The translations under genes were made by a program, and so were the position numbers. This document shows positions 1-64,000 of a stretch of 64,000 nucleotides of DNA, one piece after another. Under the pieces are notes generated by a model. The model saw nothing but the letters and a program-made list of their open reading frames with translations, did not search any database and was not told where the DNA came from. Each line of letters starts with the position of its first letter. Within the stretch, counting starts at the first letter, position 1. Where the stretch lies: NCBI GenBank assembly GCA_012026795.1, contig VEPM01000009.1, positions 1-64,000 of the forward strand, written 5' to 3'. The stretch comes from Candidatus Methanoperedens sp. (lineage in GTDB: Archaea > Halobacteriota > Methanosarcinia > Methanosarcinales > Methanoperedenaceae).

Positions 1-100
1 TATACATTGTTTTTATCCTATTTATAGCTATGTATAAACTGAATATATGTTATAAAATATAAGTTAAATTAAAAATACCATTATTAGTTAGTTACCGTAA

Positions 101-406
101 TTAAGGGATACTGAGTCACGCTGTCTGGTCAATTTTAATTCCATTGAAAAATTAATTACATTTTACAAAAGGGATAAGCCATATAATGTTATTTATAATA
201 TTTTTGAAATTGACGGATTAGCACAAATAGACCTTATAGATGTAGAGATTATTCTTGATGCTCATCATATTGGTTTGCAGGTTGGAGAGTTATTTTTTAT
301 AACAGGTGATTATTTGCACATTATTCCGAGAAGAGAGATAATTAAAAAGAATACTTCTATAAAAGACGTAATAGGATTGGGAGAGTTTCAAGCAGAAAGG
401 AGCTGA
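101..406 (+). pseudogene. Unrecognised coding remnant without a start codon
   Basis: An open frame runs from just after a TAA at 98-100 to a TGA at 404-406 and reads like real protein, with no internal stop. It contains no ATG, GTG or TTG in its first part. The C-terminal half includes residues reading LQVGELFFITGDYLHIIPRRE. I do not recognise the family. The surrounding DNA is AT-rich and the frame ends about 90 bases before the MNT gene. It is most likely the 3' end of a broken gene, but an unusual start cannot be excluded. Confidence 0.4.
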
Positions 407-492
407 TGATGGGCGAAATTCGGGCGAGAAATTGAACCTGCGATGATCGCGGAAAGATTTTTATACTGAACTTACGTTTAATATACTGAACG

Positions 493-1065
493 GTGGTTCA
501 TTTGATTGAACTATTCAGAACATATGTAAAATGGAAAATCCTGTCTCATTTCCTGGCAAATCCAAATATCCCTTTCCACATTAAACAGCTTGCAAGGATA
601 CTTAATGTCAGCCCTGCAAGCGTGAGCGGTGCTGTAAAGTCCTTCGAGGAGTATGGGCTGCTTTCGAAGGAAGAAAAAGGGCTGGCTCATATTTACAAGC
701 TGGAATCTGATAATAGCATGGTTGCGCCGCTGAAAAAGGCATACGGGATCGCATTTGTGCTGTCATCAAAACCAAAAGAGAAATTCCTTGAAATAGATCC
801 GAATATTATCTCTCTTGCCCTTTTTGGAAGCTTTGCAAAAGGCAGTTTTGATGAAAAAAGTGACATCGATTTTCTGATAGTGACATCTGCAAGGAAAGAA
901 ATGTTCATAAAAGCAGCAAAACGACTGGAGGAAGAATTGGAAAAAGAGGTAAGTTTATCTGTTTTAAAATTATCAGAATGGAGGACTATGGCAAAAAAGG
1001 ATGATGCATTTTATAAAAGAGTTGTTGAAAATCACATCCTGCTCTATGGGAGCGGTTTAAAATGA
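493..1065 (+). CDS. HTH-nucleotidyltransferase (MNT) antitoxin-like protein
   Basis: This 190-residue protein starts with GTG. The N-terminal third is a winged-helix DNA-binding domain of ArsR/MarR type (helix-turn-helix around residues 30-65, with an ILNVSPASVSGAVK segment). The C-terminal half is a minimal nucleotidyltransferase: GSFAKGS followed five residues later by DID, which matches the GSx10DxD signature of MNT-type polymerase-beta-fold enzymes. In known HEPN/MNT modules the MNT partner neutralises the HEPN toxin, in characterised cases by adenylylating it. The downstream HEPN gene overlaps by four bases (ATGA), so the two are translationally coupled. The fused DNA-binding domain suggests the pair may regulate its own promoter. 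Confidence 0.8.
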   Translation: MVHLIELFRTYVKWKILSHFLANPNIPFHIKQLARILNVSPASVSGAVKSFEEYGLLSKEEKGLAHIYKLESDNSMVAPLKKAYGIAFVLSSKPKEKFLEIDPNIISLALFGSFAKGSFDEKSDIDFLIVTSARKEMFIKAAKRLEEELEKEVSLSVLKLSEWRTMAKKDDAFYKRVVENHILLYGSGLK

Positions 1066-1484
1066 AAATGGCAGAATGCTTCCAGAAGGGACTTCTGAAA
1101 AGAATAACGTCTGATATGGAAAATGCCCTTCGTTCCCTTGAGCTTTCAAGGAGCAATATTGAGGATGCGGCTGAGAATATGTCCATACATCGTTATAGAG
1201 TAGTGGCTATATCGAGTTACTCATCCATGTTTCATGCAGCAAGAGCCATCCTTTTCAGGGATGGGATAAAAGAGCGCAGTCATGAATGTATCCCTGTTTA
1301 TCTTAAGGAAAAGTATCCGCAATTGGAGACTTTAGCAAATATTCTTGATTCATACCGAAGATTCAGGCACGATGCAATTTATGGGCTTGATTTCGCAATT
1401 GATGATAAAGAAGCAAAAGCTGCCCTGGATTCTGCACAAGAAATTCTTGAGAAAATAAGAATTTTCATAGGTGAAGATAAATGA
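1062..1484 (+). CDS. HEPN domain protein, probable toxin of a HEPN/MNT pair
   Basis: A 140-residue all-alpha protein with the look of the HEPN/UPF0332 family: an N-terminal helix, a [14 protein letters not shown] segment with small residues, then [10 protein letters not shown] near residue 108. The classical RX4-6H ribonuclease motif is not exact here. The RRFRH segment sits where it is expected, but the arginine-histidine spacing is short, so activity is uncertain. It overlaps the MNT gene by four bases at its start, and its stop overlaps the upstream GTG option of hsdR. HEPN/MNT pairs are often found inside type I restriction loci, as here. Confidence 0.75.
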
Positions 1485-1521
1485 ATGTTATTTTGTCTGC
1501 AAAAGAATATGGGGCGACCGC

Positions 1522-4500
1522 ATGACTGGAATGACTGAATCAGAAGTTGAAGTAGCGGCTCTTGAAGTACTTTCAGATTTAGGATACAAAACCATTTATG
1601 GTCTCGATATTGCACCTGATGGTATATCTCCTGAACGGCAGAGCTATTCTGATGTTATTCTGACGGAAAGGCTGAGAGATGCCATTGACAGGTTTAATCC
1701 AGATATACCGGAAGAAGCAAGGGAGGAAGTTGTTAAAAAAGTGTTGAGGTCCGAAAGTCCTCTTCTCATTATTAACAACCAGAGCTTTCATAAGATGCTT
1801 GTTAATGGCGTTGATGTTGAATATAGAAGAAAAGACGGGAGCATAGCCGGAGATAAGGTCTGGCTCTTTGATTTCAATAACCCACAAAATAATGAGTTCC
1901 TGGCAGTAAATCAGTTCACAGTCCTTGAAAACAACAATAACAGAAGGCTGGATATAATCCTTTTCATAAACGGGCTTCCTCTTGTAGTCATTGAACTGAA
2001 AAACCCGGCAGATGAGAATGCAACCATCTGGACTGCTTTTAACCAGCTAGAAACCTACAAAGCCCAGATTCCCTCGCTTTTCCCTTATAATGAAATTTTA
2101 GTCATCAGCGATGGAATAGAAGCAAGAGCAGGAACAATAACCTCCAACAAAGAGAGGTTCATGCCATGGAAAACTATCGAAGGAAATGAGACTGCATCAT
2201 CTGCAATGCCTCAGCTGGAAGTACTGTTCCAGGGGATGTTTGATAAAAAAATTCTGCTTGACCTGATAAGGCACTTCATGGTCTTTGAACAGGAACGGCA
2301 GGACATTCATAAAAAACTTGCTGCCTATCACCAATACCATGCTGTCAATAAAGCAATTGAAGCAACTCTTAAAGCTTCAAGCCCAATAGGTGATAAGCGC
2401 TGTGGTGTTGTTTGGCATACACAGGGTTCTGGTAAAAGCCTCACAATGGCTTTTTACACTGGAAAACTTGTCTTAGCTCTGGATAACCCTACGATTGTCG
2501 TGCTAACGGATAGGAATGATCTGGACGACCAGTTATTTGGCACATTCGGCCGCTGCCATGATTTACTGAGGCAAAAACCAGTACAGGCAACTTCAAGAAG
2601 TGAATTAAAGAAGCTCCTCATGGTTGCCTCAGGCGGAGTGGTCTTTACAACGATACAGAAATTCTTCCCCGAAGAGAAAGGAGATAGGTACCCTCTGCTC
2701 TCTGAAAGAAGAAATATCATCGTAATAGCAGACGAGGCGCACAGAAGCCAGTATGATTTTATTGATGGTTTCGCCAAATATATGAGGGATGCATTGCCCA
2801 ATGCCTCATTTATCGGCTTCACCGGGACGCCAATAGAAAAAGCAGATAGAAGCACTCCTGCTGTATTTGGAAATTATATTGATATTTATGATATAGAGCA
2901 GGCAGTAGAAGACGGCGCAACAGTAAGGATTTATTACGAAAGCAGGCTTGCAAAACTTGAATTAAAGCCTGAGGAGCGCCCGAAAATCGATCCGGAATTT
3001 GAAGATGTCACAGAAGGCGAGGAAATAGAGAAGAAAGAAAAGCTGAAAAGCAAATGGGCAAGGCTTGAAGCAATTGTCGGGAGCGAAAAACGCATAAAGA
3101 TCATTGCAAAGGATATTGTTGATCATTTCGAGAAGCGGCTTGAAGTACTTGAGGGGAAAGGCATGATCGTTTGCATGAGCAGGCGCATCTGCATTGAACT
3201 TCACAATGAGATCGTTAAATTGAGACCTGAATGGTATCATCGGGATGACGACAAGGGATTTGTCAAGGTTATTATGACCGGTTCTGCAAGTGACGATGTG
3301 AGCTGGCAAGAGCATATCCGGACCAAACCGCGGCGCAAAGCTTTAGGAGACCGCATGAAAGACCCTGCCGACCCTCTTAAAATTGCCATCGTGCGGGATA
3401 TGTGGCTGACAGGATTTGATGCGCCAAGTCTGCATACAATGTATATTGACAAACCCATGCGAAGTCATGGATTGATGCAGGCTATTGCAAGGGTGAACCG
3501 TGTTTTTAAGGATAAGAAGGGAGGACTCGTTGTTGATTATCTTGGAATAGCAGATGAGTTAAAGAAGGCATTATCTGACTATACCGAAAGTGGTGGCAGG
3601 GGTAAAACAGTATTCGATAAAGAAGAAGCAGTTGCATTAATGCTTGAAAAATATGAACTTGTGGCAGAACTATTCCATGGTTTTGATTATGAAAGATTCT
3701 TCACTGCGTTGCCAAGAGAAAAGATGTCCATTATCCCGGCGGCTATGGAGCATGTGGTAAAGCAGGAGAATGGAAAAGAGAGATATCTTGAGTATGTAAC
3801 CAGATTATCGCAGGCATTCGCCCTTGCCGTACCGCATGATGAAGCTTTAAAGATCAGGGATGAGGTTGGATTTTTCCAGGTAGTTCGGTCAGGTCTTACT
3901 AAAACTACTGTAACAGCAGGCAAACCACAGGAAGATTTAGATTCCGCTATCAGGCAGATTATATCCAAGGCTGTTGTTTCAGACAAAGTGATAGATATTT
4001 TTGATGCAGTTGGATTGAAAAAACCGGATATCTCAATACTATCGGATGAATTTTTAACCGAAGTTAAAAAGATGCCATACAAGAATCTTGCTTTTGAATT
4101 GCTCAGGAAGCTTCTGAATGATGAAATAAAAACAAGGTCAAAAAAGAATCTGATGCAGGGTAAGTCTTTTGCAGAGATGCTTGAAAAAGCGATTAAAAGA
4201 TACCAGAATAAGAGTATTGAGACCGCGCAGGTTATTGAGGAATTGATAGAACTGGCAAAAGAGATGCGCGCGGCAAGACTTAGGGGAGAAAAATTAAATT
4301 TGAATGAAGAGGAACTTGCGTTCTATGATGCTCTGGAGGTAAATGACAGTGCAGTTAAAGTTCTGGGTGATGAAAAATTAGTAATCATTGCCAGAGAACT
4401 TGTTGATACTGTGCGTAAAAATGTAACAATCGACTGGACATTGAAAGAAAGTGTCCAGGCAAAACTTAGAGTCATGGTAAAAAGGATATTAAAGAAGTAT

Positions 4501-4587
4501 GGTTATCCTCCAGATAAACAAAAGAAGGCAACAGAGACCGTGTTGGAACAGGCAAAATTAATATGTAAAGACCTATCTGAAGTGTAA
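1522..4587 (+). CDS. hsdR: Type I restriction endonuclease subunit R (HsdR)
   Basis: About 1021 residues, normal for HsdR. The N-terminal PD-(D/E)xK nuclease shows D144 (RRLDIILF) and E158-x-K160 (VVIELKN). The motor follows, with Walker A TQGSGKS near residue 300, the DEAH box near 404 and the helicase motif GFTGTP after it. The last 350 residues are the helical domain that docks on the methylase. HsdR translocates DNA and cleaves it when bound to HsdM and HsdS. Neither hsdM nor hsdS is in the window; they may lie upstream. A GTG at 1471 lengthens the frame by 17 residues, but ATG 1522 gives the more usual N-terminus ([13 protein letters not shown] follows soon after). Confidence 0.9.
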
Positions 4588-4675
4588 ACATTACGAAATT
4601 CTTTTTAAATATAACTTTGTTCAATTTTAACGTCATAACATTTTTTTTATTTGCTACATTTGGGTTAACGCCTGG

Positions 4676-4819
4676 TGAATACAAAAAGGTAAAAGGATTA
4701 AAGCGCCAGAATCTCAGGGATCATATGAATGACCTGGAATTGATTTTCACGATGCTTGGAGAGGCTATTGGAAAAAAGAAGTGGGGAAAAAGTAGTCTCC
4801 AAAGGGAATTATCTTACTG
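4676..4819 (+). pseudogene. Fragment of DNA damage-inducible protein D (DinD-like)
   Basis: The frame encodes EYKKVKGLKRQNLRDHMNDL followed by ELIFTMLGEA. This matches what I recall of the highly conserved internal segment of DinD/BRO-type proteins (KGL-KRENLRDHMTDLELIFTMLGE). After GEA the similarity ends and a stop follows 16 residues later. The residues before EYK (hydrophobic, Phe-rich) are not DinD-like. Only some 30 residues of a protein of about 275 remain, so this is a decayed piece, not a functional gene. Confidence 0.65.
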
Positions 4820-4982
4820 AACCTGAAATTAAAAAAAGCTTGAGAAGAGAAAAATCATGAGACAGAACGCGGATTTCGCGGATGCTCATGGATTTGTGAA
4901 AATCCGTCTGATCCGTGTTCCCGGTTCAAACCAAATTATAAAAACAAAAGATCGAAAGACAGGATTTACAGGATGAACAGGC

Positions 4983-5192
4983 TTGAAAACCGAAGCGCTG
5001 CCAATTGTTATGAACCTTAAACAGATCACCATCGCTAACCCCTACATCCTCGACGAGCAGTACACCGGCGCCGCCACGACTCCCGCACCGGAAATAACAG
5101 GAACGGGCGCTTCGACAAAAGAGACGCCGTTCCTTTCAGTGATGTTTACGCTGGCGACCTTGCTTGCTGCTTCGCGCTGGAGGCGCAGATAA
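4983..5192 (+). pseudogene. Remnant of a secreted protein C-terminus with membrane anchor
   Basis: The frame ends in a Thr/Pro/Ala-rich stretch (TTPAPEITGTGASTKETP), a hydrophobic helix (FLSVMFTLATLLAAS) and a basic tail RWRRR. This tripartite end resembles archaeal C-terminal sorting or anchor signals of the PGF-CTERM kind. There is no signal peptide and no folded domain ahead of it. It is probably the last 50 or so residues of a lost surface protein. An independent small membrane protein is the alternative. Confidence 0.4.
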
Positions 5193-5220
5193 ATAGCCTA
5201 TATTGTTATATTGAACTTTC

Positions 5221-5288
5221 ACCGCAAAGAACGCAAAGGGCGCAAAGATTTTGCTGTTACACTTTACGTTCTTTGCGCCCTTTGCGGT
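5221..5288. repeat. Imperfect inverted repeat of CGCAAAG units
   Basis: The left arm (5221-5248) reads ACCGCAAAGAACGCAAAGGG and onward. The right arm (5264-5288) is its reverse complement with the two inner units in swapped order (GGGCGC before AACG). The loop is about 15 bases. Each arm is itself made of CGCAAAG direct repeats. Similar sequences occur between genes in many unrelated genomes. It could fold as a hairpin in RNA from either strand. Confidence 0.75.
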
Positions 5289-5621
5289 TTATTCTATTGT
5301 TTCCTTGCGGGCGAAATATGAATGATTCACTATAACTGGATTGTAAAAGGGTTCTAATTGTTCTCTTGATCATGTTTTAATTACAATCATTGTATCTTCA
5401 ACCTGTTTTCCTCAAGTATTCCAAATGCCGTATTTTTTCATTCATTATTTATGACTATTAAGGTATTGCTTACCTGTATATCTCTGGTTTCATAATATCA
5501 CTATATTCAGATAATTAGCAATTTTGATATAAATATTGTGATAAAAAAAGAGATATTTGAGTGATAACTAAAATTATCATAATAGAAAGTTTTATAAAGT
5601 ATAGTACCGATATAAGTTTTA

Positions 5622-5858
5622 ATGCCTGATGATTCAGAAGATAAGTATTGGATATGGATACTTACCTTTACTGCTTTGATTTTCGCTATATATCCAATGA
5701 TAAAGGACTATGCTGAAGACCCAGCAAAAACTATTTGGCATATGGAACTTACATTGTTTTTTGCATTTGTGTTAATTATGGTTGCCCATTTGTATTATAA
5801 ATATATAAAGAATTATCAATTTAATATCAGAGGATTTTTTTTTTCGAGGAGAAATTAA
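5622..5858 (+). CDS. Small membrane protein, two transmembrane helices
   Basis: This 78-residue protein has an acidic N-terminus, a hydrophobic segment at about 9-28 and another at about 43-62, and a basic Phe/Arg-rich end (RGFFFSRRN). No family was recognised. A TATA box (TTTATAAAG, 5591-5599) lies about 28 bases before the ATG, so the mRNA is probably leaderless. The next membrane gene starts 20 bases after its stop and may be cotranscribed. Confidence 0.55.
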   Translation: MPDDSEDKYWIWILTFTALIFAIYPMIKDYAEDPAKTIWHMELTLFFAFVLIMVAHLYYKYIKNYQFNIRGFFFSRRN

Positions 5859-5878
5859 GAATCATCAATTTAAAAAGG

Positions 5879-6256
5879 GTGGAACAAAAATTGCAGCTAA
5901 TTGAACTACTTTTATTAATCGGCACTTTAGCTGCGGCTGTCCACTTAGAAAAGGATTTGATTTGGTTATATATGTTGTTTGCTCTATGTTCTATCGGTTA
6001 TTTTATTGCTATTCAAAAACCTTTTTTCAGTGAATCCGAGTTAAAATGGATTTCTACAGTGTCTTTCATAATTGGTGGATTATTTTCTGGTGTTATAAAT
6101 GGTAATCTTTTTCTTAGCCTACCAAAAGTCGTTTTGCCTCTATCTTTATCTTTAGTTTACGTTATAATCGTCTTAATCTTGTTCGTATTTTATTTTATAG
6201 GTTTTTCAATGATACTTTGGATAGCTTTGAAAAAATATGATGATTTTGAATATTAA
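5879..6256 (+). CDS. Small membrane protein, four transmembrane helices
   Basis: A 125-residue protein opening with GTG, preceded by AAAAGGGT, which may serve as a ribosome binding site. Four hydrophobic stretches can be seen at roughly residues 4-20, 25-45, 54-75 and 85-112. No conserved motif or family was recognised. It follows the other small membrane protein at a gap of 20 bases and the two probably form a bicistron. Confidence 0.5.
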   Translation: MEQKLQLIELLLLIGTLAAAVHLEKDLIWLYMLFALCSIGYFIAIQKPFFSESELKWISTVSFIIGGLFSGVINGNLFLSLPKVVLPLSLSLVYVIIVLILFVFYFIGFSMILWIALKKYDDFEY

Positions 6257-6403
6257 TAAAAAAGTGAATATATCGGCAATGCCCAAGTGAAGCCCCCAAC
6301 AGCAGCAGAGCTGTCGGAGTATCTCATGGATAAGGCGACTGAGGTTGAATTGACAGTGGTTTGTCCCAGTTGCAGCAGAGCTGCGAGGTATACACGATTA
6401 AGA

Positions 6404-7672
6404 TTACACTTCACTTTCAAGTCTTAACATCGCATCCATTCCTTCATCGATAACGTTCTTTTCATTCATCACAGAAACAACATGATCTTCCATCAGTACT
6501 TTTCCATCCACTATCACAGTCTTAACATCGCATCCCGATACGCCATTCACAAGCGCTGCAGGGATATTTGAAGATATAAACTGCGGTTTCCTCGTATCCA
6601 CAATAATTATATCAGCCAGGCACCCTGCTTTGAGTACTCCCGCATTTATCCCCAGTGCCCGTGCACCATTGGCTGTGGCCATCTCAAGCACTGTTTGCGC
6701 AGTCATCGCCCGCAGGTCCCTGATCTTATGCAGCAACGCCGCTGCCCTCATCTCTTTCCACATATCGAGACCCGCTCCTGAAGCAGCGCCATCAGTGCCC
6801 AGAGCCACGTTAATTCCGATCTTCAGCATTTCAGGCACGCGCGCGACCCCGGCGCCAAGAGCCATATTGCTCGTCGGACAATGAATAACGTTAACTTCCT
6901 TATCCTTCAGTATTCCAATATCGTCATCAGATAACCAGATACAGTGCGCTGCGAGCACATTTGGGCCAAGCATGTTTATACTATTTAGCAGATTAATAGA
7001 ACACATCCCATAGCTTTTTTTCATTAATTTGAGTTCGTCTTCAGTTTCAAGCACATGGATATGAATTCTTGCGCCATCTTTTTTGGCAAGTTCCTTTACT
7101 TTTATTAAAAATTCCTTCGAACAGGAAGCAGCCGAATGAGGCGCATACATAGTCGTGATCCTGCCATTTGCTGCGCCGTTCCATTTTTTTACAAATTTCT
7201 CCCTGTTTTTAAGTTTCGTTTCGGGATCTTCATTGAGCCCCTCTATCATCCCGTAGCCCAGCGCGGCTCTTATACCTGTTTCCTCTACAACTTTTGCCAC
7301 TTCGTCCATATGAATGTACATATCAGCAAACGATGTAGTCCCTGATTTTATCATCTCAAGGATCCCCAGGCGGGCGCCTGCCCTTATAAATTCAGGAGTA
7401 AGTCTCATCTCAGCTTTCCGGATCTTTTCAGTCCATTCCCTGTATGGAAGCCCATCTGCATAACCCCGTAAAAGCGTCATTGGAAGATGCGTGTGGGCAC
7501 TTACAAGACCGGGCATCACGACACAGCCTTTTGCATCGATTATTTTATCAGCTTTCACTTTTGTATCCTTTCCTGCAAAAGTTATCAAACCATTATCTAC
7601 GGCTATCACACCATTTTTGATTATTTCGCCGCACTTAAGAAGGGTGCCCCCTTTGATTGCCAGGTCTGCCAT
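6404..7672 (-). CDS. mtaD: 5-methylthioadenosine/S-adenosylhomocysteine (5'-deoxyadenosine) deaminase
   Basis: A 422-residue amidohydrolase of the TrzN/MtaD family. The metal-binding motifs are all present: HTHLPMTLLRGYADG near residue 61, HIHVLETEDE, AHCIWL, and LGTDGAASGAGLD with the metal-binding aspartate. HCPTSNMALGAG is also typical. The enzyme deaminates adenosine-type nucleosides (MTA, SAH, 5'-deoxyadenosine) to the inosine forms. In methanogens the homologue DadD recycles 5'-deoxyadenosine from radical SAM reactions, so dadD is an equally good name. It is divergent from argG with about 90 bases between the starts. Confidence 0.9.
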   Translation of the reverse strand: MADLAIKGGTLLKCGEIIKNGVIAVDNGLITFAGKDTKVKADKIIDAKGCVVMPGLVSAHTHLPMTLLRGYADGLPYREWTEKIRKAEMRLTPEFIRAGARLGILEMIKSGTTSFADMYIHMDEVAKVVEETGIRAALGYGMIEGLNEDPETKLKNREKFVKKWNGAANGRITTMYAPHSAASCSKEFLIKVKELAKKDGARIHIHVLETEDELKLMKKSYGMCSINLLNSINMLGPNVLAAHCIWLSDDDIGILKDKEVNVIHCPTSNMALGAGVARVPEMLKIGINVALGTDGAASGAGLDMWKEMRAAALLHKIRDLRAMTAQTVLEMATANGARALGINAGVLKAGCLADIIIVDTRKPQFISSNIPAALVNGVSGCDVKTVIVDGKVLMEDHVVSVMNEKNVIDEGMDAMLRLESEV

Positions 7673-7762
7673 GAACTGTATTAATATCGGCTAATATAAA
7701 ATAAGTTTTCTAAAAAGCAAATGCAAAAACTTTTAATCATCTCTCACTATAATAGGCCACCC

Positions 7763-8935
7763 ATGAAGAAAGTAGTACTTGCTTATTCAGGCGGGCTTGA
7801 CACATCTGTGTGTATCCCCCTTTTGAAAGAACATTATGGTTGCGATTACGCTATTACAGTTACGGTTGATGTGGGGCAGCCGGCAAAAGAAATAGAACAG
7901 GCAGAAAAAAAGGCCGAAAAGATCAGCCAGAAACATTATACTATCGATGCTAAAGATGAATTCGTAAAAGATTACATTTTTCCCCTCATCAAGGCGAATG
8001 GCAGCTACGAAGGATATGTGCTTGGCACATCAATAGCACGTCCACTGATTGCAAAAAAGGTCGTGGAAGTAGCAAAAAAAGAAAAAGCACAGGTTCTTGC
8101 TCATGGATGTACCGGTAAAGGCAATGACCAGTTAAGATTTGAGACTATTTTCAGGAGCACTTCGCTGGAAGTCGTAGCCCCTATGAGGGATATGAACCTC
8201 ACGCGTGAATGGGAAATGGAATATGCGAAAAAGAACGGTATCCCTGTAGCTGCAACCAGATCAAAGCCCTGGAGCGTGGATGAGAATATATGGAGCAGGA
8301 GCATCGAAGGCGGGCGGCTTGAAGAGCCGGATTTTGTTCCTCCTGAAGAGATATTTGAGTGGACAGTTTCACCGGAAAAAGCGCCTGCTGCCCAAATTAT
8401 CGATATAGGTTTTAAGAATGGAATTCCTGTATCGCTTGATGGTGAAAAATCAGATGGGGTTTCATTGATCCAGAAGCTCAACGCAATTGGCGGGGCGCAT
8501 GGTGTGGGGCGCACTGATATGATCGAAGACAGGGTTCTCGGGATCAAGGCAAGGGAGAACTATGAGCATCCCGCAGCTACGATATTGCTTATGGCGCATA
8601 AAGATCTTGAGAAGCTTGTCCTGACAAGAGATGAATTGAGGTTCAAGTCAATTGTCGATGATACATGGAGCGAACTTGCCTACAAAGGTCTTGTGGATGA
8701 GCCGCTTTATTCGGATTTGAACGTTTTTATTGATAAGACGCAGGAAAGAGTGACCGGGTCTGTAAAAGTTAAGCTCTACAAAGGAAGCGCAAAGGTCATT
8801 GCAAGAAATTCACCCTATGCATTATATTCTGCAGATATATCATCTTTTGACAGCAAAACCATAGACCAGAAGGATGCAGAAGGATTCTGCAAATATCACG
8901 GCTTCCAGGCGCGGTTGTTCAAGAAGCTGGGATAA
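7763..8935 (+). CDS. argG: Argininosuccinate synthase
   Basis: At 390 residues the length is normal for ArgG. The N-terminus [15 protein letters not shown] carries the ATP pyrophosphatase P-loop SGGLDTS. Further family landmarks are [31 protein letters not shown] and [16 protein letters not shown]. The enzyme joins citrulline and aspartate with ATP in arginine synthesis. An upstream in-frame ATG at 7721 would add 14 residues that do not fit the family, so ATG 7763 is the start. No other arginine genes are adjacent. Confidence 0.97.
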
Positions 8936-8944
8936 GATATGATA

Positions 8945-8962
8945 TTTCAAGAAAAAAAAGAA
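8945..8962 (-). terminator. Poly-T tract downstream of the lipoprotein gene
   Basis: In the short gap between the convergent argG and lipoprotein genes, the minus strand carries an almost uninterrupted T-rich run (CTTTTTTTTCTTG). Archaeal RNA polymerase commonly terminates at such U-tracts without a hairpin. It would end the 655-residue protein/lipoprotein transcript. Confidence 0.4.
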
Positions 8963-8970
8963 AATGGGCT

Positions 8971-9192
8971 TTATATCAATGAGCCCATATCCACATTCTC
9001 ATCCGCGCTTGAAAGCGGTTCCTCTACAAGCAGGTCTTTTTCACCGGGAACGCTCAGGTTCCCATCAATTTCCGCCCCTGTAGCAGGTTGCTGTTGCTGT
9101 CCAGGCTTATCATCTGCTCTCTTATCCGTGCAGCCAGAAAACAGCACTGCAAGGATAAGGAGACATGCCAGTGTCAGATGTAGTTTTCTCAT
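8971..9192 (-). CDS. Small lipoprotein
   Basis: This 73-residue protein has a basic start (MRKLH), a hydrophobic helix and a lipobox LFSGC near residue 20, then a short polar, Gln/Asp/Glu-rich tail with no recognised fold. It should be anchored on the outer face of the membrane. Its ATG overlaps the TGA of the repeat protein by four bases and is preceded by AAGGAGG inside that gene's last codons. The two are therefore one operon and may work together at the surface. Confidence 0.7.
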   Translation of the reverse strand: MRKLHLTLACLLILAVLFSGCTDKRADDKPGQQQQPATGAEIDGNLSVPGEKDLLVEEPLSSADENVDMGSLI

Positions 9193-11156
9193 TTAGCTTT
9201 CCTCCTTGAGATCGCGTTACTCTTGAGCTCTTTGAATTTATCCTGCGCTTTCTTGAGGTCATCCTTTGCCCCGCTAAAGTCGCCAGCCTTGTATTTAGAC
9301 TCAGCTGAATCCACAAGACCCTTTATTTCATCGATTCCCGCACTTTCAGCAGAAACATCGATACCGCGCTTCTGAGCAGCAGCCAGAGCCGTTTCACTCT
9401 TTGCGATAATATCTCTTGCCTTTGTTATTGCAGCAGCGAACCTCTGGCTCTGCCCTGCGGTCTTTGCAAGTTCGACAAGCTCCTTGTATTTGTTTTTTAT
9501 CTGATCTCTTACGGTCTTGTATGCCTCAACTTCAGGTTTTGTGCACTTACCCAGACCCTCGCCAGTGCAAGCAGAGATACCTTCGTTCATGGAATCGACA
9601 AAAGCGCTTCTCAGACTGCTTATTTCATCAAGCTTTGCCTGGAGGGCGCTTACATCAATACCCTTTTCCTTTGCCTTGTCCAATCTTCCCTGGGCTCTTG
9701 CAAGTGCCAGGTCAAAAAACTCAAGGTTCCTGTCCTTTCTGGCTTCCCTGGCTTCGGTAACAAGAGAGTCGAAATAATCGCTGTTCGCGGAAAGTGCAGC
9801 GTTTAGCGCATCTTTTGCGGCTGATTCATTGCCTGATACAAGCGTTTTGGTTTCTGTCCTGAAGCTTGTGACCGTATCTTTCATCTGCGAGATTATGCTC
9901 TTCCCGCCCGGGTAATCGTTCTTCTCAGCCGCAGCTTTTAGCTGGTCTGCAAGTAAAACGAATTTATCTTTCAACGTCACAAGTTTTGAAGCGTCTTTGC
10001 CAGCGGACTGGACATATCCGATAATCGCTTCCATCCCTATCCTGTGCTTCTCAACAGGTAACAGGGCATACTTGTAGAGCATCCACGCCTGTTTTGTCTT
10101 TATTACGGACTCTGCCGGAGCGGGTGCGCTATCCTCGTCAAAGGTCTTAGCAGTTATGGCATCTGATGCCGCTTCCGCGTTGGGTTCTGTTATAGTCTCT
10201 ACTGTTGGCACACCTGCAGGTTCACTTTCAACAGGGGCTGAATTTACCTCTGCTTCTGTGATGTCCGAGGTAGTAAGTTCATTTGCCCTGTATGCCTCTT
10301 TGACAAGCCAGAGCACATCGGCTTTGCGCAGTTCCCCGCGCTTGATGGCTTCAAGGAGTATCGATCTCACATCATCCCTTGTAAGTTCGCCTGCTTTATA
10401 TGCTTCCACAATGAGCCATTTGACATCAGCCCTCGTTAGCTCGCCGTGGCGGTAAGCTGCTGTGATAATAATGCGTAAATCCTCGCGCGTAAGCTCATTG
10501 TTCTTGTATGCCTGGATGAGCAGCCATTTAACATCATCGCGCTTGAGTTCGTTGTGATTATATGCAACGATAATTATTTCACGGATATCATCCCGCGTAA
10601 GCTCTCCAGCCTTATAAGCCCCAGCTATGAGCCATTTCATGTCCTCGCGGGTGAGTTCGCCGTTCTTGTATGCATGGGTTATTATCCATGCAATGTCGTC
10701 GCGTTTGAGTTCACCGGTTTTATAAGCTTCCATGATAAGGAACTTCATATCTGCCCTGGTTAGCTCGTTGTTCTTGTATGCCTGCGCGATTATGAACCGC
10801 AGGTCATCCCTTGTAAGCTCGCCATTCTTATAAGCTTCAGTGAGAATCCATCTTAAGTCCGCACGCGTGAGCTTGCCTTCTTTATACATTTCGCCAAGCA
10901 ACCACCTCATATCCTCCCTTTTCAGGACATTATGATTGTAAGCCGTTGTTATCGCTTTTTTCAGGTCTGCTTTTGTAAGCGTTCCTGCTGTATATTTATT
11001 GCTAAGTTCGGTTTTAACTGCATCACGGGTTATTTTGTTCTTTGAATAATCTGAAATAACTCCTGTCTCTGGACTGACTGGGTCGTCAGCTCCTGCAACT
11101 GCCGTTACCGCGGTTAAAACCATTGCCACAAGTAATAAGGTTTTAACTCTATTCAT
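9189..11156 (-). CDS. Secreted protein with fifteen 18-residue repeats and a helical C-terminal region
   Basis: A 655-residue protein with a cleavable signal peptide (about 1-23, ending AVAGA). Residues 37-306 are fifteen tandem 18-residue units with a consensus near YKNGELTRDDLRWLIxEA. The G-x-L-T-x-(D/E)-(D/E) core recalls the SHOCT short-domain motif, but a tandem array of this kind is not something I can name. Residues 307-360 are a low-complexity Glu/Ala/Pro linker. The rest is mostly amphipathic helix rich in Ala, Lys and Glu, probably coiled coil, with one CTGEGLGKC cysteine pair near residue 545. It sits in an operon with a lipoprotein and has an AAAGGAGG ribosome binding site. The function is unknown; a surface scaffold or binding solenoid is my guess. 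Confidence 0.75.
   Translation of the reverse strand: MNRVKTLLLVAMVLTAVTAVAGADDPVSPETGVISDYSKNKITRDAVKTELSNKYTAGTLTKADLKKAITTAYNHNVLKREDMRWLLGEMYKEGKLTRADLRWILTEAYKNGELTRDDLRFIIAQAYKNNELTRADMKFLIMEAYKTGELKRDDIAWIITHAYKNGELTREDMKWLIAGAYKAGELTRDDIREIIIVAYNHNELKRDDVKWLLIQAYKNNELTREDLRIIITAAYRHGELTRADVKWLIVEAYKAGELTRDDVRSILLEAIKRGELRKADVLWLVKEAYRANELTTSDITEAEVNSAPVESEPAGVPTVETITEPNAEAASDAITAKTFDEDSAPAPAESVIKTKQAWMLYKYALLPVEKHRIGMEAIIGYVQSAGKDASKLVTLKDKFVLLADQLKAAAEKNDYPGGKSIISQMKDTVTSFRTETKTLVSGNESAAKDALNAALSANSDYFDSLVTEAREARKDRNLEFFDLALARAQGRLDKAKEKGIDVSALQAKLDEISSLRSAFVDSMNEGISACTGEGLGKCTKPEVEAYKTVRDQIKNKYKELVELAKTAGQSQRFAAAITKARDIIAKSETALAAAQKRGIDVSAESAGIDEIKGLVDSAESKYKAGDFSGAKDDLKKAQDKFKELKSNAISRRKAK
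10239..11048 (-). repeat. Array of fifteen 54-bp coding repeats
   Basis: Fifteen units of 54 bp (18 codons) lie head to tail inside the secreted repeat protein. They diverge in DNA but keep a protein pattern: Tyr at position 1, Gly or Asn at 4, Leu at 6, Thr/Lys at 7, Arg/Lys at 8, acidic or Ala at 9, Asp at 10, hydrophobics at 11, 14 and 15, Ala at 18. The end units (1, 2, 14, 15) are the most degenerate, as expected for capping repeats. Confidence 0.85.
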
Positions 11157-11278
11157 ACAATTTCGGCCTCCTTTGACCTGAGATTATATTCTCACTTTAA
11201 ATATTTAAACCTTGACTCCACAATTTTTTAGGAATATTCAATTCCAAAGAACCAGTCCTATTTTTGCAATTCCTGATA

Positions 11279-11352
11279 TGGGCCCGCTGAGATTCGAACT
11301 CAGGACCTCCGCTGTGTGAGAGCGACGTCATAACCGGCTAGACCACGAGCCC
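11279..11352 (-). tRNA. tRNA-Val (CAC)
   Basis: On the minus strand a 74-base cloverleaf is seen. The acceptor arms are GGGCTCG and CGGGCCC with one G-U pair, followed by discriminator A. The D arm contains GGTCTAGC-type sequence, the anticodon loop CTCACAC gives anticodon CAC, and the T arm contains the TTCGAAT loop. CCA is not encoded. No intron was seen. It stands alone between two secreted-protein genes. Confidence 0.92.
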
Positions 11353-11404
11353 TTTATTGTGCCTGATAAGATTGTATTACTAATAAGATTTGCTATATAA
11401 AAAT

Positions 11405-11995
11405 TTAATTTGTATTCGTATTTGTGCCTTCTTTCCAGACCCGGACAACTTTTCTTTCATCAGGATCAACAAGCGCGGAAATACCTTTCCATGAAACGCT
11501 AAGCAGGGTTTTTGGCAGGTAGAATTTTTCAGATGTTTTGGGTAAAATCCGTTTCACGGAAGGGATACCCAGATTGCTAACAGATGTAGCCAGATCCCTG
11601 TCAGTTAACGCTATCCCGATAGCATCGTTCCTGTAAGTCGCAGGTATCGCTTCAAGAAGATAGCCTGTCATCAACAATTCATTTTTTTCAAATACAAAAT
11701 CGTATATATCAGGAATTTCCGAATCAAGTGTAGTGGCTGTTACCTTGATATCGATCTTATTCGTATCACCTTTTGTACTGATATTCACCAGTTCATACTC
11801 CGTTTTATAAGGAGTTATTTCCAGAAATAACAATTCTTCGATCTTTCCGGCATTATCCGGCCGGTCACCCTGCCATTGGACATTATGTACCCATTCAGGC
11901 CTGACATTTGAATTTAAGTTCCCCTGGTCAAGAGCAAGCCCGATACCAAGTCCGAGAATCAGCAATATAATAGTAACTATTATTTTATTATCCAT
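11405..11995 (-). CDS. Membrane-anchored hypothetical protein
   Basis: A 196-residue protein with one N-terminal hydrophobic helix (about 5-24) acting as a signal anchor and a soluble domain outside the membrane. The soluble part is mixed alpha/beta with many Thr, Asp and Lys residues, and no motif was recognised. The start is supported by GGAGGTTAGAAA directly before the ATG. It lies 86 bases downstream of the CARDB-like secreted protein on the same strand and may share its transcript. Confidence 0.55.
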   Translation of the reverse strand: MDNKIIVTIILLILGLGIGLALDQGNLNSNVRPEWVHNVQWQGDRPDNAGKIEELLFLEITPYKTEYELVNISTKGDTNKIDIKVTATTLDSEIPDIYDFVFEKNELLMTGYLLEAIPATYRNDAIGIALTDRDLATSVSNLGIPSVKRILPKTSEKFYLPKTLLSVSWKGISALVDPDERKVVRVWKEGTNTNTN

Positions 11996-12081
11996 TTTCT
12001 AACCTCCATAAACATTTTCCTATATGGAATAGGTCTTTTCACATGCACCCGGGAAAATAAACAGGAACAAACAGGAGAGGA

Positions 12082-13326
12082 TTACTCCCCTATTTGTATA
12101 GAGTATTCAAAACTCTCTGTGTTCTTTGGCAGCACTTTTAGTGTCCATTCGCCTATCAAACCGCCCGTCTCATAGGTTTCTAAAAGCCGGTCTCCATTTT
12201 CCTGGTATATTCCCTTGCTGTCAAGTTCCCATGGCGGGATCTGGCCGCCCATATTCACCATACCTCTAATCACTGTCTTTGTGACATTAAGGTCAACCGG
12301 ACCATTGGGCCCAATAAGTGTTGTTTCAAAAGATGGATCTTTCTTATTTTTTCCAGTTGCCATCCCGTATGGATACCCGTAATTAGAACCGGAGCTTATC
12401 TCAATAGTCAGTGGCTTTACCTCTTTCATGCTAAAACTCTTCACAAATGGCTCAGATGGTTGCGTCCAGACATTGAAGCTTAACTGGACCCTGCTGTCCC
12501 ATTCCTGAATTGATGGGTCATCGATGTTAAGTTTTATGGCCCCGTTATAATAACCTTTTGCATCTGCGGGAACCTGCACATGGATTTTTACGGTTTCAGT
12601 CCCGCCAGCAGGAACATTGGCCGGTGAAGTTATTGTTATTGCATCATCGGTAAAAGCTGGCGCCATCTGCCCTGGCCCGCCGTAGAACATGTTATCATTA
12701 CTCATTTTGGGATCGATTTTTATTGCTTCCGTCCCGATATTCTTGAGTTTTACCTCAAAGTCATAACCTCTTCCTGCTTCAAGCATATCGTTTATATATG
12801 GTGCCATTATCTGTATCTTTGGTTTAGTCCACACATCAATTGACATCTGCAGCGCATGAATATAATTAGGGACAGGACTTGGATATGGCGTTGGCATGGT
12901 TTCATCCGTGAATGCCACCTGGACACCGGAATTACCTATTGATGCATCTCCCGGTACGGTAACTTTAATGGTGAATTTCTGGTTTCCCCCTGCTGGTATT
13001 TCTGCACTCTCAGGAGTGACTGTGATCCATGCCGGATCCACATTGTATCCCCCGTATGGCGCTAATACTATATTGGGTTTGACGCTAACTGCTTTTTTCT
13101 CTTTGTTCCTGATTGTGACCGTCGTTTCTTTGTTTTCTCCCGGCATTAACCTGAAATTCGTATATTGGGGAGAAATTTCAATCTTTGTGAAATTAAATGC
13201 CTGATCTGGCGCTGGCATAACACCAGCAGGCATCTTTTCGACTGTAGCTACCTGTTCGCTTGAAACAGTGCCTGCAAACATTGCAAACACAAGCATGCAA
13301 GCCAGGATACCTGTATATTTATTCAT
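12082..13326 (-). CDS. Secreted protein with two immunoglobulin-like (CARDB/NEW3-type) domains
   Basis: A 414-residue protein with a signal peptide (about 1-23, ending TVSSE). Residues about 45-170 and 170-310 each read as a beta-sandwich of the kind that follows patterns such as GENKETTVTIRNKEKKAVSV and PAGGNQKFTIKVTVPGDA. These are typical of CARDB/NEW3 and other archaeal surface Ig-like domains. The last 100 residues are a different beta-rich segment. No membrane anchor is seen at the C-terminus. The start is preceded by AGGAGGT. A role in cell-surface structure or adhesion is inferred from the fold type only. Confidence 0.6.
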   Translation of the reverse strand: MNKYTGILACMLVFAMFAGTVSSEQVATVEKMPAGVMPAPDQAFNFTKIEISPQYTNFRLMPGENKETTVTIRNKEKKAVSVKPNIVLAPYGGYNVDPAWITVTPESAEIPAGGNQKFTIKVTVPGDASIGNSGVQVAFTDETMPTPYPSPVPNYIHALQMSIDVWTKPKIQIMAPYINDMLEAGRGYDFEVKLKNIGTEAIKIDPKMSNDNMFYGGPGQMAPAFTDDAITITSPANVPAGGTETVKIHVQVPADAKGYYNGAIKLNIDDPSIQEWDSRVQLSFNVWTQPSEPFVKSFSMKEVKPLTIEISSGSNYGYPYGMATGKNKKDPSFETTLIGPNGPVDLNVTKTVIRGMVNMGGQIPPWELDSKGIYQENGDRLLETYETGGLIGEWTLKVLPKNTESFEYSIQIGE

Positions 13327-13497
13327 TTAATTAAACCTCCTTACTCTAAATTAATTTAACTGGTCTAAAAAAAGACGAGTTTATTGTTTATTAGTGAAAC
13401 TTAGTAATAAATCTTGTGGTTAAAATCTTAATCTTCAAGAAAGAAGAATAAGGCCAATGTGGGGATAGAATTTCAAGAGCGTGAATACAATTCCAAT

Positions 13498-13899
13498 TTA
13501 ATAATTTACTTCTTTACTAATATTTAAATAATACAATTGACAGGCAACTTTTGAAACAACCAAAACAGCCACCAGAATGAATAAAACACCTCGTGTATCG
13601 ATCAATGAGGGGTAATCATCAAACAATATTGCCAATATGGAAATAGTTGATATTGCTGCAATGAAGGCAAAATCCGATGAAATCCCTGAAATCCGTTTCA
13701 TCATTTCATCTGCTTTCATTTCGGCTCTATATTTTCTTTTTCGAACAATAAAATTCACCAGCAGAGCTATTCCGGCAACAGTCATTATGATTTCTTTTAA
13801 GAAGAAATTTCCATACAGGATACTGTAAACGGCTGCGACTATATATATCCAGATAAGTATTAACCATGTATCGGTTCCTTTCACTTTTTCTTTTTCCAT
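13498..13899 (-). CDS. Membrane protein, DUF2178-like, four helices
   Basis: A 133-residue protein with hydrophobic helices at about 12-30, 32-48, 73-92 and 100-122. A charged loop between helices 2 and 3 (RKRKYRAEMKADEMMKRISG) resembles the loop of DUF2178 membrane proteins of archaea and Firmicutes. The assignment is tentative. A GGAGGT ribosome binding site lies nine bases before the ATG. Two tandem palindromes in the promoter (13919-13955) suggest tight repression by a dimeric regulator not encoded next to it. Confidence 0.5.
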   Translation of the reverse strand: MEKEKVKGTDTWLILIWIYIVAAVYSILYGNFFLKEIIMTVAGIALLVNFIVRKRKYRAEMKADEMMKRISGISSDFAFIAAISTISILAILFDDYPSLIDTRGVLFILVAVLVVSKVACQLYYLNISKEVNY

Positions 13900-13918
13900 A
13901 ATTACAAGACCTCCATAT

Positions 13919-13955
13919 GTTGTATAATTACAACATAATGTTGTATATTTATAAC
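13919..13955 (-). promoter_or_regulatory. Two tandem operator-like palindromes before the DUF2178-like gene
   Basis: A perfect dyad GTTGTATAATTACAAC (13919-13934) is followed by the near copy GTTGTATATTTATAAC (13940-13955), with centres 21 bp apart, two helical turns. On the minus strand the TATA-like stretch (13961-13970) lies directly upstream, so the dyads cover the likely transcription start, the expected place for repressor binding. MarR- or winged-helix-type dimers bind sites of this shape; which one is unknown. Confidence 0.65.
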
Positions 13956-14073
13956 ATTACTATATAAAACTTATGTTTTTGTTAGAAATATACAACTTTA
14001 TTGGGAGGATTTCGCAATTTTTGGCGGAAAATAGAAGGTGTGAAAAATTGGTTGTTACCTCTTCTGCCTCCTT

Positions 14074-15399
14074 TTACCTGCCTGTTCTCTCACCTATATT
14101 GAACTTAGCAACTTCTACCTGCAATTCATTTGATAATCCTGCAAGTTCCTGGGCTGCATTAACAAGCTGGTCCATTGATGCGGTCTGCTCTTCTGCGGCT
14201 GCTGATGTTTCCTGTGTACCTGCTGCCGATTGTTCGCTTATGGCTGACACATCTTCAACAGATGCTGTTACTTCTTCAACGGATGCGGATTGTTGTTCTG
14301 CGGCTGCCGCAATTTCATTAATCATTGCTGCCACGTCTGCTGCTGCCCTGACTATATTATTTATCGCTGATACGGCGCCTTCCATTGTCTTTGTTCCTTC
14401 CTCAACAGTCTTTGTGCCTTTTTCCATTGCAACTACAGCCTGTTTCGTACCTTCCTGGATCTCTTTTATCAATCCGGTTATCTGGTTCGCAGCACTACGT
14501 GATTCCTCTGCCAGTTTCCTGACTTCATCCGCTACCACTGCAAAACCCCTGCCATGTTCTCCTGCTCTTGCTGCTTCTATTGCAGCGTTCAAGGCAAGGA
14601 GGTTTGTCTGGTCTGCGATATTTGTGATAACACCGATAATTTCACCTATCTTTTGTGACTTCCCATCAAGCTGCTTTATTACAGTTGCTGAATTATCTAC
14701 TGTCGATCGGATTCCCGTCATGCTCTGTGCCACATCTTCCGACATCTTGCCTGCCTGCTGGGCAGTCGTGCTGGCTGTACTTGCGCTCTGGGCTGCTTTC
14801 TGTGAGTTCACCGCAACCTGCTGGATGCTTTCTGACATTTCCTTCATGGCGCGGGTAACTTCAGCCATCTTGGATGACTGCTGGCCCACACCTGTTGCAA
14901 TTTCCTGTGTGGTGTTTGATATCTGGTCTGAGGAAGCTTTTATCTGCTTACTTGATGCGGAAAGTTCATGTGCCGTATTAGCTACTTTTGACGATACGTT
15001 CTGGACTTTACCTGCCAGATGCCTGAGGTTTGATGTCATTTTCCTGAAATATTCAGCCAGTTGTCCGAGTTCATCCTTTGAGGAGACATTTATTTCAGTT
15101 GTTAAATCCCCCTCTGATATCCTGTCGGCTGTATGGCTGAAATTATTCAATGGTTTCATGATTGAACGTGTCAATCCGATACACATGAGTATGGAAGAGA
15201 CTATTGCGAATAAAATACACAGGATAATGGCCTGTCCAGGGTCAATATAAGCGCTTACACTCTTCCCGTATAAACCCATAAAACCCACGATCAGCATAAG
15301 AATATCAACAACAATGAAACCATAAGCGATTTTCATACCTATTTTGAACCTGTTAAGAGTCTGGTCATTGACTGAATCCATTATTTTCATTAATTCCAT
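14074..15399 (-). CDS. Methyl-accepting chemotaxis protein without a periplasmic sensor (MCP 1)
   Basis: 441 residues. Two membrane helices (about 20-45 and 53-77) are joined by only some ten residues, so there is no extracytoplasmic ligand domain. A HAMP domain follows (about 78-130), then the long signalling hairpin. Its tip [20 protein letters not shown] and the flanking [20 protein letters not shown] are canonical CheA/CheW contacts. Glu/Gln-Glu pairs that could be methylated are present ([16 protein letters not shown]). The chain ends just after the hairpin with no tether. The promoter element at 15481-15498 lies about 85 bases upstream. Confidence 0.93.
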
Positions 15400-15480
15400 A
15401 ATAAACCTCTAAAAATCGTTTTTAGGGAGATGCGATGTAATATTTAATTGAAAATTGATTTTTCCTGAATATAAGATATT

Positions 15481-15498
15481 TTGTGAAGAAAGTGTGAA
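15481..15498 (-). promoter_or_regulatory. TTCACA-N5-TTCACA promoter element (MCP 1)
   Basis: On the minus strand, TTCACACTTTCTTCACAA is followed after four bases by TCTTATATTC, a TATA-like stretch. The two TTCACA half-sites are 11 bp apart. The same arrangement precedes seven other genes of the cluster. Confidence 0.65.
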
Positions 15499-15559
15499 AT
15501 AGGAATAATAGACAATAAGATAATAATAATTTTATTAAAAATATAAAAAATTAGGATTT

Positions 15560-15778
15560 TCAGGTTGAGTTTACTGTTTTATACCAATCACATGTCAAAC
15601 AGCTTGCTTTTTTTTGAGCAAAGGATCCTTGAACCTTGCCGCCACAGAAAGTTCCCGCTACAGCCCAGCAATCTCTGCCATGAGAAGGTGATGCGGGACA
15701 GATTCCCAATTCGCTTACTTTTTTTCCGCCTTTCTCTCTTCCGCAATTTTTTAATTCCCAGCAATTATTTGGTGCCAT
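15560..15778 (-). CDS. Stand-alone two-CW domain protein
   Basis: A 72-residue cysteine-rich protein made almost only of a two-CW domain: NCWELKNCGREKGGKKV, then [20 protein letters not shown] and a final CLTCDWY. Seven cysteines follow the spacing of the domain fused to the C-terminus of MCP 5 in this cluster (22083-24527). The domain is known as an accessory part of chemoreceptors and signalling proteins; metal or redox sensing is suspected but not shown. An upstream ATG at 15799 is possible, but the TATA-like stretch at 15804-15810 would place the transcript start near 15782, so ATG 15778 is preferred. Confidence 0.75.
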   Translation of the reverse strand: MAPNNCWELKNCGREKGGKKVSELGICPASPSHGRDCWAVAGTFCGGKVQGSFAQKKASCLTCDWYKTVNST

Positions 15779-15815
15779 AACACTCGTTAATCTCTTCATA
15801 TCATCATAAACCCAA

Positions 15816-15833
15816 TTGTGAAAAATGTGTGAA
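15816..15833 (-). promoter_or_regulatory. TTCACA-N5-TTCACA promoter element (two-CW gene)
   Basis: Minus strand TTCACACATTTTTCACAA, then four bases and GTTTATGATG. Half-sites are 11 bp apart and the distance to the TATA-like stretch matches the other copies. Its position helps choose the start of the two-CW gene. Confidence 0.7.
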
Positions 15834-15839
15834 ATTCAA

Positions 15840-17150
15840 TTATTTTTGTTTGAATAAAGCAATTTCATTTTTTAATTCACCCGATAATTCCGCTAACTCC
15901 CTGGCGATATCTGTGAACCTGCTTATAGATGCCACCTGCTCATGGACCTGTGCATCTGCTTCCTCAATAGCCGCATTATATTTTTTAGCGAGTATGGAAA
16001 TGTCATCAACTGAGGATTTTACTTTTTCCATTGAAGTTGTCTCCATTTTTGCCATTTCAATTATTTCACCGAACATATTAGCAGCATTTTCAGACGCTTC
16101 AACTATACTATCTATTGAAGATATAGTGGAGTCGATCGTTCCTATGCCATCAGTAACGGTTTTTGTTCCATGATCCATGTTATTCACAGCCTTTTTAGTT
16201 TCCTGTTGTATACCTCTTATCAGTCCTGTGATTTCATTTGCCGAATTCCTTGATTCTTCTGCAAGTTTCTTTACTTCATTTGCCACAACAGCAAATCCTT
16301 TTCCATGATCTCCAGCGCGGGCTGCTTCAATTGCAGCATTCAGGGCAAGCAGGTTTGTCTGGTCTGCAATATTAGTTATTACTCCCACTATTTCACCTAT
16401 CTTTTCAGAACTACTATCAAGATTCTTTATAACAACGGCAGATTTATTTACTGAGTTCTGAATATCCTTTATTTTGTTCATCAGGTCTTTTGATTTCTGG
16501 AGTAATTCTTTTGCTGTATTATTGGAATCTTTTGTAACCTGCGCCGTCCTTTCCGATCCAACTGTAACCTGCTGCTTGATGAGTGACATCTCATTTACGA
16601 TCTCATTGATATTTTCTATTTTATTTGATTGCTGGCCTGATACTTCTGCTATACCCTTTGTATTATTTGATATATTATCAATTGAAGATTTCAACCCCCT
16701 GCTTGATTCAGAAAGCTCATGTGCTTTAGTTTCCACTGTTAAAGAGATATTCTGCACCTTTCCAGTAATACACCTGAGTGTAGATGTCATTTTTCTGAAG
16801 TATCCTGCAAGTCTTCCGAGTTCATCATTAGATATAAATTTAATATCTATTGTGAGATCTCCTGCAGATATTCGTTTAGCAGCGATATCAAATTCATTTA
16901 ATGGCTTCATAATGGAACGTGTCAATCCAATGCATATGAATAGAGATGATGTGATTGCTAAAAAAATTAAAATTATGATTATCTCATCAGTGTCAATAAA
17001 CGTGATAATTCTATCATGATAATAGCCAAAATACCCCACGATTAACCACAATATGTTAACTACAATGAAACCATAAGCGATTTTCAGTCCAATATTTAAT
17101 CTATCAAGGGTTAACTTATTGACCTCATCTATAGTTTTCATAAAGCTCAT
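15840..17150 (-). CDS. Divergent sensorless chemoreceptor (MCP 2)
   Basis: 436 residues with the same build as MCP 1: two membrane helices with a loop of about ten residues, HAMP, signalling hairpin. The tip is conserved ([40 protein letters not shown]). The membrane-distal parts are not: the C-terminal arm lacks the usual [20 protein letters not shown] segment found in the other seven receptors and has a diverged sequence with few Glu/Gln pairs. It may therefore be poorly methylated or insensitive to adaptation. The ATG is preceded by AAAGGTAATATT. Only one TTCACA half-site (17181-17188 region) is seen upstream. Confidence 0.9.
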
Positions 17151-17202
17151 AATATTACCTTTTAATTTTTATCTAATATATGTGTGAAAAAAAGCAGCGC
17201 CT

Positions 17203-17715
17203 TTACACGGTCGCTGCTTCTGTTGTTATTTTGTTTATATTATGAAGTTCGTTTGCACTGAGTATCTTATCAAGATTAAGCAAGATAAGCAGCCTGTCTT
17301 CCATCTTTCCTACGCCTCGCACATATTCCGTACCTATCTTATTGGCAATGACAGCAGGTGCCGGCTCAACACTGCTTTCAGGAAGGCGGATGACCTCACT
17401 TACTGCATCAACGATAAAACCCATCACTATCTCGCCGATATCTGCGACAATGATGCGGGTATTCTCATTGTTTTCTTTGCTTTCCATGCCCATTATCACA
17501 TTAAGGTTTATCACCACGATTATCCTGCCGCGAAGGTTGATAATTCCCTTCACATATCCTGATGCCTGCGGTATCTTTGTGATATTGGTCATGCGGATGA
17601 TCTCCTGCACGTTCATGATCTCGACACCGAACTCTTCAGTGCCGATATTAAAAACGACGAGCTGCAGCTCGTCGCCGGATTTTGCTTTTGCATCCTGTGG
17701 TTGTATTTGCGCCAT
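17203..17715 (-). CDS. cheW: CheW adaptor (copy 1)
   Basis: 170 residues, a single CheW (SH3-like) domain that couples receptors to CheA. Landmarks are [20 protein letters not shown] at the N-terminal end, [19 protein letters not shown] in the middle and VRGVGKMEDRLLILLNLDKI at the end. It starts nine bases after the stop of MCP 3 and so forms an operon with it. It is almost identical to the other four CheW copies here; the differences lie mainly at both ends and at a few conservative positions. Confidence 0.95.
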   Translation of the reverse strand: MAQIQPQDAKAKSGDELQLVVFNIGTEEFGVEIMNVQEIIRMTNITKIPQASGYVKGIINLRGRIIVVINLNVIMGMESKENNENTRIIVADIGEIVMGFIVDAVSEVIRLPESSVEPAPAVIANKIGTEYVRGVGKMEDRLLILLNLDKILSANELHNINKITTEAATV

Positions 17716-17724
17716 TGTATCCTC

Positions 17725-19038
17725 CTATTCACCGATATTGAATTTGGCAACTTCATCCTGCAATTCATTTGATAATTTTGCAAGTTCCCTGGCTGCATTA
17801 ACAAGCACATCCATTGTTGCTGCCTGCTCTTGTGCTGCTGCTGATGTTTCCTGTGTACCTGCTGCCGATTGTTCGCTTATGGCTGACACATCTTCAACAG
17901 ATGCTGTTACTTCTTCAACGGATGCGGATTGTTGTTCTGTGGCTGCTGCAATTTCATTAATCATTGCTGCCACGTCTGCTGCTGCCCTGACTATCTGGTT
18001 GATAGCTGATACTGTGCTTTCCATGATTTTTGTTCCGTCAGAAACGGTCTGCTTACCCTGTTTCATGGCCACAACAGCCTGATTTGTACCCTGCTGTATC
18101 TCTTTTATCAGACTGGTTATCTGGTTTGCAGCACTACGTGATTCTTCAGCGAGTTTCCTTACTTCATCCGCTACCACTGCAAAGCCTCTTCCATGCTCTC
18201 CTGCACGTGCAGCTTCTATGGCTGCGTTCAATGCAAGAAGGTTTGTCTGGTCAGCGATATTAGTGATGACCCCTATTATCTCGCCTATTTGCTGTGATTT
18301 ACCGTCAAGCTGTTTTATTACAGTTGCTGAATTATCCACTGTTGATTGGATCTCAGCAATCTTCTGCGTTACATCACCGGACATTTTACCAACCTGCGAA
18401 GCGGTAGTGCTTGCGGCAGTTGCGCCATCGGCTGCTTTTTGCGAGCTCGTTGCAACTTGCTGGACGCTCTGTGATATTTCCTTCATCGCACGGCTGACTT
18501 CACTAATCTTGGATGCCTGAGAGCTTATACCTGAAGAAATATTCTGCGTGGTGTTTGAAATCTGGTCTGTGGAAGCTTTCATTTCCTCACTTGATCCTGA
18601 AAGTTCCTGGGCAGTAATGGCTACCTTTGATGTGACATTCTGGACTTTGCCTGTTAGAGTCCGCAGATTTAAAGTCATTCTCTTGAAATATTCGGCAAGC
18701 TTTCCGAGTTCGTCCTTTGATGAGACATCTACTTCTATTGTTAAATCCCCCTCAGCGATCTTGTCAGCAGCATTCATAAATTCATTTAAAGGTTTCATTA
18801 TAGAACGGGTCAGTCCTATACACATCAGTACGGATGAAAATATAATGAAAATAATACCAAGTATGATAGCCAGTTTCGGATCAATATAAACGCTTAAGCT
18901 CTCCTCATATAAACCTATAAATCCTATCATTAACATCAGTACATCAGCTACAATGAAGCTGTAAGTGATTTTCAAACCAATATTGAATTTATTAATGGTC
19001 AATTCATTTGCAGCATCGATTATTTTTATTATTTTCAT
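17725..19038 (-). CDS. Sensorless chemoreceptor (MCP 3)
   Basis: 437 residues from the ATG at 19038, chosen because GGAGATAAAA precedes it and the length then matches MCP 1 and 2. An upstream ATG at 19071 is in frame. Two membrane helices with a loop of about ten residues, HAMP, then a full signalling domain with potential methylation pairs. It ends at KFNIGE with no tether. It lies 92 bases after MCP 4 without a promoter element of its own and precedes CheW copy 1, so MCP 4-MCP 3-CheW is a probable operon. Confidence 0.92.
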
Positions 19039-19130
19039 TTTTATCTCCATATTTTTAAAAATATAGGACAAATAAACAACTATTTCAGGCAGAATCAGTG
19101 GCCATACTTTTTTTCAGCCATTGTCTCCTT

Positions 19131-21467
19131 CTATTTTGTCAGTTCTTCAAGGGTCAAATCAGGATGACTGCTTCCAACATCAGCTATCTCATCCTTACTT
19201 GATATAGTGTCTGAAGCACTGTGTTCTTCTGTTTTCTTCCGGGTGCTTTCAGATCCGGGTTTCACAGTTTCATGTTTAGGTGTCTTGTTTTCAGATGCCT
19301 TATGTTCAGGTGCTTTATGTTCAGGTGCTTTATGTTCAGGTGCTTTATGTTCAGGTGCTTTATGTTCATGAACAGGTTTGTTCTCAACCTTTGCAGGTTC
19401 ATACGCATTTTTTTGTTCTTTTGCAGATTTATCAATTTTGAATTTGGCAACTTCAGCCTGTAATTCATTTGATAATTTTGCCATTTCCTGGGCTACATTC
19501 ACAAGCTGGTCCATTGTGGCCGACTGTTCTTCTGCAGATGCTGATGTTTCCTGTGTGCCTGCTGCTGATTGTTCGCTTATGGTTGATACGTCCTCTACTG
19601 AAGAGGTTACTTCTTCAACCGAGGCAGACTGCTCTTGTGCTGCTGCTGCTATTTCCTGAACCATTGTTGCAACGTCTGCCGCTGCTTTGACGATCCCGTC
19701 TATGGCATTCACGGTATCTGCGATTGTTTTTGCGCCTTCACCTACTGTCTTTGTTCCCTGTTCCATAGTCGTTACAGCCTGCTTTGTTCCCTGCTGTATA
19801 TCTTTTATCAATCCTGTGATCTGGTTGGCAGCATCACGTGATTCTTCAGCGAGTTTCCTTACCTCATCAGCAACTACGGCAAAACCCCTGCCATGTTCTC
19901 CTGCCCGTGCAGCTTCTATGGCTGCGTTTAAGGCAAGAAGGTTTGTCTGGTCAGCGATATTAGTGATGACCCCTATTATCTCGCCTATCTGCTGCGATTT
20001 GCCTTCAAGCTGTTTTATAGCAGTTGCTGAACCATCTACAGTTGACTGGATTTCTGACATCTTTTTGGCCACATCTTCTGACAACTTGCCTACGTTCTGT
20101 GCAGTTGTGCTGGCAGCGTCTGCACCTTGTGCTGCCTTCTGGGAGTTCACAGCGACCTGCTGGACGCTTTCTGACATCTCCTTCATGGCACGGGTGATCT
20201 CAGACATTTTGGAAGCCTGTGAGCTTACACCTGTTGCAATCTCCTGTGTGGTGTTTGATATCTGGTCAGTGGATGCTTTCATCTCTTCACTTGATGCTGA
20301 AAGTTCATGAGCCGTGGAGGCTACTTTCAATGCACAGCTTTGCACTTTTCCGATAACTGATCTCAGGTTTTCATTCATAGTACCAAGGGCACCGAATAAC
20401 TGGCCTATCTCATCATTTGACATCCGTTTTACATCGACTGTCAGGTCGCCTGCTGCGATCTTATTGGAGATACGAAGCATTCTGCCGATTGGCTTGGTGA
20501 GGTATCTTGAAAACCATATTCCAATAATCGAACCCAGTACTGAAAAAATTAAGATTACTATTATCAGGCCATTCCTTATTGCATAAACCGGATCGCTGAA
20601 ATCTTCAAGATAACTTCCTGAAGCAATTATCCAATCCCTGGGTTCATAATAAGTATATGCAACCACTTTATCCCTCCCTTCCCATACATATTCAATGTAA
20701 CCTTCTTTTGTTTGTGTTATTTCTTTAATGAAATCATATTCATAGAGATTCTGTCCTTCGAGGTTCGGGTGTATTATCAGGTCGCCTTTTGAGTTAATTA
20801 CATACATATAACCTGTTTTTCCCACGACTATATTTTTCATCATTTCTTTGATTTTATTTACGAATGGATCTTCAGGAATACCAACATACAAAATACCTAT
20901 AATTTTCCCCGATCCGTCCTTAATCGGTTCATAAGCCGTAAGATACCATGCATTAACTACCCATGCCCTGCCGTAATATGTTTCACCGCGCGTTATAACA
21001 GCATCATACACCGGTTTTGAAACTGTTGTTCCCACTGCGCGTGAACCATCGGTATTAATTACATTTGTTGAAATCCGGACCGCTTCATCCCCTATAACCT
21101 GAAATACCGTTGCTGTACCCCCTACCATATTTTTAACTGAATCTACAATCTCAAAGTTCCCATTCACTACATGATTGTTGCCAAGTTGCATCTTGCCATT
21201 TACGATACTGGGTTTTCCCCTGGAATAGAATTGGGTTTTTGCAACTCCGAGTGAATTGTTGACATTATCCTGTGCAAGAGAAAATGTCATATCTACGATA
21301 TCTTTTTCCAGTTTAACCTGTTCTGTTAATTTACTCTGTATCTCTGTATTTAATGAGCTTTCCATTTCATTATAGGCATATAAACCGATGATCATCACAG
21401 GTATTATCGATAAAATCAATCCAAAAATTATAATTTTATATTTTATGCTGATGTCTTTGGTTTCCAT
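19131..21467 (-). CDS. Chemoreceptor with Cache sensor and charged C-terminal tether (MCP 4)
   Basis: 778 residues from the ATG at 21467 (GGAAAGAG upstream; a TTG at 21485 is less likely). A membrane helix near 10-30 is followed by an extracytoplasmic region of some 250 residues that reads as a Cache_3/Cache_2 sensor ([51 protein letters not shown]). Then come a second membrane helix, HAMP and the signalling hairpin. After the hairpin (KFKIDKS) a tether of about 90 polar residues contains tandem EHKAP units and ends in LTLEELTK. Ligands of Cache domains are small organic acids, amino acids or similar compounds; which one applies here cannot be read. Confidence 0.92.
19291..19365 (-). repeat. 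15-bp tandem repeat coding for EHKAP units
   Basis: Five head-to-tail copies of a 15-bp unit (plus strand TCAGGTGCTTTATGT), four of them perfect and the first with two changes. On the minus strand they encode repeated EHKAP pentapeptides in the tether of MCP 4. Units this uniform suggest recent slippage and probable length variation between strains. Confidence 0.9.
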
Positions 21468-21531
21468 AATATTCGCTCTTTCCAAAAATTTTAGGTAATG
21501 ATAAAATAAATTTACCGATTTATAAATAGAT

Positions 21532-21549
21532 TTGTGAAAAAGGTGTGAA
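21532..21549 (-). promoter_or_regulatory. TTCACA-N5-TTCACA promoter element (MCP 4)
   Basis: Minus strand TTCACACCTTTTTCACAA, four bases, then ATTTATAAAT as TATA box. It lies 65 bases before the start of MCP 4 and just after the 3' end of CheW copy 2, which belongs to the preceding operon. Confidence 0.75.
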
Positions 21550-21571
21550 AAAAAGAAAAAAAGCAGCGCCT

Positions 21572-22090
21572 TTACACGGTCGCTGCTGCCGCTTCTGTTG
21601 TTATTTTGTTTATATTATGAAGTTCGTTTGCGCCAAGTATCTTATCAAGATCAAGGAGAATAAGCAGCCTGTCTTTCATCTTGCCTACGCCGCGCACATA
21701 TTCCGTACCTATCTTATTTGCAATGACAGCAGGTGCCGGCTCAACACTGCTTTCAGGAAGGCGTATTACCTCACTTACTGCATCAACGACAAAACCCATC
21801 ACTGTCTCGCCGATATCCGCGACAATGATGCGTGTATTCTCATTATGTTCTTTGCTTTCCACACCCAATATCACATTCAGGTTTATTACCACGATTATCC
21901 TGCCGCGAAGGTTGATTATTCCCTTCACATATCCTGATGCCTGTGGTATCTTTGTGATATTGGTCATGCGGATGATCTCCTGCACGTTCATGATCTCAAC
22001 ACCGAACTCTTCAGTGCCGATATTAAAAACGACGAGCTGCAGCTCGTCGCCGGATTTTGCTTTTGCATCCTGTGGTTGTTTTTCAGCCAT
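21572..22090 (-). CDS. cheW: CheW adaptor (copy 2)
   Basis: 172 residues from the ATG at 22090, which gives the same N-terminus ([18 protein letters not shown]) as the other copies; the frame is open further upstream but only inside the receptor gene. The CheW domain is complete. Its start overlaps the stop of MCP 5 by eight bases, so translation is coupled to that receptor. Confidence 0.95.
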
Positions 22091-24527
22091 TATGTCCTCC
22101 ATTATTGACTTCTTTATACCATTCACAAACCATGCAACTAACCTGTTTTTGAGCCGCTGTTCCCTGTACCTTTCCACCACAGAATGTTCCTGCGACTTTC
22201 CAGCAATCTCGTCCGTTATCAGGGCTGGCCTTACACACGCCCAGTTCTTTCACATTCTTTCCGCCAACTTCCCTTCCGCATTTCTTGAATTCCCAACAGT
22301 TTGCAGGTGCAACCAGATCCTGACTGAAATGACTGTCTTTCAATTCAGCCTTTTCATCCTTTGATGCCTTATGCACCTGTTTTGATTCTGTTGAAGCACC
22401 ATCACCAAGATTGAACTTATTCACTTCGGAATTTAAATCCGAGGCTAATCTTGCCATTTCCTGGGCTGCGGCTACAAGCTGTTTCATTGTAGCTGCCTGC
22501 TCTTCAGCGACCGCAGATGTTTTCTGTGTGCCTGCTGCTGATTGTTCACTTATACTTGAAACATCATCTACTGAAGATGTGACTTCCTGAACCGAGGCAG
22601 ACTGTTCCTCGGCGGTTGCTGCTATTTCCTGTACCATTGTTGCAACATCTGCCGCTGCTTTGACGATCCCGTCTATGGCATTCACGGTATCTGTTATGTT
22701 CTTTGCGCCTTCACCTACTGTCTTTGTTCCCTGTTCCATTGCAGTCACAGCCTGTTTAGTGCCCTGCTGTATCTCTTTTATCAGGCCAGTGATCTGGTTG
22801 GCAGCATCGCGTGATTCTTCAGCGAGTTTCCTGACTTCATCAGCAACTACTGCAAAACCCCTGCCGTGTTCTCCTGCTCGTGCAGCTTCTATGGCTGCGT
22901 TTAAGGCAAGGAGGTTAGTCTGGTCTGCGATATTGGTGATAACCCCTATTATCTCACCTATTTCCTGCGATTTACCAGCAAGCTGTTTGATGACTGTTGC
23001 AGAATTATCTACATTTGACTGTATCTCTGTCATCTTTTTCGATACATCAGCTGACAATTTGCCTACATTCTGGGCAATGGAGCTGGCTGAACCAGCACTT
23101 TCAGAGGCTTTCTGGGCATTCACGGCGACTGTCTGGATGCTTTCTGACATTTCTCTCATGGCACGGCTCACCTCAATCATTTTGGATGACTGGGAGTTTA
23201 CGCCTTTTGCTATATCCCGCGTGCTATCTGATATCTGGTCAGTGGCTACTTTCATCTGTTCGCTTGATGCCGAGAGTTCCTGGGCAGTAGATGCTACTTT
23301 TTCGGCGCTGGCCTTCATGGACGATATAAGTTTATATATGCTGTTTTGCATTATCTGTATACCAGTGGTGATTTTCTCGAAATCTCCTTTTGCCTGCACC
23401 GATATATTTTTGGTCAGATCACCCATGGACATTGCAGAAAGTACCCTATTGGTGTCCGCGATAACAGCATTCAAATCGTTCGCCATGGTCTGGAATGTAT
23501 TTGAAAGTACACCTATTTCATCTTTTGAATTATTGAGCAACTTAACATCCAGTTTCCCATCTGATATTGTCTTTGCACCTGATATTAATTCATCCACAGG
23601 TTTTGTGATCAGGCTGCGAATAACAAAGCCAATGCCAAGACCTGATACTATGGCTACCAGAGAGAGCATTAATACAGCTGTTTTTGCAGTTGAATTTGTA
23701 CTTGCCATTTCGGTAATCTGTGCTACTTTATCGTCCCCGGCATCTTTTTCGAACTCAGCTATCAGGGGTTCTATAGTATGAACGTAATTTGTGAATTCGG
23801 CTGTTTTTGATGCTATATTGGTATCGGTAGTAACCAATTTATCAAAAGTTGCGGTATATGCAAGTAATTTTGTATTAATAATGTTCTTTTTATCCTGAGA
23901 TATTTTGCTTGCTGCCAGATCGTTTATGAGTATCTTTTCATTATCGTGCAGTGTCTTCTGATTTGCAACGTCTTTTCTTATTATATAATTCTTTTCATCC
24001 CGCCTCAATTCCAATATTTCTGCGTATAAGAGATTATCCCCCTGGTTTTTGATTTCAGTTTCAACATCACTGGCTTTTGTAATAAGTTCAAGCTGTAGCC
24101 CTGAGCTTTCATCAAATCCTTTTATCTTATAGAGTTCAACAGTCTCAAGAAAGGCTTTTTCATAAGCTTCTATTGCGGTTATTATTTTTCCTGCCATCTC
24201 CTTTCTTTCCTGGGGGACGTCAAGTTCCTGAATATCCTGCGCCTCTTTCCTGACTTTTGCTACAGAAGCTTTTACCTTATCGACATATGTAAGATCAAGA
24301 CGCGCAAAAAAGTCTTTCTCAGAGCGTCTTGCCTGAAGCATATTTACATCTATGGAAAGACTCTTTTCGTTCATTGCGATCGTATTTTCGATCACTTTGT
24401 TATTTCCATCCTGGATAGTGTTCATTGTTGTTATACTTACTAAAGTTATTATTAAAAGCAGGAGACTGATAAGACCGAACCCCCCTAATAACTTCTTGCT
24501 CAAAGATATATCTTTTATACTTACCAT
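22083..24527 (-). CDS. Chemoreceptor with HBM-type sensor and C-terminal two-CW domain (MCP 5)
   Basis: 814 residues. The N-terminal membrane helix is followed by about 240 helical residues with paired [12 protein letters not shown] and [13 protein letters not shown] motifs, the signature of a helical bimodular (HBM) sensor, a family known to bind organic acids in characterised cases. After the second membrane helix come HAMP (about 304-357) and a second HAMP-like unit ([10 protein letters not shown]), then the signalling hairpin. The C-terminus carries a two-CW domain ([17 protein letters not shown] to CMVCEWY) in place of the tether seen in neighbours. The promoter element at 24628-24645 lies 101 bases upstream. 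Confidence 0.92.
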
Positions 24528-24627
24528 TTTAATTTATTCCTCCATTCACCAATAATTCTAACCTGAGAGAATACCCCCAGATTACTATAATAGGTATGAA
24601 AGAGAACCCACTAGTTTATAAACGGAT

Positions 24628-24645
24628 TTGTGAAAAAGGTGTGAA
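24628..24645 (-). promoter_or_regulatory. TTCACA-N5-TTCACA promoter element (MCP 5)
   Basis: Minus strand TTCACACCTTTTTCACAA, then ATCC and GTTTATAAAC, a strong TATA box. The 18-base core is identical to that of MCP 4. Confidence 0.75.
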
Positions 24646-24659
24646 AAAAAGCAGTGCCT

Positions 24660-25181
24660 CTACACGGTCGCTGCTTCTGTTGCTTCTGTTGTTATTTTGT
24701 TTATATTATGAAGTTCGTTTGCGCTGAGTATCTTATCAAGGTCAAGGAGAATAAGCAGCCTGTCTTCCATCTTTCCTACGCCGCGTACATATTCCGTACC
24801 TATCTTATTGGCAATAACAGCAGGTGCCGGCTCAACACTGCTTTCAGGAAGGCGGATGACCTCACTCACTGCATCAACGACAAAACCCATTACGGTCTCG
24901 CCGATATCCGCGACAATGATGCGCGTATTCTCATTATGTTCTTTGCTTTCCATACCCAATATCACATTAAGGTTTATTACCACGATTATCCTGCCGCGAA
25001 GGTTGATTATTCCCTTCACATATCCTGATGCCTGCGGTATCTTTGTGATATTGGTCATGCGGATGATCTCCTGCACGTTCATGATCTCGACACCGAACTC
25101 TTCAGTGCCGATATTAAAAACGACGAGTTGCAGCTCGTCGCCGGATTTTGCTTTTGCATCCTGTGGTTGTATTTCTGCCAT
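24660..25181 (-). CDS. cheW: CheW adaptor (copy 3)
   Basis: 173 residues, a complete CheW domain nearly identical to the other copies, differing mainly in the extreme C-terminus (ITTEATEAATV). It begins nine bases after the stop of MCP 6 and shares that operon. The stretch encoding SGDELQLV keeps the palindrome of the other copies with one change. Confidence 0.95.
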   Translation of the reverse strand: MAEIQPQDAKAKSGDELQLVVFNIGTEEFGVEIMNVQEIIRMTNITKIPQASGYVKGIINLRGRIIVVINLNVILGMESKEHNENTRIIVADIGETVMGFVVDAVSEVIRLPESSVEPAPAVIANKIGTEYVRGVGKMEDRLLILLDLDKILSANELHNINKITTEATEAATV

Positions 25182-25189
25182 AATATCTC

Positions 25190-27571
25190 CTATTTTATCA
25201 GCTCATCAAGACCTTCGACTGCAGTACTGATACTTTCCTGTGGTTTTTTGTCCTTAGCTGAAATCTTGCCAGGAGTTGTATGTTCCTTCTGTTTCTTCTT
25301 GCTTTCAGCAAGTTTATGTTCTGTGGTCTTGCTTTCAGTGATCCCATGGTCAGGAATTGGTTTTTGCTCTACCTTCGATGGTTCCATTATCTTCATTGGT
25401 TCCTGCGCCTGTTTTATTGTATATGAAGCTGTTTCACCCAGATAGAACTTACTCACTTCAGCCTGCAGTTCATTTGATAGTCGTGCAAGTTGCTGGGCTG
25501 CATTCACAAGCTGGCCCATTGAAGCTGACTGCTCTTCTGCAGCCGCTGATGTTTCCTGTGTTCTGGCTGCTGATTCCTCGCTAATTGCAGATACGTCTTC
25601 AACAGATGCGGTTACTTCCTCGACTGACGCAGACTGTTCTTCAGCCGCTGCAGCTATTTCCTGAACCATTGTGGCAACAGATACCGCAGCTTTGACTATT
25701 TCATTAATGGCAGTTATGGTATCCGCTACATTCTTTGCGCCCTCACCTACCGTCTTTGTGCCCTGTTCCATTGCAGTCACAGCCTGTTTAGTGCCCTGCT
25801 GTATCTCTTTTATCAGGCCAGTGATCTGGTTGGCTGCATTCCTTGATTCCTCAGCAAGTTTCCTGACCTCATCCGCGACCACTGCAAAGCCCCTGCCATG
25901 TTCTCCTGCGCGCGCAGCTTCTATGGCAGCGTTTAATGCAAGCAGATTTGTCTGGTCTGCAATGTTTGTGATAACCTCGATAATCTCCCCAATTTGCTGG
26001 GATTTCCCATCAAGCTGTTTGATAATTGCTGCAGAACCACCCACGGTTGATTGTATCTCTGACATCTTTTTTGCCACATCATCCGACATCTTGCTCACAT
26101 TTTGCGCTGTCGTGCTGGCTGAGTTTGCTCCTTCTGCGGCTTTCTGGGAGTTCTTCGCGACCTGCCGGACGCTTTCTGACATCTCCTTCATGGCGCGGCT
26201 TATCTCAACCATCTTTGTGGCCTGTGAACTTACGTCGGTTGCTATATCCTGTGTTGTATTTGATATCTGGTATGTTGAGACTTTCATTTCCTCACTTGAT
26301 GCCGAGAGTTCCTGGGCTGTGGACGATACGTTCAGCGCCGACTGCTGCACTTTTCCAAGCACACCCTTTAAATTCCCGGCCATGGTGTGGATGGCATTTG
26401 ATAATTTTCCAACTTCATCTTTTGAATCATTCTTGAGCTGTATAGTAAGGTCGCCTTCAGCGACTTTATTTGAAGCATTAAGCATTGCATCTATCGGTTT
26501 TGTGATGGTTCCTTTCACCATTTTACCCAGTACAGCGGTACAGATTATTAGAGAACCAATTATTATCAAAAACATTGTATTCTTCAGTTTGCTGAGCGTT
26601 ATATCTCCCTGCAGCAGTTCATCATAACTTTTTATATTTGCGATGCTCCAGCCAAACAGCGGCAGCTTTCTGTATATAATATAGTATGTGGTGCCATTGT
26701 CTTCATATGACCCTGTGCCTTCCCTGCCTTCTTTCATCAGCAAAACATACTCTCTGAAGCCCTCGCTTGTGGATATGGTATCAACCGAAGGCATATAATC
26801 CTTAAAAACAGAATTTTCCGGTTCCTCTCCTTTTTTCAGGTTAATATCTATATTGCTGGCGCTGTCCGCTATCAGGAAGTTATCACGGTCAAGAACAAAG
26901 GTCCTGCCTGAGCCTGTCTTGCCGATGATTCCCTGGAAGTATGAGATTGGCATCTCAAAGTGATACAATGCGGGCTTACTGCCATCTTCCAGGAATATTG
27001 GGGTAGCATAAGCAAAAACCCATTTTAACGCATCGGCTGACATATAGGGATATGCCACATGGACTTCGTTTTCCTTATCGATCATGAGCGTTTTCTTAAA
27101 AAAATCAGACCCGTCCTCCTCACTGGAGAAATCTTCAACGGGCGCTATCTCCCTGTTTGTTATTCTTGAATGTTCCTGACCTGTACTGTCAATTAGACAG
27201 GTTTCCTCAACAGGCATCCTGCTCTGGATAAATTGCGTCCATTCCCCGATTTTTTCCCTCAGTTCATTCTGCCTGGGGGTGAACTGGATAATCCCCTGAT
27301 CATTGTATATATTACCATTTTTTGTTTCTGGAAGATAAAAGTATTCCCTAAAGACAGGATAATTTACAGCGATAACCAGATCATTGCTTGCGCTGTCATG
27401 TAAAGACTGGATTTCATTGATTTTTTGATCCATTTCCTTATCCATGGACTGCAATGCACTGCCCGTCACTGCCCTCTCAGTAACAAAAAAAGAAAACAGG
27501 CTGCTCAGGGATAGAATTATCAAAAGAAGAAGGCCAATCGGAAGGATTAATTTATATTTTATTGAAACCAT
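25190..27571 (-). CDS. Chemoreceptor with double-Cache sensor and tether (MCP 6)
   Basis: 793 residues. After the first membrane helix an extracytoplasmic domain of about 300 residues reads as a dCache sensor ([80 protein letters not shown]). A second membrane helix, HAMP and a full signalling hairpin follow. The tether of about 75 residues ([19 protein letters not shown] onward) ends in GLDELIK, a variant of the LEDLTK end shared with MCP 4, 7 and 8. dCache domains bind amino acids and other small metabolites. Promoter element at 27660-27677. Confidence 0.92.
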
Positions 27572-27659
27572 TTTTATGTCTCCGTTTTTTATATAAATGA
27601 GAATGTCTGATCAATCTATTTTTATAGGATAGAAGCAATCTGCATCCTGATATAGAGAT

Positions 27660-27677
27660 TTGTGAAAAAAGTGTGAA
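27660..27677 (-). promoter_or_regulatory. TTCACA-N5-TTCACA promoter element (MCP 6)
   Basis: Minus strand TTCACACTTTTTTCACAA, four bases, then CTATATCAGG as TATA-like stretch. It lies about 90 bases before the MCP 6 start. Confidence 0.7.
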
Positions 27678-27700
27678 GGAAAATAGAAAAAGCAGTTCAT

Positions 27701-28219
27701 TTAAGTGGTCGCTGTTGCCGCTTCGGAGGCTATGGTATTTACATTATGAAGTTCACTTGCGCTGAGTATCTTATCAAGATCAAGGAGAATAAGCAGCCTG
27801 TCTTCCATCTTGCCTACACCGCGTACATATTCCGTACCTATCTTATTGGCAATCACAGCAGGCGCCGGTTCAACACTGCTTTCAGGAAGGCGTATTACTT
27901 CACTTACTGAATCAACGACAAAACCCATCACTGTCTCGCCGATATCAGCAACAATGATGCGCGTATTCTCATTATGTTCTTTGCTATCCATGCCCATTAT
28001 CACGTTCAGGTTTATTACCACGATTATTTTGCCGCGAAGGTTGATTATTCCTTTCACATATCCCGATGCCTGCGGTATTTTTGTGATATTGGTCATGCGG
28101 ATGATCTCCTGCACGTTCATGATCTCGACACCGAACTCTTCAGTGCCGATATTAAAAACGACGAGCTGCAGCTCGTCGCCGGATTTTGCTTTTGCATCCT
28201 GTGGTTGTATTTGCGCCAT
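27701..28219 (-). CDS. cheW: CheW adaptor (copy 4)
   Basis: 172 residues with a complete CheW domain. It differs from copies 1-3 at a few positions, for example GKIIVV for GRIIVV, GMDSKE for GMESKE and DSVSEV for DAVSEV. The gap to the stop of MCP 7 is nine bases, so it is cotranscribed with that receptor. Confidence 0.95.
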   Translation of the reverse strand: MAQIQPQDAKAKSGDELQLVVFNIGTEEFGVEIMNVQEIIRMTNITKIPQASGYVKGIINLRGKIIVVINLNVIMGMDSKEHNENTRIIVADIGETVMGFVVDSVSEVIRLPESSVEPAPAVIANKIGTEYVRGVGKMEDRLLILLDLDKILSASELHNVNTIASEAATATT

Positions 28220-28228
28220 TGTCTCCTC

Positions 28229-30775
28229 CTATTTTGTCAGGTCTTCAAGACTTTCAACAGGCTGAGGGCTCTTATCTTGAGTTATTTCCTCATTTACTGG
28301 AATCTTATCTTGAGTTTTGTCTGAAGTTTTGGGTTCGACTGTTTTCTTCTGATTAACTGTCCGCTTATGGTCAGCAGTCTTATGCTCCGGGACATGTTTA
28401 GGTTCAGCCTTTGGTTTTTCTGGAACATGTTTAGGTTCTACCTTTGGTTGTTCCGGGACGTATCTGGTTTCCATCGCTGGCTGCCCGTGAACATTTTTTG
28501 ATGTCAAGACAGAATCTCCAAGATTGAACTTTCCAACTTGATCCTGCAGTTCATTTGATAACATAGCCATATCCTGGGCAGCTTTTACAAGCTGTTCCAT
28601 TGAAGCAGATTGCTGTTCTGCAGCTGCTGATGTTTCCTGTGTGCCTGCTGCGGATTGTTCGCTTATAGCTGAAACATCCTCTACTGAGGAAGTCACTTCT
28701 TCAACAGATGCCGATTGTTCTTCTGCGGCTGCCGCTATTTCCTGAACCATTGTTGCAACCTCTGCTGCTGCTTTGACGATCTCGTTTATGGCATTCACGG
28801 TATCTGCGATTGTCTTTCCTCCTTCACCTACCGTTTTTGTTCCCTGTTCCATGGTCGTTACAGCCTGTTTTGTGCCTTGCTGTATATCTTTTATCAATTC
28901 CGTGATCTGGTTGGCTGCGCTACGGGATTCTTCAGCTAGCTTCCTTACTTCATCAGCAACAACCGCAAAGCCTCTTCCATGCTCTCCCGCTCTTGCTGCT
29001 TCTATTGCCGCGTTCAATGCAAGCAGATTTGTCTGGTCAGCGATATTTGTGATAACACCGATTATTTCACCTATCTTTTGTGATTTACCATCAAGCTGTT
29101 TTATAACACCTGCCGAATTATCCACTGTTGACTGTATTTCTGTCATCTTATTAGCAACATCATTTGACATTTTGCCCACTTTCTGGGCTGTTGTGCTGGC
29201 TGCATTTGCGCCTTCGGCTGCTTTCTGTGAATTCGAGGCAACCTGCTCGACGCTTTCTGATAGCTCCTTCATGGCACGGGTTATTTCAGCCATCTTGGTT
29301 GCCTGTGCGCCTACACCCCTGGCAATGTCCTGTGATGTGCCGGATATCTGGTCTGTTGAGGCTTTCATCTGTTCGCTTGTAGCTGAAAGTTCCTGGGCGG
29401 TTGAAGCCACTCTTTCGGCGCTTTGCCTCATGGATAGTATTAATTGCTGCAAGCTCTTTTGCAGGTTATCCACGCCGTTTGTTATCTTGCCGAAATCACC
29501 TTTACCTTCAACCTGGATATGTTTTGTCAGGTCGCCATGGGACATCGAATCCAGTACTTCATTGACATCGCCGATAACTCCCTGGATATCTGTCTGCATG
29601 TTGGTTATCGATGAAGTTATTTTGCCGAAATCGCCTTTTGCTTCCACCTGGATATGCTTTGAGAGGTCTCCTTCTGATATTGCTCCCATCACATTGCTAA
29701 CATCTCCGATTACATTATTCAGGTCATTTGCCATATTCTGGAATGTGCCGGAGAGCGTGCCAATTTCGTCCTTAGACGTATTTTGCATACTGACATTGAG
29801 TTTTCCTGAAGCAATGTCTTTGGCACCAAGGACAACTTCATCCACTGGTCTTGTGATAGCGCGGGAGATATATATCCCGATACCAAGACCGGATACTATC
29901 GCTATTATGGAGAGTATGATTATCGTAGTTTTAGCAGTTGAATTCGTTGTGGCTATTCCAGCAAGTGCCGTGATTTGTTCTTCGTCTGCTGCTGTTTCAA
30001 AAGCTGTGATTTCGGGCTCTATGGCATGCACAAAGGTTGTGAATTCTGCTGTTTTGGATGCTATCTTGGTATCAATATCTACTATCTTGTCAAAGGCTGC
30101 CGTATATGTGACGAGTTTGATATTAATATCATCCTTTACATTCTGAGGAAGAGAGCTTGCTGCAAGATGGTTTTTCATTATCAATTCATTATCATGCAAT
30201 TTCTTTTGGTATGCCACGTCCTGCCGCATTATGTAATCTTTTTCATTCCTCCTCAGTGTCAGCATATCTGCCATAAGCTGGTCATTATTCTGTTTCTGTA
30301 TATCTGCTTCAATAACAGCCACAGCACTCCTCATTTCAAATTGAAGTCCCTGGGTCTCATCGAGACCTTTTGTTTTAATTAGTTCAACAGTCTCAAGGAA
30401 GGCTTTTTCATAACCATTAATGTCAGCAATTATTTTTTCTGTTGCGTCCTTTTGTTCCTGGGGTATATTAAGTGCTTTTATCTCCCCTGCTTGTTTCCTG
30501 ACGTTTGAAACCGAAGCTTTTACTTTATCGACGTATGAAAGATCACGACGCGCAAAAAAGTCTTTCTCAGAACGTCGTGCTTCAAGCATAGAAACGTCTA
30601 TAGCGAGACTTTTTTCTTTCATTGTTATGGTATTATCTATAACATTATCAGTTTCCGTTTTAATTGTTCCAAGCGTGGCTATGCTTACCACTGCTACTAT
30701 TATGAGCAGAATACTGACGAGGCCAAAACCTCCGAGCAGCTTCTTGCTTAATGACAGGTCTTTTAAGTTAACCAT
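28229..30775 (-). CDS. Chemoreceptor with HBM-type sensor, poly-HAMP and tether (MCP 7)
   Basis: 848 residues from the ATG at 30775, which has GGAGG six bases upstream; the longer frame to 30856 begins inside the promoter. The sensor is HBM-like ([20 protein letters not shown] and [13 protein letters not shown]). After the second membrane helix three HAMP-like units follow ([49 protein letters not shown]), then the signalling hairpin. The tether contains repeated EPKHVPE-type units and ends in ESLEDLTK. It is the largest receptor of the cluster and closely related to MCP 5 in the sensor. Confidence 0.92.
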
Positions 30776-30868
30776 TTTATTCCTCCATGTTTCTTTCAAG
30801 ATTATTAGTAAATTTGGCGGGAAATTACTATATGTTATAACGAGAAATGCACACATTCAAATATGGGA

Positions 30869-30886
30869 TTGTGAAATACGTGTGAG
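30869..30886 (-). promoter_or_regulatory. TTCACA-type promoter element (MCP 7)
   Basis: Minus strand CTCACACGTATTTCACAA, four bases, then ATATTTGAAT. The outer half-site has one change (CTCACA) from the consensus. Spacing to the TATA-like stretch is the same as in the other copies. Confidence 0.6.
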
Positions 30887-30953
30887 AAAAAAAAGAAGAC
30901 TAATAGTAATCTTTATCTGCTTGTTTTGTATTCATAATTATTTCGTTATCCTT

Positions 30954-31469
30954 TTATGCGGTTACTGCTGCTTCTGTTGCTATGTTGTTTATATTGTGCA
31001 GTTCGTTTGCGCTGAGTATTTTATCAAGGTCAAGGAGAATAAGCAGCCTGTCTTCCATCTTTCCTACGCCGCGTACATATTCCGTACCTATCTTATTGGC
31101 AATGACAGCAGGTGCCGGCTCAACACTGCTTTCAGGAAGGCGTATTACCTCACTTACTGAATCAACGACAAAACCCATCACTGTCTCGCCGATATCAGCA
31201 ACAATGATGCGCGTATTCTCATTGTTTTCTTTGCTTTCCATACCCATTATCACGTTCAGGTTTATTACCACGATTATTTTGCCGCGAAGATTGATAATTC
31301 CCTTCACATATCCTGATGCCTGCGGTATCTTTGTGATATTGGTCATGCGGATGATCTCCTGCACGTTCATGATCTCAACACCGAACTCTTCAGTGCCGAT
31401 ATTGAAAACGACGAGCTGTAGCTCGTCGCCGGATTTTGCTTTTGCATCCTGTGGTTGTTTTTCTGCCAT
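30954..31469 (-). CDS. cheW: CheW adaptor (copy 5)
   Basis: 171 residues with a complete CheW domain. It shares GKIIVV and DSVSEV with copy 4 but the MAEKQPQ start with copy 2, a mosaic pattern that fits gene conversion among copies. It starts nine bases after MCP 8. Confidence 0.95.
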   Translation of the reverse strand: MAEKQPQDAKAKSGDELQLVVFNIGTEEFGVEIMNVQEIIRMTNITKIPQASGYVKGIINLRGKIIVVINLNVIMGMESKENNENTRIIVADIGETVMGFVVDSVSEVIRLPESSVEPAPAVIANKIGTEYVRGVGKMEDRLLILLDLDKILSANELHNINNIATEAAVTA

Positions 31470-31478
31470 TGTATCCTC

Positions 31479-33371
31479 CTATTTTGTCAGGTCTTCAAGA
31501 CTTGGACCCGGAGGACTGCTTCCGACATCAATTACCTCATCCTTATTTGGTATAGTGCCTGAAGTATGGTCTTCCTTCGGTTTCTTCTGACTGCCTTCAG
31601 GTTTGTGTTTGGTAGTTTTTTGCACTTCAGGCATGCGTTGTACAATCCTGTGTTCAATTTTCTTGTGTTCAACATATTTTCTTTCAGGGGCAGGTTTGTA
31701 CTCGGATGTTGCTGGCTCATATCCATGTTTTTGTTCTTTTGCAGACTCACCGATGTTGAACTTGGCAACTTCTTGCTGAAGATCGGATGCCAATTGTGCC
31801 ATATTCTGGGCAGCGCCAACAAGCTGGTCCATTGTAGCTGCCTGTTCCTCTGCGGCTGCTGATGTTTCCTGTGTGCCTGCTGCGGATTGTTCGCTTATGG
31901 CTGATACATCCTCAACAGACGCTGTTACTTCTTCAACCGAGGCAGACTGCTCTTCTGCGGCTGCTGCTATTTCCTGCACCATTGTAGCAACGTCTGCTGC
32001 TGCTTTGACGATAAGGTTGATGCCGGTTACTGATTCTTTCTCCATGCTCTCCACAGCCTGTTTTGTGCCTTGCTGTATGCCTTTTATCAAATCTGTTATC
32101 TGGCTTGCTGCGCCGCGGGATTCTTCTGCAAGTTTCCTGACCTCATCGGCAACTACTGCAAAACCCCTGCCATGCTCTCCTGCCCTTGCAGCTTCTATTG
32201 CAGCGTTCAATGCAAGGAGGTTTGTCTGGTCTGCGATATTTGTTATCACGCCAATGATCTCACCTATCTGCAGGGATTTGTTATCAAGGTCTTTAATTAA
32301 AGTGGCGGACTTTGTCACATTCACCTGGACTTCCTGGGCAGTTTTATTAGCATTTGTTGCGCTGTCAGCCGCCTTCTGTGAGTTCACTGCGACCTGCTGG
32401 ACGCTTTCTGACATCTCCTTCATGGCGCGGCTTATCTCTGCCATCTTTGTGGCCTGCGAGCTTACGCCCGTTGAAATGTCCTGTGTGGTGCCTGATATCT
32501 GGTCGGTAGATGCTTTCATTTCTTCGCTTGAAGCCGAAAGTTCCTGGGCGGTGGAAGCCACATTCATTGAAGATTGCTGCACTTTTCCAAGCACTCCTTT
32601 TAAGCTATTTGTCATTATCTGTATGGCATTGGAAAGCTGCCCAACTTCATCTTTTGAGTTATTTACAAGTTGCACTGTCAGGTCGCCTGCCGCAATCTTG
32701 TTGGCAGCCTGGAGCATTTCATCCATGGGTTTGGTGATCGAGCGGGAGATATAAATCCCGGTGCCGAATCCCGTTATTGCAGCAACAATACTCACAATTA
32801 TAATAGTCATTGTCGCATTTTTCGCTGCGGCCTCTGCTTCTCCTTCGGATTCCTTCATCTGAGCCACCTGCATACTTTCAAATTCTTCGAGAGCAATATC
32901 CAATTTTTTCCTGTCCTCGTCAAATCTATCCATTGCAGTTACTACATCGGTATTTTTCTCAAGCTTTGCAGCTTCGATCGTTTCAATAAATTTTTTCGCC
33001 GATTCTTCATATTTTGAGTGTAGAATACTTATATCTTCCAGATCCTTTTTTTCTTCCGCATCCAAATCCATGCTCAGCAATGCAGCCTCAGCCTTTTCGA
33101 AATCCTTCTTAGATTCTTCAAAATCAATTTTTGCATCTGCCTCCCCAAGACCATATGAATTGACTGCATCTGCGCTTGTCAGTATGGCTGTCTGCATCCC
33201 TGCGACATTACTTGCCATAGGCACATCAGCTGTCAAGATACTGTCAAGTTCTGAATTTATCGTATTCACGCCATTATATCCTATAAACCCAACAATGGCA
33301 AGAAGTATCACGACCACACTGAATCCACCGATCAGCTTCTTGCTCAAAGATATATCTTTTATACTTACCAT
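31479..33371 (-). CDS. Chemoreceptor with four-helix-bundle sensor and shortened signalling hairpin (MCP 8)
   Basis: 630 residues. The extracytoplasmic part (about 35-190) is a four-helix-bundle (4HB_MCP-like) sensor between two membrane helices, followed by HAMP and the signalling hairpin. Compared with its neighbours the hairpin lacks 14 residues in the descending arm (after NANKTAQ) and 13 in the ascending arm (after ESMEK), so both arms are shorter by about two heptads. The tip and methylation regions are intact. The tether is rich in Lys, Glu and His and ends in PSLEDLTK. Promoter element at 33471-33488. Confidence 0.92.
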
Positions 33372-33690
33372 TTTAGTTTATTCCTCCATTGATTATGATT
33401 CTGTCTGAGAGTGCGACCCCTCAGATTAGTACTGAATATCAAAGAGAAAGCTACCAGTTTATAAACGGATTTGTGAAAATTGTGTGAACTCGATAGGGTA
33501 CTTCTGGAGAAAAAACGCTATTATTATGCAATATAATTGTTAGCATATTGCTATACATTAGCTATAAAATTATACTAAAAGCTATTTTTCTGATATCAAA
33601 TTGCTATATAGCTTGCAGCAACGATGTTATTGTTGACATTATCTTTGTGATATTATTTTGTTGGAAATTGGAAAACAATAAAAATAATTC
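33372..33690. other. AT-rich gap between MCP 8 and the kaiC-linked frame
   Basis: Apart from the promoter element of MCP 8 (33471-33488) this stretch holds no gene. From about 33520 to 33680 it is very AT-rich, with recurring TAGCTAT/TTGCTAT words similar to those seen after flaD (36255-36300) and before rnhA (39185-39230). No structure beyond that was recognised. Confidence 0.5.
33471..33488 (-). promoter_or_regulatory. TTCACA-N5-TTCACA promoter element (MCP 8)
   Basis: Minus strand TTCACACAATTTTCACAA, then ATCC and GTTTATAAAC. The TATA box is identical to that of MCP 5 and the site lies about 100 bases before the MCP 8 start. Confidence 0.75.
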
Positions 33691-34152
33691 TTATTTCCTT
33701 TTATGTGGCCTGAACCCTTCAAGGAAACGTGGGATTTCCGTAGCCCTGCTTTTCCCCATAAATCCAGGCAACTCATTCAAGGAGGGTTTTTCCATACTAT
33801 GATCAGGTCTGGATTCCTCTTCTTGATTAATATGATTAACTATAGGATTTCTGACTGGGACTTTAACTGCTGCCTGAGTTACTTTTTCAGGGGTTTTTGA
33901 TCCTTCAATAGTTTTGTCCCTGCTGGTTTTCCCTTTGATCTTGCCATCAGCATAATAGGAATCAGGCGTTTTTATCCCTAATATTGAAGCTTTAGCTATG
34001 AGGTCATTATAATCTCTTAAAACCCAGCCAATTTCAGAATGGTTCTTGAGCCCGACTTCAAAGCCAAGCTCATATATTTTCTTTATGACCTGTGCCCTTT
34101 CCTTTTCTGCGCTTTTACTGATAATACGTAAAACCCCTTTATTTACTTTTAA
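33691..34152 (-). CDS. Conserved-looking frame without a normal start codon, overlapping the kaiC-like gene
   Basis: An open frame of about 150 codons begins inside the last codons of the KaiC-like gene, in the +1 frame relative to it, and runs to TAA at 33691. Its early part (GVLRIISKSAEKERAQVIKK, then a segment with IYELGFEVGLKNHSEIGW and DYNDLIAKASILGI) is clearly protein-like. The C-terminal half is polar and rich in Lys and Pro. No ATG, GTG or TTG occurs before the last fifth. Either translation starts at a rare codon (an ATT lies eight bases after AAAGGGG), or ribosomes shift from the KaiC frame near its stop, or a mutation split a fused gene. I do not recognise the family. Confidence 0.6.
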   Translation of the reverse strand, partial: LKVNKGVLRIISKSAEKERAQVIKKIYELGFEVGLKNHSEIGWVLRDYNDLIAKASILGIKTPDSYYADGKIKGKTSRDKTIEGSKTPEKVTQAAVKVPVRNPIVNHINQEEESRPDHSMEKPSLNELPGFMGKSRATEIPRFLEGFRPHKRK

Positions 34153-34894
34153 TCAATTTCCCAACTTTTAAACCTTTATCAGTAAACTCAATAGATCGCA
34201 TTTCACAATCATGTTTTGTCCCGCGCATTTTCAGGATTTGCAAAGCACGGACCATACTTCCCTGCTTATCCATGAAATTATGCAGGAATATCACGCCGTG
34301 GGATGCGAATTGTTCTATTGTATAAGCATCGGGCTTTGTAAGCTCGGATAACAAAATAGTTGTGCATCCAAGAGTTTTCAGGTTACGGATGAACCTCCCG
34401 ATAGAACGCTCTTCAGTTGCAGGGTTCTGTGTTGTGAACCTGATCGAAGATAACGAATCGATAACCAATCTCTTAATGCCATACTGCTGTACCTGTTTTT
34501 CTACCTCCTTGAAAACAGAAAATGGAGTAGGCGCTTGATTTGCAGGGGTATCCCCCGATTGTTGGTGATAATCGGGAGTGATAACATTTGATATCTCATC
34601 ATATTCCCCATAATTTGCAGAAGGACCGAGATCTATAAAAAACAATTTTTTATTCTTGACAAGATCTACGACCTGTGGATTATATCTGGTCATATCTTCT
34701 ATAATCGTTCCGATACTTTCGGATAATGCAATATATGCTCCTGTTTCGCCTTGAAGAATTCCTGCCAGGAGGAATTGGACGCCAAAAGTAGTCTTGCCGC
34801 TGCCAGGGGAGCCACTCAATAAGTATTGTCTTTCTTGCAGCAATCCTCCTTCGACAAGTGCGTCAAATCCTTCAATTCCTGATTTTATTCTCAT
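34139..34894 (-). CDS. KaiC-like RecA-fold ATPase
   Basis: 251 residues, one KaiC domain. Walker A is GSPGSGKT at residues 28-35 and Walker B-like RLVIDSLSS follows near 150. FlaH of the archaellum and many archaeal signalling ATPases share this fold. It sits between the chemoreceptor cluster and a divergent FlaD/E gene, and its promoter carries the same TTCACA element as the receptors. A role in taxis or archaellum signalling is therefore likely, but that is inference. GAGGT precedes the ATG. FlaH itself is usually about this length but is encoded in the fla operon, which is not seen here. Confidence 0.85.
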   Translation of the reverse strand: MRIKSGIEGFDALVEGGLLQERQYLLSGSPGSGKTTFGVQFLLAGILQGETGAYIALSESIGTIIEDMTRYNPQVVDLVKNKKLFFIDLGPSANYGEYDEISNVITPDYHQQSGDTPANQAPTPFSVFKEVEKQVQQYGIKRLVIDSLSSIRFTTQNPATEERSIGRFIRNLKTLGCTTILLSELTKPDAYTIEQFASHGVIFLHNFMDKQGSMVRALQILKMRGTKHDCEMRSIEFTDKGLKVGKLIKSK

Positions 34895-34952
34895 AATGAA
34901 CCTCGTAATAAGCTAATTATATGTGATTAAATTTTTCTCTATATAAACGCAG

Positions 34953-34970
34953 TTGTGAAAAGTGTGTGAA
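34953..34970 (-). promoter_or_regulatory. TTCACA-type promoter element (kaiC-like gene)
   Basis: Minus strand TTCACACACTTTTCACAA, four bases, then GTTTATATAG as TATA box. It lies about 60 bases before the KaiC-like start, between it and the divergent flaD. This is the only copy outside the receptor block. Confidence 0.75.
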
Positions 34971-35059
34971 TTACTCTTAATAACCTGTACTATCAAAACT
35001 ATACTAAATATAATTACATTGAATATAATAATCAAAAAAATATAATTACAGGGTGAAAA

Positions 35060-36247
35060 ATGTTTGAGGATATTTCAGAAAAATTAAAAAAATTTAAGAT
35101 GCCTGAAGAGTCCCTCATAAAGAAGATCGAGCGCATCAAGAAGACTCCGGATGCCGCAAACTCATCATCTTTACCTTCAGTTTCTTCTACTGATACTGTT
35201 CCTGGTTCCGATTCTGTCCCCGGTTCTACATCGCCAGGTGCACCTGATATTTCAGAGCAGGTCAAGAAAGCCCAGGAAGAGATGACCCAGAAAATCGAAG
35301 AAATTGTAAAGTCCAAAACAGAACAACTTACTACAAGTGTGGAAGCCATTAAAGAATATGACGTAAAGATAAGTAAGCTGGAAGGCGCAGTTTCGATTAC
35401 TAAGACCTCAGTTGGTGAATTTAAAGACAGGCTGGATAAAATTGATGAAAGTCTTCTTGAATTATTATCGTTATATGAAGTAGTATCAAGCACTGTAAAC
35501 CCTTTTGTAGGCGATAAGGGTATGGTTCCTAACGAGAAATTAGATCAACTTGAGAAAAGAATTGATATCATAAGTCAGAAACCCTCTGAGATCCCCGCAA
35601 ATATCAAAGAAGAATATGACATTAAATTTAAAGCGCTTGAAGGGAGCCTGGAGGAATTAACGCAGTTGTTGGATTCAACCCCGTTAAAACAGGAAGATAT
35701 GATTAAGAATATTGCAGAACAGGTAATGGAAAGAATAAAACCTGTAATGGACCAGATAAAACCAATGATCGAACAACAAATGCAACAAGTGCAACAGACT
35801 GCTACACAATCTGCATCATTATCCACCACACCTGATAGAATAGATATTACGGATACTACTGGTTCTATATCTGCGGGTCCACGATATGATGATGAAAATA
35901 TAAAACTACAATATCTTGATAATAAAGCTGAAACTTCGATAATACTATTGAACTGGATTGAATTCTTACTGGAAAAGGTAGGAAGGAACAATCTTTCTGA
36001 AGTTCTTGAATATTATATTGATATCGGTTGGATAAGCGAGGAAGTCTGCGAGAAAATGATAGCATATGCTAATGGCATAGATTATTATGTTGAAAGACCT
36101 ACCTGGAAACTGCTTCCTGATGACCATACAAAATCCCTGATGTTCATTGAACAGCTCAAGGGTAAGAAACTCGATAAGTCCATGCTATCAAAGGTTGAAA
36201 GGGATGTCGAAAAAGTGATCCGGACAAATGAAGTTTATATTTCATAA
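35060..36247 (+). CDS. FlaD/E-type archaellum-associated protein
   Basis: 395 residues. The N-terminal two thirds are a long coiled coil with low-complexity Ser/Pro and Gln-rich stretches. The last 110 residues form the FlaD/FlaE domain (ILLNWIEFLLEKVGRNNLSE, EYYIDIGWISEEVCEKMIAY). In the archaellum machinery FlaC/D/E link the motor to chemotaxis signals via CheF. GGGTGAAAA precedes the ATG. It is divergent from the kaiC-like gene. Its final codons and the DNA after them are repeated in damaged form at 39073-39262, beyond the S-layer gene. Confidence 0.8.
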   Translation: MFEDISEKLKKFKMPEESLIKKIERIKKTPDAANSSSLPSVSSTDTVPGSDSVPGSTSPGAPDISEQVKKAQEEMTQKIEEIVKSKTEQLTTSVEAIKEYDVKISKLEGAVSITKTSVGEFKDRLDKIDESLLELLSLYEVVSSTVNPFVGDKGMVPNEKLDQLEKRIDIISQKPSEIPANIKEEYDIKFKALEGSLEELTQLLDSTPLKQEDMIKNIAEQVMERIKPVMDQIKPMIEQQMQQVQQTATQSASLSTTPDRIDITDTTGSISAGPRYDDENIKLQYLDNKAETSIILLNWIEFLLEKVGRNNLSEVLEYYIDIGWISEEVCEKMIAYANGIDYYVERPTWKLLPDDHTKSLMFIEQLKGKKLDKSMLSKVERDVEKVIRTNEVYIS

Positions 36248-36335
36248 GCTAGATCATAGCTATTTGATAGCAATTAAATAGAAATTATATAGCATTAAAC
36301 TAACATTAAATCATAATTCATTGTCCAGGGCTTTA
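36173..36335. repeat. Direct repeat copy A: flaD 3' end plus rnhA 3' tail
   Basis: This segment covers the last 25 codons of flaD, about 60 AT-rich bases with TAGCTAT words, and a stretch whose minus strand encodes KALDNEL-stop, the end of RNase HI. It matches 39100-39262 with scattered changes and small indels. An rnhA tail is stranded here with no gene attached. The second copy adjoins the real rnhA. Confidence 0.85.
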
Positions 36336-36488
36336 ATATGCTTTAGCTTATATTCAAATTGGCGATTGCCAATATAGAGACGTGTATATTGGCATTGCAA
36401 AAAAGGAAAACGGGTAAAAGATAAATAGAGATATTTGATATCTCTATTCTTCAACCTTTCAATTGGGTGCATCTGAAATTATGTTCAG

Positions 36489-38732
36489 TTACTCCTCTAC
36501 TGCCGGTTCCGGTGTATTCCCGAAATCTTCTGTTATGGTTGTTATGGAATTGGGGAGAATTACTCTATATATCGGTGGTGTTGTAGGAATATATCCTGCG
36601 GGTATTTCCTCATAAAGAAAATAAATACCCGCCCTGATGTTAGTGAATTCATAGTATCCGGCAGTATCTGTTCGAATATTCGTATTGATATTAACATTCG
36701 AGCAGACATCTCTTCCCTTTAGCTTTATAATCCGGTCAGACATTCCCGGTTCATTGGCTTCCAGCAGGCCATTGACATTGTTATCCTCGAACATATGCCC
36801 GCTTATTGTCGAATTCTGGCATTCCAGAACCCTCCACTTATGCGGGAAGAACCGTAAGTTGTCGCTCTCAGCAACAATGAATCCCATGCTGCCTATCAAG
36901 TTTATAATATTGCCTTTATTCAATGGTATCGGGTAGTAGTCGGTGTTTCTCAACTCTATCGTTGAGGAATTTATTCCGGTTACCTTGAACACACCGAACC
37001 AATCGCCGACCCTGATATAAGTTACATTGGTATCTATTGCCCATGTGTATTTGAATTGTACCATATCTGATGTTGAGCCCGAAAAGATAGCATCTACATA
37101 AGTCACGAACAGCGGAACGTTTGATTCTCCTGCATGATTACTCCTGACATACGTGTATATCTGGCGATCATTCATTACTTTTTCATGCATTATTACCCCA
37201 TCCTTCCTCAATGTAAACCACACCTGTCTTGGATTACTTCTTGCGTCTATTGAATTTATGGTCATGCTCCAGCCCTGTCCGATATCCCAGGTCTCACCTG
37301 TTGTGAGTGTCTTTTTATCGCCTGAACCTTGCTCTATAACGAGCGTTGAAAGCTTGCTGATATTATTCTTCACAGCGACATATTTCTCTCCCTGCCAGCC
37401 AATTATACTGTATTTGCCATCTTCTGAACTCATGTTTCCCGCCTGAAACTCCGAAAGACCCGCCTGCCTTGCTGCAGAATAGTTGCCGTTAAAAGGATAT
37501 CTTACGACGGTCATCATTGTGTTGTTGCTGCTTGTGGAATACCTGAGTTTGTCCTGAAGGATCGTTCTTGTCCCCACCAGCGGGGCGCTATCAATGATAG
37601 TCAGTTTCTCGTTTCCGAACTCGTCATTCAGGTCATAAAATAATCCGGGAAAGTTCTGGGGTTGCCATGAAACTATTCCGATTGAAAGGTTAAGATTGCT
37701 TTTTTGACCTGTGGTTTCATTTGCTATCCTTCCGCTTAAACCACCTGTTGGATAAAATCTCAATGTTTCCGCATCCGCCACTTTGAAATTCAGATTGGAC
37801 ATCAGGTTAATTATACTGTTCCTGGTAAGCGTCACAGGGAATCTTGAGTTTCTCATTTCAATAATTGATTCATCAGCTTTTGTAGTGTTAAATATGGCAT
37901 ATTCATCCCCTTTTTTCACTTCTTTGACAATCGTATCAATTAACCAGGTATACTTCAAACTCACCATATCTGATGTGATACCAGAGTCGATAGCATCTAC
38001 ATAAGTCACGAACAGAGGAACATTGGATTCTCCTCCAAGATTACTCTTGATTTTTGTGTATACATCGCCAGGTTTCGCTGTTCCTTCATCTATTACAGCC
38101 CCATCCTTCTTCAATGTGAACCATATCTGTCTTGGATTGGCTCTTGCATCGATCGCATTTACAGTCAACTCCCAGCCCCGGCCGAGAATCCATGTCTCAC
38201 CTGTCGAGAGCGTCTTATTATTATTTCCTTGCTCGAAAACGAGATTTGAAAGCTTGTTGGTTTTATTTTTCACAGCGACATATCTTTCCATCTGCCATCC
38301 GACAACCTTATATTCTCCGTCTTCAGAACTCATACTGCCTGCCTGAAACCCGTCAAGTCCTGCCTGTGCAGCAGCAGCATAGTTCCCATTGAAGCCATAC
38401 TTTACGACATATAGCATCTTGTTATCGCCGCTTGTTGAATAAACAAGTTTATCAACATCTATCGTTCTATTTCCTATCAACGAAGCACTGTTAAGGATTG
38501 TCAGCTTTTCACTTCCAAGTTCATTATTAACATCATAGAAAAACCCATCAAAGTTGCTTCGGTTCCAGGATACTGTCCCGCTTGAAAGGTCAAGATAATC
38601 CTGTATGCCATCGGTTTCATTTGCAGTCTGCCCGCGACCTTCCAGTATCGCGGCCTGTGCAGGTACTGTTGCCAAAAAAAATCCCATTACCACAAGTCCG
38701 GCGATCATTATTTTCATAATTTTTTGTATCAT
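36489..38732 (-). CDS. S-layer protein with two Methanosarcina-type S_layer domains
   Basis: 747 residues with a signal peptide (about 1-28, ending QAA). Two tandem S_layer domains (formerly DUF1608) of about 290 residues each follow. They share landmarks such as YSTSGDNKMLYVVKYGFNGN / YSTSSNNTMMTVVRYPFNGN, GYVAVKN-like EKYVAVKN, ARSNPRQVWFTLRKDG and NVPLFVTYVDAI. Residues about 630-740 are a single SdrD_B/Cna_B-like beta domain (GHMFEDNNVNGLLEANEPG). No C-terminal membrane helix is seen, unlike MA0829-type S-layer proteins, so attachment must differ, or this is an accessory layer protein. The gene is flanked by the flaD/rnhA direct repeats. Confidence 0.85.
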   Translation of the reverse strand: MIQKIMKIMIAGLVVMGFFLATVPAQAAILEGRGQTANETDGIQDYLDLSSGTVSWNRSNFDGFFYDVNNELGSEKLTILNSASLIGNRTIDVDKLVYSTSGDNKMLYVVKYGFNGNYAAAAQAGLDGFQAGSMSSEDGEYKVVGWQMERYVAVKNKTNKLSNLVFEQGNNNKTLSTGETWILGRGWELTVNAIDARANPRQIWFTLKKDGAVIDEGTAKPGDVYTKIKSNLGGESNVPLFVTYVDAIDSGITSDMVSLKYTWLIDTIVKEVKKGDEYAIFNTTKADESIIEMRNSRFPVTLTRNSIINLMSNLNFKVADAETLRFYPTGGLSGRIANETTGQKSNLNLSIGIVSWQPQNFPGLFYDLNDEFGNEKLTIIDSAPLVGTRTILQDKLRYSTSSNNTMMTVVRYPFNGNYSAARQAGLSEFQAGNMSSEDGKYSIIGWQGEKYVAVKNNISKLSTLVIEQGSGDKKTLTTGETWDIGQGWSMTINSIDARSNPRQVWFTLRKDGVIMHEKVMNDRQIYTYVRSNHAGESNVPLFVTYVDAIFSGSTSDMVQFKYTWAIDTNVTYIRVGDWFGVFKVTGINSSTIELRNTDYYPIPLNKGNIINLIGSMGFIVAESDNLRFFPHKWRVLECQNSTISGHMFEDNNVNGLLEANEPGMSDRIIKLKGRDVCSNVNINTNIRTDTAGYYEFTNIRAGIYFLYEEIPAGYIPTTPPIYRVILPNSITTITEDFGNTPEPAVEE

Positions 38733-39072
38733 ATTTTTTTTCTCCGCCTTTTTGCATTCATTCCATCTTGAAAATAAACAAGCAGGATTTTATATAATTA
38801 AGTTTGATTTTATTTTTTAATTGCCTGTCTATTTATAGACATGTTTTGCTTTTTACTTTTAAATACTTTTCGGTCAAGTTCAGGTATCTTTTCCCAAAAA
38901 ACACCAGGACGATTCAGTCAAATGCATAAAATGTAAAGGGAATCATTAAGCTTGACTTCGCCAGTTATGACTTTTTATTATCTTCTTATATGAAGAAACC
39001 ACAGAGTCTGCCATGAACTGCGGTTCCTAAATGAAGGATTTACGCAATTTTGGTCGAAGTGGCGAAATCAAG
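38733..39072. other. S-layer promoter region and short inverted-repeat element
   Basis: On the minus strand TTATATAAAATCC near 38789-38800 is a probable TATA box for the S-layer gene, about 60 bases before its start. A palindrome with TGTCTAT and ATAGACA arms lies at 38826-38841, upstream of it. Further along, CTTGACTTCGCCA (38951-38963) and TGGCGAAATCAAG (39060-39072) form a 12/13 inverted repeat that bounds 122 bases with no coding potential and abuts the flaD remnant. Confidence 0.5.
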
Positions 39073-39183
39073 AATAGAGCTGAAACTTCGATAGAACCTG
39101 ATAAGTCCATGCTATCAAAACTCGAAAGGGATATTGAAAAAGTGATCCGGACAAATTTATGTTTCATAATTTATGTTTCATAA
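39073..39183 (+). pseudogene. Truncated copy of the flaD 3' end
   Basis: In frame it reads NRAETSIEPDKSMLSKLERD then IEKVIRTN and a changed tail before TAA. In the intact FlaD/E gene the same two parts (NKAETSI and LDKSMLSKVERDVEKVIRTN) are about 77 residues apart, so an internal deletion joined them here. There is no start codon. It is a duplicate relic, not a gene. Confidence 0.8.
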
Positions 39184-39262
39184 TAGCTGGATTATAGCTA
39201 TTTGATAGCAATTAAATAGCAATTTCATAGCGTTAAATCATAATTCATTATCCAGGGCTTTA
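39100..39262. repeat. Direct repeat copy B: flaD 3' end plus rnhA 3' end
   Basis: Partner of 36173-36335. It runs from the flaD codons DKSMLSK through the AT-rich TAGCTATTTGATAGCAATTA stretch into the true 3' end of rnhA. The two copies bracket about 2.8 kb that contain the S-layer gene. Confidence 0.85.
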
Positions 39263-39636
39263 TTCACCATGCTATCAGTATAACTATTTTCGTCCCTTTT
39301 GACCCATTTGAAATTGATTTTCTTGAAGGTATTGCATAATTTCCTGGCTTCATTGAATAAAGGGATGAGATTATCACTTTTAACCTGGTATCGCCCTGAT
39401 ATTTGCCTGATTATAAGCTGACTGTCCCCTCGCACTTCAAGTTCTTTGCATTCATGATCATGTGCGAGCTTTAACCCTTCAATAAGAGCTTTCCATTCAG
39501 CAATATTGTTTGTTCCGATACCGATATTTTTTGAAATTTCACCCACTTTTTTCCCGTTATCCAATAACACTGCCCCAATCGCCATCGGTCCGGGGTTTCC
39601 CCTGCATCCCCCGTCAAAAAACAATATGTATCTCAT
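39238..39636 (-). CDS. rnhA: Ribonuclease HI family protein
   Basis: 132 residues from the ATG at 39636, whose ATGA overlaps the stop of pspAB; an in-frame ATG 15 bases earlier is less likely. Active-site segments of type 1 RNase H are seen: FFDGGCRGNPGP (first Asp), NNIAEWKALIEGL (Glu), LEVRGDSQLI (Asp), VKRDENSYTDSMVNKAL (last Asp). It cleaves RNA in RNA-DNA hybrids. The Lys/Arg-rich substrate loop of E. coli RNase HI is absent, as in archaeal and other short forms. It is cotranscribed with pspAB and htpX. Confidence 0.9.
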   Translation of the reverse strand: MRYILFFDGGCRGNPGPMAIGAVLLDNGKKVGEISKNIGIGTNNIAEWKALIEGLKLAHDHECKELEVRGDSQLIIRQISGRYQVKSDNLIPLFNEARKLCNTFKKINFKWVKRDENSYTDSMVNKALDNEL

Positions 39637-40190
39637 ATCGGGATATCCCATAGCGGATACCAGCGCTCTGTTTCTTTTTCGATCGGCAGTTCTTTTTCCA
39701 TAATGGAGCGAAGCCTGAATTCGTATGATGAGTCTCTTTTTTTCCCATCAGGCACAAATGGATAATATTTCCCCTGCTTGAAGTTATAAATCCAGAAAAC
39801 GTCTTTTTCTCCCTTGAATTTAAATACCGCACATAGTAACTGCTCGCCATAACCGTGGTCTGTAAGGGTCTCACTTACCATATAGATCGTGCTAACAAGG
39901 TCTTCAAAATCCGGATCAGAAAGGATGACCCATAGATACCTATAAGAATCTTTTTTCATACGATGAAGGGTATTTGTTTCTTTGAAGCTTTGCGTCAGTA
40001 ATTGATTTATCTCAAGTTCCGCATTCCGGAATCCTGAAGCTTCAAGTGGCTTGAAGCAAATGCCTGCGCCCTTTGATGTCAGGCCAAGGTTGGAACTCAG
40101 TGTTACATATGCTGTCGACATTGCAAATAGTTTATCCGGTTTTGGCTTTGGGAGTTTACTTTTACCAAGAAGCGTATCAAGGAAACCCAT
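39633..40190 (-). CDS. pspAB: PspA-associated protein PspAB
   Basis: 185 residues matching the PspAB family: MGFLDTLLGKSKLPKPKPDK at the start, a central SDPDFEDLVSTIYMVSETL and ERWYPLWD near the end. The family is known for its link to the PspA membrane-stress system and its conserved position next to htpX, as here. Its ATG overlaps the htpX stop (TAATG), and its own stop overlaps the start of rnhA (ATGA). The biochemical role is unknown. No pspA gene lies in the window. Confidence 0.85.
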   Translation of the reverse strand: MGFLDTLLGKSKLPKPKPDKLFAMSTAYVTLSSNLGLTSKGAGICFKPLEASGFRNAELEINQLLTQSFKETNTLHRMKKDSYRYLWVILSDPDFEDLVSTIYMVSETLTDHGYGEQLLCAVFKFKGEKDVFWIYNFKQGKYYPFVPDGKKRDSSYEFRLRSIMEKELPIEKETERWYPLWDIPI

Positions 40191-41077
40191 TAAAACTCCA
40201 TTTTTCGCTCCATCTCCGTAAGAGCCCGAATGCGTGCTTCAACTGATGGGTGCGTGGATAAAAGATTCATAATAGATTCACCGGAAACTGCCGGTATGAT
40301 AAAGAACGCATTCATTGCTTCAACTTCCCGCAAATCGCGTGAAGGCACGCGTTCCATGATACCACTTATAGCCATAAGAGCTGATGCAAGGTGTGATGGC
40401 TGGCCTGTGATTATTGCCGAACCCCTGTCTGCTGCAAACTCCCTGTATCTTGAGAGTGCTCGTATGAGAAGGAAACTCAGGACCCATACAATTATAGATA
40501 CTATGAATATGATTATAGCAGCATTACCATTTTTGCGGTCATCCCTTCCACCCATTCCGAAAAATAGCATGTTTCTCACCAATAAAGCTGCAACTGTGGA
40601 CAGGAAACTTGCAATAGTGATCACAAGCATATCCCGATTCTTCACATGGCTTAACTCATGGGCAAGAACTGCTTCAAGTTCAGGCTGGCTCAATCTTTGT
40701 TTCAGGGATGTTGTAACAGCGACAACAGCGTTCCCCTGGCTCCTGCCAGTTGCAAATGCATTGGGGACATTACTATCAACAATAGCGATTTTCGGTTTGG
40801 GCAAATTAGCAATAGCACACAGCCTTGATATGGTTTCATGGAGATGCGGCTCCTCCTGTTCCGTGACCAGCCGTCCTCCGGTGCTCCAGAGTACCAGCGT
40901 GTCTGAAAAAAAGAATTGGGCAAACAGAATTAACATCATAAATATCAGCAGTATATTTGTCCAGGCCCCGCCATAAGCCAATATCACCGCCAGAAAGAAA
41001 AGATACACTACCGCAAGCAGGAACATTGTCAATAACATACGTGCCTGGAGCCCGTAATCATGGTACCACTTTTTCAT
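40190..41077 (-). CDS. htpX: Zinc metalloprotease HtpX
   Basis: 295 residues, M48 family. Two hydrophobic helices near 12-35 and 38-55 precede the catalytic domain; HELSHVKNRD carries the zinc ligands and the catalytic Glu, and a second pair of helices follows at about 155-200. The third ligand lies in SRYREFAADRGSA. HtpX degrades damaged membrane proteins under envelope stress. It is first in the htpX-pspAB-rnhA operon. Confidence 0.95.
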   Translation of the reverse strand: MKKWYHDYGLQARMLLTMFLLAVVYLFFLAVILAYGGAWTNILLIFMMLILFAQFFFSDTLVLWSTGGRLVTEQEEPHLHETISRLCAIANLPKPKIAIVDSNVPNAFATGRSQGNAVVAVTTSLKQRLSQPELEAVLAHELSHVKNRDMLVITIASFLSTVAALLVRNMLFFGMGGRDDRKNGNAAIIIFIVSIIVWVLSFLLIRALSRYREFAADRGSAIITGQPSHLASALMAISGIMERVPSRDLREVEAMNAFFIIPAVSGESIMNLLSTHPSVEARIRALTEMERKMEF

Positions 41078-41086
41078 AATTCTATA

Positions 41087-41425
41087 TTAGCTGTTCTTTT
41101 GTTTAAAACTTTCTTTCACATATTCTTTATCCCCCTTCACTTTCACTGACAGCGTTATGAACCGAAGCGGCACATTCCCTGAATTGAAAAGTGCATGCGC
41201 TGCAAGCTTCGGTATATACACAACATCATAACGTGTTATTTCCTGTTTTTCTTCGCCTATTGTCATTTTGCCGTACCCTGAGAGGATATAATATATTTCT
41301 TCAAGATCCGGATGAAAATGCAGCTCGATACCTTTTCCAGGCTCAAGTGTAGTATCATATATCGCTTCTATGTTTTGTGCGTCTTTTGTAAGGTCAAGAC
41401 CATTTTCAATCTGATTCACTTTCAT
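41087..41425 (-). CDS. Cupin domain protein
   Basis: 112 residues, a single cupin_2 barrel. Metal-ligand pattern: HFHPDLEEIYYILSGYGKMT (two His and a Glu of motif 1) and, after the turn, IPKLAAHALFN with the motif 2 His. Small cupins of this kind bind a metal and act as isomerases, dioxygenases or sensors; the substrate cannot be told. The ATG at 41425 has GGTGGTC six bases upstream and is preferred over a GTG at 41443. It lies just downstream of the SpoIID-like gene. Confidence 0.8.
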   Translation of the reverse strand: MKVNQIENGLDLTKDAQNIEAIYDTTLEPGKGIELHFHPDLEEIYYILSGYGKMTIGEEKQEITRYDVVYIPKLAAHALFNSGNVPLRFITLSVKVKGDKEYVKESFKQKNS

Positions 41426-41450
41426 TTGACCACCAATGTTCACAAAAAAA

Positions 41451-42719
41451 TTATTTCATTATAAAGAATATGTCATTTCCATAGAAATATTTCAATATGT
41501 TCCGCCATGTATAACCATTATTTGCCAACGAATTTGCCTGGACCTGTCCCATAGCTCCCCTATTGTATGGATTTAATGAAGGCGGATTTGTTACCCAGCC
41601 GATGGTGCTCTGTTTTATATCCTCCCCGCTTTTACCTTCATTGTAGGTTACATATCTGGCAAAATCACCAGTACCGCTAACATAGAAACTGCAAATTATA
41701 ACATCCCTCCATTTAATAACTATTCCTTTTGTTTGTGAAACTGAATTTTTCAAATTATTTGTGAGAACAAGCCATGGTTTATAATTCTGGTCCCTGCTGT
41801 CGTCATAAACATCAAAGTTTCTTCCGCTTGGATGCTCTTTCTTATAATAAGCGAATGTTCTTGAGGCAACAGCCTGAGCCTTCATTGATTCAAATGGAGC
41901 AATGTCATTTTCTGCGGCTACGACATATGGTAAATATTCTGTTTCTATATTTAAAACATCAATTTGGCCGGTAGCAGTCCTATATACTCTTATAGTCTCA
42001 ATTGGTATTTTAGGTCCTATTATTATATCATTTCCATAGAAATATTTCAATATGTTCCGCCATGTATAACCTTTGTTCGCTAATGCGTTTGCCTGGATCT
42101 GCCCCATAGCTCCCCTATTATACGGATTTAATGAAGGCGGATTTGTTACCCAGCCGATGGTGCTCTGTTTTATATCCTCCCCGCTTTTACCTTCATTGTA
42201 GGTTACATATCTGGCAAAATCACCAGTACCGCTAACATAGAAACTGCAAATTATAACATCCCTCCATTTAATAACTATTCCTTTTGTTTGTGAAACTGAA
42301 TTTTTCAAATTATTTGTGAGAACAAGCCATGGTTTATAATTCTGGTCCCTGCTGTCGTCATAAACATCAAAGTTTCTTCCGCTTGGATGCTCTTTCTTAT
42401 AATAAGCGAATGTTCTTGAGGCAACAGCCTGAGCCTTCATTGATTCAAATGGAGCAATGTCATTTTCTGCGGCTACGACATATGGTAAATATTCTGTTTC
42501 TATATTTAAAACATCAATTTGGCCGGTAGCAGTCCTATATACTCTTATAGTATCATCAGATGGGATTGATATGGGTGCTGGCGTAGATGTCAGCGCAGGC
42601 TTTACATAATCGGCAGAAGCATTAACGCTGGCCAGGATTAAAATCAAAATAACTATTGTACTGATGATAGTCATTATTTTTTTAAGGTACCAATTCCTTA
42701 TCAATTTTTTTTCACTCAT
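41451..42719 (-). CDS. Secreted protein with two almost identical SpoIID-like domains
   Basis: 422 residues. A membrane helix at about 14-34 acts as signal or anchor. Two copies of a SpoIID/LytB-like domain of about 176 residues follow, with period 185 (VYRTATGQIDVLNIETEYLP, NDIAPFESMKAQAVASRTFA, GWVTNPPSLNPYNRGAMGQ). SpoIID is a lytic transglycosylase of bacterial peptidoglycan, which archaea lack, so the archaeal homologues must act on another surface polymer or only bind. The catalytic Glu of SpoIID lies in a segment like ESMKAQAVASRTFA; here FESMKAQAVASRT is present twice. The copies differ at only a handful of residues. A good AAGGAGATAAC site precedes the ATG. Confidence 0.8.
   Translation of the reverse strand: MSEKKLIRNWYLKKIMTIISTIVILILILASVNASADYVKPALTSTPAPISIPSDDTIRVYRTATGQIDVLNIETEYLPYVVAAENDIAPFESMKAQAVASRTFAYYKKEHPSGRNFDVYDDSRDQNYKPWLVLTNNLKNSVSQTKGIVIKWRDVIICSFYVSGTGDFARYVTYNEGKSGEDIKQSTIGWVTNPPSLNPYNRGAMGQIQANALANKGYTWRNILKYFYGNDIIIGPKIPIETIRVYRTATGQIDVLNIETEYLPYVVAAENDIAPFESMKAQAVASRTFAYYKKEHPSGRNFDVYDDSRDQNYKPWLVLTNNLKNSVSQTKGIVIKWRDVIICSFYVSGTGDFARYVTYNEGKSGEDIKQSTIGWVTNPPSLNPYNRGAMGQVQANSLANNGYTWRNILKYFYGNDIFFIMK
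41470..41996 (-). repeat. 527-bp direct repeat, copy 2 (3' domain of the SpoIID-like gene)
   Basis: Matches 42025-42551 at an offset of exactly 555 bp. Differences seen by eye are confined to the first 150 or so bases; the remaining 370-380 bases appear identical, synonymous sites included. This is a very recent in-frame tandem duplication or conversion event. Confidence 0.95.
42025..42551 (-). repeat. 527-bp direct repeat, copy 1 (5' domain of the SpoIID-like gene)
   Basis: Partner of 41470-41996, separated from it by 28 bp of unrelated linker coding for roughly IIIGPKIPIE. The 185-codon period keeps the frame. Confidence 0.95.
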
Positions 42720-43116
42720 TTTGTTATCTCCTTATTTTTCAAATGCAGTTCAAATAAGGCATACGAACCCGATTAATATGTACTTTCCCATAGTTTTTTA
42801 CATTTTGCACATAGTTTTTCAACAGTTTTAAAGAAAACAAAAAGAAGAGTTATATCTATCAAACTTACACTGTTGGCCGTATCTACTTAATACAAATGGA
42901 GATTGATAGCAAAAAGCTAACTTCATAATAGCTAATAACAAGAATATGCTCAATTTTTCCATGAATAAATTTGATTTTTAAACAAAAAACAGCCCCGGTA
43001 CCAAAAAATGCATTTATAAAGTATTAATGAATAAAGTGAACTATAATAAAGCTTTGATAAACTCAAAACTTTCGATTTATATAAATAGCATTGATTACGT
43101 TGGCATTCATGCGATT
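42720..43116. other. Divergent promoter region between SpoIID-like and glycosyltransferase genes
   Basis: AT-rich, no gene. For the plus-strand glycosyltransferase a clear TATA box TTTATAAA lies at 43013-43020, which puts the transcript start near 43041. The in-frame ATG at 43027 would therefore lie outside the mRNA, favouring ATG 43117. The AAGGAGATAAC ribosome site of the SpoIID-like gene is at the left edge. Confidence 0.55.
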
Positions 43117-44469
43117 ATGAAAAATACGATATTATCGATATCGGCCACCGTATTAGTGCTGACATTAACCTGCGTTATTCCGGCTTCAGCTTCAGTATTT
43201 GATGCGTTGGAACAATTCAGGCTTCCTGATTTCATCAAGATACCTGATTTCATTAAGGTACCTGAATTTAACTTATCTATAGCTACTCTTTTTTTTTATG
43301 GGATGCTTTTTATACTGATTTTCCGCCTAGCCAGTTTTGGCTTTCTTTCTTTTATTGACACTTTTATAAAAAGGAAGGGAAAAATCGATAAATTCCTTAA
43401 AATGTCGATAATCATTCCTGCATATAATGAAGATGTAACAATTGGTAGTTGTATAAAATCCATGTTGAGTTTGAACTATCCATCCTATGAGGTCATAGTA
43501 ATCGATGACGGATCATCTGATAATACATTCAGGGAGGCATCTAAATATTCGGAAAAAGGCGTAAAAGTGATACGCCAGAAAAATACAGGAAAGCCCGGAG
43601 CTATTAACACAGGCATCCGGAACTCTTCCGGGGAGATAATTATTACAGTTGATGCTGATTCAAAACTGCATCCTGATGCCCTTACATGGATATGCAGACG
43701 CTTCTCCAGTAATCCTCGCCTCGGTGCAGTAGCAGGCAATGTAAAAATAGACAAACCCACCGGATTATTGAAAACCCTGCAATCACTTGAGTACACTACG
43801 TCAATAAATCTTGGACGGAAGTCCCAGTCTATGCTGCATTGCGTTATGATAGTGCCTGGTGCAATAGCAGCCCTGAAAACCGATGTAATACGTGAGGTGG
43901 GTTACTTTCCATCAGATACATTTGCAGAAGATTTTGATATTACTATGAAAATTTTAAAAGCAGGTTATCATGTTGAGTACGAGTCCCGCGCAATAGCTTT
44001 CACACAGGCGCCTGAGACCGTTGAGGATTTCCTGAAACAAAGAAGAAGATGGTATCGAGGTATGACTCAGGTACTATCGAAGTACCAGGGAATGTACCTT
44101 AATCCCAGATACGGAGCAGCCGGAATTTTCGGAGTACCTTATATGTGGCTGGGGGTAAGCTCGTACCTGATAAACATGATTTTGCTTTTCATACTGGTTA
44201 TTGATGCTTTTAGTTATATGGTAAGCTTTTCAGGCCATGACCTGAATTTGCTGGCTTCAGGGATGCTGACATACTGGGCTTTAACTATCGGGATCTCAAT
44301 ATATGCAGTACTCATAGACCCAATGCCAAAACTAAGAGAATTAATTGCAAGTCCCCTATATCTGTTCTATAACGTCTTTATAGATAGTGTAGGTCTTATG
44401 GCATTAATCGAAGAAATACTGAACCTGGCTATGCGTTGGGAAAAACCAAAAAGAGAGGAACTAGAATAA
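43117..44469 (+). CDS. Membrane glycosyltransferase, family 2 (processive type)
   Basis: About 450 residues from ATG 43117, where the protein begins like a signal peptide (MKNTILSISATVLVLTLTCV). A membrane helix near residue 65 is followed by the GT2 catalytic domain: DDGSSDN and VDADSK bind UDP-sugar and metal, EDFDIT and QRRRWYRG (QxxRW) mark processive enzymes such as hyaluronan or poly-N-acetylglucosamine synthases. Three or four membrane helices close the chain. It probably builds or exports a surface polysaccharide. An ATG 90 bases upstream is in frame but precedes the likely transcript start. The next gene overlaps its stop (TAATG). Confidence 0.88.
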   Translation: MKNTILSISATVLVLTLTCVIPASASVFDALEQFRLPDFIKIPDFIKVPEFNLSIATLFFYGMLFILIFRLASFGFLSFIDTFIKRKGKIDKFLKMSIIIPAYNEDVTIGSCIKSMLSLNYPSYEVIVIDDGSSDNTFREASKYSEKGVKVIRQKNTGKPGAINTGIRNSSGEIIITVDADSKLHPDALTWICRRFSSNPRLGAVAGNVKIDKPTGLLKTLQSLEYTTSINLGRKSQSMLHCVMIVPGAIAALKTDVIREVGYFPSDTFAEDFDITMKILKAGYHVEYESRAIAFTQAPETVEDFLKQRRRWYRGMTQVLSKYQGMYLNPRYGAAGIFGVPYMWLGVSSYLINMILLFILVIDAFSYMVSFSGHDLNLLASGMLTYWALTIGISIYAVLIDPMPKLRELIASPLYLFYNVFIDSVGLMALIEEILNLAMRWEKPKREELE

Positions 44470-45386
44470 TGAATATTGGAATATTTGGAATCGGAATTGC
44501 GATTACATTCGCAATAATAGCACTATCAGCAGTAACACTGTACCTCAGTTTCAGGATAAAGGAGACTTTCCGGGAAGAGAAAAGCCTGAAAACCCAGTTT
44601 GCGAAAACATTTTTCTTGATCGGGATACTATTCCTGGCTGGCGGAATATTCTATTTCTTTGCCCAGGCCATAGCCCCGCAAAAACTCCCGGATGATCACA
44701 ATGCATCTAAAATAATCGAATCCGGAGCCTTTGCAAAAAGTGGCTCTGTGTATCTTGGAGTATCTTACCCTGCAAATATCAGGAAGGATGATAACTATAC
44801 AATTTCATTCACGACAAACAATCCTTCAACACAAGTAATTCGTAATGCTTCGATTAAATTAGTAGGACTAAATCTTCTGGAGGCAAAGTCCAACTTTAAA
44901 ATCAGATCCGACATCCTGAATTTGGGGGATATATTATCCGGAGAGACAAAGGGATATCTGCTGCTGAAAGCACCACCAAACCCCGTGGTTCTTGAAGGAG
45001 CATTGATATTTCAGTCAAAGGATACTGATACTGTAGCCCAATCTGTAAAAATAAACGTTCTTGAGACTGCTCTACCAGCAACACCAACTCATACTCCAAA
45101 CTCATCAGGACCAAAAGCAATGCCGTGGTATAATATTATCTGGCCCTCGGCGCCAGCTTCAGTATATATACCCGCCTCTTCTAATCCTGCCCCAACCTCT
45201 TCTCCATCTGCTCCTGCCCCCGGTTCGACCTCTACACCCACACCCGTCCAGACACCCGATCCTGCTGTAAGTCCGTCACCTGACCCGGCTGTAAGTCCGT
45301 CACCTGACCCGACACCTGATCTAACACCCGATCCGACAAATAAATCCAAAAAAGACAAGCCTGCAAGTCAAGATGTATCCAATTAA
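44469..45386 (+). CDS. Membrane protein with Pro/Ser/Thr-rich tail, partner of the glycosyltransferase
   Basis: 305 residues from the ATG that overlaps the upstream stop by one base. Two membrane helices (about 4-24 and 45-65) are followed by an extracellular beta-rich domain (YTISFTTNNPSTQVIRNASI and so on). A 90-residue tail of Pro, Ser, Thr and Asp ends in repeated PSPDPAV/TPDPT units and KSKKDKPASQDVSN. Such tails are usually heavily O-glycosylated spacers. Coupled translation with the glycosyltransferase suggests a shared role in a surface polymer. No family was recognised. Confidence 0.65.
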   Translation: MNIGIFGIGIAITFAIIALSAVTLYLSFRIKETFREEKSLKTQFAKTFFLIGILFLAGGIFYFFAQAIAPQKLPDDHNASKIIESGAFAKSGSVYLGVSYPANIRKDDNYTISFTTNNPSTQVIRNASIKLVGLNLLEAKSNFKIRSDILNLGDILSGETKGYLLLKAPPNPVVLEGALIFQSKDTDTVAQSVKINVLETALPATPTHTPNSSGPKAMPWYNIIWPSAPASVYIPASSNPAPTSSPSAPAPGSTSTPTPVQTPDPAVSPSPDPAVSPSPDPTPDLTPDPTNKSKKDKPASQDVSN

Positions 45387-45425
45387 GTGAAGACTGGCTC
45401 ACTATAAAAAAGGAAGAATGATTGA

Positions 45426-45560
45426 ATGGAAATAATAGAAATTAAATGTAAAAATTGTGAAAAAAAGATTTATGTTAGAAAAGATTGTGCCAGAAAAAAG
45501 ATGTTCTGTACTCTCAGCTGCATGGATTCGTTTCGTGAACTTCATCCTTATATCAAATAG
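45426..45560 (+). CDS. Small zinc-ribbon-like protein
   Basis: A 44-residue frame beginning MEIIEIKCKNCEKKIYVRKD. Two cysteine pairs, CKNC and CTLSC, lie 16 residues apart, with a further Cys between them. This pattern fits a treble-clef or ribbon zinc finger like those of small DUF2116/MYND-like proteins. It is 40 bases after the preceding gene and its ATG follows GGAAGAATGATTG. It may be cotranscribed with the glycosyltransferase pair. No function is assigned. Confidence 0.5.
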   Translation: MEIIEIKCKNCEKKIYVRKDCARKKMFCTLSCMDSFRELHPYIK

Positions 45561-45568
45561 GCATCATT

Positions 45569-46300
45569 TTACATATCGCCTTTTTTCTCTTTTACCTTCT
45601 GAACAAGGTCAAATATTTTATCAACATCATCCCCTATTATGCACAGGGTAATTGAGCCTTCTCCACCATTTATCCCGCCTGCTCCTATTGGAAAAGCATC
45701 CTCAGCACCAAGGAGGATCAACGCTTCAACTTCGGTAATAACTTCACCGAACAGCGGCATCATGCCAACCGGTAGCCCTGTGGCTTTACTGCAGCGCTGG
45801 ATGCCGATATATTTTGATATCTCTATTACTGAATATGGAATTGATTTTTCAAGACCAACCGGGATTACAAGATTAATGCCTCTTGCCATTACAATACCCA
45901 TGAAACTTCCTGTCGTTCCGCCAACCGGATTTGCCATCATCACACCGGCAACCCCATCAGGGTCAAGTGCATTTGCGCCCTTGATTACAACGTCCTGCGC
46001 TGTCATTTCCTGCAGGATTGTATCAGCATTCACTTCTTTCCCATCTTTAAGGGCGATTGCAGGCAGGCGCTTGTCATTCGGGACAACGGAGGCAGTTTCA
46101 CCAATATATCCTGCTGCATATCTGGAATGGTCTATCTTTTTGCCTGTAAGTTCTTCTGCGATATAGGCATTGGTTGTGCCCAGGGTAATCAATATAATTC
46201 CTTTTTCCATCGCCTGCCGGATGACAGGGAGCTTTTTTACTCCCATTGCTATGATTCTTTTCGATTCCGGGGGTGTAAGTGTGATCTGTATTTGTTTCAT
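45569..46300 (-). CDS. Conserved hypothetical protein, Gly-rich alpha/beta
   Basis: About 243 residues from ATG 46300, chosen because GGTGAGG precedes it; an alternative start lies 15 bases upstream. The sequence is soluble and alternates strands and helices with Gly-rich turns: ILITLGTTNAYIAEEL, ANPVGGTTGSFMGIVMARGI, GAEDAFPIGAGGINGGEGSI. It looks like a complete, well-conserved enzyme, but I do not recognise the family and see no catalytic motif I can name. It converges on the zinc-ribbon gene and is alone on its strand. Confidence 0.6.
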   Translation of the reverse strand: MKQIQITLTPPESKRIIAMGVKKLPVIRQAMEKGIILITLGTTNAYIAEELTGKKIDHSRYAAGYIGETASVVPNDKRLPAIALKDGKEVNADTILQEMTAQDVVIKGANALDPDGVAGVMMANPVGGTTGSFMGIVMARGINLVIPVGLEKSIPYSVIEISKYIGIQRCSKATGLPVGMMPLFGEVITEVEALILLGAEDAFPIGAGGINGGEGSITLCIIGDDVDKIFDLVQKVKEKKGDM

Positions 46301-46417
46301 GAATTCCTCACCCATATATATAATACCTGTGAGTATAAATATCTGACAGCTGACAGAATGAAAACCAGTTGTATTCTTATAGTTATTATCATGATTATTA
46401 AAATTTTAATAGATAAA

Positions 46418-46425
46418 TTTAAATA
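46418..46425 (+). promoter_or_regulatory. TATA box for a leaderless small-ORF operon
   Basis: TTTAAATA centred near 46421 lies about 26 bases before the ATG at 46447. That is the distance expected between an archaeal TATA box and a transcript that starts at its own start codon. Confidence 0.45.
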
Positions 46426-46446
46426 AGAATATAACTAAACTTAGAT

Positions 46447-46536
46447 ATGTGTGTCAGACCCGACATGTTGGATTCACAGCAAATTCAGGAAAGTAAAGAA
46501 GCCAACAAATCGAGGAAGTATGAAAAATACAGATAA
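46447..46536 (+). CDS. Possible leaderless 29-residue protein
   Basis: A short frame MCVRPDMLDSQQIQESKEAN followed by a Lys/Arg/Tyr-rich end. Its ATG sits at the predicted transcript start. It ends just before AAAAGGAGG, the ribosome site of the 86-residue protein, so it could act as a leader peptide or be an independent small protein. Evidence is positional only. Confidence 0.35.
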   Translation: MCVRPDMLDSQQIQESKEANKSRKYEKYR

Positions 46537-46551
46537 AAGGAGGTTTCAAAT

Positions 46552-46812
46552 ATGGGAATATGGGCATGGGTCCAACCTGTGGATAGGATATGGAAGGTAG
46601 TTTCAGATCATGAAAAAGGAACGCTTCTTGTTTATAATGAGAAAAGCGAGTTGATTTTAGAACAAAAAGGAATGACTGAAGAAGAAGTCTCTTTCATAGA
46701 GAATTGTTTCCTCCGGGTTGTTGCCACAAATCTTAATACGGATAAAATGAGCCAGCCTCAGGTCACTGAAGTACAAAGGCCAGTCCGTGAGTTTAATTAT
46801 ATGTATTCGTAG
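46552..46812 (+). CDS. Hypothetical 86-residue protein
   Basis: Soluble protein starting MGIWAWVQPVDRIWKVVSDH. The first 60 residues suggest a small alpha/beta fold (strand-rich TLLVYNEKSELILEQKG, then helix EEEVSFIENCFLRVVA). The tail is polar. A strong AGGAGG ribosome site lies seven bases before the ATG. No family was recognised. It is convergent with the ABC transporter operon. Confidence 0.6.
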   Translation: MGIWAWVQPVDRIWKVVSDHEKGTLLVYNEKSELILEQKGMTEEEVSFIENCFLRVVATNLNTDKMSQPQVTEVQRPVREFNYMYS

Positions 46813-46843
46813 GATTATGACAGGAGGTTCATAATGACTGGCA

Positions 46844-47602
46844 TTATCCTGTTCCGGACGCCAATTTTATCTGTGTACTTAATGATTTCAAAACTCTGTC
46901 CCTGATGATATTGGCTTCAGGGCCTGTCCGTATCCTGGGGCGCGTCAATTTGACATCGAATATATCTTTAACCTTACCGGGGCGGGCTGACATGACAACA
47001 ACCCTGTCTCCGAGATAAACCGCTTCATCAACACTATGGGTAACAAAAAGTACGCTTATGTGTTCAGTCTCCCAGATCCTGAGTAATTCTCCCTGCATGA
47101 GATTCCTTGTCTGGGCATCAAGCGCCCCGAACGGTTCATCCATCAATAGCAGCTTCGGATTATTTGCATAAGCCCGGGCTATCCCCACTCTCTGTTTCAT
47201 CCCCCCTGATAATTCATCGGGGTAATGGTTCTCAAACCCGTTCAAACCTACAAGGTCGATATAGTGTTTTGAGATACTTTCACATTCCGCTTTGGTTATT
47301 CCTTTTACCTGGGGACCGAATTCGATATTCTCTTTCACAGTCCTCCAGGGGAATAATGCGTATTCCTGGAACACAAAACCACATTCCTTATTTACCCCGT
47401 TTATTTTTTTACCATCAAGGGATATAATCCCATCATCCGGGGCAACAAGCCCTGCTGCAAGGCGAAGGATTGTCGTTTTTCCGCATCCGCTGGGGCCAAG
47501 AAGGCATACAAATTCCCCATGCTCAACCTCAAAATTTACATCCAGGAGCGCCTGGAAATTATTGTATTTCTTGGAAACCGAGCTAAGGACTAATCTACCC
47601 AA
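46844..47602 (-). CDS. ABC transporter ATP-binding protein, NitT/TauT family
   Basis: 252 residues. Walker A GPSGCGKTT near 36-44, signature LSGGMKQRVGIARA near 133, Walker B LLLMDEPFGALDAQT and the switch His in FVTHSVDEA. The closest families are SsuB/TauB/NrtD, importers of sulfonates, nitrate, cyanate or thiamine precursors. It is the last gene of the binding protein-permease-ATPase operon and overlaps the permease by 13 bases. Confidence 0.93.
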   Translation of the reverse strand: MGRLVLSSVSKKYNNFQALLDVNFEVEHGEFVCLLGPSGCGKTTILRLAAGLVAPDDGIISLDGKKINGVNKECGFVFQEYALFPWRTVKENIEFGPQVKGITKAECESISKHYIDLVGLNGFENHYPDELSGGMKQRVGIARAYANNPKLLLMDEPFGALDAQTRNLMQGELLRIWETEHISVLFVTHSVDEAVYLGDRVVVMSARPGKVKDIFDVKLTRPRIRTGPEANIIRDRVLKSLSTQIKLASGTG

Positions 47603-48396
47603 TTTATGAACCTCCTCTGAAAAAGAAGTATGCTTATATTCATAATATATCCGATCACGCCTATTACTATCATTCCTGCCACCATTTCCGAATAGCGGCC
47701 AAGGTCCCCCATGTTCCAGATAAAATAACCAAGGCCAACCGGACTTTTGATAACCATCTCAGCTGCTACAATTGCCATCCATCCCACGCCAAGGCCGATC
47801 CTCAATCCGGTCATAATGGATGGAAGTGCAGAAGGAATAACCACTTTTGTTACGATCATTGATTCTGAGGCCCCGAGTGTTTTTGCAGCATCGATAAGTT
47901 GCAGGTCTGTTGACTTCACTCCCTGGATGGTGTTAAGGATAATTGGGAAAACCACACCAATAAAAACAATAAAAATTGACCCGCCTGATACGAAAATAAA
48001 TATTGATAGCGGTATCCATGCCATAGGAGGCATATTTCGGACGATTTCAATTATGGGATTAAATAAATTTCCGAGAAACTTTGAATATCCTACACCAATA
48101 CCCACAGGTACTCCAATGATAAATGCAATTATCCCGCCCTCGATCACCCGCATAAGACTTGCATAAACATGGTTAATTATACCATATGTGAAGGAGGGGC
48201 CGTATATTCTGGTGAACATTGAACCAACAAGTGCATACCATGTTTCAACAGGTGTGGGAATATCCCTGAGGCGAATGAAAGGAATATTGAAAATATCATT
48301 CCTTGCAAGTATAACCAGCATCTGCCATACAAGAGTAAAAACGATAAGGGAAAGGATGTTTATTAACAATCCTCTTTTCCCGGTCTCGAATTTCAT
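47590..48396 (-). CDS. ABC transporter permease, NitT/TauT family
   Basis: 268 residues with about six membrane helices. The cytoplasmic coupling loop is canonical (DAAKTLGASESMIVTKVVIP, followed by SALPSIMTGLRIGLGVGW). Its ATG overlaps the stop of the binding protein (TAATG) and its end overlaps the ATPase gene, so all three are translationally coupled. Confidence 0.93.
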   Translation of the reverse strand: MKFETGKRGLLINILSLIVFTLVWQMLVILARNDIFNIPFIRLRDIPTPVETWYALVGSMFTRIYGPSFTYGIINHVYASLMRVIEGGIIAFIIGVPVGIGVGYSKFLGNLFNPIIEIVRNMPPMAWIPLSIFIFVSGGSIFIVFIGVVFPIILNTIQGVKSTDLQLIDAAKTLGASESMIVTKVVIPSALPSIMTGLRIGLGVGWMAIVAAEMVIKSPVGLGYFIWNMGDLGRYSEMVAGMIVIGVIGYIMNISILLFQRRFINWVD

Positions 48397-49496
48397 TAAT
48401 AGCTGACCTTAAGTCCTTCCTTATCTGCCTCCATGAGGAAAAGAACATGCTGTATCGTCCCCTGGCCCGGGAATCCCACAGTCTTTCCTTGCAGGTCCTT
48501 TAATGAAGTTACGTTGCTGGCAACAACGATAACCGACCCTTCATTATTCATCCCGGCTATAACTCCGACTTTTGTATCATTATTGGAAAAATCATTGCTA
48601 TTGATCCGGTGAATAATTACCGGGGGTATTCCCAGGCTCCCGGCATCGACCGTATTTCCTTTAAAGCCCTGCTGCATTTCAAAAGCGCCATTCTGGAACG
48701 GGGCGCCTTCGGCTATAACAATATTTATTCCTAAATCCCTGTAATATCCTTTTTGCCATCCTACATAGAATGGAAGTTCATGGATATCATTTACAAGGTA
48801 ACCATATCGGATGTTTACAGGTTCTTTCAATGCAATTTTAGAAATATTTTCATCTTTATTATTGACCGCCCACTCAACGTAATTATTTGTTACGAGCGAA
48901 TTGGCATAATCCTGTGCATTCTTGTATCCCGACATGTTCCATTTCTTCATGTCAAAAATCCCAAAATCCTGTATCTTCTGGATAAAAGTAGTTGTTCCCT
49001 CAATATTGGTATTATAAACAAATTCCACATCAGCAAGGCTCAGGTTCGCAGCGACCGGATCTGTCATTCCGCCAAATTGCATTGTATAATTAATCAATTG
49101 TTCATGGTCGGGCGAATCGATTTGCTTTGCATTATTGATATATTCGACAGATTTTAACTGCACAAGTGCCATGCGCTTTAAGATCTCGTCAGAATTATTG
49201 GTCTTCTTATACCAGTCGTCATCATACGCTACAACACAGCAGGGATGATCAGTCCATATTTTTCCTGAAAATATCAAATTTTTTCCATATCCTTTGGTAA
49301 CAGCTATTGCTGGATATGGTTCCCACATAATGAACCCGGCAATTTCACCGGTCCCCAATCTCTGCACCATTTCCTGTCCGCTCATTTTCACAAGGTTAAT
49401 TGGCTCACTGGCCCCGGAAGTTTTTTTGCTTTCAAGGCATCCGGCTACAAAAATTACTATAATCACAATAAATAAGATCTTCATCAAATTTTTCAT
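48396..49496 (-). CDS. Substrate-binding lipoprotein, NitT/TauT family, apparently circularly permuted
   Basis: 366 residues: signal peptide with lipobox VAGCLES (Cys near 20), then a segment that in normal family members is the second half (NLVKMSGQEMVQRLGTGEIA, GFIMWEPYP, IWTDHPCCVVAYDDDW). Only after some 230 residues comes what is normally the beginning (NIRYGYLVNDIHELPFYVGW, DAGSLGIPPVIIHRI, SLKDLQGKTVGFPGQGTIQH). The chain stops at EGLKVSY, exactly where the canonical protein would continue into the segment placed here at the N-terminus. The substrate (nitrate, sulfonate, thiamine precursor or other) cannot be told. See the finding on permutation. Confidence 0.8.
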   Translation of the reverse strand: MKNLMKILFIVIIVIFVAGCLESKKTSGASEPINLVKMSGQEMVQRLGTGEIAGFIMWEPYPAIAVTKGYGKNLIFSGKIWTDHPCCVVAYDDDWYKKTNNSDEILKRMALVQLKSVEYINNAKQIDSPDHEQLINYTMQFGGMTDPVAANLSLADVEFVYNTNIEGTTTFIQKIQDFGIFDMKKWNMSGYKNAQDYANSLVTNNYVEWAVNNKDENISKIALKEPVNIRYGYLVNDIHELPFYVGWQKGYYRDLGINIVIAEGAPFQNGAFEMQQGFKGNTVDAGSLGIPPVIIHRINSNDFSNNDTKVGVIAGMNNEGSVIVVASNVTSLKDLQGKTVGFPGQGTIQHVLFLMEADKEGLKVSY

Positions 49497-49551
49497 AATT
49501 TACCTCAATATATTCAATTAACTGTTAATCAATATATAGATTCAAATATCG

Positions 49552-49929
49552 CTATTTAACGGTTTCCGTTTTTTCATCATTCGCGTGAGCAAGCCTTTTC
49601 CACAATCTGATTATCCTATCACTATGGTCTTCCGTCTTAAAATCCACAGAAAATATCCCATCATGAATATGTACAGTTGCCTCAAGGATCGCGCAGCGGT
49701 AATATTTTTCCTCGTTACCTGAAAGATTAATGATGCTTTTTACGTGCTTTACAAGTCCAGCACTTTCCATAAGTTTGAGCTTTCTATATACGGTTGCAAG
49801 GGGTATGTCAAGCTCCTGGCTCAACTGGCTGGCAGAACATTCTTTTTTTGATGTAAGCAACAATATCTTCTGAGAGTACTTGTTTGCAAGTAGATCAAAA
49901 AACACCTCATTGCCAGGTTTTGAGTTCAT
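49552..49929 (-). CDS. Winged-helix transcription regulator (ArsR-like)
   Basis: 125 residues. A winged helix occupies about residues 8-75 (CSASQLSQELDIPLATVYRK is the helix-turn-helix). The C-terminal 40 residues are a short effector or dimer segment. It follows the small membrane protein by six bases on the same strand. Pairs of such regulators and small membrane proteins are common in haloarchaea and methanogens. It lies between the ABC transporter and the MoxR operon and may control either. Confidence 0.75.
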   Translation of the reverse strand: MNSKPGNEVFFDLLANKYSQKILLLTSKKECSASQLSQELDIPLATVYRKLKLMESAGLVKHVKSIINLSGNEEKYYRCAILEATVHIHDGIFSVDFKTEDHSDRIIRLWKRLAHANDEKTETVK

Positions 49930-49935
49930 TTCATT

Positions 49936-50199
49936 TTAGCTTTTTCTTACTGCTATTATTAATGCAATTAGTCCCAGAATATCAAAAATATTTGCAAGCA
50001 ATTTATCCATGCGTGCATCATCCACATAATAAATGGTTGAGAATAGATTTCCAATCGTTATGAGAGTAAATCCTAATGTAAGATAAAACATATCAGAAGT
50101 TCTTGTTTTCAAAAACGCTCGCATTGCAATAATAATTAAAACCAGACCTACGAGAAAGCGAGCTGCTCCGATCAGGTTATCTATCAGGTGTTGAACCAT
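49936..50199 (-). CDS. Small membrane protein paired with the regulator (DUF7521-like)
   Basis: 87 residues from the ATG at 50199, with GTTGGAATATT upstream; longer versions to 50253 are possible. Three hydrophobic helices are visible at about 9-26, 37-57 and 65-85. Topology and pairing with a winged-helix gene recall the DUF7521 family of archaea, in which the membrane partner may signal to the regulator. The family call is tentative. Confidence 0.55.
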   Translation of the reverse strand: MVQHLIDNLIGAARFLVGLVLIIIAMRAFLKTRTSDMFYLTLGFTLITIGNLFSTIYYVDDARMDKLLANIFDILGLIALIIAVRKS

Positions 50200-50357
50200 A
50201 ATATTCCAACTATTAATTGTTAATACAAATATAATACGTTCTGCCATTATCAATTTTTGAGAATGGGTACTATAATTTATACCTTAATTTATACTTTAAA
50301 ACGCCGTAAAAAATAAATATTTTGTACATAAATAATGAAATCCAAAGAGATGAGGTG

Positions 50358-51350
50358 ATGAAAACGAACGAAGATATACATGCACTTAATAAGCAGGCGT
50401 TACTGTATTCAAAAGACCTCGAAGCGATAATTGAAGAAATGCACAGGGTAATAATCGGGCAGGATAATGTCCTTGAAAAACTTATTCTTGCCCTGGTTGC
50501 TGATGGTCATGTGCTCCTTGAAGGTATGCCTGGTCTTGCAAAGACACTGATGATAAAAACATTATCAGATACAATAGATGCATCTTTTAAGCGAATACAA
50601 TTCACTCCTGACCTTCTCCCGGCTGATATTATCGGGACACGGATATATAACCAGAATACCTGCCAGTTTTCAACACGAAAAGGCCCGGTATTTGCACATT
50701 TTATCCTTGCTGATGAGATAAACAGGGCTCCTCCGAAAGTACAGAGCGCCCTTCTTGAAGCCATGCAGGAAAAGCAGGTCACTATCTCGGATGAGAGCCA
50801 CCAGCTTGAAAAGCCCTTCCTTGTAATGGCTACCCAGAATCCTGTTGAAACACAGGGAACATACGAATTACCCGAAGCCCAGGTTGACCGCTTCATATTC
50901 AAGATAATACTTGATTATCCTACCCAGAAGCAGGAGCAGGAAATCATGAGAATGGTTGCAGGTGAGGGCCTGTCAAAAATCAGAAGGATCATTGCGCCTT
51001 CAAGGATAATCGAGATCCAGGATTTCAATCACAGCATCTATCTGGATGAAAAGATCTCAAAATATCTCACCGATATCGTCCAGGCAACAAGAGACCCGAA
51101 GCAATACGGGCTTGATATAAAGAATTTCATCGAATACGGGGCATCTCCGCGCGCTTCGATCTATCTTGCCCTTGGCGGAAAAGCAAGCGCTCTCCTTGCA
51201 GGAAGAGGATATGTGGTACCCGAAGACATAAAACGAATAGCAAAGGATGTCCTGAGGCACCGCATCATCCTGACTTATGAAGCACTGGCAGAAGAGATGA
51301 CACAGGATAAAATAATCGCATCGGTTCTTGAAAAAGTGCCTGTTCCCTGA
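50358..51350 (+). CDS. MoxR-type AAA+ ATPase
   Basis: About 330 residues from ATG 50358; a TTG at 50322 extends the frame but precedes it by 12 poorly fitting residues. Walker A GMPGLAKT, Walker B ILADEINRAPPKVQSALLEA, sensor ATQNPVETQGTYELPEAQ and the lid domain are all typical of MoxR. These ATPases act as chaperones that mature complexes together with VWA proteins. It heads a four-gene operon with DUF58, VWA and BatD-like proteins. TATA-like TTTATACTTT lies near 50289. Confidence 0.92.
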   Translation: MKTNEDIHALNKQALLYSKDLEAIIEEMHRVIIGQDNVLEKLILALVADGHVLLEGMPGLAKTLMIKTLSDTIDASFKRIQFTPDLLPADIIGTRIYNQNTCQFSTRKGPVFAHFILADEINRAPPKVQSALLEAMQEKQVTISDESHQLEKPFLVMATQNPVETQGTYELPEAQVDRFIFKIILDYPTQKQEQEIMRMVAGEGLSKIRRIIAPSRIIEIQDFNHSIYLDEKISKYLTDIVQATRDPKQYGLDIKNFIEYGASPRASIYLALGGKASALLAGRGYVVPEDIKRIAKDVLRHRIILTYEALAEEMTQDKIIASVLEKVPVP

Positions 51351-51370
51351 CAGGGTCAATTAAATGTGAC

Positions 51371-52270
51371 ATGGAGCGTGGGATTTTGGCCCGTCCAACA
51401 ACTTCGGAAATAATCTCAAAAGTAAGACAGATCGAAATAAAGACCAACCGACCCGTGGAAGGAATTATCAGCGGGGCTTATCTTTCTGCCTTTAAAGGAA
51501 CAGGCATTGAATTCTCGGAAGTGCGCGAATATCAGGCTGGAGATGACCCCAGGACAATTGACTGGAATGTTACGGCACGGATGAACCATCCATTCGTAAA
51601 AGAGTTCATTGAGGAACGAGATCTGACAATAATTATAGTATTTGATATTTCAAGGTCGTCAGAATTCGCAACTGTGGGTTCGCTAAAAAAAGATATCGGT
51701 ATTGAATTATGTGCTTCTCTTGCCATGTCCGCGATCAGGAACAATGATAAAGTGGGTCTTGTGCTCACCTCGGACATAGTGGAAAAATATATCCCGCCAA
51801 TGAAAGGGAAAAGGCATGTGTTCAGGATAATAAGGGAGACTATTTTTCATGAGCCAGAACACGATAGGACCGACCTTTCAGTGCCTCTTGTGAAGCTTTC
51901 CAGGATTCTTAAGAAAAAGAGTGTGATCTTTATAATTTCGGATTTCCAGGATGATCCGGGGAATATAAAAAAGCCGCTTCAGGTGCTAAAGAACAGGCAT
52001 GATATAATAGCAGTGAGGCTATGGGATGTCAGGGAACAGGAACTTCCTGACATCGGCCTTATCGAACTTGAGGATGAGGAGACGGGTGAGCAGATACTTG
52101 TTGATACCGCAGATGCCGGATTCAGGATGCGATTTGCGGAAAATGTAAAATCCAGGAATAAGGAATTAAATGATCTCACAAAACGCCTAGAAATTGACCT
52201 GATAGAAATTTCAACTGCACAGGACTGGATAAAACCAGTATTGAAATTCTTTAAAATGAGGGTGAGATGA
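51371..52270 (+). CDS. DUF58 domain protein
   Basis: 299 residues. The DUF58 core is plain: GEYLSAFKGTGIEFSEVREY-like sequence with YQAGDDPRTIDWNVTARMN, the family hallmark, then a VWA-like fold with VFDISRSSEF in place of a perfect MIDAS (DxSxS kept). DUF58 proteins accompany MoxR ATPases in the Bat/MoxR systems. Start ATG 51371 lies 20 bases after moxR; the end overlaps the VWA gene by four bases. Confidence 0.9.
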   Translation: MERGILARPTTSEIISKVRQIEIKTNRPVEGIISGAYLSAFKGTGIEFSEVREYQAGDDPRTIDWNVTARMNHPFVKEFIEERDLTIIIVFDISRSSEFATVGSLKKDIGIELCASLAMSAIRNNDKVGLVLTSDIVEKYIPPMKGKRHVFRIIRETIFHEPEHDRTDLSVPLVKLSRILKKKSVIFIISDFQDDPGNIKKPLQVLKNRHDIIAVRLWDVREQELPDIGLIELEDEETGEQILVDTADAGFRMRFAENVKSRNKELNDLTKRLEIDLIEISTAQDWIKPVLKFFKMRVR

Positions 52271-53211
52271 TGAATTTTGAGAACCCGTTATGGTTTGCTG
52301 CCCTACTGCTTATCCCTGTTGTCTGGTATTTTTACAGGAAATCCATTAAAAAGAAAAAATCTCTTGCTATTAAGTTTAGCAATATTTCGCTTATCAAAGA
52401 AGCAGGTGTGGGAAAATCAAGAGCAAAGGAAGTCCTTTTTTATATGAATATACTTCTGGTCGCCTTGCTTGTCACAGCTCTGGCCGACCCCCATATACCG
52501 CTCAAACAAACAAAAGAAGGTGTAAACGTAGTCATGGTGATGGATGTTTCAGGAAGCATGGCAGCCAGTGATTATAAGCCCACACGGCTTGAAGCTGCAA
52601 AGGAAAGCGCAAAGATATTGGTTAACGAATTGAATAATAAAGACAATTCAGGAATTGTTATTTTTTCAAGCGGTGCGACAACGTCAGCGTATCTTTCACC
52701 TTATAAAGATAAAGTGATCGAGAAACTTTCAGGGATAAAACAGACTGAAGGTGAAACATCTCTGGGTGATGGTCTTGCGCTTGCGGTGGACATGGCAACT
52801 TCTATCCCGAACAAGAAAAAAGTCATAGTTCTCATGAGCGATGGGGTTAATAATGCAGGTGTGATAAGCCCGGATGATGCCATTTCATACGCAAAGACGA
52901 ACAACATCCAGGTATATACCGTGGGAATAGGATCAAACGAAAGAGTCATCCTCGGTTATGACTGGTTCGGGCGACCGCAATATGCCGAACTTGATGAGGC
53001 AACCCTGCAAAGGATAGCAAAAGAAACGAATGGCCAGTATTTTAAATCAGTAGACAGTGGAACGCTTGAAAAAATATACAGCGAGCTTCCACAAAAAATA
53101 GAACGTGAACCCGAAAATTCAAGCATTAAGGACTGGGTTATTATGTCTTCAATAGGAGTCCTGCTTGCACAATTGTATCTGAGATTCGGGAGGTACAGGA
53201 TTTTGCCGTGA
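52267..53211 (+). CDS. Membrane-anchored VWA domain protein (BatA-like)
   Basis: 314 residues. Membrane helices at about 5-20 and 57-77 are followed by a von Willebrand A domain with a complete MIDAS (DVSGSMAAS, the threonine in EGETSLGDG, the aspartate in MSDGVNN). A third helix lies near the C-terminus (about 285-300). This is the BatA/BatB layout of aerotolerance-type operons. VWA domains bind metal-dependent partners; the MoxR ATPase is the likely client handler. Confidence 0.92.
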   Translation: MMNFENPLWFAALLLIPVVWYFYRKSIKKKKSLAIKFSNISLIKEAGVGKSRAKEVLFYMNILLVALLVTALADPHIPLKQTKEGVNVVMVMDVSGSMAASDYKPTRLEAAKESAKILVNELNNKDNSGIVIFSSGATTSAYLSPYKDKVIEKLSGIKQTEGETSLGDGLALAVDMATSIPNKKKVIVLMSDGVNNAGVISPDDAISYAKTNNIQVYTVGIGSNERVILGYDWFGRPQYAELDEATLQRIAKETNGQYFKSVDSGTLEKIYSELPQKIEREPENSSIKDWVIMSSIGVLLAQLYLRFGRYRILP

Positions 53212-53220
53212 GGTGAGAAT

Positions 53221-54741
53221 ATGAAGAGATCAAAGATAGTATTAATTTTATTATGTTTCTTAATTCTATTTCTAGGCATAGCATCTGCAAAACAATTGGC
53301 TGTCAAGAAAGTTACGAATACGGATATAAGGACAGGTGACAGCGTCAATATTGCTCTTGAGTTTGAAAATCCTTTCAATAAGTCCGTACCAATTAAAATC
53401 CAGGATAACAATATCCTGGGGAATAATGGGCTTGAGATACAGTGTTACGAATATACTCTTCCTGATCAAGCGCACACAGGTGTTTCATACGATTTCCCGA
53501 TACAGGCATATTCAGCCGGGGAGTTTACGCTCGACCCTGCAACAGTTACTTATACAAATCCGGAAACAGGAACAGAGGAATCTGTAAAATCCGGGCCTGT
53601 TAAGGTTTCCATAAAACAGGGGCAAGCAACAGGGCAGCAGCAGGGTATTACCAAAATATACAATTGCGGCGGTGTGAGCATGCAAAGCACTTCCATGTCA
53701 TCAGGCAGCTCAACTTCAATTTCGATAAGCAGCGGCAGTCAGCAAACCGGCCAGAATAACAATCCGCAGCCTGCTGGTTCTCCTGAAAATATCCAGCAGA
53801 GCGCCCAGGATATGCAGAATATCAAACAGGAAATGGAGCGCCAGAAGCAGGAACAGCAGAAGATGCAAAATGAGTTAAGGGAAAGGATCGAGGGTAACAG
53901 CGATTTCCGGAAACTGGATGAGGAACTCCAAAAACAGGGATATGCGCCAGCTGACCAGGAAATAAAACCCGAATCAAATGACACCGGGAATTTTAATTAC
54001 AATTACAGGAAAGGTGAAGAGAGCGCCAACATAAGCGGCAGGATGAATGCCGGGAAGATGGAAAACATCACGAAACAGAGTACTGAAGATATAAAGAAAC
54101 TGGAGCAGTATATTGAGAGTAATGAGACATTCATGCAAATGAATAAGACGCTTTCAGATAAAGGATATAACCTGACAGGTAAGAATATTGATCTGAAAAC
54201 AAATATCAGCAGTTTTGAATATTCGTATGGTGACAGGCAGGGAAGGAATGCTTCGATCACAGGTAATGTGACAGGTGCAGGTGAGATAAAAGATATATCG
54301 CTAAATGAACCCCAGGCGCCATTCCCATACTGGATACTTGCTATTCTCCTTGTGCCTTTGCTCGGAATATATCTTTATTCAAAGTTCAGGAATGATGCAA
54401 AGCCTGTTGAACCTGTAAAAGAGATTATTTATGTTGATCCTAAGAAGAATGCTCTTTCAATGCTTGAAAAAGCAATAGATATGTTCAATAGCGGTATGCA
54501 ACGGGAGGCATATGTGGAGGCTTCACATGCTGTGAGGTCATATTTTAAGGGAACCTCAGGAATAAATGAACTGACAAGCAATGAGATAATTACGGGCATC
54601 CGTGGTTCAAAAGATGAGGGATATGTAAGGGATGTCAGGGAGTGTTTTATGCTCTGCGACCTTGTTAAATTTGCAAAATATGAACCGAATGCAGAGGATT
54701 TCAATCGGGTGGTGGAGTATGCGAAGAGGGTAATTGTATGA
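53221..54741 (+). CDS. BatD-like secreted/membrane protein with Gln-rich centre
   Basis: 506 residues: signal peptide (about 1-22), an Ig-like beta domain (about 25-130), a Ser/Gln-rich segment with a coiled coil (MERQKQEQQKMQNELRERIE), two similar 70-residue units (each with a DK/KQGY-type motif, LDEELQKQGYAPADQEI and MNKTLSDKGYNLTGKNI), a membrane helix near 365-383 and a cytoplasmic helical domain of about 100 residues. The layout resembles BatD plus a C-terminal DUF4129-like domain. It closes the MoxR operon. Confidence 0.75.
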   Translation: MKRSKIVLILLCFLILFLGIASAKQLAVKKVTNTDIRTGDSVNIALEFENPFNKSVPIKIQDNNILGNNGLEIQCYEYTLPDQAHTGVSYDFPIQAYSAGEFTLDPATVTYTNPETGTEESVKSGPVKVSIKQGQATGQQQGITKIYNCGGVSMQSTSMSSGSSTSISISSGSQQTGQNNNPQPAGSPENIQQSAQDMQNIKQEMERQKQEQQKMQNELRERIEGNSDFRKLDEELQKQGYAPADQEIKPESNDTGNFNYNYRKGEESANISGRMNAGKMENITKQSTEDIKKLEQYIESNETFMQMNKTLSDKGYNLTGKNIDLKTNISSFEYSYGDRQGRNASITGNVTGAGEIKDISLNEPQAPFPYWILAILLVPLLGIYLYSKFRNDAKPVEPVKEIIYVDPKKNALSMLEKAIDMFNSGMQREAYVEASHAVRSYFKGTSGINELTSNEIITGIRGSKDEGYVRDVRECFMLCDLVKFAKYEPNAEDFNRVVEYAKRVIV

Positions 54742-54803
54742 GCTCGTTCTTAAAGGAGCAGGTTTCAGCATTCATTTTTGTCTATTCGAGCCAATATCGA
54801 TAG
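54738..54803 (+). pseudogene. 21-codon frame coupled to the BatD-like gene, possible truncated gene
   Basis: An ATG overlaps the BatD-like stop (ATGA) and opens a frame MSSFLKEQVSAFIFVYSSQY ending after one more residue. The overlap is typical of a real operon member, but 21 codons are too few for a known protein. The gene that once followed may have been lost to a rearrangement. The next 115 bases up to the DUF429 gene contain nothing recognisable. Confidence 0.3.
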
Positions 54804-54921
54804 TATAATAACTAAAGCTTTTCTTTAAGTCAGCTATGCAAAATAGCGCGTTCAATGATCAAAGTATAATTGGATTAGAGAAGTTATACATAAATAACAT
54901 GGGGATTAGGGAGATGGCGGG

Positions 54922-55725
54922 ATGAAAACGGCATTTGGACTGGATATTGCCGGTTATTCTACAGGTAAATCTGGTTTTGTTCGGGCGGATAAAAAAGAAG
55001 ATTATTCTATTGAAATCACAGTATTTCGGAAACATGTGTTTGCTGATAAATGTAGTGCCAAAACTCCACTCGACGATGATATTGTTAAAAATGAAAAAGA
55101 ACTTTTGATAGCATGCTGCAAGAAAGGTTGTTTGCTTGTTGATATTCCTATAGATTTGCAGGAACTTCCGTGTCCGAATAATGTTGGATTTATCTGGGAA
55201 CTTGTTAAACGTCCCGTAGATTTTGCTTTTGGCGCCATGCCTCCATTAGCAGAGCGCATAGGATCTCCAGTGGCACGATTCTTAAATTTATTCTCATCTA
55301 TTAAAGAAGAATTTCCTCTTGGAAAACAAATATTTGAAACATATCCGGCAGGTTCCCTTAAGCTTCTGAATTTGCCATATAATAGATATAAAAAATCGCA
55401 AGCAGAATTCGAAAATGGGAGCTGGAAGGGTGGAAAAATAGCCCAAATTTCTCGATACTTAAAATTAACTTCAGAACAAAACATAACACTTAATGACGAT
55501 GAACTTGATGCGATTATTTGCTCAATCACGGGTGTTGTTGATGAGGAATATTGTCTTCAGGGAGATGAACTTGCAAATAAGATCAACAGTTTGATTTCAA
55601 ATGATAAACGATATACTGCGCCGAATGGTTATATTCTCCTTAAAAAGAGACCTGAAATTAGAATAAATATCACAACAAAGATTGTGAAAAATCAAAAGGA
55701 GTTGTTAAAGGACGTGGTTAGATGA
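54922..55725 (+). CDS. DUF429 family protein, predicted RNase H-fold nuclease
   Basis: 267 residues. The start MKTAFGLDIAGYSTGKSGFV has the first-strand aspartate of RNase H-like folds; LLVDIPIDL follows as the second acidic segment, and LNDDELDAIICSITG supplies the C-terminal acidic pair. FETYPAGSLKLL is a DUF429 hallmark. The family is predicted to be nucleases but lacks firm biochemistry. Its stop overlaps the start of the YhcG-like gene by four bases. Confidence 0.8.
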   Translation: MKTAFGLDIAGYSTGKSGFVRADKKEDYSIEITVFRKHVFADKCSAKTPLDDDIVKNEKELLIACCKKGCLLVDIPIDLQELPCPNNVGFIWELVKRPVDFAFGAMPPLAERIGSPVARFLNLFSSIKEEFPLGKQIFETYPAGSLKLLNLPYNRYKKSQAEFENGSWKGGKIAQISRYLKLTSEQNITLNDDELDAIICSITGVVDEEYCLQGDELANKINSLISNDKRYTAPNGYILLKKRPEIRINITTKIVKNQKELLKDVVR

Positions 55726-56684
55726 AGAAACGACCTGAAAAGACGAATATTGTGGCTATCACAAATACCCAAGATATGCTTATAATACCAGAAACGACGG
55801 CCCTCTTAAGCGATATCTGTTCTCTTATAGAAGCTGCGCGCAGGCGTGTTTCCACGACAGCTAATGCAGAAATGGTGCTGCTCTATTGGCATATAGGAGA
55901 CCGCATCCGAAAAGATATTCTCGGAATGGAACGCGCTGATTATGGGAAACAGATTGTCCAGACACTGTCTGGAAAATTGATATTGGAATATGGACGAGGT
56001 TATAGTAGAACTAACATATTTCATATGATCCGGTTTGCAGAGGTTTTCAGCGACCTGAAAATTGTCCAGACATTGACTGGACAATTAGGCTGGAGCCATT
56101 TCGTGCAGATAATTGCTCTTGATGACCCGCTTAAACGTGATTTCTATGCAGAAATGTGCAGGATCGAACACTGGAGCACCCGTACCCTGCATGCCAAAAT
56201 CGAGGGTATGCTTTATGAGCGTACAGCCCTAACAAAAAAGTCAGAGAAACTCATCACACAGGAGCTTGCCGCACTGCGCGATGAAGATCGCATGACTCCT
56301 GATCTTGTGTTTCGCGACCCCTATTTTCTTGATTTTCTTGACCTGCTATTTTATCACCGCAATATGCGCCGTCTGGTAGCGATTGAACTGAAACTTGGAA
56401 AATTCCAGGCGCAGGATAAGGGGCAGATGGAGCTATATCTTCGCTGGCTGGAAAAATATGAGAAGCGCGATGGTGAAGAAAGCCCGCTGGGTTTGATATT
56501 ATGCGCGGAGAAGACGGCAGAGCATGTTGAACTATTGCAGCTTGAGACAAGTGGGATAAGGGTTGCCGAGTATCTTACCGAACTCCCGCCGCGCCCGCTT
56601 CTTGAAGCAAAACTGCATGAAGCGATCAGTCTGGCGCATGAACAGATTGCAGCCCGTGAGGTTTCAGGGCTGGAGAGAAAGTGA
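55722..56684 (+). CDS. YhcG/DUF1016-type PDDEXK nuclease with an internal deletion
   Basis: 320 residues. The N-terminal DUF1016 helical domain is intact (AEMVLLYWHIGDRIRKDILG, GYSRTNIFHMIRFAE). In the C-terminal nuclease domain the sequence runs DPYFLDFL directly into DLLFYHRNMRRLVAIELKLG. In family members I know, some 45 residues lie between these two parts, containing a conserved helix and the GKGFAFVGRQ strand. The ELK of the catalytic motif and the aspartate before LLFYHR remain. The reading frame is open, so the product may be a damaged or modified enzyme. It is translationally coupled to the DUF429 gene. Confidence 0.8.
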   Translation: MKKRPEKTNIVAITNTQDMLIIPETTALLSDICSLIEAARRRVSTTANAEMVLLYWHIGDRIRKDILGMERADYGKQIVQTLSGKLILEYGRGYSRTNIFHMIRFAEVFSDLKIVQTLTGQLGWSHFVQIIALDDPLKRDFYAEMCRIEHWSTRTLHAKIEGMLYERTALTKKSEKLITQELAALRDEDRMTPDLVFRDPYFLDFLDLLFYHRNMRRLVAIELKLGKFQAQDKGQMELYLRWLEKYEKRDGEESPLGLILCAEKTAEHVELLQLETSGIRVAEYLTELPPRPLLEAKLHEAISLAHEQIAAREVSGLERK

Positions 56685-56731
56685 TGAGTGTGGAACTTGG
56701 AATCATATGTGCTCCAGCCCACAAACAGTAA

Positions 56732-56741
56732 CTATATATAA
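56732..56741 (+). promoter_or_regulatory. TATA box before the vapBC pair
   Basis: CTATATATAA is centred about 25 bases before 56762, so the transcript would start near the first GTG (56763) and the mRNA would be leaderless or nearly so. This gives vapBC a promoter separate from the nuclease genes upstream. Confidence 0.5.
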
Positions 56742-56771
56742 ATAGGTCACAATGTAGATAAGGTGGTAAAT

Positions 56772-57008
56772 GTGCCATATAAAACAATAAAAATCAGGGA
56801 TGAAACATACGAAAACATAAACGTCTTAATAAGTGACTTGATGAAAGAACTCAAAAGACCGGTATCCATTGATGAAGCATTGAGATATTTGCTCAAATGC
56901 AGAAAGAATAAGCCAAGTATGTTAGCTGGCGGCTGGAAAATGGATGAAAATGAAGTTGAAGAAATCAAAAAGGAATTAAAGGAAAGCTGGAAAAGATGGG
57001 AATTGTAA
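56772..57008 (+). CDS. VapB-type antitoxin
   Basis: 78 residues from GTG 56772, which has AAGGTGG as ribosome site; GTG 56763 adds three residues and would fit leaderless initiation. The N-terminus (YKTIKIRDETYENINVLISD) is a ribbon-helix-helix/AbrB-like DNA-binding element of the archaeal VapB/DUF217 kind. The Lys/Glu-rich C-terminal helix should wrap the toxin. It overlaps vapC by 13 bases. Confidence 0.75.
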   Translation: MPYKTIKIRDETYENINVLISDLMKELKRPVSIDEALRYLLKCRKNKPSMLAGGWKMDENEVEEIKKELKESWKRWEL

Positions 57009-57391
57009 TAGATACCGATATGCTGATCGACCTTCTCAGGAATAAGGAATATGCGGTCAGAAAGATAAAAGGGCTTGAGATAAACGAAGAACTTGCTACC
57101 ACGGATATAAACGCCTTCGAGTTGTACTTCGGAGCCTACAATTCCAGGGATAAGGAGAGGAATATCGCATCAACTAAGGTTCTCCTTAAAACCATGATTC
57201 TGCTCCACACGCAGGAGGAGAGTATGGAGACGGCCGGCAGAATTTTCGCACAAAGAAGGGCTAAGGGAAAAATGATTGAGATCAGGGACCTGCTGATAGC
57301 TTCAATTGCCTTGCAGAACGGATGTAAGCTTCTAACTAATAATAAAGCACATTTTGAAGGGATTGAGGGATTGTCTCTTTGTGATGGATAG
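56996..57391 (+). CDS. VapC-type PIN-domain toxin ribonuclease
   Basis: 131 residues. PIN-domain acidic residues are visible: IDTDMLIDLL (first Asp), INAFELYFGA (Glu), EIRDLLIASIALQNG (Asp) and a final TNNKAHFEGIEGL (Asn/His region). VapC toxins cut tRNA or rRNA when freed from VapB. The overlap with the antitoxin gene is typical. Confidence 0.88.
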   Translation: MGIVIDTDMLIDLLRNKEYAVRKIKGLEINEELATTDINAFELYFGAYNSRDKERNIASTKVLLKTMILLHTQEESMETAGRIFAQRRAKGKMIEIRDLLIASIALQNGCKLLTNNKAHFEGIEGLSLCDG

Positions 57392-57443
57392 AATTAATAA
57401 CACATCTTGCCATTAAACCTGAAAAACAAAAAACAGAGGTACA

Positions 57444-60400
57444 ATGCCAAAAAGATCCGATATCAAAAAAGTACTGCTTATAGGTTCAGGCCCTATAATG
57501 ATAGGACAGGGTGCAGAATTTGATTTTTCAGGCAGCCAGGCATGCCGCTCTCTTCGGGAAGAGGGAATAAAAGTTGTCCTTGTCAATAGCAATCCTGCGA
57601 CCATCATGACAGATACCGATATGGCAGATGCGGTTTACATCGAGCCGCTTGAACCTCAGATCGTGGCAAAGATCATTGAAAAAGAACGTCCTGATGGTAT
57701 TATTGCGGGTATTGGCGGGCAGACAGGTCTTAATCTGACTACTGAACTTGCAGAACTGGGAGTGCTTGAAAAATTCGGCGTGGAACTTCTTGGCACATCA
57801 TTGCAGGCGATCAAGGACTCGGAAGACAGGGATCTCTTCAAGAGAAAAATGATAAGTATCGGTGAAAAAGTCCCGCGCTCAAAAGCTGTGAACACACTTG
57901 AGGAAGCTGAGGCGCTAATCCAGGAACTTGGTCTTCCGCTCATTATCCGTCCCGCATATACCCTTGGCGGGGCGGGAGGGGGCATAGCCTATACAAAAGA
58001 AGAGCTTCTTGAAATAACAGAGCGGGGGCTTAAAAGGTCACGGATAAGCCAGGTACTGATCGAAGAGAGCATTATGGGCTGGAAGGAATTCGAGTATGAG
58101 GTCATGCGCGACAAGAATGATACCTGTATTGTGATATGCAATATGGAAAACATTGATCCCATGGGGATACATACGGGTGAATCGATCGTAGTAACGCCTT
58201 CCCAGACACTATCTGACGCCGATCACCAGAAACTGCGAAGTACATCAATCAAGATCATAAGGGCGCTTGGTATAGAAGGCGGATGCAATATCCAGTTCGC
58301 TGTACGCGATAATGAGGTCAGGATCGTGGAAGTCAATCCGCGTGTTTCGCGCTCATCCGCCCTTGCCTCCAAAGCAACGGGTTACCCGATAGCCCGCGTA
58401 ACTGCAAAGATCGCTATCGGTATGACACTTGATGAAATCACTAACAATATTACCAAGAAAACGCCGGCTTCCTTTGAACCCACTATTGACTATACTGTAG
58501 TCAAGATACCCCGCTGGCCATTTGACAAATTCGTAACAGCAGACAAGCATCTTACCACTGCAATGAAAAGCACGGGAGAAGTGATGGCGATAGGGCGCAA
58601 TATTGAAGAGTCGCTACAGAAAGCTATACGCTCACTTGAAGTGGATATGCACTTTGGCTTTAAGGAATGGAGCAAGGATGAAATCCTTGATATCTTGCGC
58701 CATCCCAACCATGAGCGCATGTTCGTCATTTACCAGGCATTGCGTGATGGGATACCGGCTGATGAAATTTCGAGAATTACCAATATTGATCCCTTCTTTA
58801 TCAGAAAGATCCGCAATATCATTGATATAGAGGATACGGTAAAAGCCGGCCTATCCCCGGAAAATCTCAGGAAAGCCAAACGCATGGGCCTGAGTGATGA
58901 AAGAATAGCATTTTTGACAGGAAAGACCCGCGAAGAGATAAACGACATGCGAAGGCATAATGGTATCATTCCGACCTTAAAGATGGTTGATACATGCGCC
59001 GCGGAATTTGAAGCGGCAACGCCATATTATTATTCGACCTATGAAGAACAATGCGAAGACATACCTTCGAATAAGAAAAAAGTCCTGATCATTGGCTCAG
59101 GCCCGATCCGTATCGGGCAGGGCATTGAGTTTGATTACTGTACTGTTCATGCGGTAACGGCGCTTCGCGAGATGGGTATAGAGACCCATATTTTGAACAA
59201 TAATCCTGAAACAGTTTCTACGGATTACGATACATCAGACAAATTATTTTTTGAGCCGCTGACGCTTGAAGATGTCATGAACGTGATTGACAGGGAGCGT
59301 CCATATGGCGTAATGGTTCAGTTCGGGGGGCAGACATCTGTGAACCTGGCCATACCCCTTAAGAAAGAACTTGACAGGAGAACTGACCTTAAAACCGTCA
59401 TCTTGGGGACCACGCCTGATGATATGGATATCGCAGAGGACAGGGGACGTTTTAATGCAATGATGAAAAAACTGGGAATATTCCAGCCCGAAGCAGGATG
59501 CGCCACAAATTATATCGAAGCTTTCAATGAAGCCAAAAGGATCGGATATCCGGTACTTGTGCGGCCATCATACGTTCTTGGCGGACGGGCCATGGAAATC
59601 GTATATGATGAACGCGACCTTGACCGCTACCTGAAAGAAGCCGTAAAGGTCTCGAATGAGCATCCGGTGCTTATCGATGATTTTCTTGACAATGCTGTGG
59701 AGATTGATGTGGATGCTATTTGTGATGGCAGGGACGTGCTGATCGGCGCAATAATGGAACATATTGAAGAAGCAGGAATTCATTCCGGGGATTCAGCCTG
59801 TGTTATTCCTCCCCAGTCCCTCAAACCGGAAATTCTCGCTATTGTTCGCGATTATGTCAAAAAGATCGCTATGGCTTTACGTGTCGTTGGAATAATCAAT
59901 ATCCAGATGGCAACGAAAAACGGGATCGTGTATGTTCTTGAAGCCAATCCCAGGTCAAGCCGCACAATCCCTTTTGTGAGCAAGGCTACGGGAGTTCCGC
60001 TTGCTAAAATCGCTGCAAGGGTCATGGCAGGGCATACACTGAAAGAGCTTGGGATTACAGGCGATATTACTCCGAAACATGTTTCCGTAAAAGAAGTCCT
60101 TTTACCATTTGATAAATTACCCGGGGCTGATCCGCTGCTTGGACCTGAGATGAAAAGCACAGGGGAAGTGATGGGTATAGACTACGATTTCGGAAAAGCG
60201 TTCTTCAAGGCCGAGTGGGCAGCAGATAATAAACTTCCCATGTCAGGTACTGTTTTCCTGTCGATCCGTGATACTGATAAAGTGCAAATAGTCGGCGTGG
60301 CAAGGAAAATGCAGGAAGCTGGACTTCATATTCTTGGTACCCGGGGAACAGCGCAATTTCTTGCGCAAAAGGGGATTAAGATAGAGGTCATAAAAAAGGT

Positions 60401-60638
60401 CAGCGAAGGCTTACCGAACGTGGTAGAACTTATTCATAACAGGAAAGTGGACCTGATTATTAATACTCCCACGAGCAAGCAGGCTGTTAAGGATGGTTTC
60501 CAGATCAGGCGTGCAGCCGTTGATTTCAATGTGCCTTATATCACAACTATCCAGGCTGCGCTTGCTGCTGCTGATGCTATTGAAGCAATGAACAGGGGCG
60601 AAATATCAATAAAATCGCTGGGTGAATACCATATTTAG
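57444..60638 (+). CDS. carB: Carbamoyl-phosphate synthase large subunit
   Basis: 1064 residues, full length. Two homologous halves: each begins with a glycine-rich GSGPI(M/R)IGQG(A/I)EFD(F/Y) motif (residues about 12 and 555) and contains an ATP-grasp domain ([12 protein letters not shown] and [12 protein letters not shown]). The C-terminal 130 residues are the MGS allosteric domain. CarB makes carbamoyl phosphate from bicarbonate, ammonia (from CarA glutaminase) and two ATP for pyrimidine and arginine synthesis. carA is not adjacent in this window, unlike in many archaea. The link to argG 48 kb away is functional only. Confidence 0.97.
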
Positions 60639-60681
60639 AAATCATCCAATAAAATAATAAGCGTACACTGCTATTCTGAAT

Positions 60682-61545
60682 ATGACAAATATGGTTCATC
60701 TTGGTAAAATTGCCTTTGCTAATTGTGATTTTCCCTATTACGCAATAGAACACGGAAAGATAAGAACAGATGATATTGACATTATCGAAGCGCATCCTGT
60801 TGAACTTGCACGAAGACTGGATGCCGGTGAGCTTGATATAAGCCCGATATCATCGATCATGTATGCAAAACAGGATGACCTTCTTATATTACCTGGACTT
60901 TCCATTACTTCAAACGACTTTACAAAGAGCGTCCTGATATGCTCAAATGGGGAAATTGAAATATCCGGTTTTGAAGGAAAAACATTGTGCATACCTGAAA
61001 CTACTGCCAGTTCGGCTACTCTTGTTAAAATTATTTTGTGGTTAAAGGGAGTAAATGTAAAAATCAGGCAATGCAATGGGACTGATATTGAAAAGATGCT
61101 AAAACAGGGGGATGCTGCTCTTTTGATCGGCGATAGCGCCATTCATGCTATTGGAAAATACCGTATAATCGCTGACCTGGGGAATGAGTGGAAAAAACTT
61201 ACAGGGAAGAAAATGGTCTATGCACTCTGGGTAGTGAGGGGAGATTTTGCACGAAAATACCCTGGAAAAGTAAAATATGTCCATGATATCCTCCTCAGAT
61301 CAAAGGATTTCGGGTATAAAAATATTAACGGAATAGCCAGCCAGATAGGGCGGCAGAAAAATATCGATTGCAATTTCATGCGGGAATATCTTCACACGTT
61401 GAATTATGATTTCGATGAAGAGACTGTGGAAAGCCTCAAGCTCTTTTTTAAATATGCAATGGAATGCGGTGTCATTGGAGATGTGAATCTCAGGTTTTTC
61501 GATAAGTTGAATATGGATGACCACTATGATCATAGCAATGGATAA
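60682..61545 (+). CDS. mqnA: MqnA family protein, probable chorismate dehydratase of the futalosine pathway
   Basis: 287 residues with a two-lobed binding-protein fold typical of MqnA/MqnD: GKIAFANCDFPYYAIE at the start, VELARRLDAGELDISPISSI as the family hallmark, then SVLICSNGEIEISGFEGKTL and GDSAIHA. MqnA converts chorismate to 3-[(1-carboxyvinyl)oxy]benzoate, the first step of menaquinone synthesis by futalosine. No other mqn gene is seen here. Menaquinone is unusual in methanogens but is known in Methanoperedens, so this gene is a lineage hint. A non-menaquinone role within the family remains possible. Confidence 0.8.
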   Translation: MTNMVHLGKIAFANCDFPYYAIEHGKIRTDDIDIIEAHPVELARRLDAGELDISPISSIMYAKQDDLLILPGLSITSNDFTKSVLICSNGEIEISGFEGKTLCIPETTASSATLVKIILWLKGVNVKIRQCNGTDIEKMLKQGDAALLIGDSAIHAIGKYRIIADLGNEWKKLTGKKMVYALWVVRGDFARKYPGKVKYVHDILLRSKDFGYKNINGIASQIGRQKNIDCNFMREYLHTLNYDFDEETVESLKLFFKYAMECGVIGDVNLRFFDKLNMDDHYDHSNG

Positions 61546-61930
61546 ACGATGTATCCTTACGTTATTGATCATTGCCATATCGGGTTGTATTGATGATAAT
61601 GCCGACCTCATGACCGGTGCGAACCAGACAGTAATAAAAACACCAGCCGTCACTCCAACTCCGGGATTTCCAGTTCCTGAACCGCGGACAGTTTATGTTA
61701 AAATAAAAGGAAGCATGTTCAATCCTCTTGAATTAAAAATTGTAAACGGGACGACAATAAAATGGACGAATGCTGATAGCGCTTCGTATATAGTGAATGT
61801 GGATAATGTACAATCGCCAGTTCTTAATAAAAATGATTCGTGGAACCATACGTTCAATAAAACCGGGATTTTTGAATATAATTCCTCCAATCATCCGGCC
61901 ATGCCTCATGGGAAAATAATAGTTGAATAA
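61538..61930 (+). CDS. Cupredoxin-like lipoprotein with degenerate copper site
   Basis: 130 residues from the ATG at 61538, eight bases inside mqnA. Lipobox AISGC near residue 16, a Thr/Pro linker, then a cupredoxin barrel (VYVKIKGSMFNPLELKIVNG, TTIKWTNADSASYIVNVD). In type 1 copper proteins of this kind the ligands are the His after the Ala/Ser (SHTV) and the C-x2-H-x2-M set (YHCSIHPSM). Here the first reads SYIV and the second YNSSNHPAM, so one His and the Cys are missing. Copper electron transfer is therefore unlikely. A structural or altered metal site is more probable. Confidence 0.7.
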   Translation: MDKRCILTLLIIAISGCIDDNADLMTGANQTVIKTPAVTPTPGFPVPEPRTVYVKIKGSMFNPLELKIVNGTTIKWTNADSASYIVNVDNVQSPVLNKNDSWNHTFNKTGIFEYNSSNHPAMPHGKIIVE

Positions 61931-61950
61931 CAGATATATTTAATTGACTT

Positions 61951-62760
61951 ATGCCAGAAAACAGCAGAACATACAAAATAATTATTTTCATCCTCTCAAT
62001 ATTATTGATCGGATCATCTGTGTTTTTATTCGTAAGTCTTGAAGAAATAAAACAAAAAGATACATCTATCGCAGCTTTATCCGTTGAGGTAACATCGCAA
62101 AAACAACAAATTTCACAACTTGAATCTAACATCTCAGACCTGAAGGAAGATCTATCCAGGACAGAAATGCTCCTGAGGAACGAAACTCAAACACGCCAGA
62201 AGCTGGAAGGAGAGATCGTAAATCTTACGATGGTCACCAAAAGTGACTACGCAGTGCTTGGTGTCGATGATAATGATATCGGGCATGTGATACCTCTTGA
62301 AGTCATAATTAAAGATGGTAATGGAAAGTTGTTTCTTGACGTCGCCAATATTCTTGTTGATGAATCAATGCAATCATCCGCCCAGACCGCAATAAAAGTA
62401 GCCCGGGAAGCGACAAGGACAAGCCTTACCGATAAAGATATCCTTATAAATATCAAAGCACCCATCCAGGATGGGAAGTTGAGTATTTCAGGGGGCAGCG
62501 CAGGCGGAGCTATTACAATAGCAGCCATTGCGGCAATGAAGGGAATACAGCCGCGAGAAGATGTGCTTATGACAGGAACGATAAGAGAAGACCATTCAAT
62601 AGGACAGATCGGTGCGCCAAGGGCAAAAGGCATTGCTGCGCGTGAGAATGGCGTAAAGCTGTTCCTTGTGCCGCCCGGTCAAAAGGGAGAGGCAGGGGAT
62701 ATAGGGATAGAAGTGATGGAGGTCAGGACTATTGAAGAGGCTGTAAAGTATGCGATATGA
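61951..62760 (+). CDS. Membrane-anchored Lon-like serine protease (S16)
   Basis: 269 residues. One N-terminal membrane helix (about 8-28) and a coiled coil (SQKQQISQLESNISDLKEDL) precede a Lon-type proteolytic domain of some 180 residues. The catalytic Ser lies in SGGSAGGAI and the Lys in APRAKGIAARENG, the S16 Ser-Lys dyad. There is no AAA+ domain. Comparable stand-alone archaeal S16 proteins are known but poorly studied. It is 20 bases downstream of the cupredoxin-like gene. Confidence 0.85.
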   Translation: MPENSRTYKIIIFILSILLIGSSVFLFVSLEEIKQKDTSIAALSVEVTSQKQQISQLESNISDLKEDLSRTEMLLRNETQTRQKLEGEIVNLTMVTKSDYAVLGVDDNDIGHVIPLEVIIKDGNGKLFLDVANILVDESMQSSAQTAIKVAREATRTSLTDKDILINIKAPIQDGKLSISGGSAGGAITIAAIAAMKGIQPREDVLMTGTIREDHSIGQIGAPRAKGIAARENGVKLFLVPPGQKGEAGDIGIEVMEVRTIEEAVKYAI

Positions 62761-64000
62761 TCAATGTTTATTATTGAATTTAATATGAAATTCTGTTCCG
62801 TGATTTCGATTTAAATATATCTCGCCATGAAGCTGGTTTTCTGCCAGTATCGTGACCAGATGTAAACCTAATGATTCGGTTTTTCTAAAATCCAGATCTT
62901 TAGATATGCCAATGCCATTATCCCCGATCACAAGTTCAAGCATATTTTCACCAGTTTCGAAAAAAGCGATCTTGATTTCACCTTTTCTTCCCTCTGGAAA
63001 AGCGTATTTCAAGGAATTAGTGACCAGTTCATTGATTATCAATCCGCACGGAATAGCAAAATCAATATCCAGTCGAACGTTCTGGATATTCATGTTGAGC
63101 TTCATATTTCCCGAATTGGAATTATAAGACTGGAAAAGGTTAGCCACCAGATCGTTGATGTAATCATTGAAGTCGATTTTTGCCAGGTCTTTTGACCGGT
63201 AAAGTTTTTCATGGATAAGAGACATCGACGAGATCCTGTTCTGGCTTTCTGTAAAAATATCGATCACATTTTTATCTTTAATATACTGGGTCTGATGATC
63301 CAGAAGACTGGAAACAATCTGCAAATTGTTCTTGACACGATGGTGGATTTCTTTCAGAAGCGTTTCTTTTTCCTGGAGGGATGTCTTAATCTTATCCTCA
63401 GCAAGCTTGCGCTCAGTGATATCCCTGAATACTACCAATCCCATTTGCTTACCCGCAAATACAACATTATTTCCGGTTATATCTACCGGGACCATCTTGC
63501 CGTCTTTTCTCAGTATCGGCAGATCATTTAAAACCGCTGGCTCTTTTTGTATTCCTTCTTTAAATGAAACCCTGATTCTTTCACGCTCCTCTTCCGGATG
63601 AAGCTGAAAGATTTTCATTGTTAAAAGCTCATTTTTATTGTAGCCTGTAAGTTGCTCAGCCTTTTTATTCGCATCTACAATGTTTTCTCTGGTATCTACC
63701 AATATAATCGCATCACTGGCATCGTTCATCAAAACACGATATTTTTCTTCAGATTCCCTTAGCGCCTCTTCCGCATGCTTACGGTCGGTTATGTCCCTGA
63801 TTATCGCCATCTCCGCCCGTTTACCTTTATAATCAATCAAAGAAGCATTTATTTCAACAGGTATATTTTTGCCTTCTTTTGAAATGATTGCTATTTCATA
63901 TCTATTCGGGATTTCCTCTCCTGCTAATCTCTTTTTATAGTTGTTAATTACTACTTCTTTAAATTCCGCAGATACGAAGTTAATGAATGATTTTCCAATT
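62761..64000 (-). CDS. PAS-domain sensor histidine kinase, 5' end outside the window
   Basis: The frame continues past base 64000, so the N-terminus is missing; the in-frame TTG at 63840 is internal. Visible parts in order: the end of one PAS domain with PAC motif (MAIIRDITDRKHAEEALRES), a complete PAS domain (ILVDTRENIVDANKKAEQLT, ending VVFRDITERKLAED), a HisKA_2 phosphoacceptor helix (LLKEIHHRVKNNLQIVSSLL, the first His-His pair) and a HATPase domain (INELVTNSLKYAF N-box, GDNGIGI). This is the HWE/HisKA_2-like group common in Methanosarcinales. No membrane helix is seen in the part present. No response regulator is adjacent. Confidence 0.9.
   Translation of the reverse strand, partial: IGKSFINFVSAEFKEVVINNYKKRLAGEEIPNRYEIAIISKEGKNIPVEINASLIDYKGKRAEMAIIRDITDRKHAEEALRESEEKYRVLMNDASDAIILVDTRENIVDANKKAEQLTGYNKNELLTMKIFQLHPEEERERIRVSFKEGIQKEPAVLNDLPILRKDGKMVPVDITGNNVVFAGKQMGLVVFRDITERKLAEDKIKTSLQEKETLLKEIHHRVKNNLQIVSSLLDHQTQYIKDKNVIDIFTESQNRISSMSLIHEKLYRSKDLAKIDFNDYINDLVANLFQSYNSNSGNMKLNMNIQNVRLDIDFAIPCGLIINELVTNSLKYAFPEGRKGEIKIAFFETGENMLELVIGDNGIGISKDLDFRKTESLGLHLVTILAENQLHGEIYLNRNHGTEFHIKFNNKH

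Follow-up and report, generated by a model that had tools for sequence, protein, structure and literature searches.

A TATA-phased TTCACA direct repeat marks a probable taxis regulon in Methanoperedenaceae and points to a candidate ribbon-helix-helix regulator

Few regulators of archaeal motility are described in the accessible portions of the literature: EarA, CsmR, and the Sulfolobus factors. EarA, of Methanococcus and the Thermococcales, is a winged helix-turn-helix protein whose TACATA-type site occurs one to four times ahead of the first archaellin gene; in archaellum promoters these short repeats lie just upstream of the BRE, where the activator offsets a weak BRE (PMC10665913 and PMC5512572, both available in part). 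CsmR of Haloferax volcanii is an Lrp/AsnC-type protein that binds a semi-palindromic TATCA(N4)TGATA site upstream of the BRE/TATA and serves archaellum and chemotaxis genes as a single regulator; its KaiC-like partner, CirA, has the same regulon (PMC13286277, in the part available). SvtR, AvtR, and F55, ribbon-helix-helix (RHH) regulators of archaeal viruses, are small proteins, mostly repressors, which use repeated sites beside the BRE/TATA and regulate themselves (PMC5569661, partial text). Omega (ParB) of plasmid pSM19035 has contiguous arrays of 7 to 10 heptads of the ATCACA type at a bacterial plasmid centromere (PMC9499535, partial text). In the open-access literature, we found neither a motility regulator for anaerobic methanotrophs nor a description of the element reported here, TTCACAC-N4-TTCACAA, whether by its motif string or among anaerobic-methanotroph regulons.

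The window analyzed here, a 64,000-nucleotide stretch of contig VEPM01000009.1 from Candidatus Methanoperedens sp., carries this element eight times. Its full layout is TTCACAC-N4-TTCACAA-N5-TTTATA: two 7-bp heptads, TTCACAC first and TTCACAA second, form a direct repeat with a period of 11 bp (one helical turn), 5 bp upstream of a TATA box. The first base of the 4-bp spacer between the heptads is free, and the following three are T-rich. Tandem boxes of the PhoB/OmpR type, used by bacterial response regulators, also pair two directly repeated 7-bp half-sites across a 4-bp A/T-rich spacer; the element resembles them in all three respects, but the taxis receiver REC210 shows no output domain of that type. 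The conserved repeats are TTCACAC/TTCACAA rather than EarA-type TACATA, are paired at 11 bp and lie 5 bp from TATA, and are found in front of receptor and kinase genes and a KaiC-like gene as well. In place of the semi-palindrome and Lrp/AsnC-type protein of CsmR, the site here is a direct repeat and the candidate factor probably an RHH protein (RHH346, below). TTCACA and the ATCACA of Omega are one base apart, but the archaeal promoters carry a pair of heptads separated by 4 bp.

The first-pass annotation had described eight minus-strand sites, each a TTCACA/TTCACAA pair 11 bp apart followed after four bases by a TATA region. All eight were recovered at their reported positions, and the pairing was borne out; the TATA-like stretch, however, begins 5 bases after TTCACAA rather than 4. 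In our own gene list, 90% of the window is coding, yet every site is intergenic. TTCACAN5TTCACAA is exact in seven of the eight, and the one at 30869 departs from it at a single base (CTCACAC). On the minus strand throughout, the element at 15481..15498 (TATA-like 15468-15475) precedes the chemoreceptor gene MCP1 (14074..15399; HAMP, MCPsignal), and that at 15816..15833 (TATA-like 15803-15810) precedes the small two-CW gene (15560..15799), which keeps its earlier name and has no Pfam match. The site at 21532..21549 (TATA-like 21519-21526) stands before MCP4 (19131..21485; Cache, HAMP, MCPsignal), followed on the same strand by MCP3 (17725..19071), a CheW gene (17203..17715), and MCP2 (15840..17150). 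Four further sites each head a receptor-CheW pair: 24628..24645 (TATA-like 24615-24622) before MCP5 (22083..24527) and a CheW gene whose longest ORF (21572..22180) overlaps MCP5, leaving its start uncertain; 27660..27677 (TATA-like 27647-27654) before MCP6 (25190..27571) and CheW (24660..25181); 30869..30886 (TATA-like 30856-30863) before MCP7 (28229..30856) and CheW (27701..28219); and 33471..33488 (TATA-like 33458-33465) before MCP8 (31479..33371) and CheW (30954..31469). The last, at 34953..34970 (TATA-like 34940-34947), precedes a KaiC-like ATPase gene (34139..34894; Pfam KaiC, far below the ArlH cutoff) and, directly downstream, its partner gene of about 145 aa (33694..34131), which is conserved with it. 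This site is kept in front of the KaiC-like genes of other Methanoperedens. The TATA-like stretch is good at six of the sites and poor at 27660 (TATATCAG) and 30869 (TATTTGAA). If MCP7 and the two-CW gene began at their longest-ORF starts, a transcript start would have no room; their true starts therefore probably lie downstream.

The element was thus found, as first reported, before six of the eight receptor genes or operons, the two-CW gene, and the kaiC-like gene, with none before the divergent FlaC/FlaD-type gene (35060..36247, plus strand). The two receptors that lack a site of their own, MCP2 and MCP3, both lie on the same strand after the site-headed MCP4; provided that the run MCP4-MCP3-CheW-MCP2 is one operon, all eight receptors of the window may be under the element.

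Within the 64-kb window, a first-order Markov estimate gives 0.005 expected exact matches, and no exact or one-mismatch match exists besides the eight. When TTCACA pairs were scanned at gaps of 0 to 24, gap 5 alone occurred (7 times). With up to three mismatches, the window holds 33 matches against a shuffle mean of 31.9, so the signal is confined to near-exact sites; likewise, matches with two and three mismatches across the whole genome (65 + 71 versus 48 + 54) are mostly noise. The exact element is not scattered at random through the genome, the outcome that the first-pass annotation had named as contrary to a regulon: YTCACACN4TTCACA occurs 16 times in 3.59 Mb, and for the T-only form about 0.13 would be expected. 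Duplication of one ancestral promoter along with the receptor genes, without any common regulator, might account for the sites, inasmuch as the receptor-CheW units are paralogous and neighboring flanks are alike (21532 and 24628). Yet the element and TATA persist while the flanks and the first base of the spacer vary, and the element precedes unrelated genes (archaellins, KaiC-like, kinases, RHH346) on separate contigs in many species. Both observations disfavor duplication, which we regard as highly improbable.

The layout is retained in related genomes. Across 31 genomes of the genus, the 13-base core is matched exactly 177 times and its reversed pattern 4 times; the corresponding counts in 151 genomes from other families of the order are 22 and 12. 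The full 29-base layout had no match in viral contigs. The family Methanoperedenaceae contains 187 exact sites, and in 130 of them a TATA-like box lies exactly 5 bp downstream (shuffle mean 1.7, maximum 5). Site number tracks receptor number across 34 genomes (Spearman 0.90), with receptors counted as Pfam matches, of which a single gene can yield two, and with closely related genomes that are not independent samples in this or the other cross-genome counts. A TATA distance so fixed, in an element adjoining the BRE, is also what one would see if the element were a core-promoter variant recognized by an alternative TFB, with no gene-specific factor. One TFIIB-repeat ORF (two repeats) is present in 29 of 34 genomes, with or without the element; only G054 has two, and none was found in G058, G066, G068, or G073. 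Such counts do not follow element presence, and the heptad pair, 11 bp apart, extends past the BRE. We therefore rejected an alternative TFB as very unlikely.

The genes behind the sites outside the window extend the set to motility proper. One site of the source genome precedes an archaellin that heads an archaellum run, the kind of hit that had been named as support for a regulon; the run continues into cheY-cheB-cheA-cheR-cheC-cheD, and these che genes presumably share the transcript of the run-heading archaellin. Other sites precede a second archaellin, a ninth receptor, and three kinases; in all, the element fronts roughly 18 promoters of this genome. Across the family, the first downstream ORF was set by the earliest start codon in the following 500 bp to open at least 100 codons (or at least 30 if running off the stretch), a mechanical rule that misses short genes and can choose wrong frames. 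By this rule, 155 of the 187 sites precede a match to a regulon gene of the source genome, a figure that is partly circular because the class labels come from blastp against source-genome genes. These comprise 60 receptors, 27 archaellins, 18 KaiC-like proteins, 12 RHH346, 12 and 10 of two small membrane-protein types, 10 histidine kinases, 4 REC-PadR proteins, 1 CheW, and 1 CheY-like receiver (the label, in G052, is taken solely from the receiver similarity of a 267-aa ORF). Receptors, archaellins, and CheW by themselves account for 88 sites. The remaining 32 have no assigned gene (17 with an unmatched ORF and 15 without an ORF by the rule); a subset of the exact sites forms a separate, non-taxis class, to which some of these 32 belong. 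No RNA family was found near the Fae-type site.

A single element thus stands before receptors, archaellum genes, and che genes, and its gene set exceeds taxis proper in including histidine kinases, the REC-PadR protein, and small membrane proteins. Together with the genome-wide and family-wide site counts, this upholds the earlier suggestion of a taxis regulon, and on these sequence comparisons the element almost certainly marks a coordinated regulon specific to the Methanoperedenaceae lineage. As for its reader, the REC-PadR protein carries a PadR-type domain and has the element before its own gene at 4 sites; with full-length matches in just 6 of 34 genomes, against 23 with at least two sites, it was rejected as the general factor on distribution. 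That role is scarcely credible for it, and REC-PadR may instead be a target of the regulon.

Our preferred candidate is the 346-aa protein RHH346. Its N-terminus is probably of RHH type, and, unlike the small viral RHH regulators, it has a large C-terminal portion that matches nothing in Pfam. Pfam RHH_1 matches the N-terminal 45 residues in 3 of 14 RHH346-family members (best E value, 0.00078), and the N-terminus of RHH346 itself is unmatched. A structure model of an orthologue, built from three sequences, is poor (mean pLDDT 42.6) and at that low confidence places helices at residues 11-16, 18-23, and 28-44; solved structures, searched with profiles of the family as a whole and of its N-terminus, matched at chance level only. 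A close orthologue is present in 21 of the 23 genomes with at least two sites and in none of the 11 with fewer, a co-occurrence that is confounded because any taxis gene would follow the element. The two exceptions, in which RHH346 was not found, are G047 (3 sites, 87% complete) and G073 (3 sites, 67%), and there was no match at E ≤ 1e-60 in the 151 other genomes of the order. The orthologues form one clade with 100/100 support in a tree that left out the duplicate rows L001, L110, L041, L045, and L046 and the non-RHH rows. In 12 of 21 genomes, the element lies in the promoter of RHH346 itself (exact in 11, with one mismatch in G045), and in G041, G042, G046, G051, G067, and G068 the gene has the membrane-protein run on one side and the REC210-archaellin genes on the other. 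Distribution and own promoter together modestly favor RHH346 as the factor that reads the element.

A real regulon bound by some other factor is a tentative but substantial alternative, for which RHH223, REC210, a winged-helix-like 260-aa protein, the zinc-ribbon-like C190, or an EarA-type activator encoded elsewhere might be considered. REC210 tracks the element as well as RHH346 does, with a slightly better co-occurrence (23 of 23 genomes with at least two sites and 1 of 11 with fewer), but Pfam shows a receiver domain only. RHH223 is a second probable RHH protein, located beside REC210. In many genomes, among them G047 and G073, in which RHH346 was not detected, it immediately precedes REC210 and the archaellins or che genes; against this, no RHH223 adjoins REC210 in the stretches of G000, G044, G064, G045, and G057 (5 to 14 sites each). 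This absence beside REC210 in five site-rich genomes, where the search covered the REC210 neighborhood, weakens RHH223 as a universal factor. The 260-aa protein is present in a minority of the fetched loci. EarA does bind short repeats just upstream of the BRE in archaellum promoters, but its sites are TACATA-type (available parts of PMC10665913 and PMC5512572).

If RHH346 does read the element, it could also repress by covering the BRE, in which case its release would switch the taxis genes on. With 5 bp between the end of the second heptad and TATA, a protein on the element would overlap the BRE, and in archaeal viruses RHH factors act mostly as repressors by occlusion, on their own genes as well (PMC5569661, partial text). 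A repressor, however, needs no TATA distance fixed to one base pair, as seen at the 130 sites, and the same position is used by activators of archaellum genes (PMC10665913 and PMC13286277, in the parts available). We consider repression unlikely. Activation is the likely outcome because the constant TATA spacing is consistent with contact between the factor and TFB and TBP. In the mechanism that we propose, the element would be the operator of a regulator of Methanoperedenaceae taxis genes, which would bind as two adjacent units on the direct-repeat heptads, directly against TFB and TBP, and recruit these to a promoter with an atypical BRE. Under its control would be the receptors with their CheW partners, the archaellum-che run, the extra archaellins, the KaiC-like gene and its partner, the conserved membrane-protein gene run, some histidine kinases, and the gene of the regulator itself. 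The sequences directly show the element, its phasing and TATA distance, its lineage, the genes behind it, and where RHH346 occurs. Taken jointly, the best explanation, inferred from these and somewhat better than even, is that the element is a taxis-regulon operator, that the bound factor activates, and that RHH346 is this factor.

A broader and distinctly speculative reading, which we think improbable in its entirety, is that a new archaeal regulator family with an RHH head and a large, perhaps sensory, tail has expanded in Methanoperedens and reads TTCACA heptads. One member would command all taxis from a TATA-fixed direct repeat, and paralogues beside respiratory-chain genes, along with heptad arrays before a Fae-like gene, would be parallel circuits. 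If this were true, swimming and methane metabolism would be wired through a single regulator family. The element and RHH346 make a sharply testable pairing of a regulator with a promoter design, for which existing transcriptomes are usable: according to the accessible parts of the reports, archaellin genes change with electrode growth (PMC10874420) and flagellar genes change with oxygen (as cited in PMC11264602). For this uncultivated group, the element makes behavior readable as a gene list, comprising the receptors, kinases, and unknown proteins of taxis.

The eight same-layout sites described in the first-pass annotation are all real, and each is intergenic and on the minus strand. The element consists of two 7-bp heptads in direct repeat (TTCACAC and TTCACAA), and TTCACAN5TTCACAA is exact at seven of the eight, where 0.005 exact copies would be expected in the window; site 30869 has a single mismatch. 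Pfam confirmed the eight receptors, five CheW genes, the KaiC-like gene and the divergent FlaC/FlaD-type gene. As its KaiC-like protein shares 94 to 95% identity with the KaiC-like proteins of isolate LFW-24 and strain BLZ2, the window was assigned to Ca. Methanoperedens. The KaiC-like gene and a ~145-aa partner (33694-34894) are conserved as a pair as far as Methanosarcinaceae, in whose fetched loci the element is absent.

A genome-wide motif search, proposed earlier as a check, retrieved YTCACACN4TTCACA exactly 16 times in 3.59 Mb (eight in the window), and seven of the eight sites beyond the window precede regulon-type genes: a ninth receptor (contig site C8:6798), two histidine kinases (C6:3956 and C9:69328), REC-PadR, a protein with receiver and PadR-type domains (C40:13465), the candidate regulator RHH346 (C6:162201), and membrane-type proteins of 120 aa (M120; C12:111137) and 157 aa (M157; C19:14523). 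A third kinase (C8:26608) and two archaellins (C26:2897 and C22:50484) lie behind one-mismatch sites; unrelated genes on C10, C23, C27 and C60 also have such sites within or next to them. Sites before archaellum, cheA or cheY genes had been named as support for a regulon, and the C26 site heads such a run: its archaellin is followed on the same strand by another archaellin, a protein with a KaiC domain at the place of ArlH and T2SSE and T2SSF proteins, together with a single-receiver CheY-like protein, CheB, CheA, CheR, CheC and CheD. We infer that the whole run is transcribed as a single unit. Seven of the genome's 10 receptor genes directly follow a site, two lie on the same strand behind the site-headed receptor gene MCP4, and one (C40) has no site. 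The C-terminus of the ninth receptor (fetched stretch L111:4544-6739) matches the NCBIfam two-CW domain and resembles the window's small two-CW gene, so named in the first-pass annotation.

Stretches around 187 family sites were fetched, and all 187 were recovered. Their logo reads TTCACAC-N-T-T-T-TTCACAA-(C/A)-T-(C/T)-(C/T)-G-TTTATAT, and the postulated fixed distance to TATA holds across the family: a TATA-like hexamer begins exactly 5 bp past the 18-bp element at 130 sites, against a mean of 1.7 (maximum, 5) in shuffled downstream sequence. This spacing is found at 27/27 archaellin, 18/18 KaiC-like, 12/12 RHH346 and 43/60 receptor sites. A G (0.67) is also conserved at logo position 35, ~11 bp past the TATA start. 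Classified by first downstream ORF, the 187 sites precede receptors (60), archaellins (27), KaiC-like genes (18), RHH346 (12), M120 (12), M157 (10), histidine kinases (10), REC-PadR (4), CheW (1), a CheY-like gene (1) and unmatched ORFs (17), with no ORF under the rule used at 15. A duplicated promoter lacking any regulator was rejected on the logo and these gene classes. M157 belongs to a conserved run with M106, likewise small and membrane-type, and C190, a 190-aa zinc-ribbon-like protein (G000:C19:14523, in the window's genome, and L041:13211-14490). The element stands at its head in G000 and several other genomes. The run is probably part of taxis.

Two heptads one turn apart would suit two side-by-side dimers. 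In the available text of PMC9499535, the ribbon-helix-helix (RHH) omega protein binds 7-bp nonpalindromic repeats, with high affinity for two direct repeats. The second heptad adjoins the BRE, here CTCCG-like, and EarA is proposed, in the accessible parts of PMC5512572 and PMC10665913, to bring TFB to a weak BRE from a comparable position; by this analogy activation is favored, with repression as a possible alternative. TFB gene counts across genomes led us to reject an alternative TFB as the reader of the element, and distribution over genomes likewise eliminated REC-PadR as a general factor.

RHH346 (346 aa), encoded behind its own site, is the preferred candidate. Close orthologues (at least 66% identity) occur in 21 genomes, each with two or more sites; of the 23 such genomes, only G047 and G073, both incomplete, lack one, and none was found in the 11 genomes that have at most one site. 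In the order's 151 genomes beyond the family, no match was obtained at an E value of ≤1e-60. The orthologues form one clade relative to paralogues of 30 to 37% identity. An exact element lies directly upstream of RHH346 in 11 genomes (12 sites); G045 has a one-mismatch copy there as well. The gene order membrane-protein genes (M157/M106 type), C190, RHH346, RHH223 (a second probable RHH protein), REC210, element, archaellins is shared by G041, G042, G046, G051, G067 and G068; the ORF list did not pick up M157 in G046, G051 and G068. By reading of the alignment, the N-terminal 45 residues resemble a ribbon-helix-helix, and Pfam RHH_1 weakly matches the N-termini of 3/14 relatives; the remainder gave no substantial Pfam or PDB match. 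REC210 (L121:2200-2832), a receiver protein whose C-terminus is unassigned, is encoded immediately ahead of archaellins in many genomes and tracks the element's distribution. Because REC210 co-occurs with the element as well, distribution alone does not pick the factor; RHH346 was chosen for its DNA-binding look, putative self-regulation and place in the cluster. No description of the element or RHH346 was found in the open-access literature searched, including the available portions of PMC10665913, PMC13286277, PMC5512572, PMC10874420, PMC11264602, PMC9499535 and PMC5569661.

Some exact sites form a second class, resembling TTCACACN4TTCACACCAAGCTTAATCAAAATGTGAAAAG; a third heptad frequently precedes the pair, an inverted TGTGAA follows it, and there is no TATA at +5. 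The remaining exact site of G000, C12:61847, belongs here, and TTCACAC arrays of this class lie at L335:4902-4929, L336:7801, L341:5768, L342:3709-3736 and L116:6848-6875. The gene that follows is one we take to be Fae-like. RHH346 paralogues lie within a few kilobases of such sites in G045 and G052, beside presumably Rieske- and cytochrome-like genes. Paralogues of ~480 aa occur two or three per locus (L332:4338-11042, L335:6327-9696, L337:3478-10433, L338:3443-12398, L339:4437-11111 and L343:4338-10048), in conserved clusters that we assume include Rieske-like and cytochrome-like genes. This second class is a lead rather than an established result. At L334 and L332, the 8.5-kb contig C5 of G000 repeats part of the C20 cluster, as either a duplication or a variant strain within the assembly.

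The exact core was counted over all 185 genomes of the order with a reversed-pattern control, the sums being added up from the per-genome listing. It occurs 177 times in 31 genomes of the genus (control, 4), 10 times in three genomes of two other genera of the family (control, 0) and 22 times in 151 genomes of other families (control, 12). Across the 34 family genomes, site number follows receptor number (Spearman, 0.90). Receptor-free genomes have zero sites (G048, G050, G054, G056, G060 and G061) or one (G055); the exceptions are G058 (84% complete), which has four sites although no receptor was found, G072, which has two sites but lacks receptors, and G063, where a single receptor comes with no site. 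A FlaD/E gene, present in 31/34 genomes, does not by itself bring the element. Since the element is abundant in the family, sparse in other families of the order and absent from Methanosarcinaceae KaiC-like genes at the fetched loci, the system is specific to Methanoperedenaceae.

Follow-up and report, generated by a model that had tools for sequence, protein, structure and literature searches.

A circularly permuted putative substrate-binding lipoprotein of the NitT/TauT type in Candidatus Methanoperedens and other archaea

Our comparisons of a gene at 48396-49496 in a 64,000-nucleotide stretch of DNA from the methane-oxidizing archaeon Candidatus Methanoperedens (the window, that is, the whole stretch analyzed) indicate that its product is a functional ABC-importer receptor in the NitT/TauT (NMT1/NMT1_2) class with a circularly permuted chain; we put the probability of this reading at roughly 0.93. 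Most likely, an ordinary Venus-flytrap receptor was re-cut once inside its lobe II. The resulting family is old, conserved, and present in several archaeal lineages.

Swapped order of the two halves and the surrounding operon

The gene, its parts, and its neighbors are as follows.

48396..49496, (-) strand: permuted NitT/TauT-type substrate-binding lipoprotein, whole coding sequence, 366 aa plus stop
49404..49496, (-) strand: signal peptide, lipobox (FVAGC, Cys20), and short tether, residues 1-31
48882..49403, (-) strand: back part of the canonical fold (residues 32 to ~205), with INLVKMSGQEMVQRL..WEPYP..HPCC.. and then the C-terminal helices; NMT1_2 positions 152-227, canonical profile positions 179-321
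48822..48881, (-) strand: new linker between the two original termini, ~residues 206-225, placed by alignments with approximate boundaries
48399..48821, (-) strand: front part of the canonical fold (residues 226-366, up to the seam), VNIRYGYLVNDIHELPFYVGWQ.. to ..GKTVGFPGQGTIQHVLFLMEADKEGLKVSY; NMT1 positions 5-108, canonical profile positions 40-175
47590..48396, (-) strand: ABC permease (BPD_transp_1), whose first base is also the final base of the binding-protein gene
46844..47602, (-) strand: ABC ATPase (Pfam ABC_tran), with a 13-base overlap with the permease gene
49552..49929, (-) strand: winged-helix regulator (HTH_20/TrmB-like), 55 bases upstream from the binding-protein gene

The N-terminus carries the secretion signal and lipobox of NitT/TauT binding proteins (MKNLMKILFIVIIVIFVAGC), and residues 1-31 join the back part of the fold directly: after the lipobox the chain continues at once with INLVKMSGQEMVQRLGTGEIAGFIMWEPYP...HPCC, which belongs to the NitT/TauT back part and corresponds to CmpA/NrtA residues from ~190 on. 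Residues 5-27 show a weak match to canonical profile positions 17-40. Pfam matches fall in the swapped order, with NMT1_2 at residues 31-105 (profile positions 152-227 of 252) and NMT1 at residues 241-352 (profile positions 5-108 of 216). The same arrangement was obtained with a normal-order profile built from 20 homologues of related archaea, for which residues 34-183 correspond to positions 179-321 and residues 218-364 to positions 40-175. Because these half-matches are complementary, each stretch of the fold is present once, and only about three profile positions are lost at the seam.

Rotation of the sequence supports the same reading. In its native order, the protein gave two swapped half-matches of 59 and 65 bits against the normal-order profile, whereas after rotation at the seam a single unbroken match spanned profile positions 45-321 and scored 140 bits. 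When the cut point was slid every five residues along the protein, the score rose from 65 bits at the native start to a plateau of 138 to 142 bits for cuts at ~residues 127-227. For each of the 49 distinct permuted proteins, the rotated form scored higher than the native one (on average, 157 versus 75 bits), which places the swapped order far beyond chance. Both halves thus have NitT/TauT homology, covering the whole domain, but the front part (the start of lobe I and the first unit of lobe II) precedes the back part neither in the window protein nor in any of its family relatives, and by sequence comparison the protein is a permuted relative of NitT/TauT proteins rather than a standard member. 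A preliminary description of this DNA had proposed such a permutation and had placed the seam at EGLKVSY; both proposals are borne out. The seam directly follows EGLKVSY and directly precedes INLVKM, and the alignment after rotation closes there with a gap of two or three residues.

Twenty positions show almost no variation in either order and are drawn from both halves (including H239, G270, G289, and Q349 together with P60, S77, H84, and C87), which suggests that the same pocket has been retained. The HPCC motif lies at 49236-49247 in the window (residues 84-87); its His84 and second Cys (Cys87) do not vary among archaeal relatives of either the permuted or the normal order, its first Cys is substituted in much of a kinase-linked branch of the family described below, and a ligand or redox role for the motif is possible.

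The permease and ATPase genes follow with overlapping ends; the operon is intact, as described earlier, and the locus has the cognate partners of a NitT/TauT binding protein; the two neighbors are kept in nearly all ABC-type loci whose contig reaches that far. The winged-helix regulator is a possible further member of the operon, and a BLAST comparison placed this gene at the same position at only one of the other Methanoperedens loci examined. At another locus (L085:3920-4825), a leaderless normal-order NMT1_2 protein of ~300 aa, without a signal peptide, is encoded directly upstream from the permuted gene.

Conservation and origin of the permuted order

The permuted order was found in 20 loci of a species-level genome collection at 72 to 94% identity. 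An ABC-type permuted protein with the same order is encoded in 26 of the 34 Methanoperedenaceae genomes (60 to 100% identity), and 30 of 393 sampled genomes of the host's phylum carry a full or near-full permuted match. Within the host's taxonomic order, normal-order relatives occur nearly everywhere, and full-length permuted matches are confined to the Methanoperedenaceae and three genomes of one other family. Viral contigs gave no relative of either the permuted or the archaeal normal-order profile, and plasmid records gave NitT/TauT matches in two pieces only (taken regardless of piece order), none of the 15 listed covering the query in one piece. Pairwise dN/dS values of the window gene against seven close relatives were ~0.04 to 0.13 for the whole gene and similarly low in each half. 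By its occurrence in the phylum sample, the permuted order predates the genus.

These data bear on two local explanations raised at the outset. The order could reflect a collapsed tandem repeat in the assembly, for which the odd order itself, and nothing more, speaks; the chance of this is negligible, since the same order recurs in many independent assemblies, some of one or few contigs, at 28 to 94% protein identity. It could also result from decay of the gene or from a deletion between two tandem binding-protein genes in the host genome, and tandem binding-protein genes do occur, as in the L085 arrangement. This is extremely improbable, because an event private to one genome cannot account for an order shared by 26 of 34 family genomes and recurring in the phylum sample; moreover, the fold is complete and single copy, and both halves are under purifying selection. 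A tandem-gene deletion in a distant ancestor, on the other hand, is the same as the explanation preferred here. A two-domain family cut short was considered as well and was rejected, since the whole domain is present exactly once. No open reading frame in the fetched loci held more than one copy of either half, and no duplication intermediate was seen among them.

When 49 permuted proteins, rotated beforehand, were placed in one tree with 20 normal-order proteins, all permuted proteins formed one clade (support, 100/99); the normal-order set was picked by similarity from one taxonomic order and does not fix the nearest normal-order sister. Separate trees of each half gave the same split, again with the permuted proteins as one clade. 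The normal order is that of the bacterial and yeast members with solved structures, and the permuted order is therefore taken as derived. A single permutation event suffices to account for the family.

We also considered whether the protein is a chimera, in which parts of different binding-protein genes were joined in swapped order. PDB sequence searches with the permuted protein match mainly one half at a time, the front part being closest to TauA/SsuA (taurine/sulfonate) and the back part to NrtA/CmpA (nitrate/bicarbonate), and a similar idea was raised for the treponemal protein TpMglB-2 by its authors (PMC4990184). A normal-order archaeal relative behaves similarly, however, with taurine proteins best for its front part and nitrate/bicarbonate proteins among others for its back part, so that this pattern is no sign of a chimera. 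Each half alone yields the same permuted/normal split, and neither the separate trees nor the separate PDB searches of the halves gave a signal of chimeric origin, which we regard as unlikely.

For a circular permutation of one ancestral gene, the simplest route would start with a tandem duplication in frame, giving signal-A-B-A-B, from which the first A and the last B were then lost. In the reading preferred here, the new termini lie within lobe II, where the break separates the first strand-helix unit (GKTVGFPGQGTIQ..EADKEG) from the strand that comes after it (INLVKM); the signal peptide and lipobox stand at the new N-terminus, and a linker of ~20 residues bridges the two original ends. This permutation would have happened once, before the family spread in the archaeal phylum.

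Predicted structure and the kinase-linked branch

An AlphaFold2 model based on an 11-sequence alignment had a pLDDT of 84.7 and a pTM of 0.81, predicting a well-ordered fold. Foldseek searches against the PDB gave no match with an E value of ≤0.001, and the query TM-score was at most 0.36 among the 50 matches listed, which were mostly binding proteins and related receptor domains. The weak PDB match would fit a known fold in an unusual connectivity, and we regard it as supportive only; a normal-order relative folded without an alignment reached a pLDDT of 45 and was unusable as a Foldseek control, so the weak match is not attributable to connectivity alone.

Relatives of the protein have nitrate, bicarbonate, taurine, sulfonates, and thiamine precursors as ligands. 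By analogy with any type II binding protein, the window protein most likely functions in binding and transport: a small ligand would be bound between the lobes, which would close on it, and the protein would then dock to the neighboring permease and ATPase and hand the ligand over. In the permuted chain, the lobes and hinge strands should stay in place with one linker added between the old ends, while the membrane or lipid tether would move from lobe I to lobe II.

One side branch of the permuted clade has a membrane anchor in place of the lipobox. Two paralogues of this branch (28 to 32% identity to the window protein) are present in the host genome, G000, and are encoded directly after dCache histidine kinases on contigs C26 (L114:5146-8856) and C14 (L115:5068-7951). 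The C26 operon encodes a winged-helix protein, a response regulator, a dCache-HAMP-HisKA kinase, and the permuted protein, the last two genes overlapping by four bases, and the pairing with a kinase is also found in other genomes (loci L049, L052, L075, and L076). The permuted proteins of this branch are probably sensor subunits. Broken kinase-linked copies with split frames or a stop codon were seen in two further genomes (G008, contig C226, 1004-1992; G004, contig C43, 123116-123502), suggesting local loss of this branch.

The kinase-linked branch, which sits with dCache kinases and without a transporter, might be taken to mean that the permuted fold no longer serves as an importer receptor and has become, for example, purely sensory or structural. 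For the branch to which the window protein belongs, this is quite improbable, as its members have a lipobox and an adjacent permease and ATPase in nearly all informative loci. A different and more tentative idea, which we consider doubtful, is that the re-cut itself altered function: a tether on lobe II might have changed the coupling to the membrane and let one branch sense ligand for dCache histidine kinases. If true, this would be a receptor-kinase arrangement built on a permuted binding protein. Whether a shift of the tether alters what a binding protein can do is testable in the kinase-linked branch.

Comparison with known binding proteins

The permuted family resembles standard NitT/TauT proteins (NMT1_2, PF13379; NMT1, PF09084; SsuA, TauA, NrtA, and CmpA) in the homology of both halves, in the parts of the type II fold, in the lipoprotein signal, and in the permease and ATPase neighbors; it differs from them in its swapped parts, in termini predicted to lie inside lobe II, and in the linker. 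SaoX (NCBIfam NF040735) shows weak similarity to the WEPYP..HPCC part only (residues 33-121), and the window protein falls far below the cutoff of the SaoX profile (38 versus 300 bits).

Other ABC binding proteins are known to be permuted in nature. In Treponema pallidum, the sugar-binding lipoprotein TpMglB-2 (Tp0684), termed "Type Ic / Cluster Bc," has a naturally permuted chain, binds glucose, and alters its shape (PMC4990184). Like the archaeal proteins, it is an ABC binding protein with a lipid anchor whose complete fold is circularly permuted, and the permutation is conserved family-wide; unlike them, it is a type I (cluster B) sugar-binding protein from an unrelated family and is cut in the N lobe, whereas the window protein matched NMT1 families only. 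The two permutations are presumably independent. The glycine-betaine-binding OpuAC/ProX proteins, molybdate-binding proteins, and CysB are also related by permutation (CPSARST, PMC2395249). As in the archaeal case, circular permutation separates binding-protein folds of type II, but their relationship is known from structures at <24% identity. OpuAC-type proteins are cut at the start of lobe II. The OpuAC profile gave no match in the window protein and a marginal one in a relative (residues 21-63 to profile positions 28-72), and the offset of this weak match suggests that the archaeal cut may lie ~27 residues further into lobe II.

In the open-access literature we found no report of a permuted NitT/TauT protein or of this cut site. 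Permuted proteins appear as two half-matches in profile searches and may escape structure searches that depend on chain order, so that databases probably annotate such proteins as partial or odd NMT1 members. It is uncommon for a natural permutation to come with detectable sequence homology, a conserved operon, and many relatives in normal order, which makes this archaeal family a good natural experiment on how well a two-lobed receptor withstands re-cutting.
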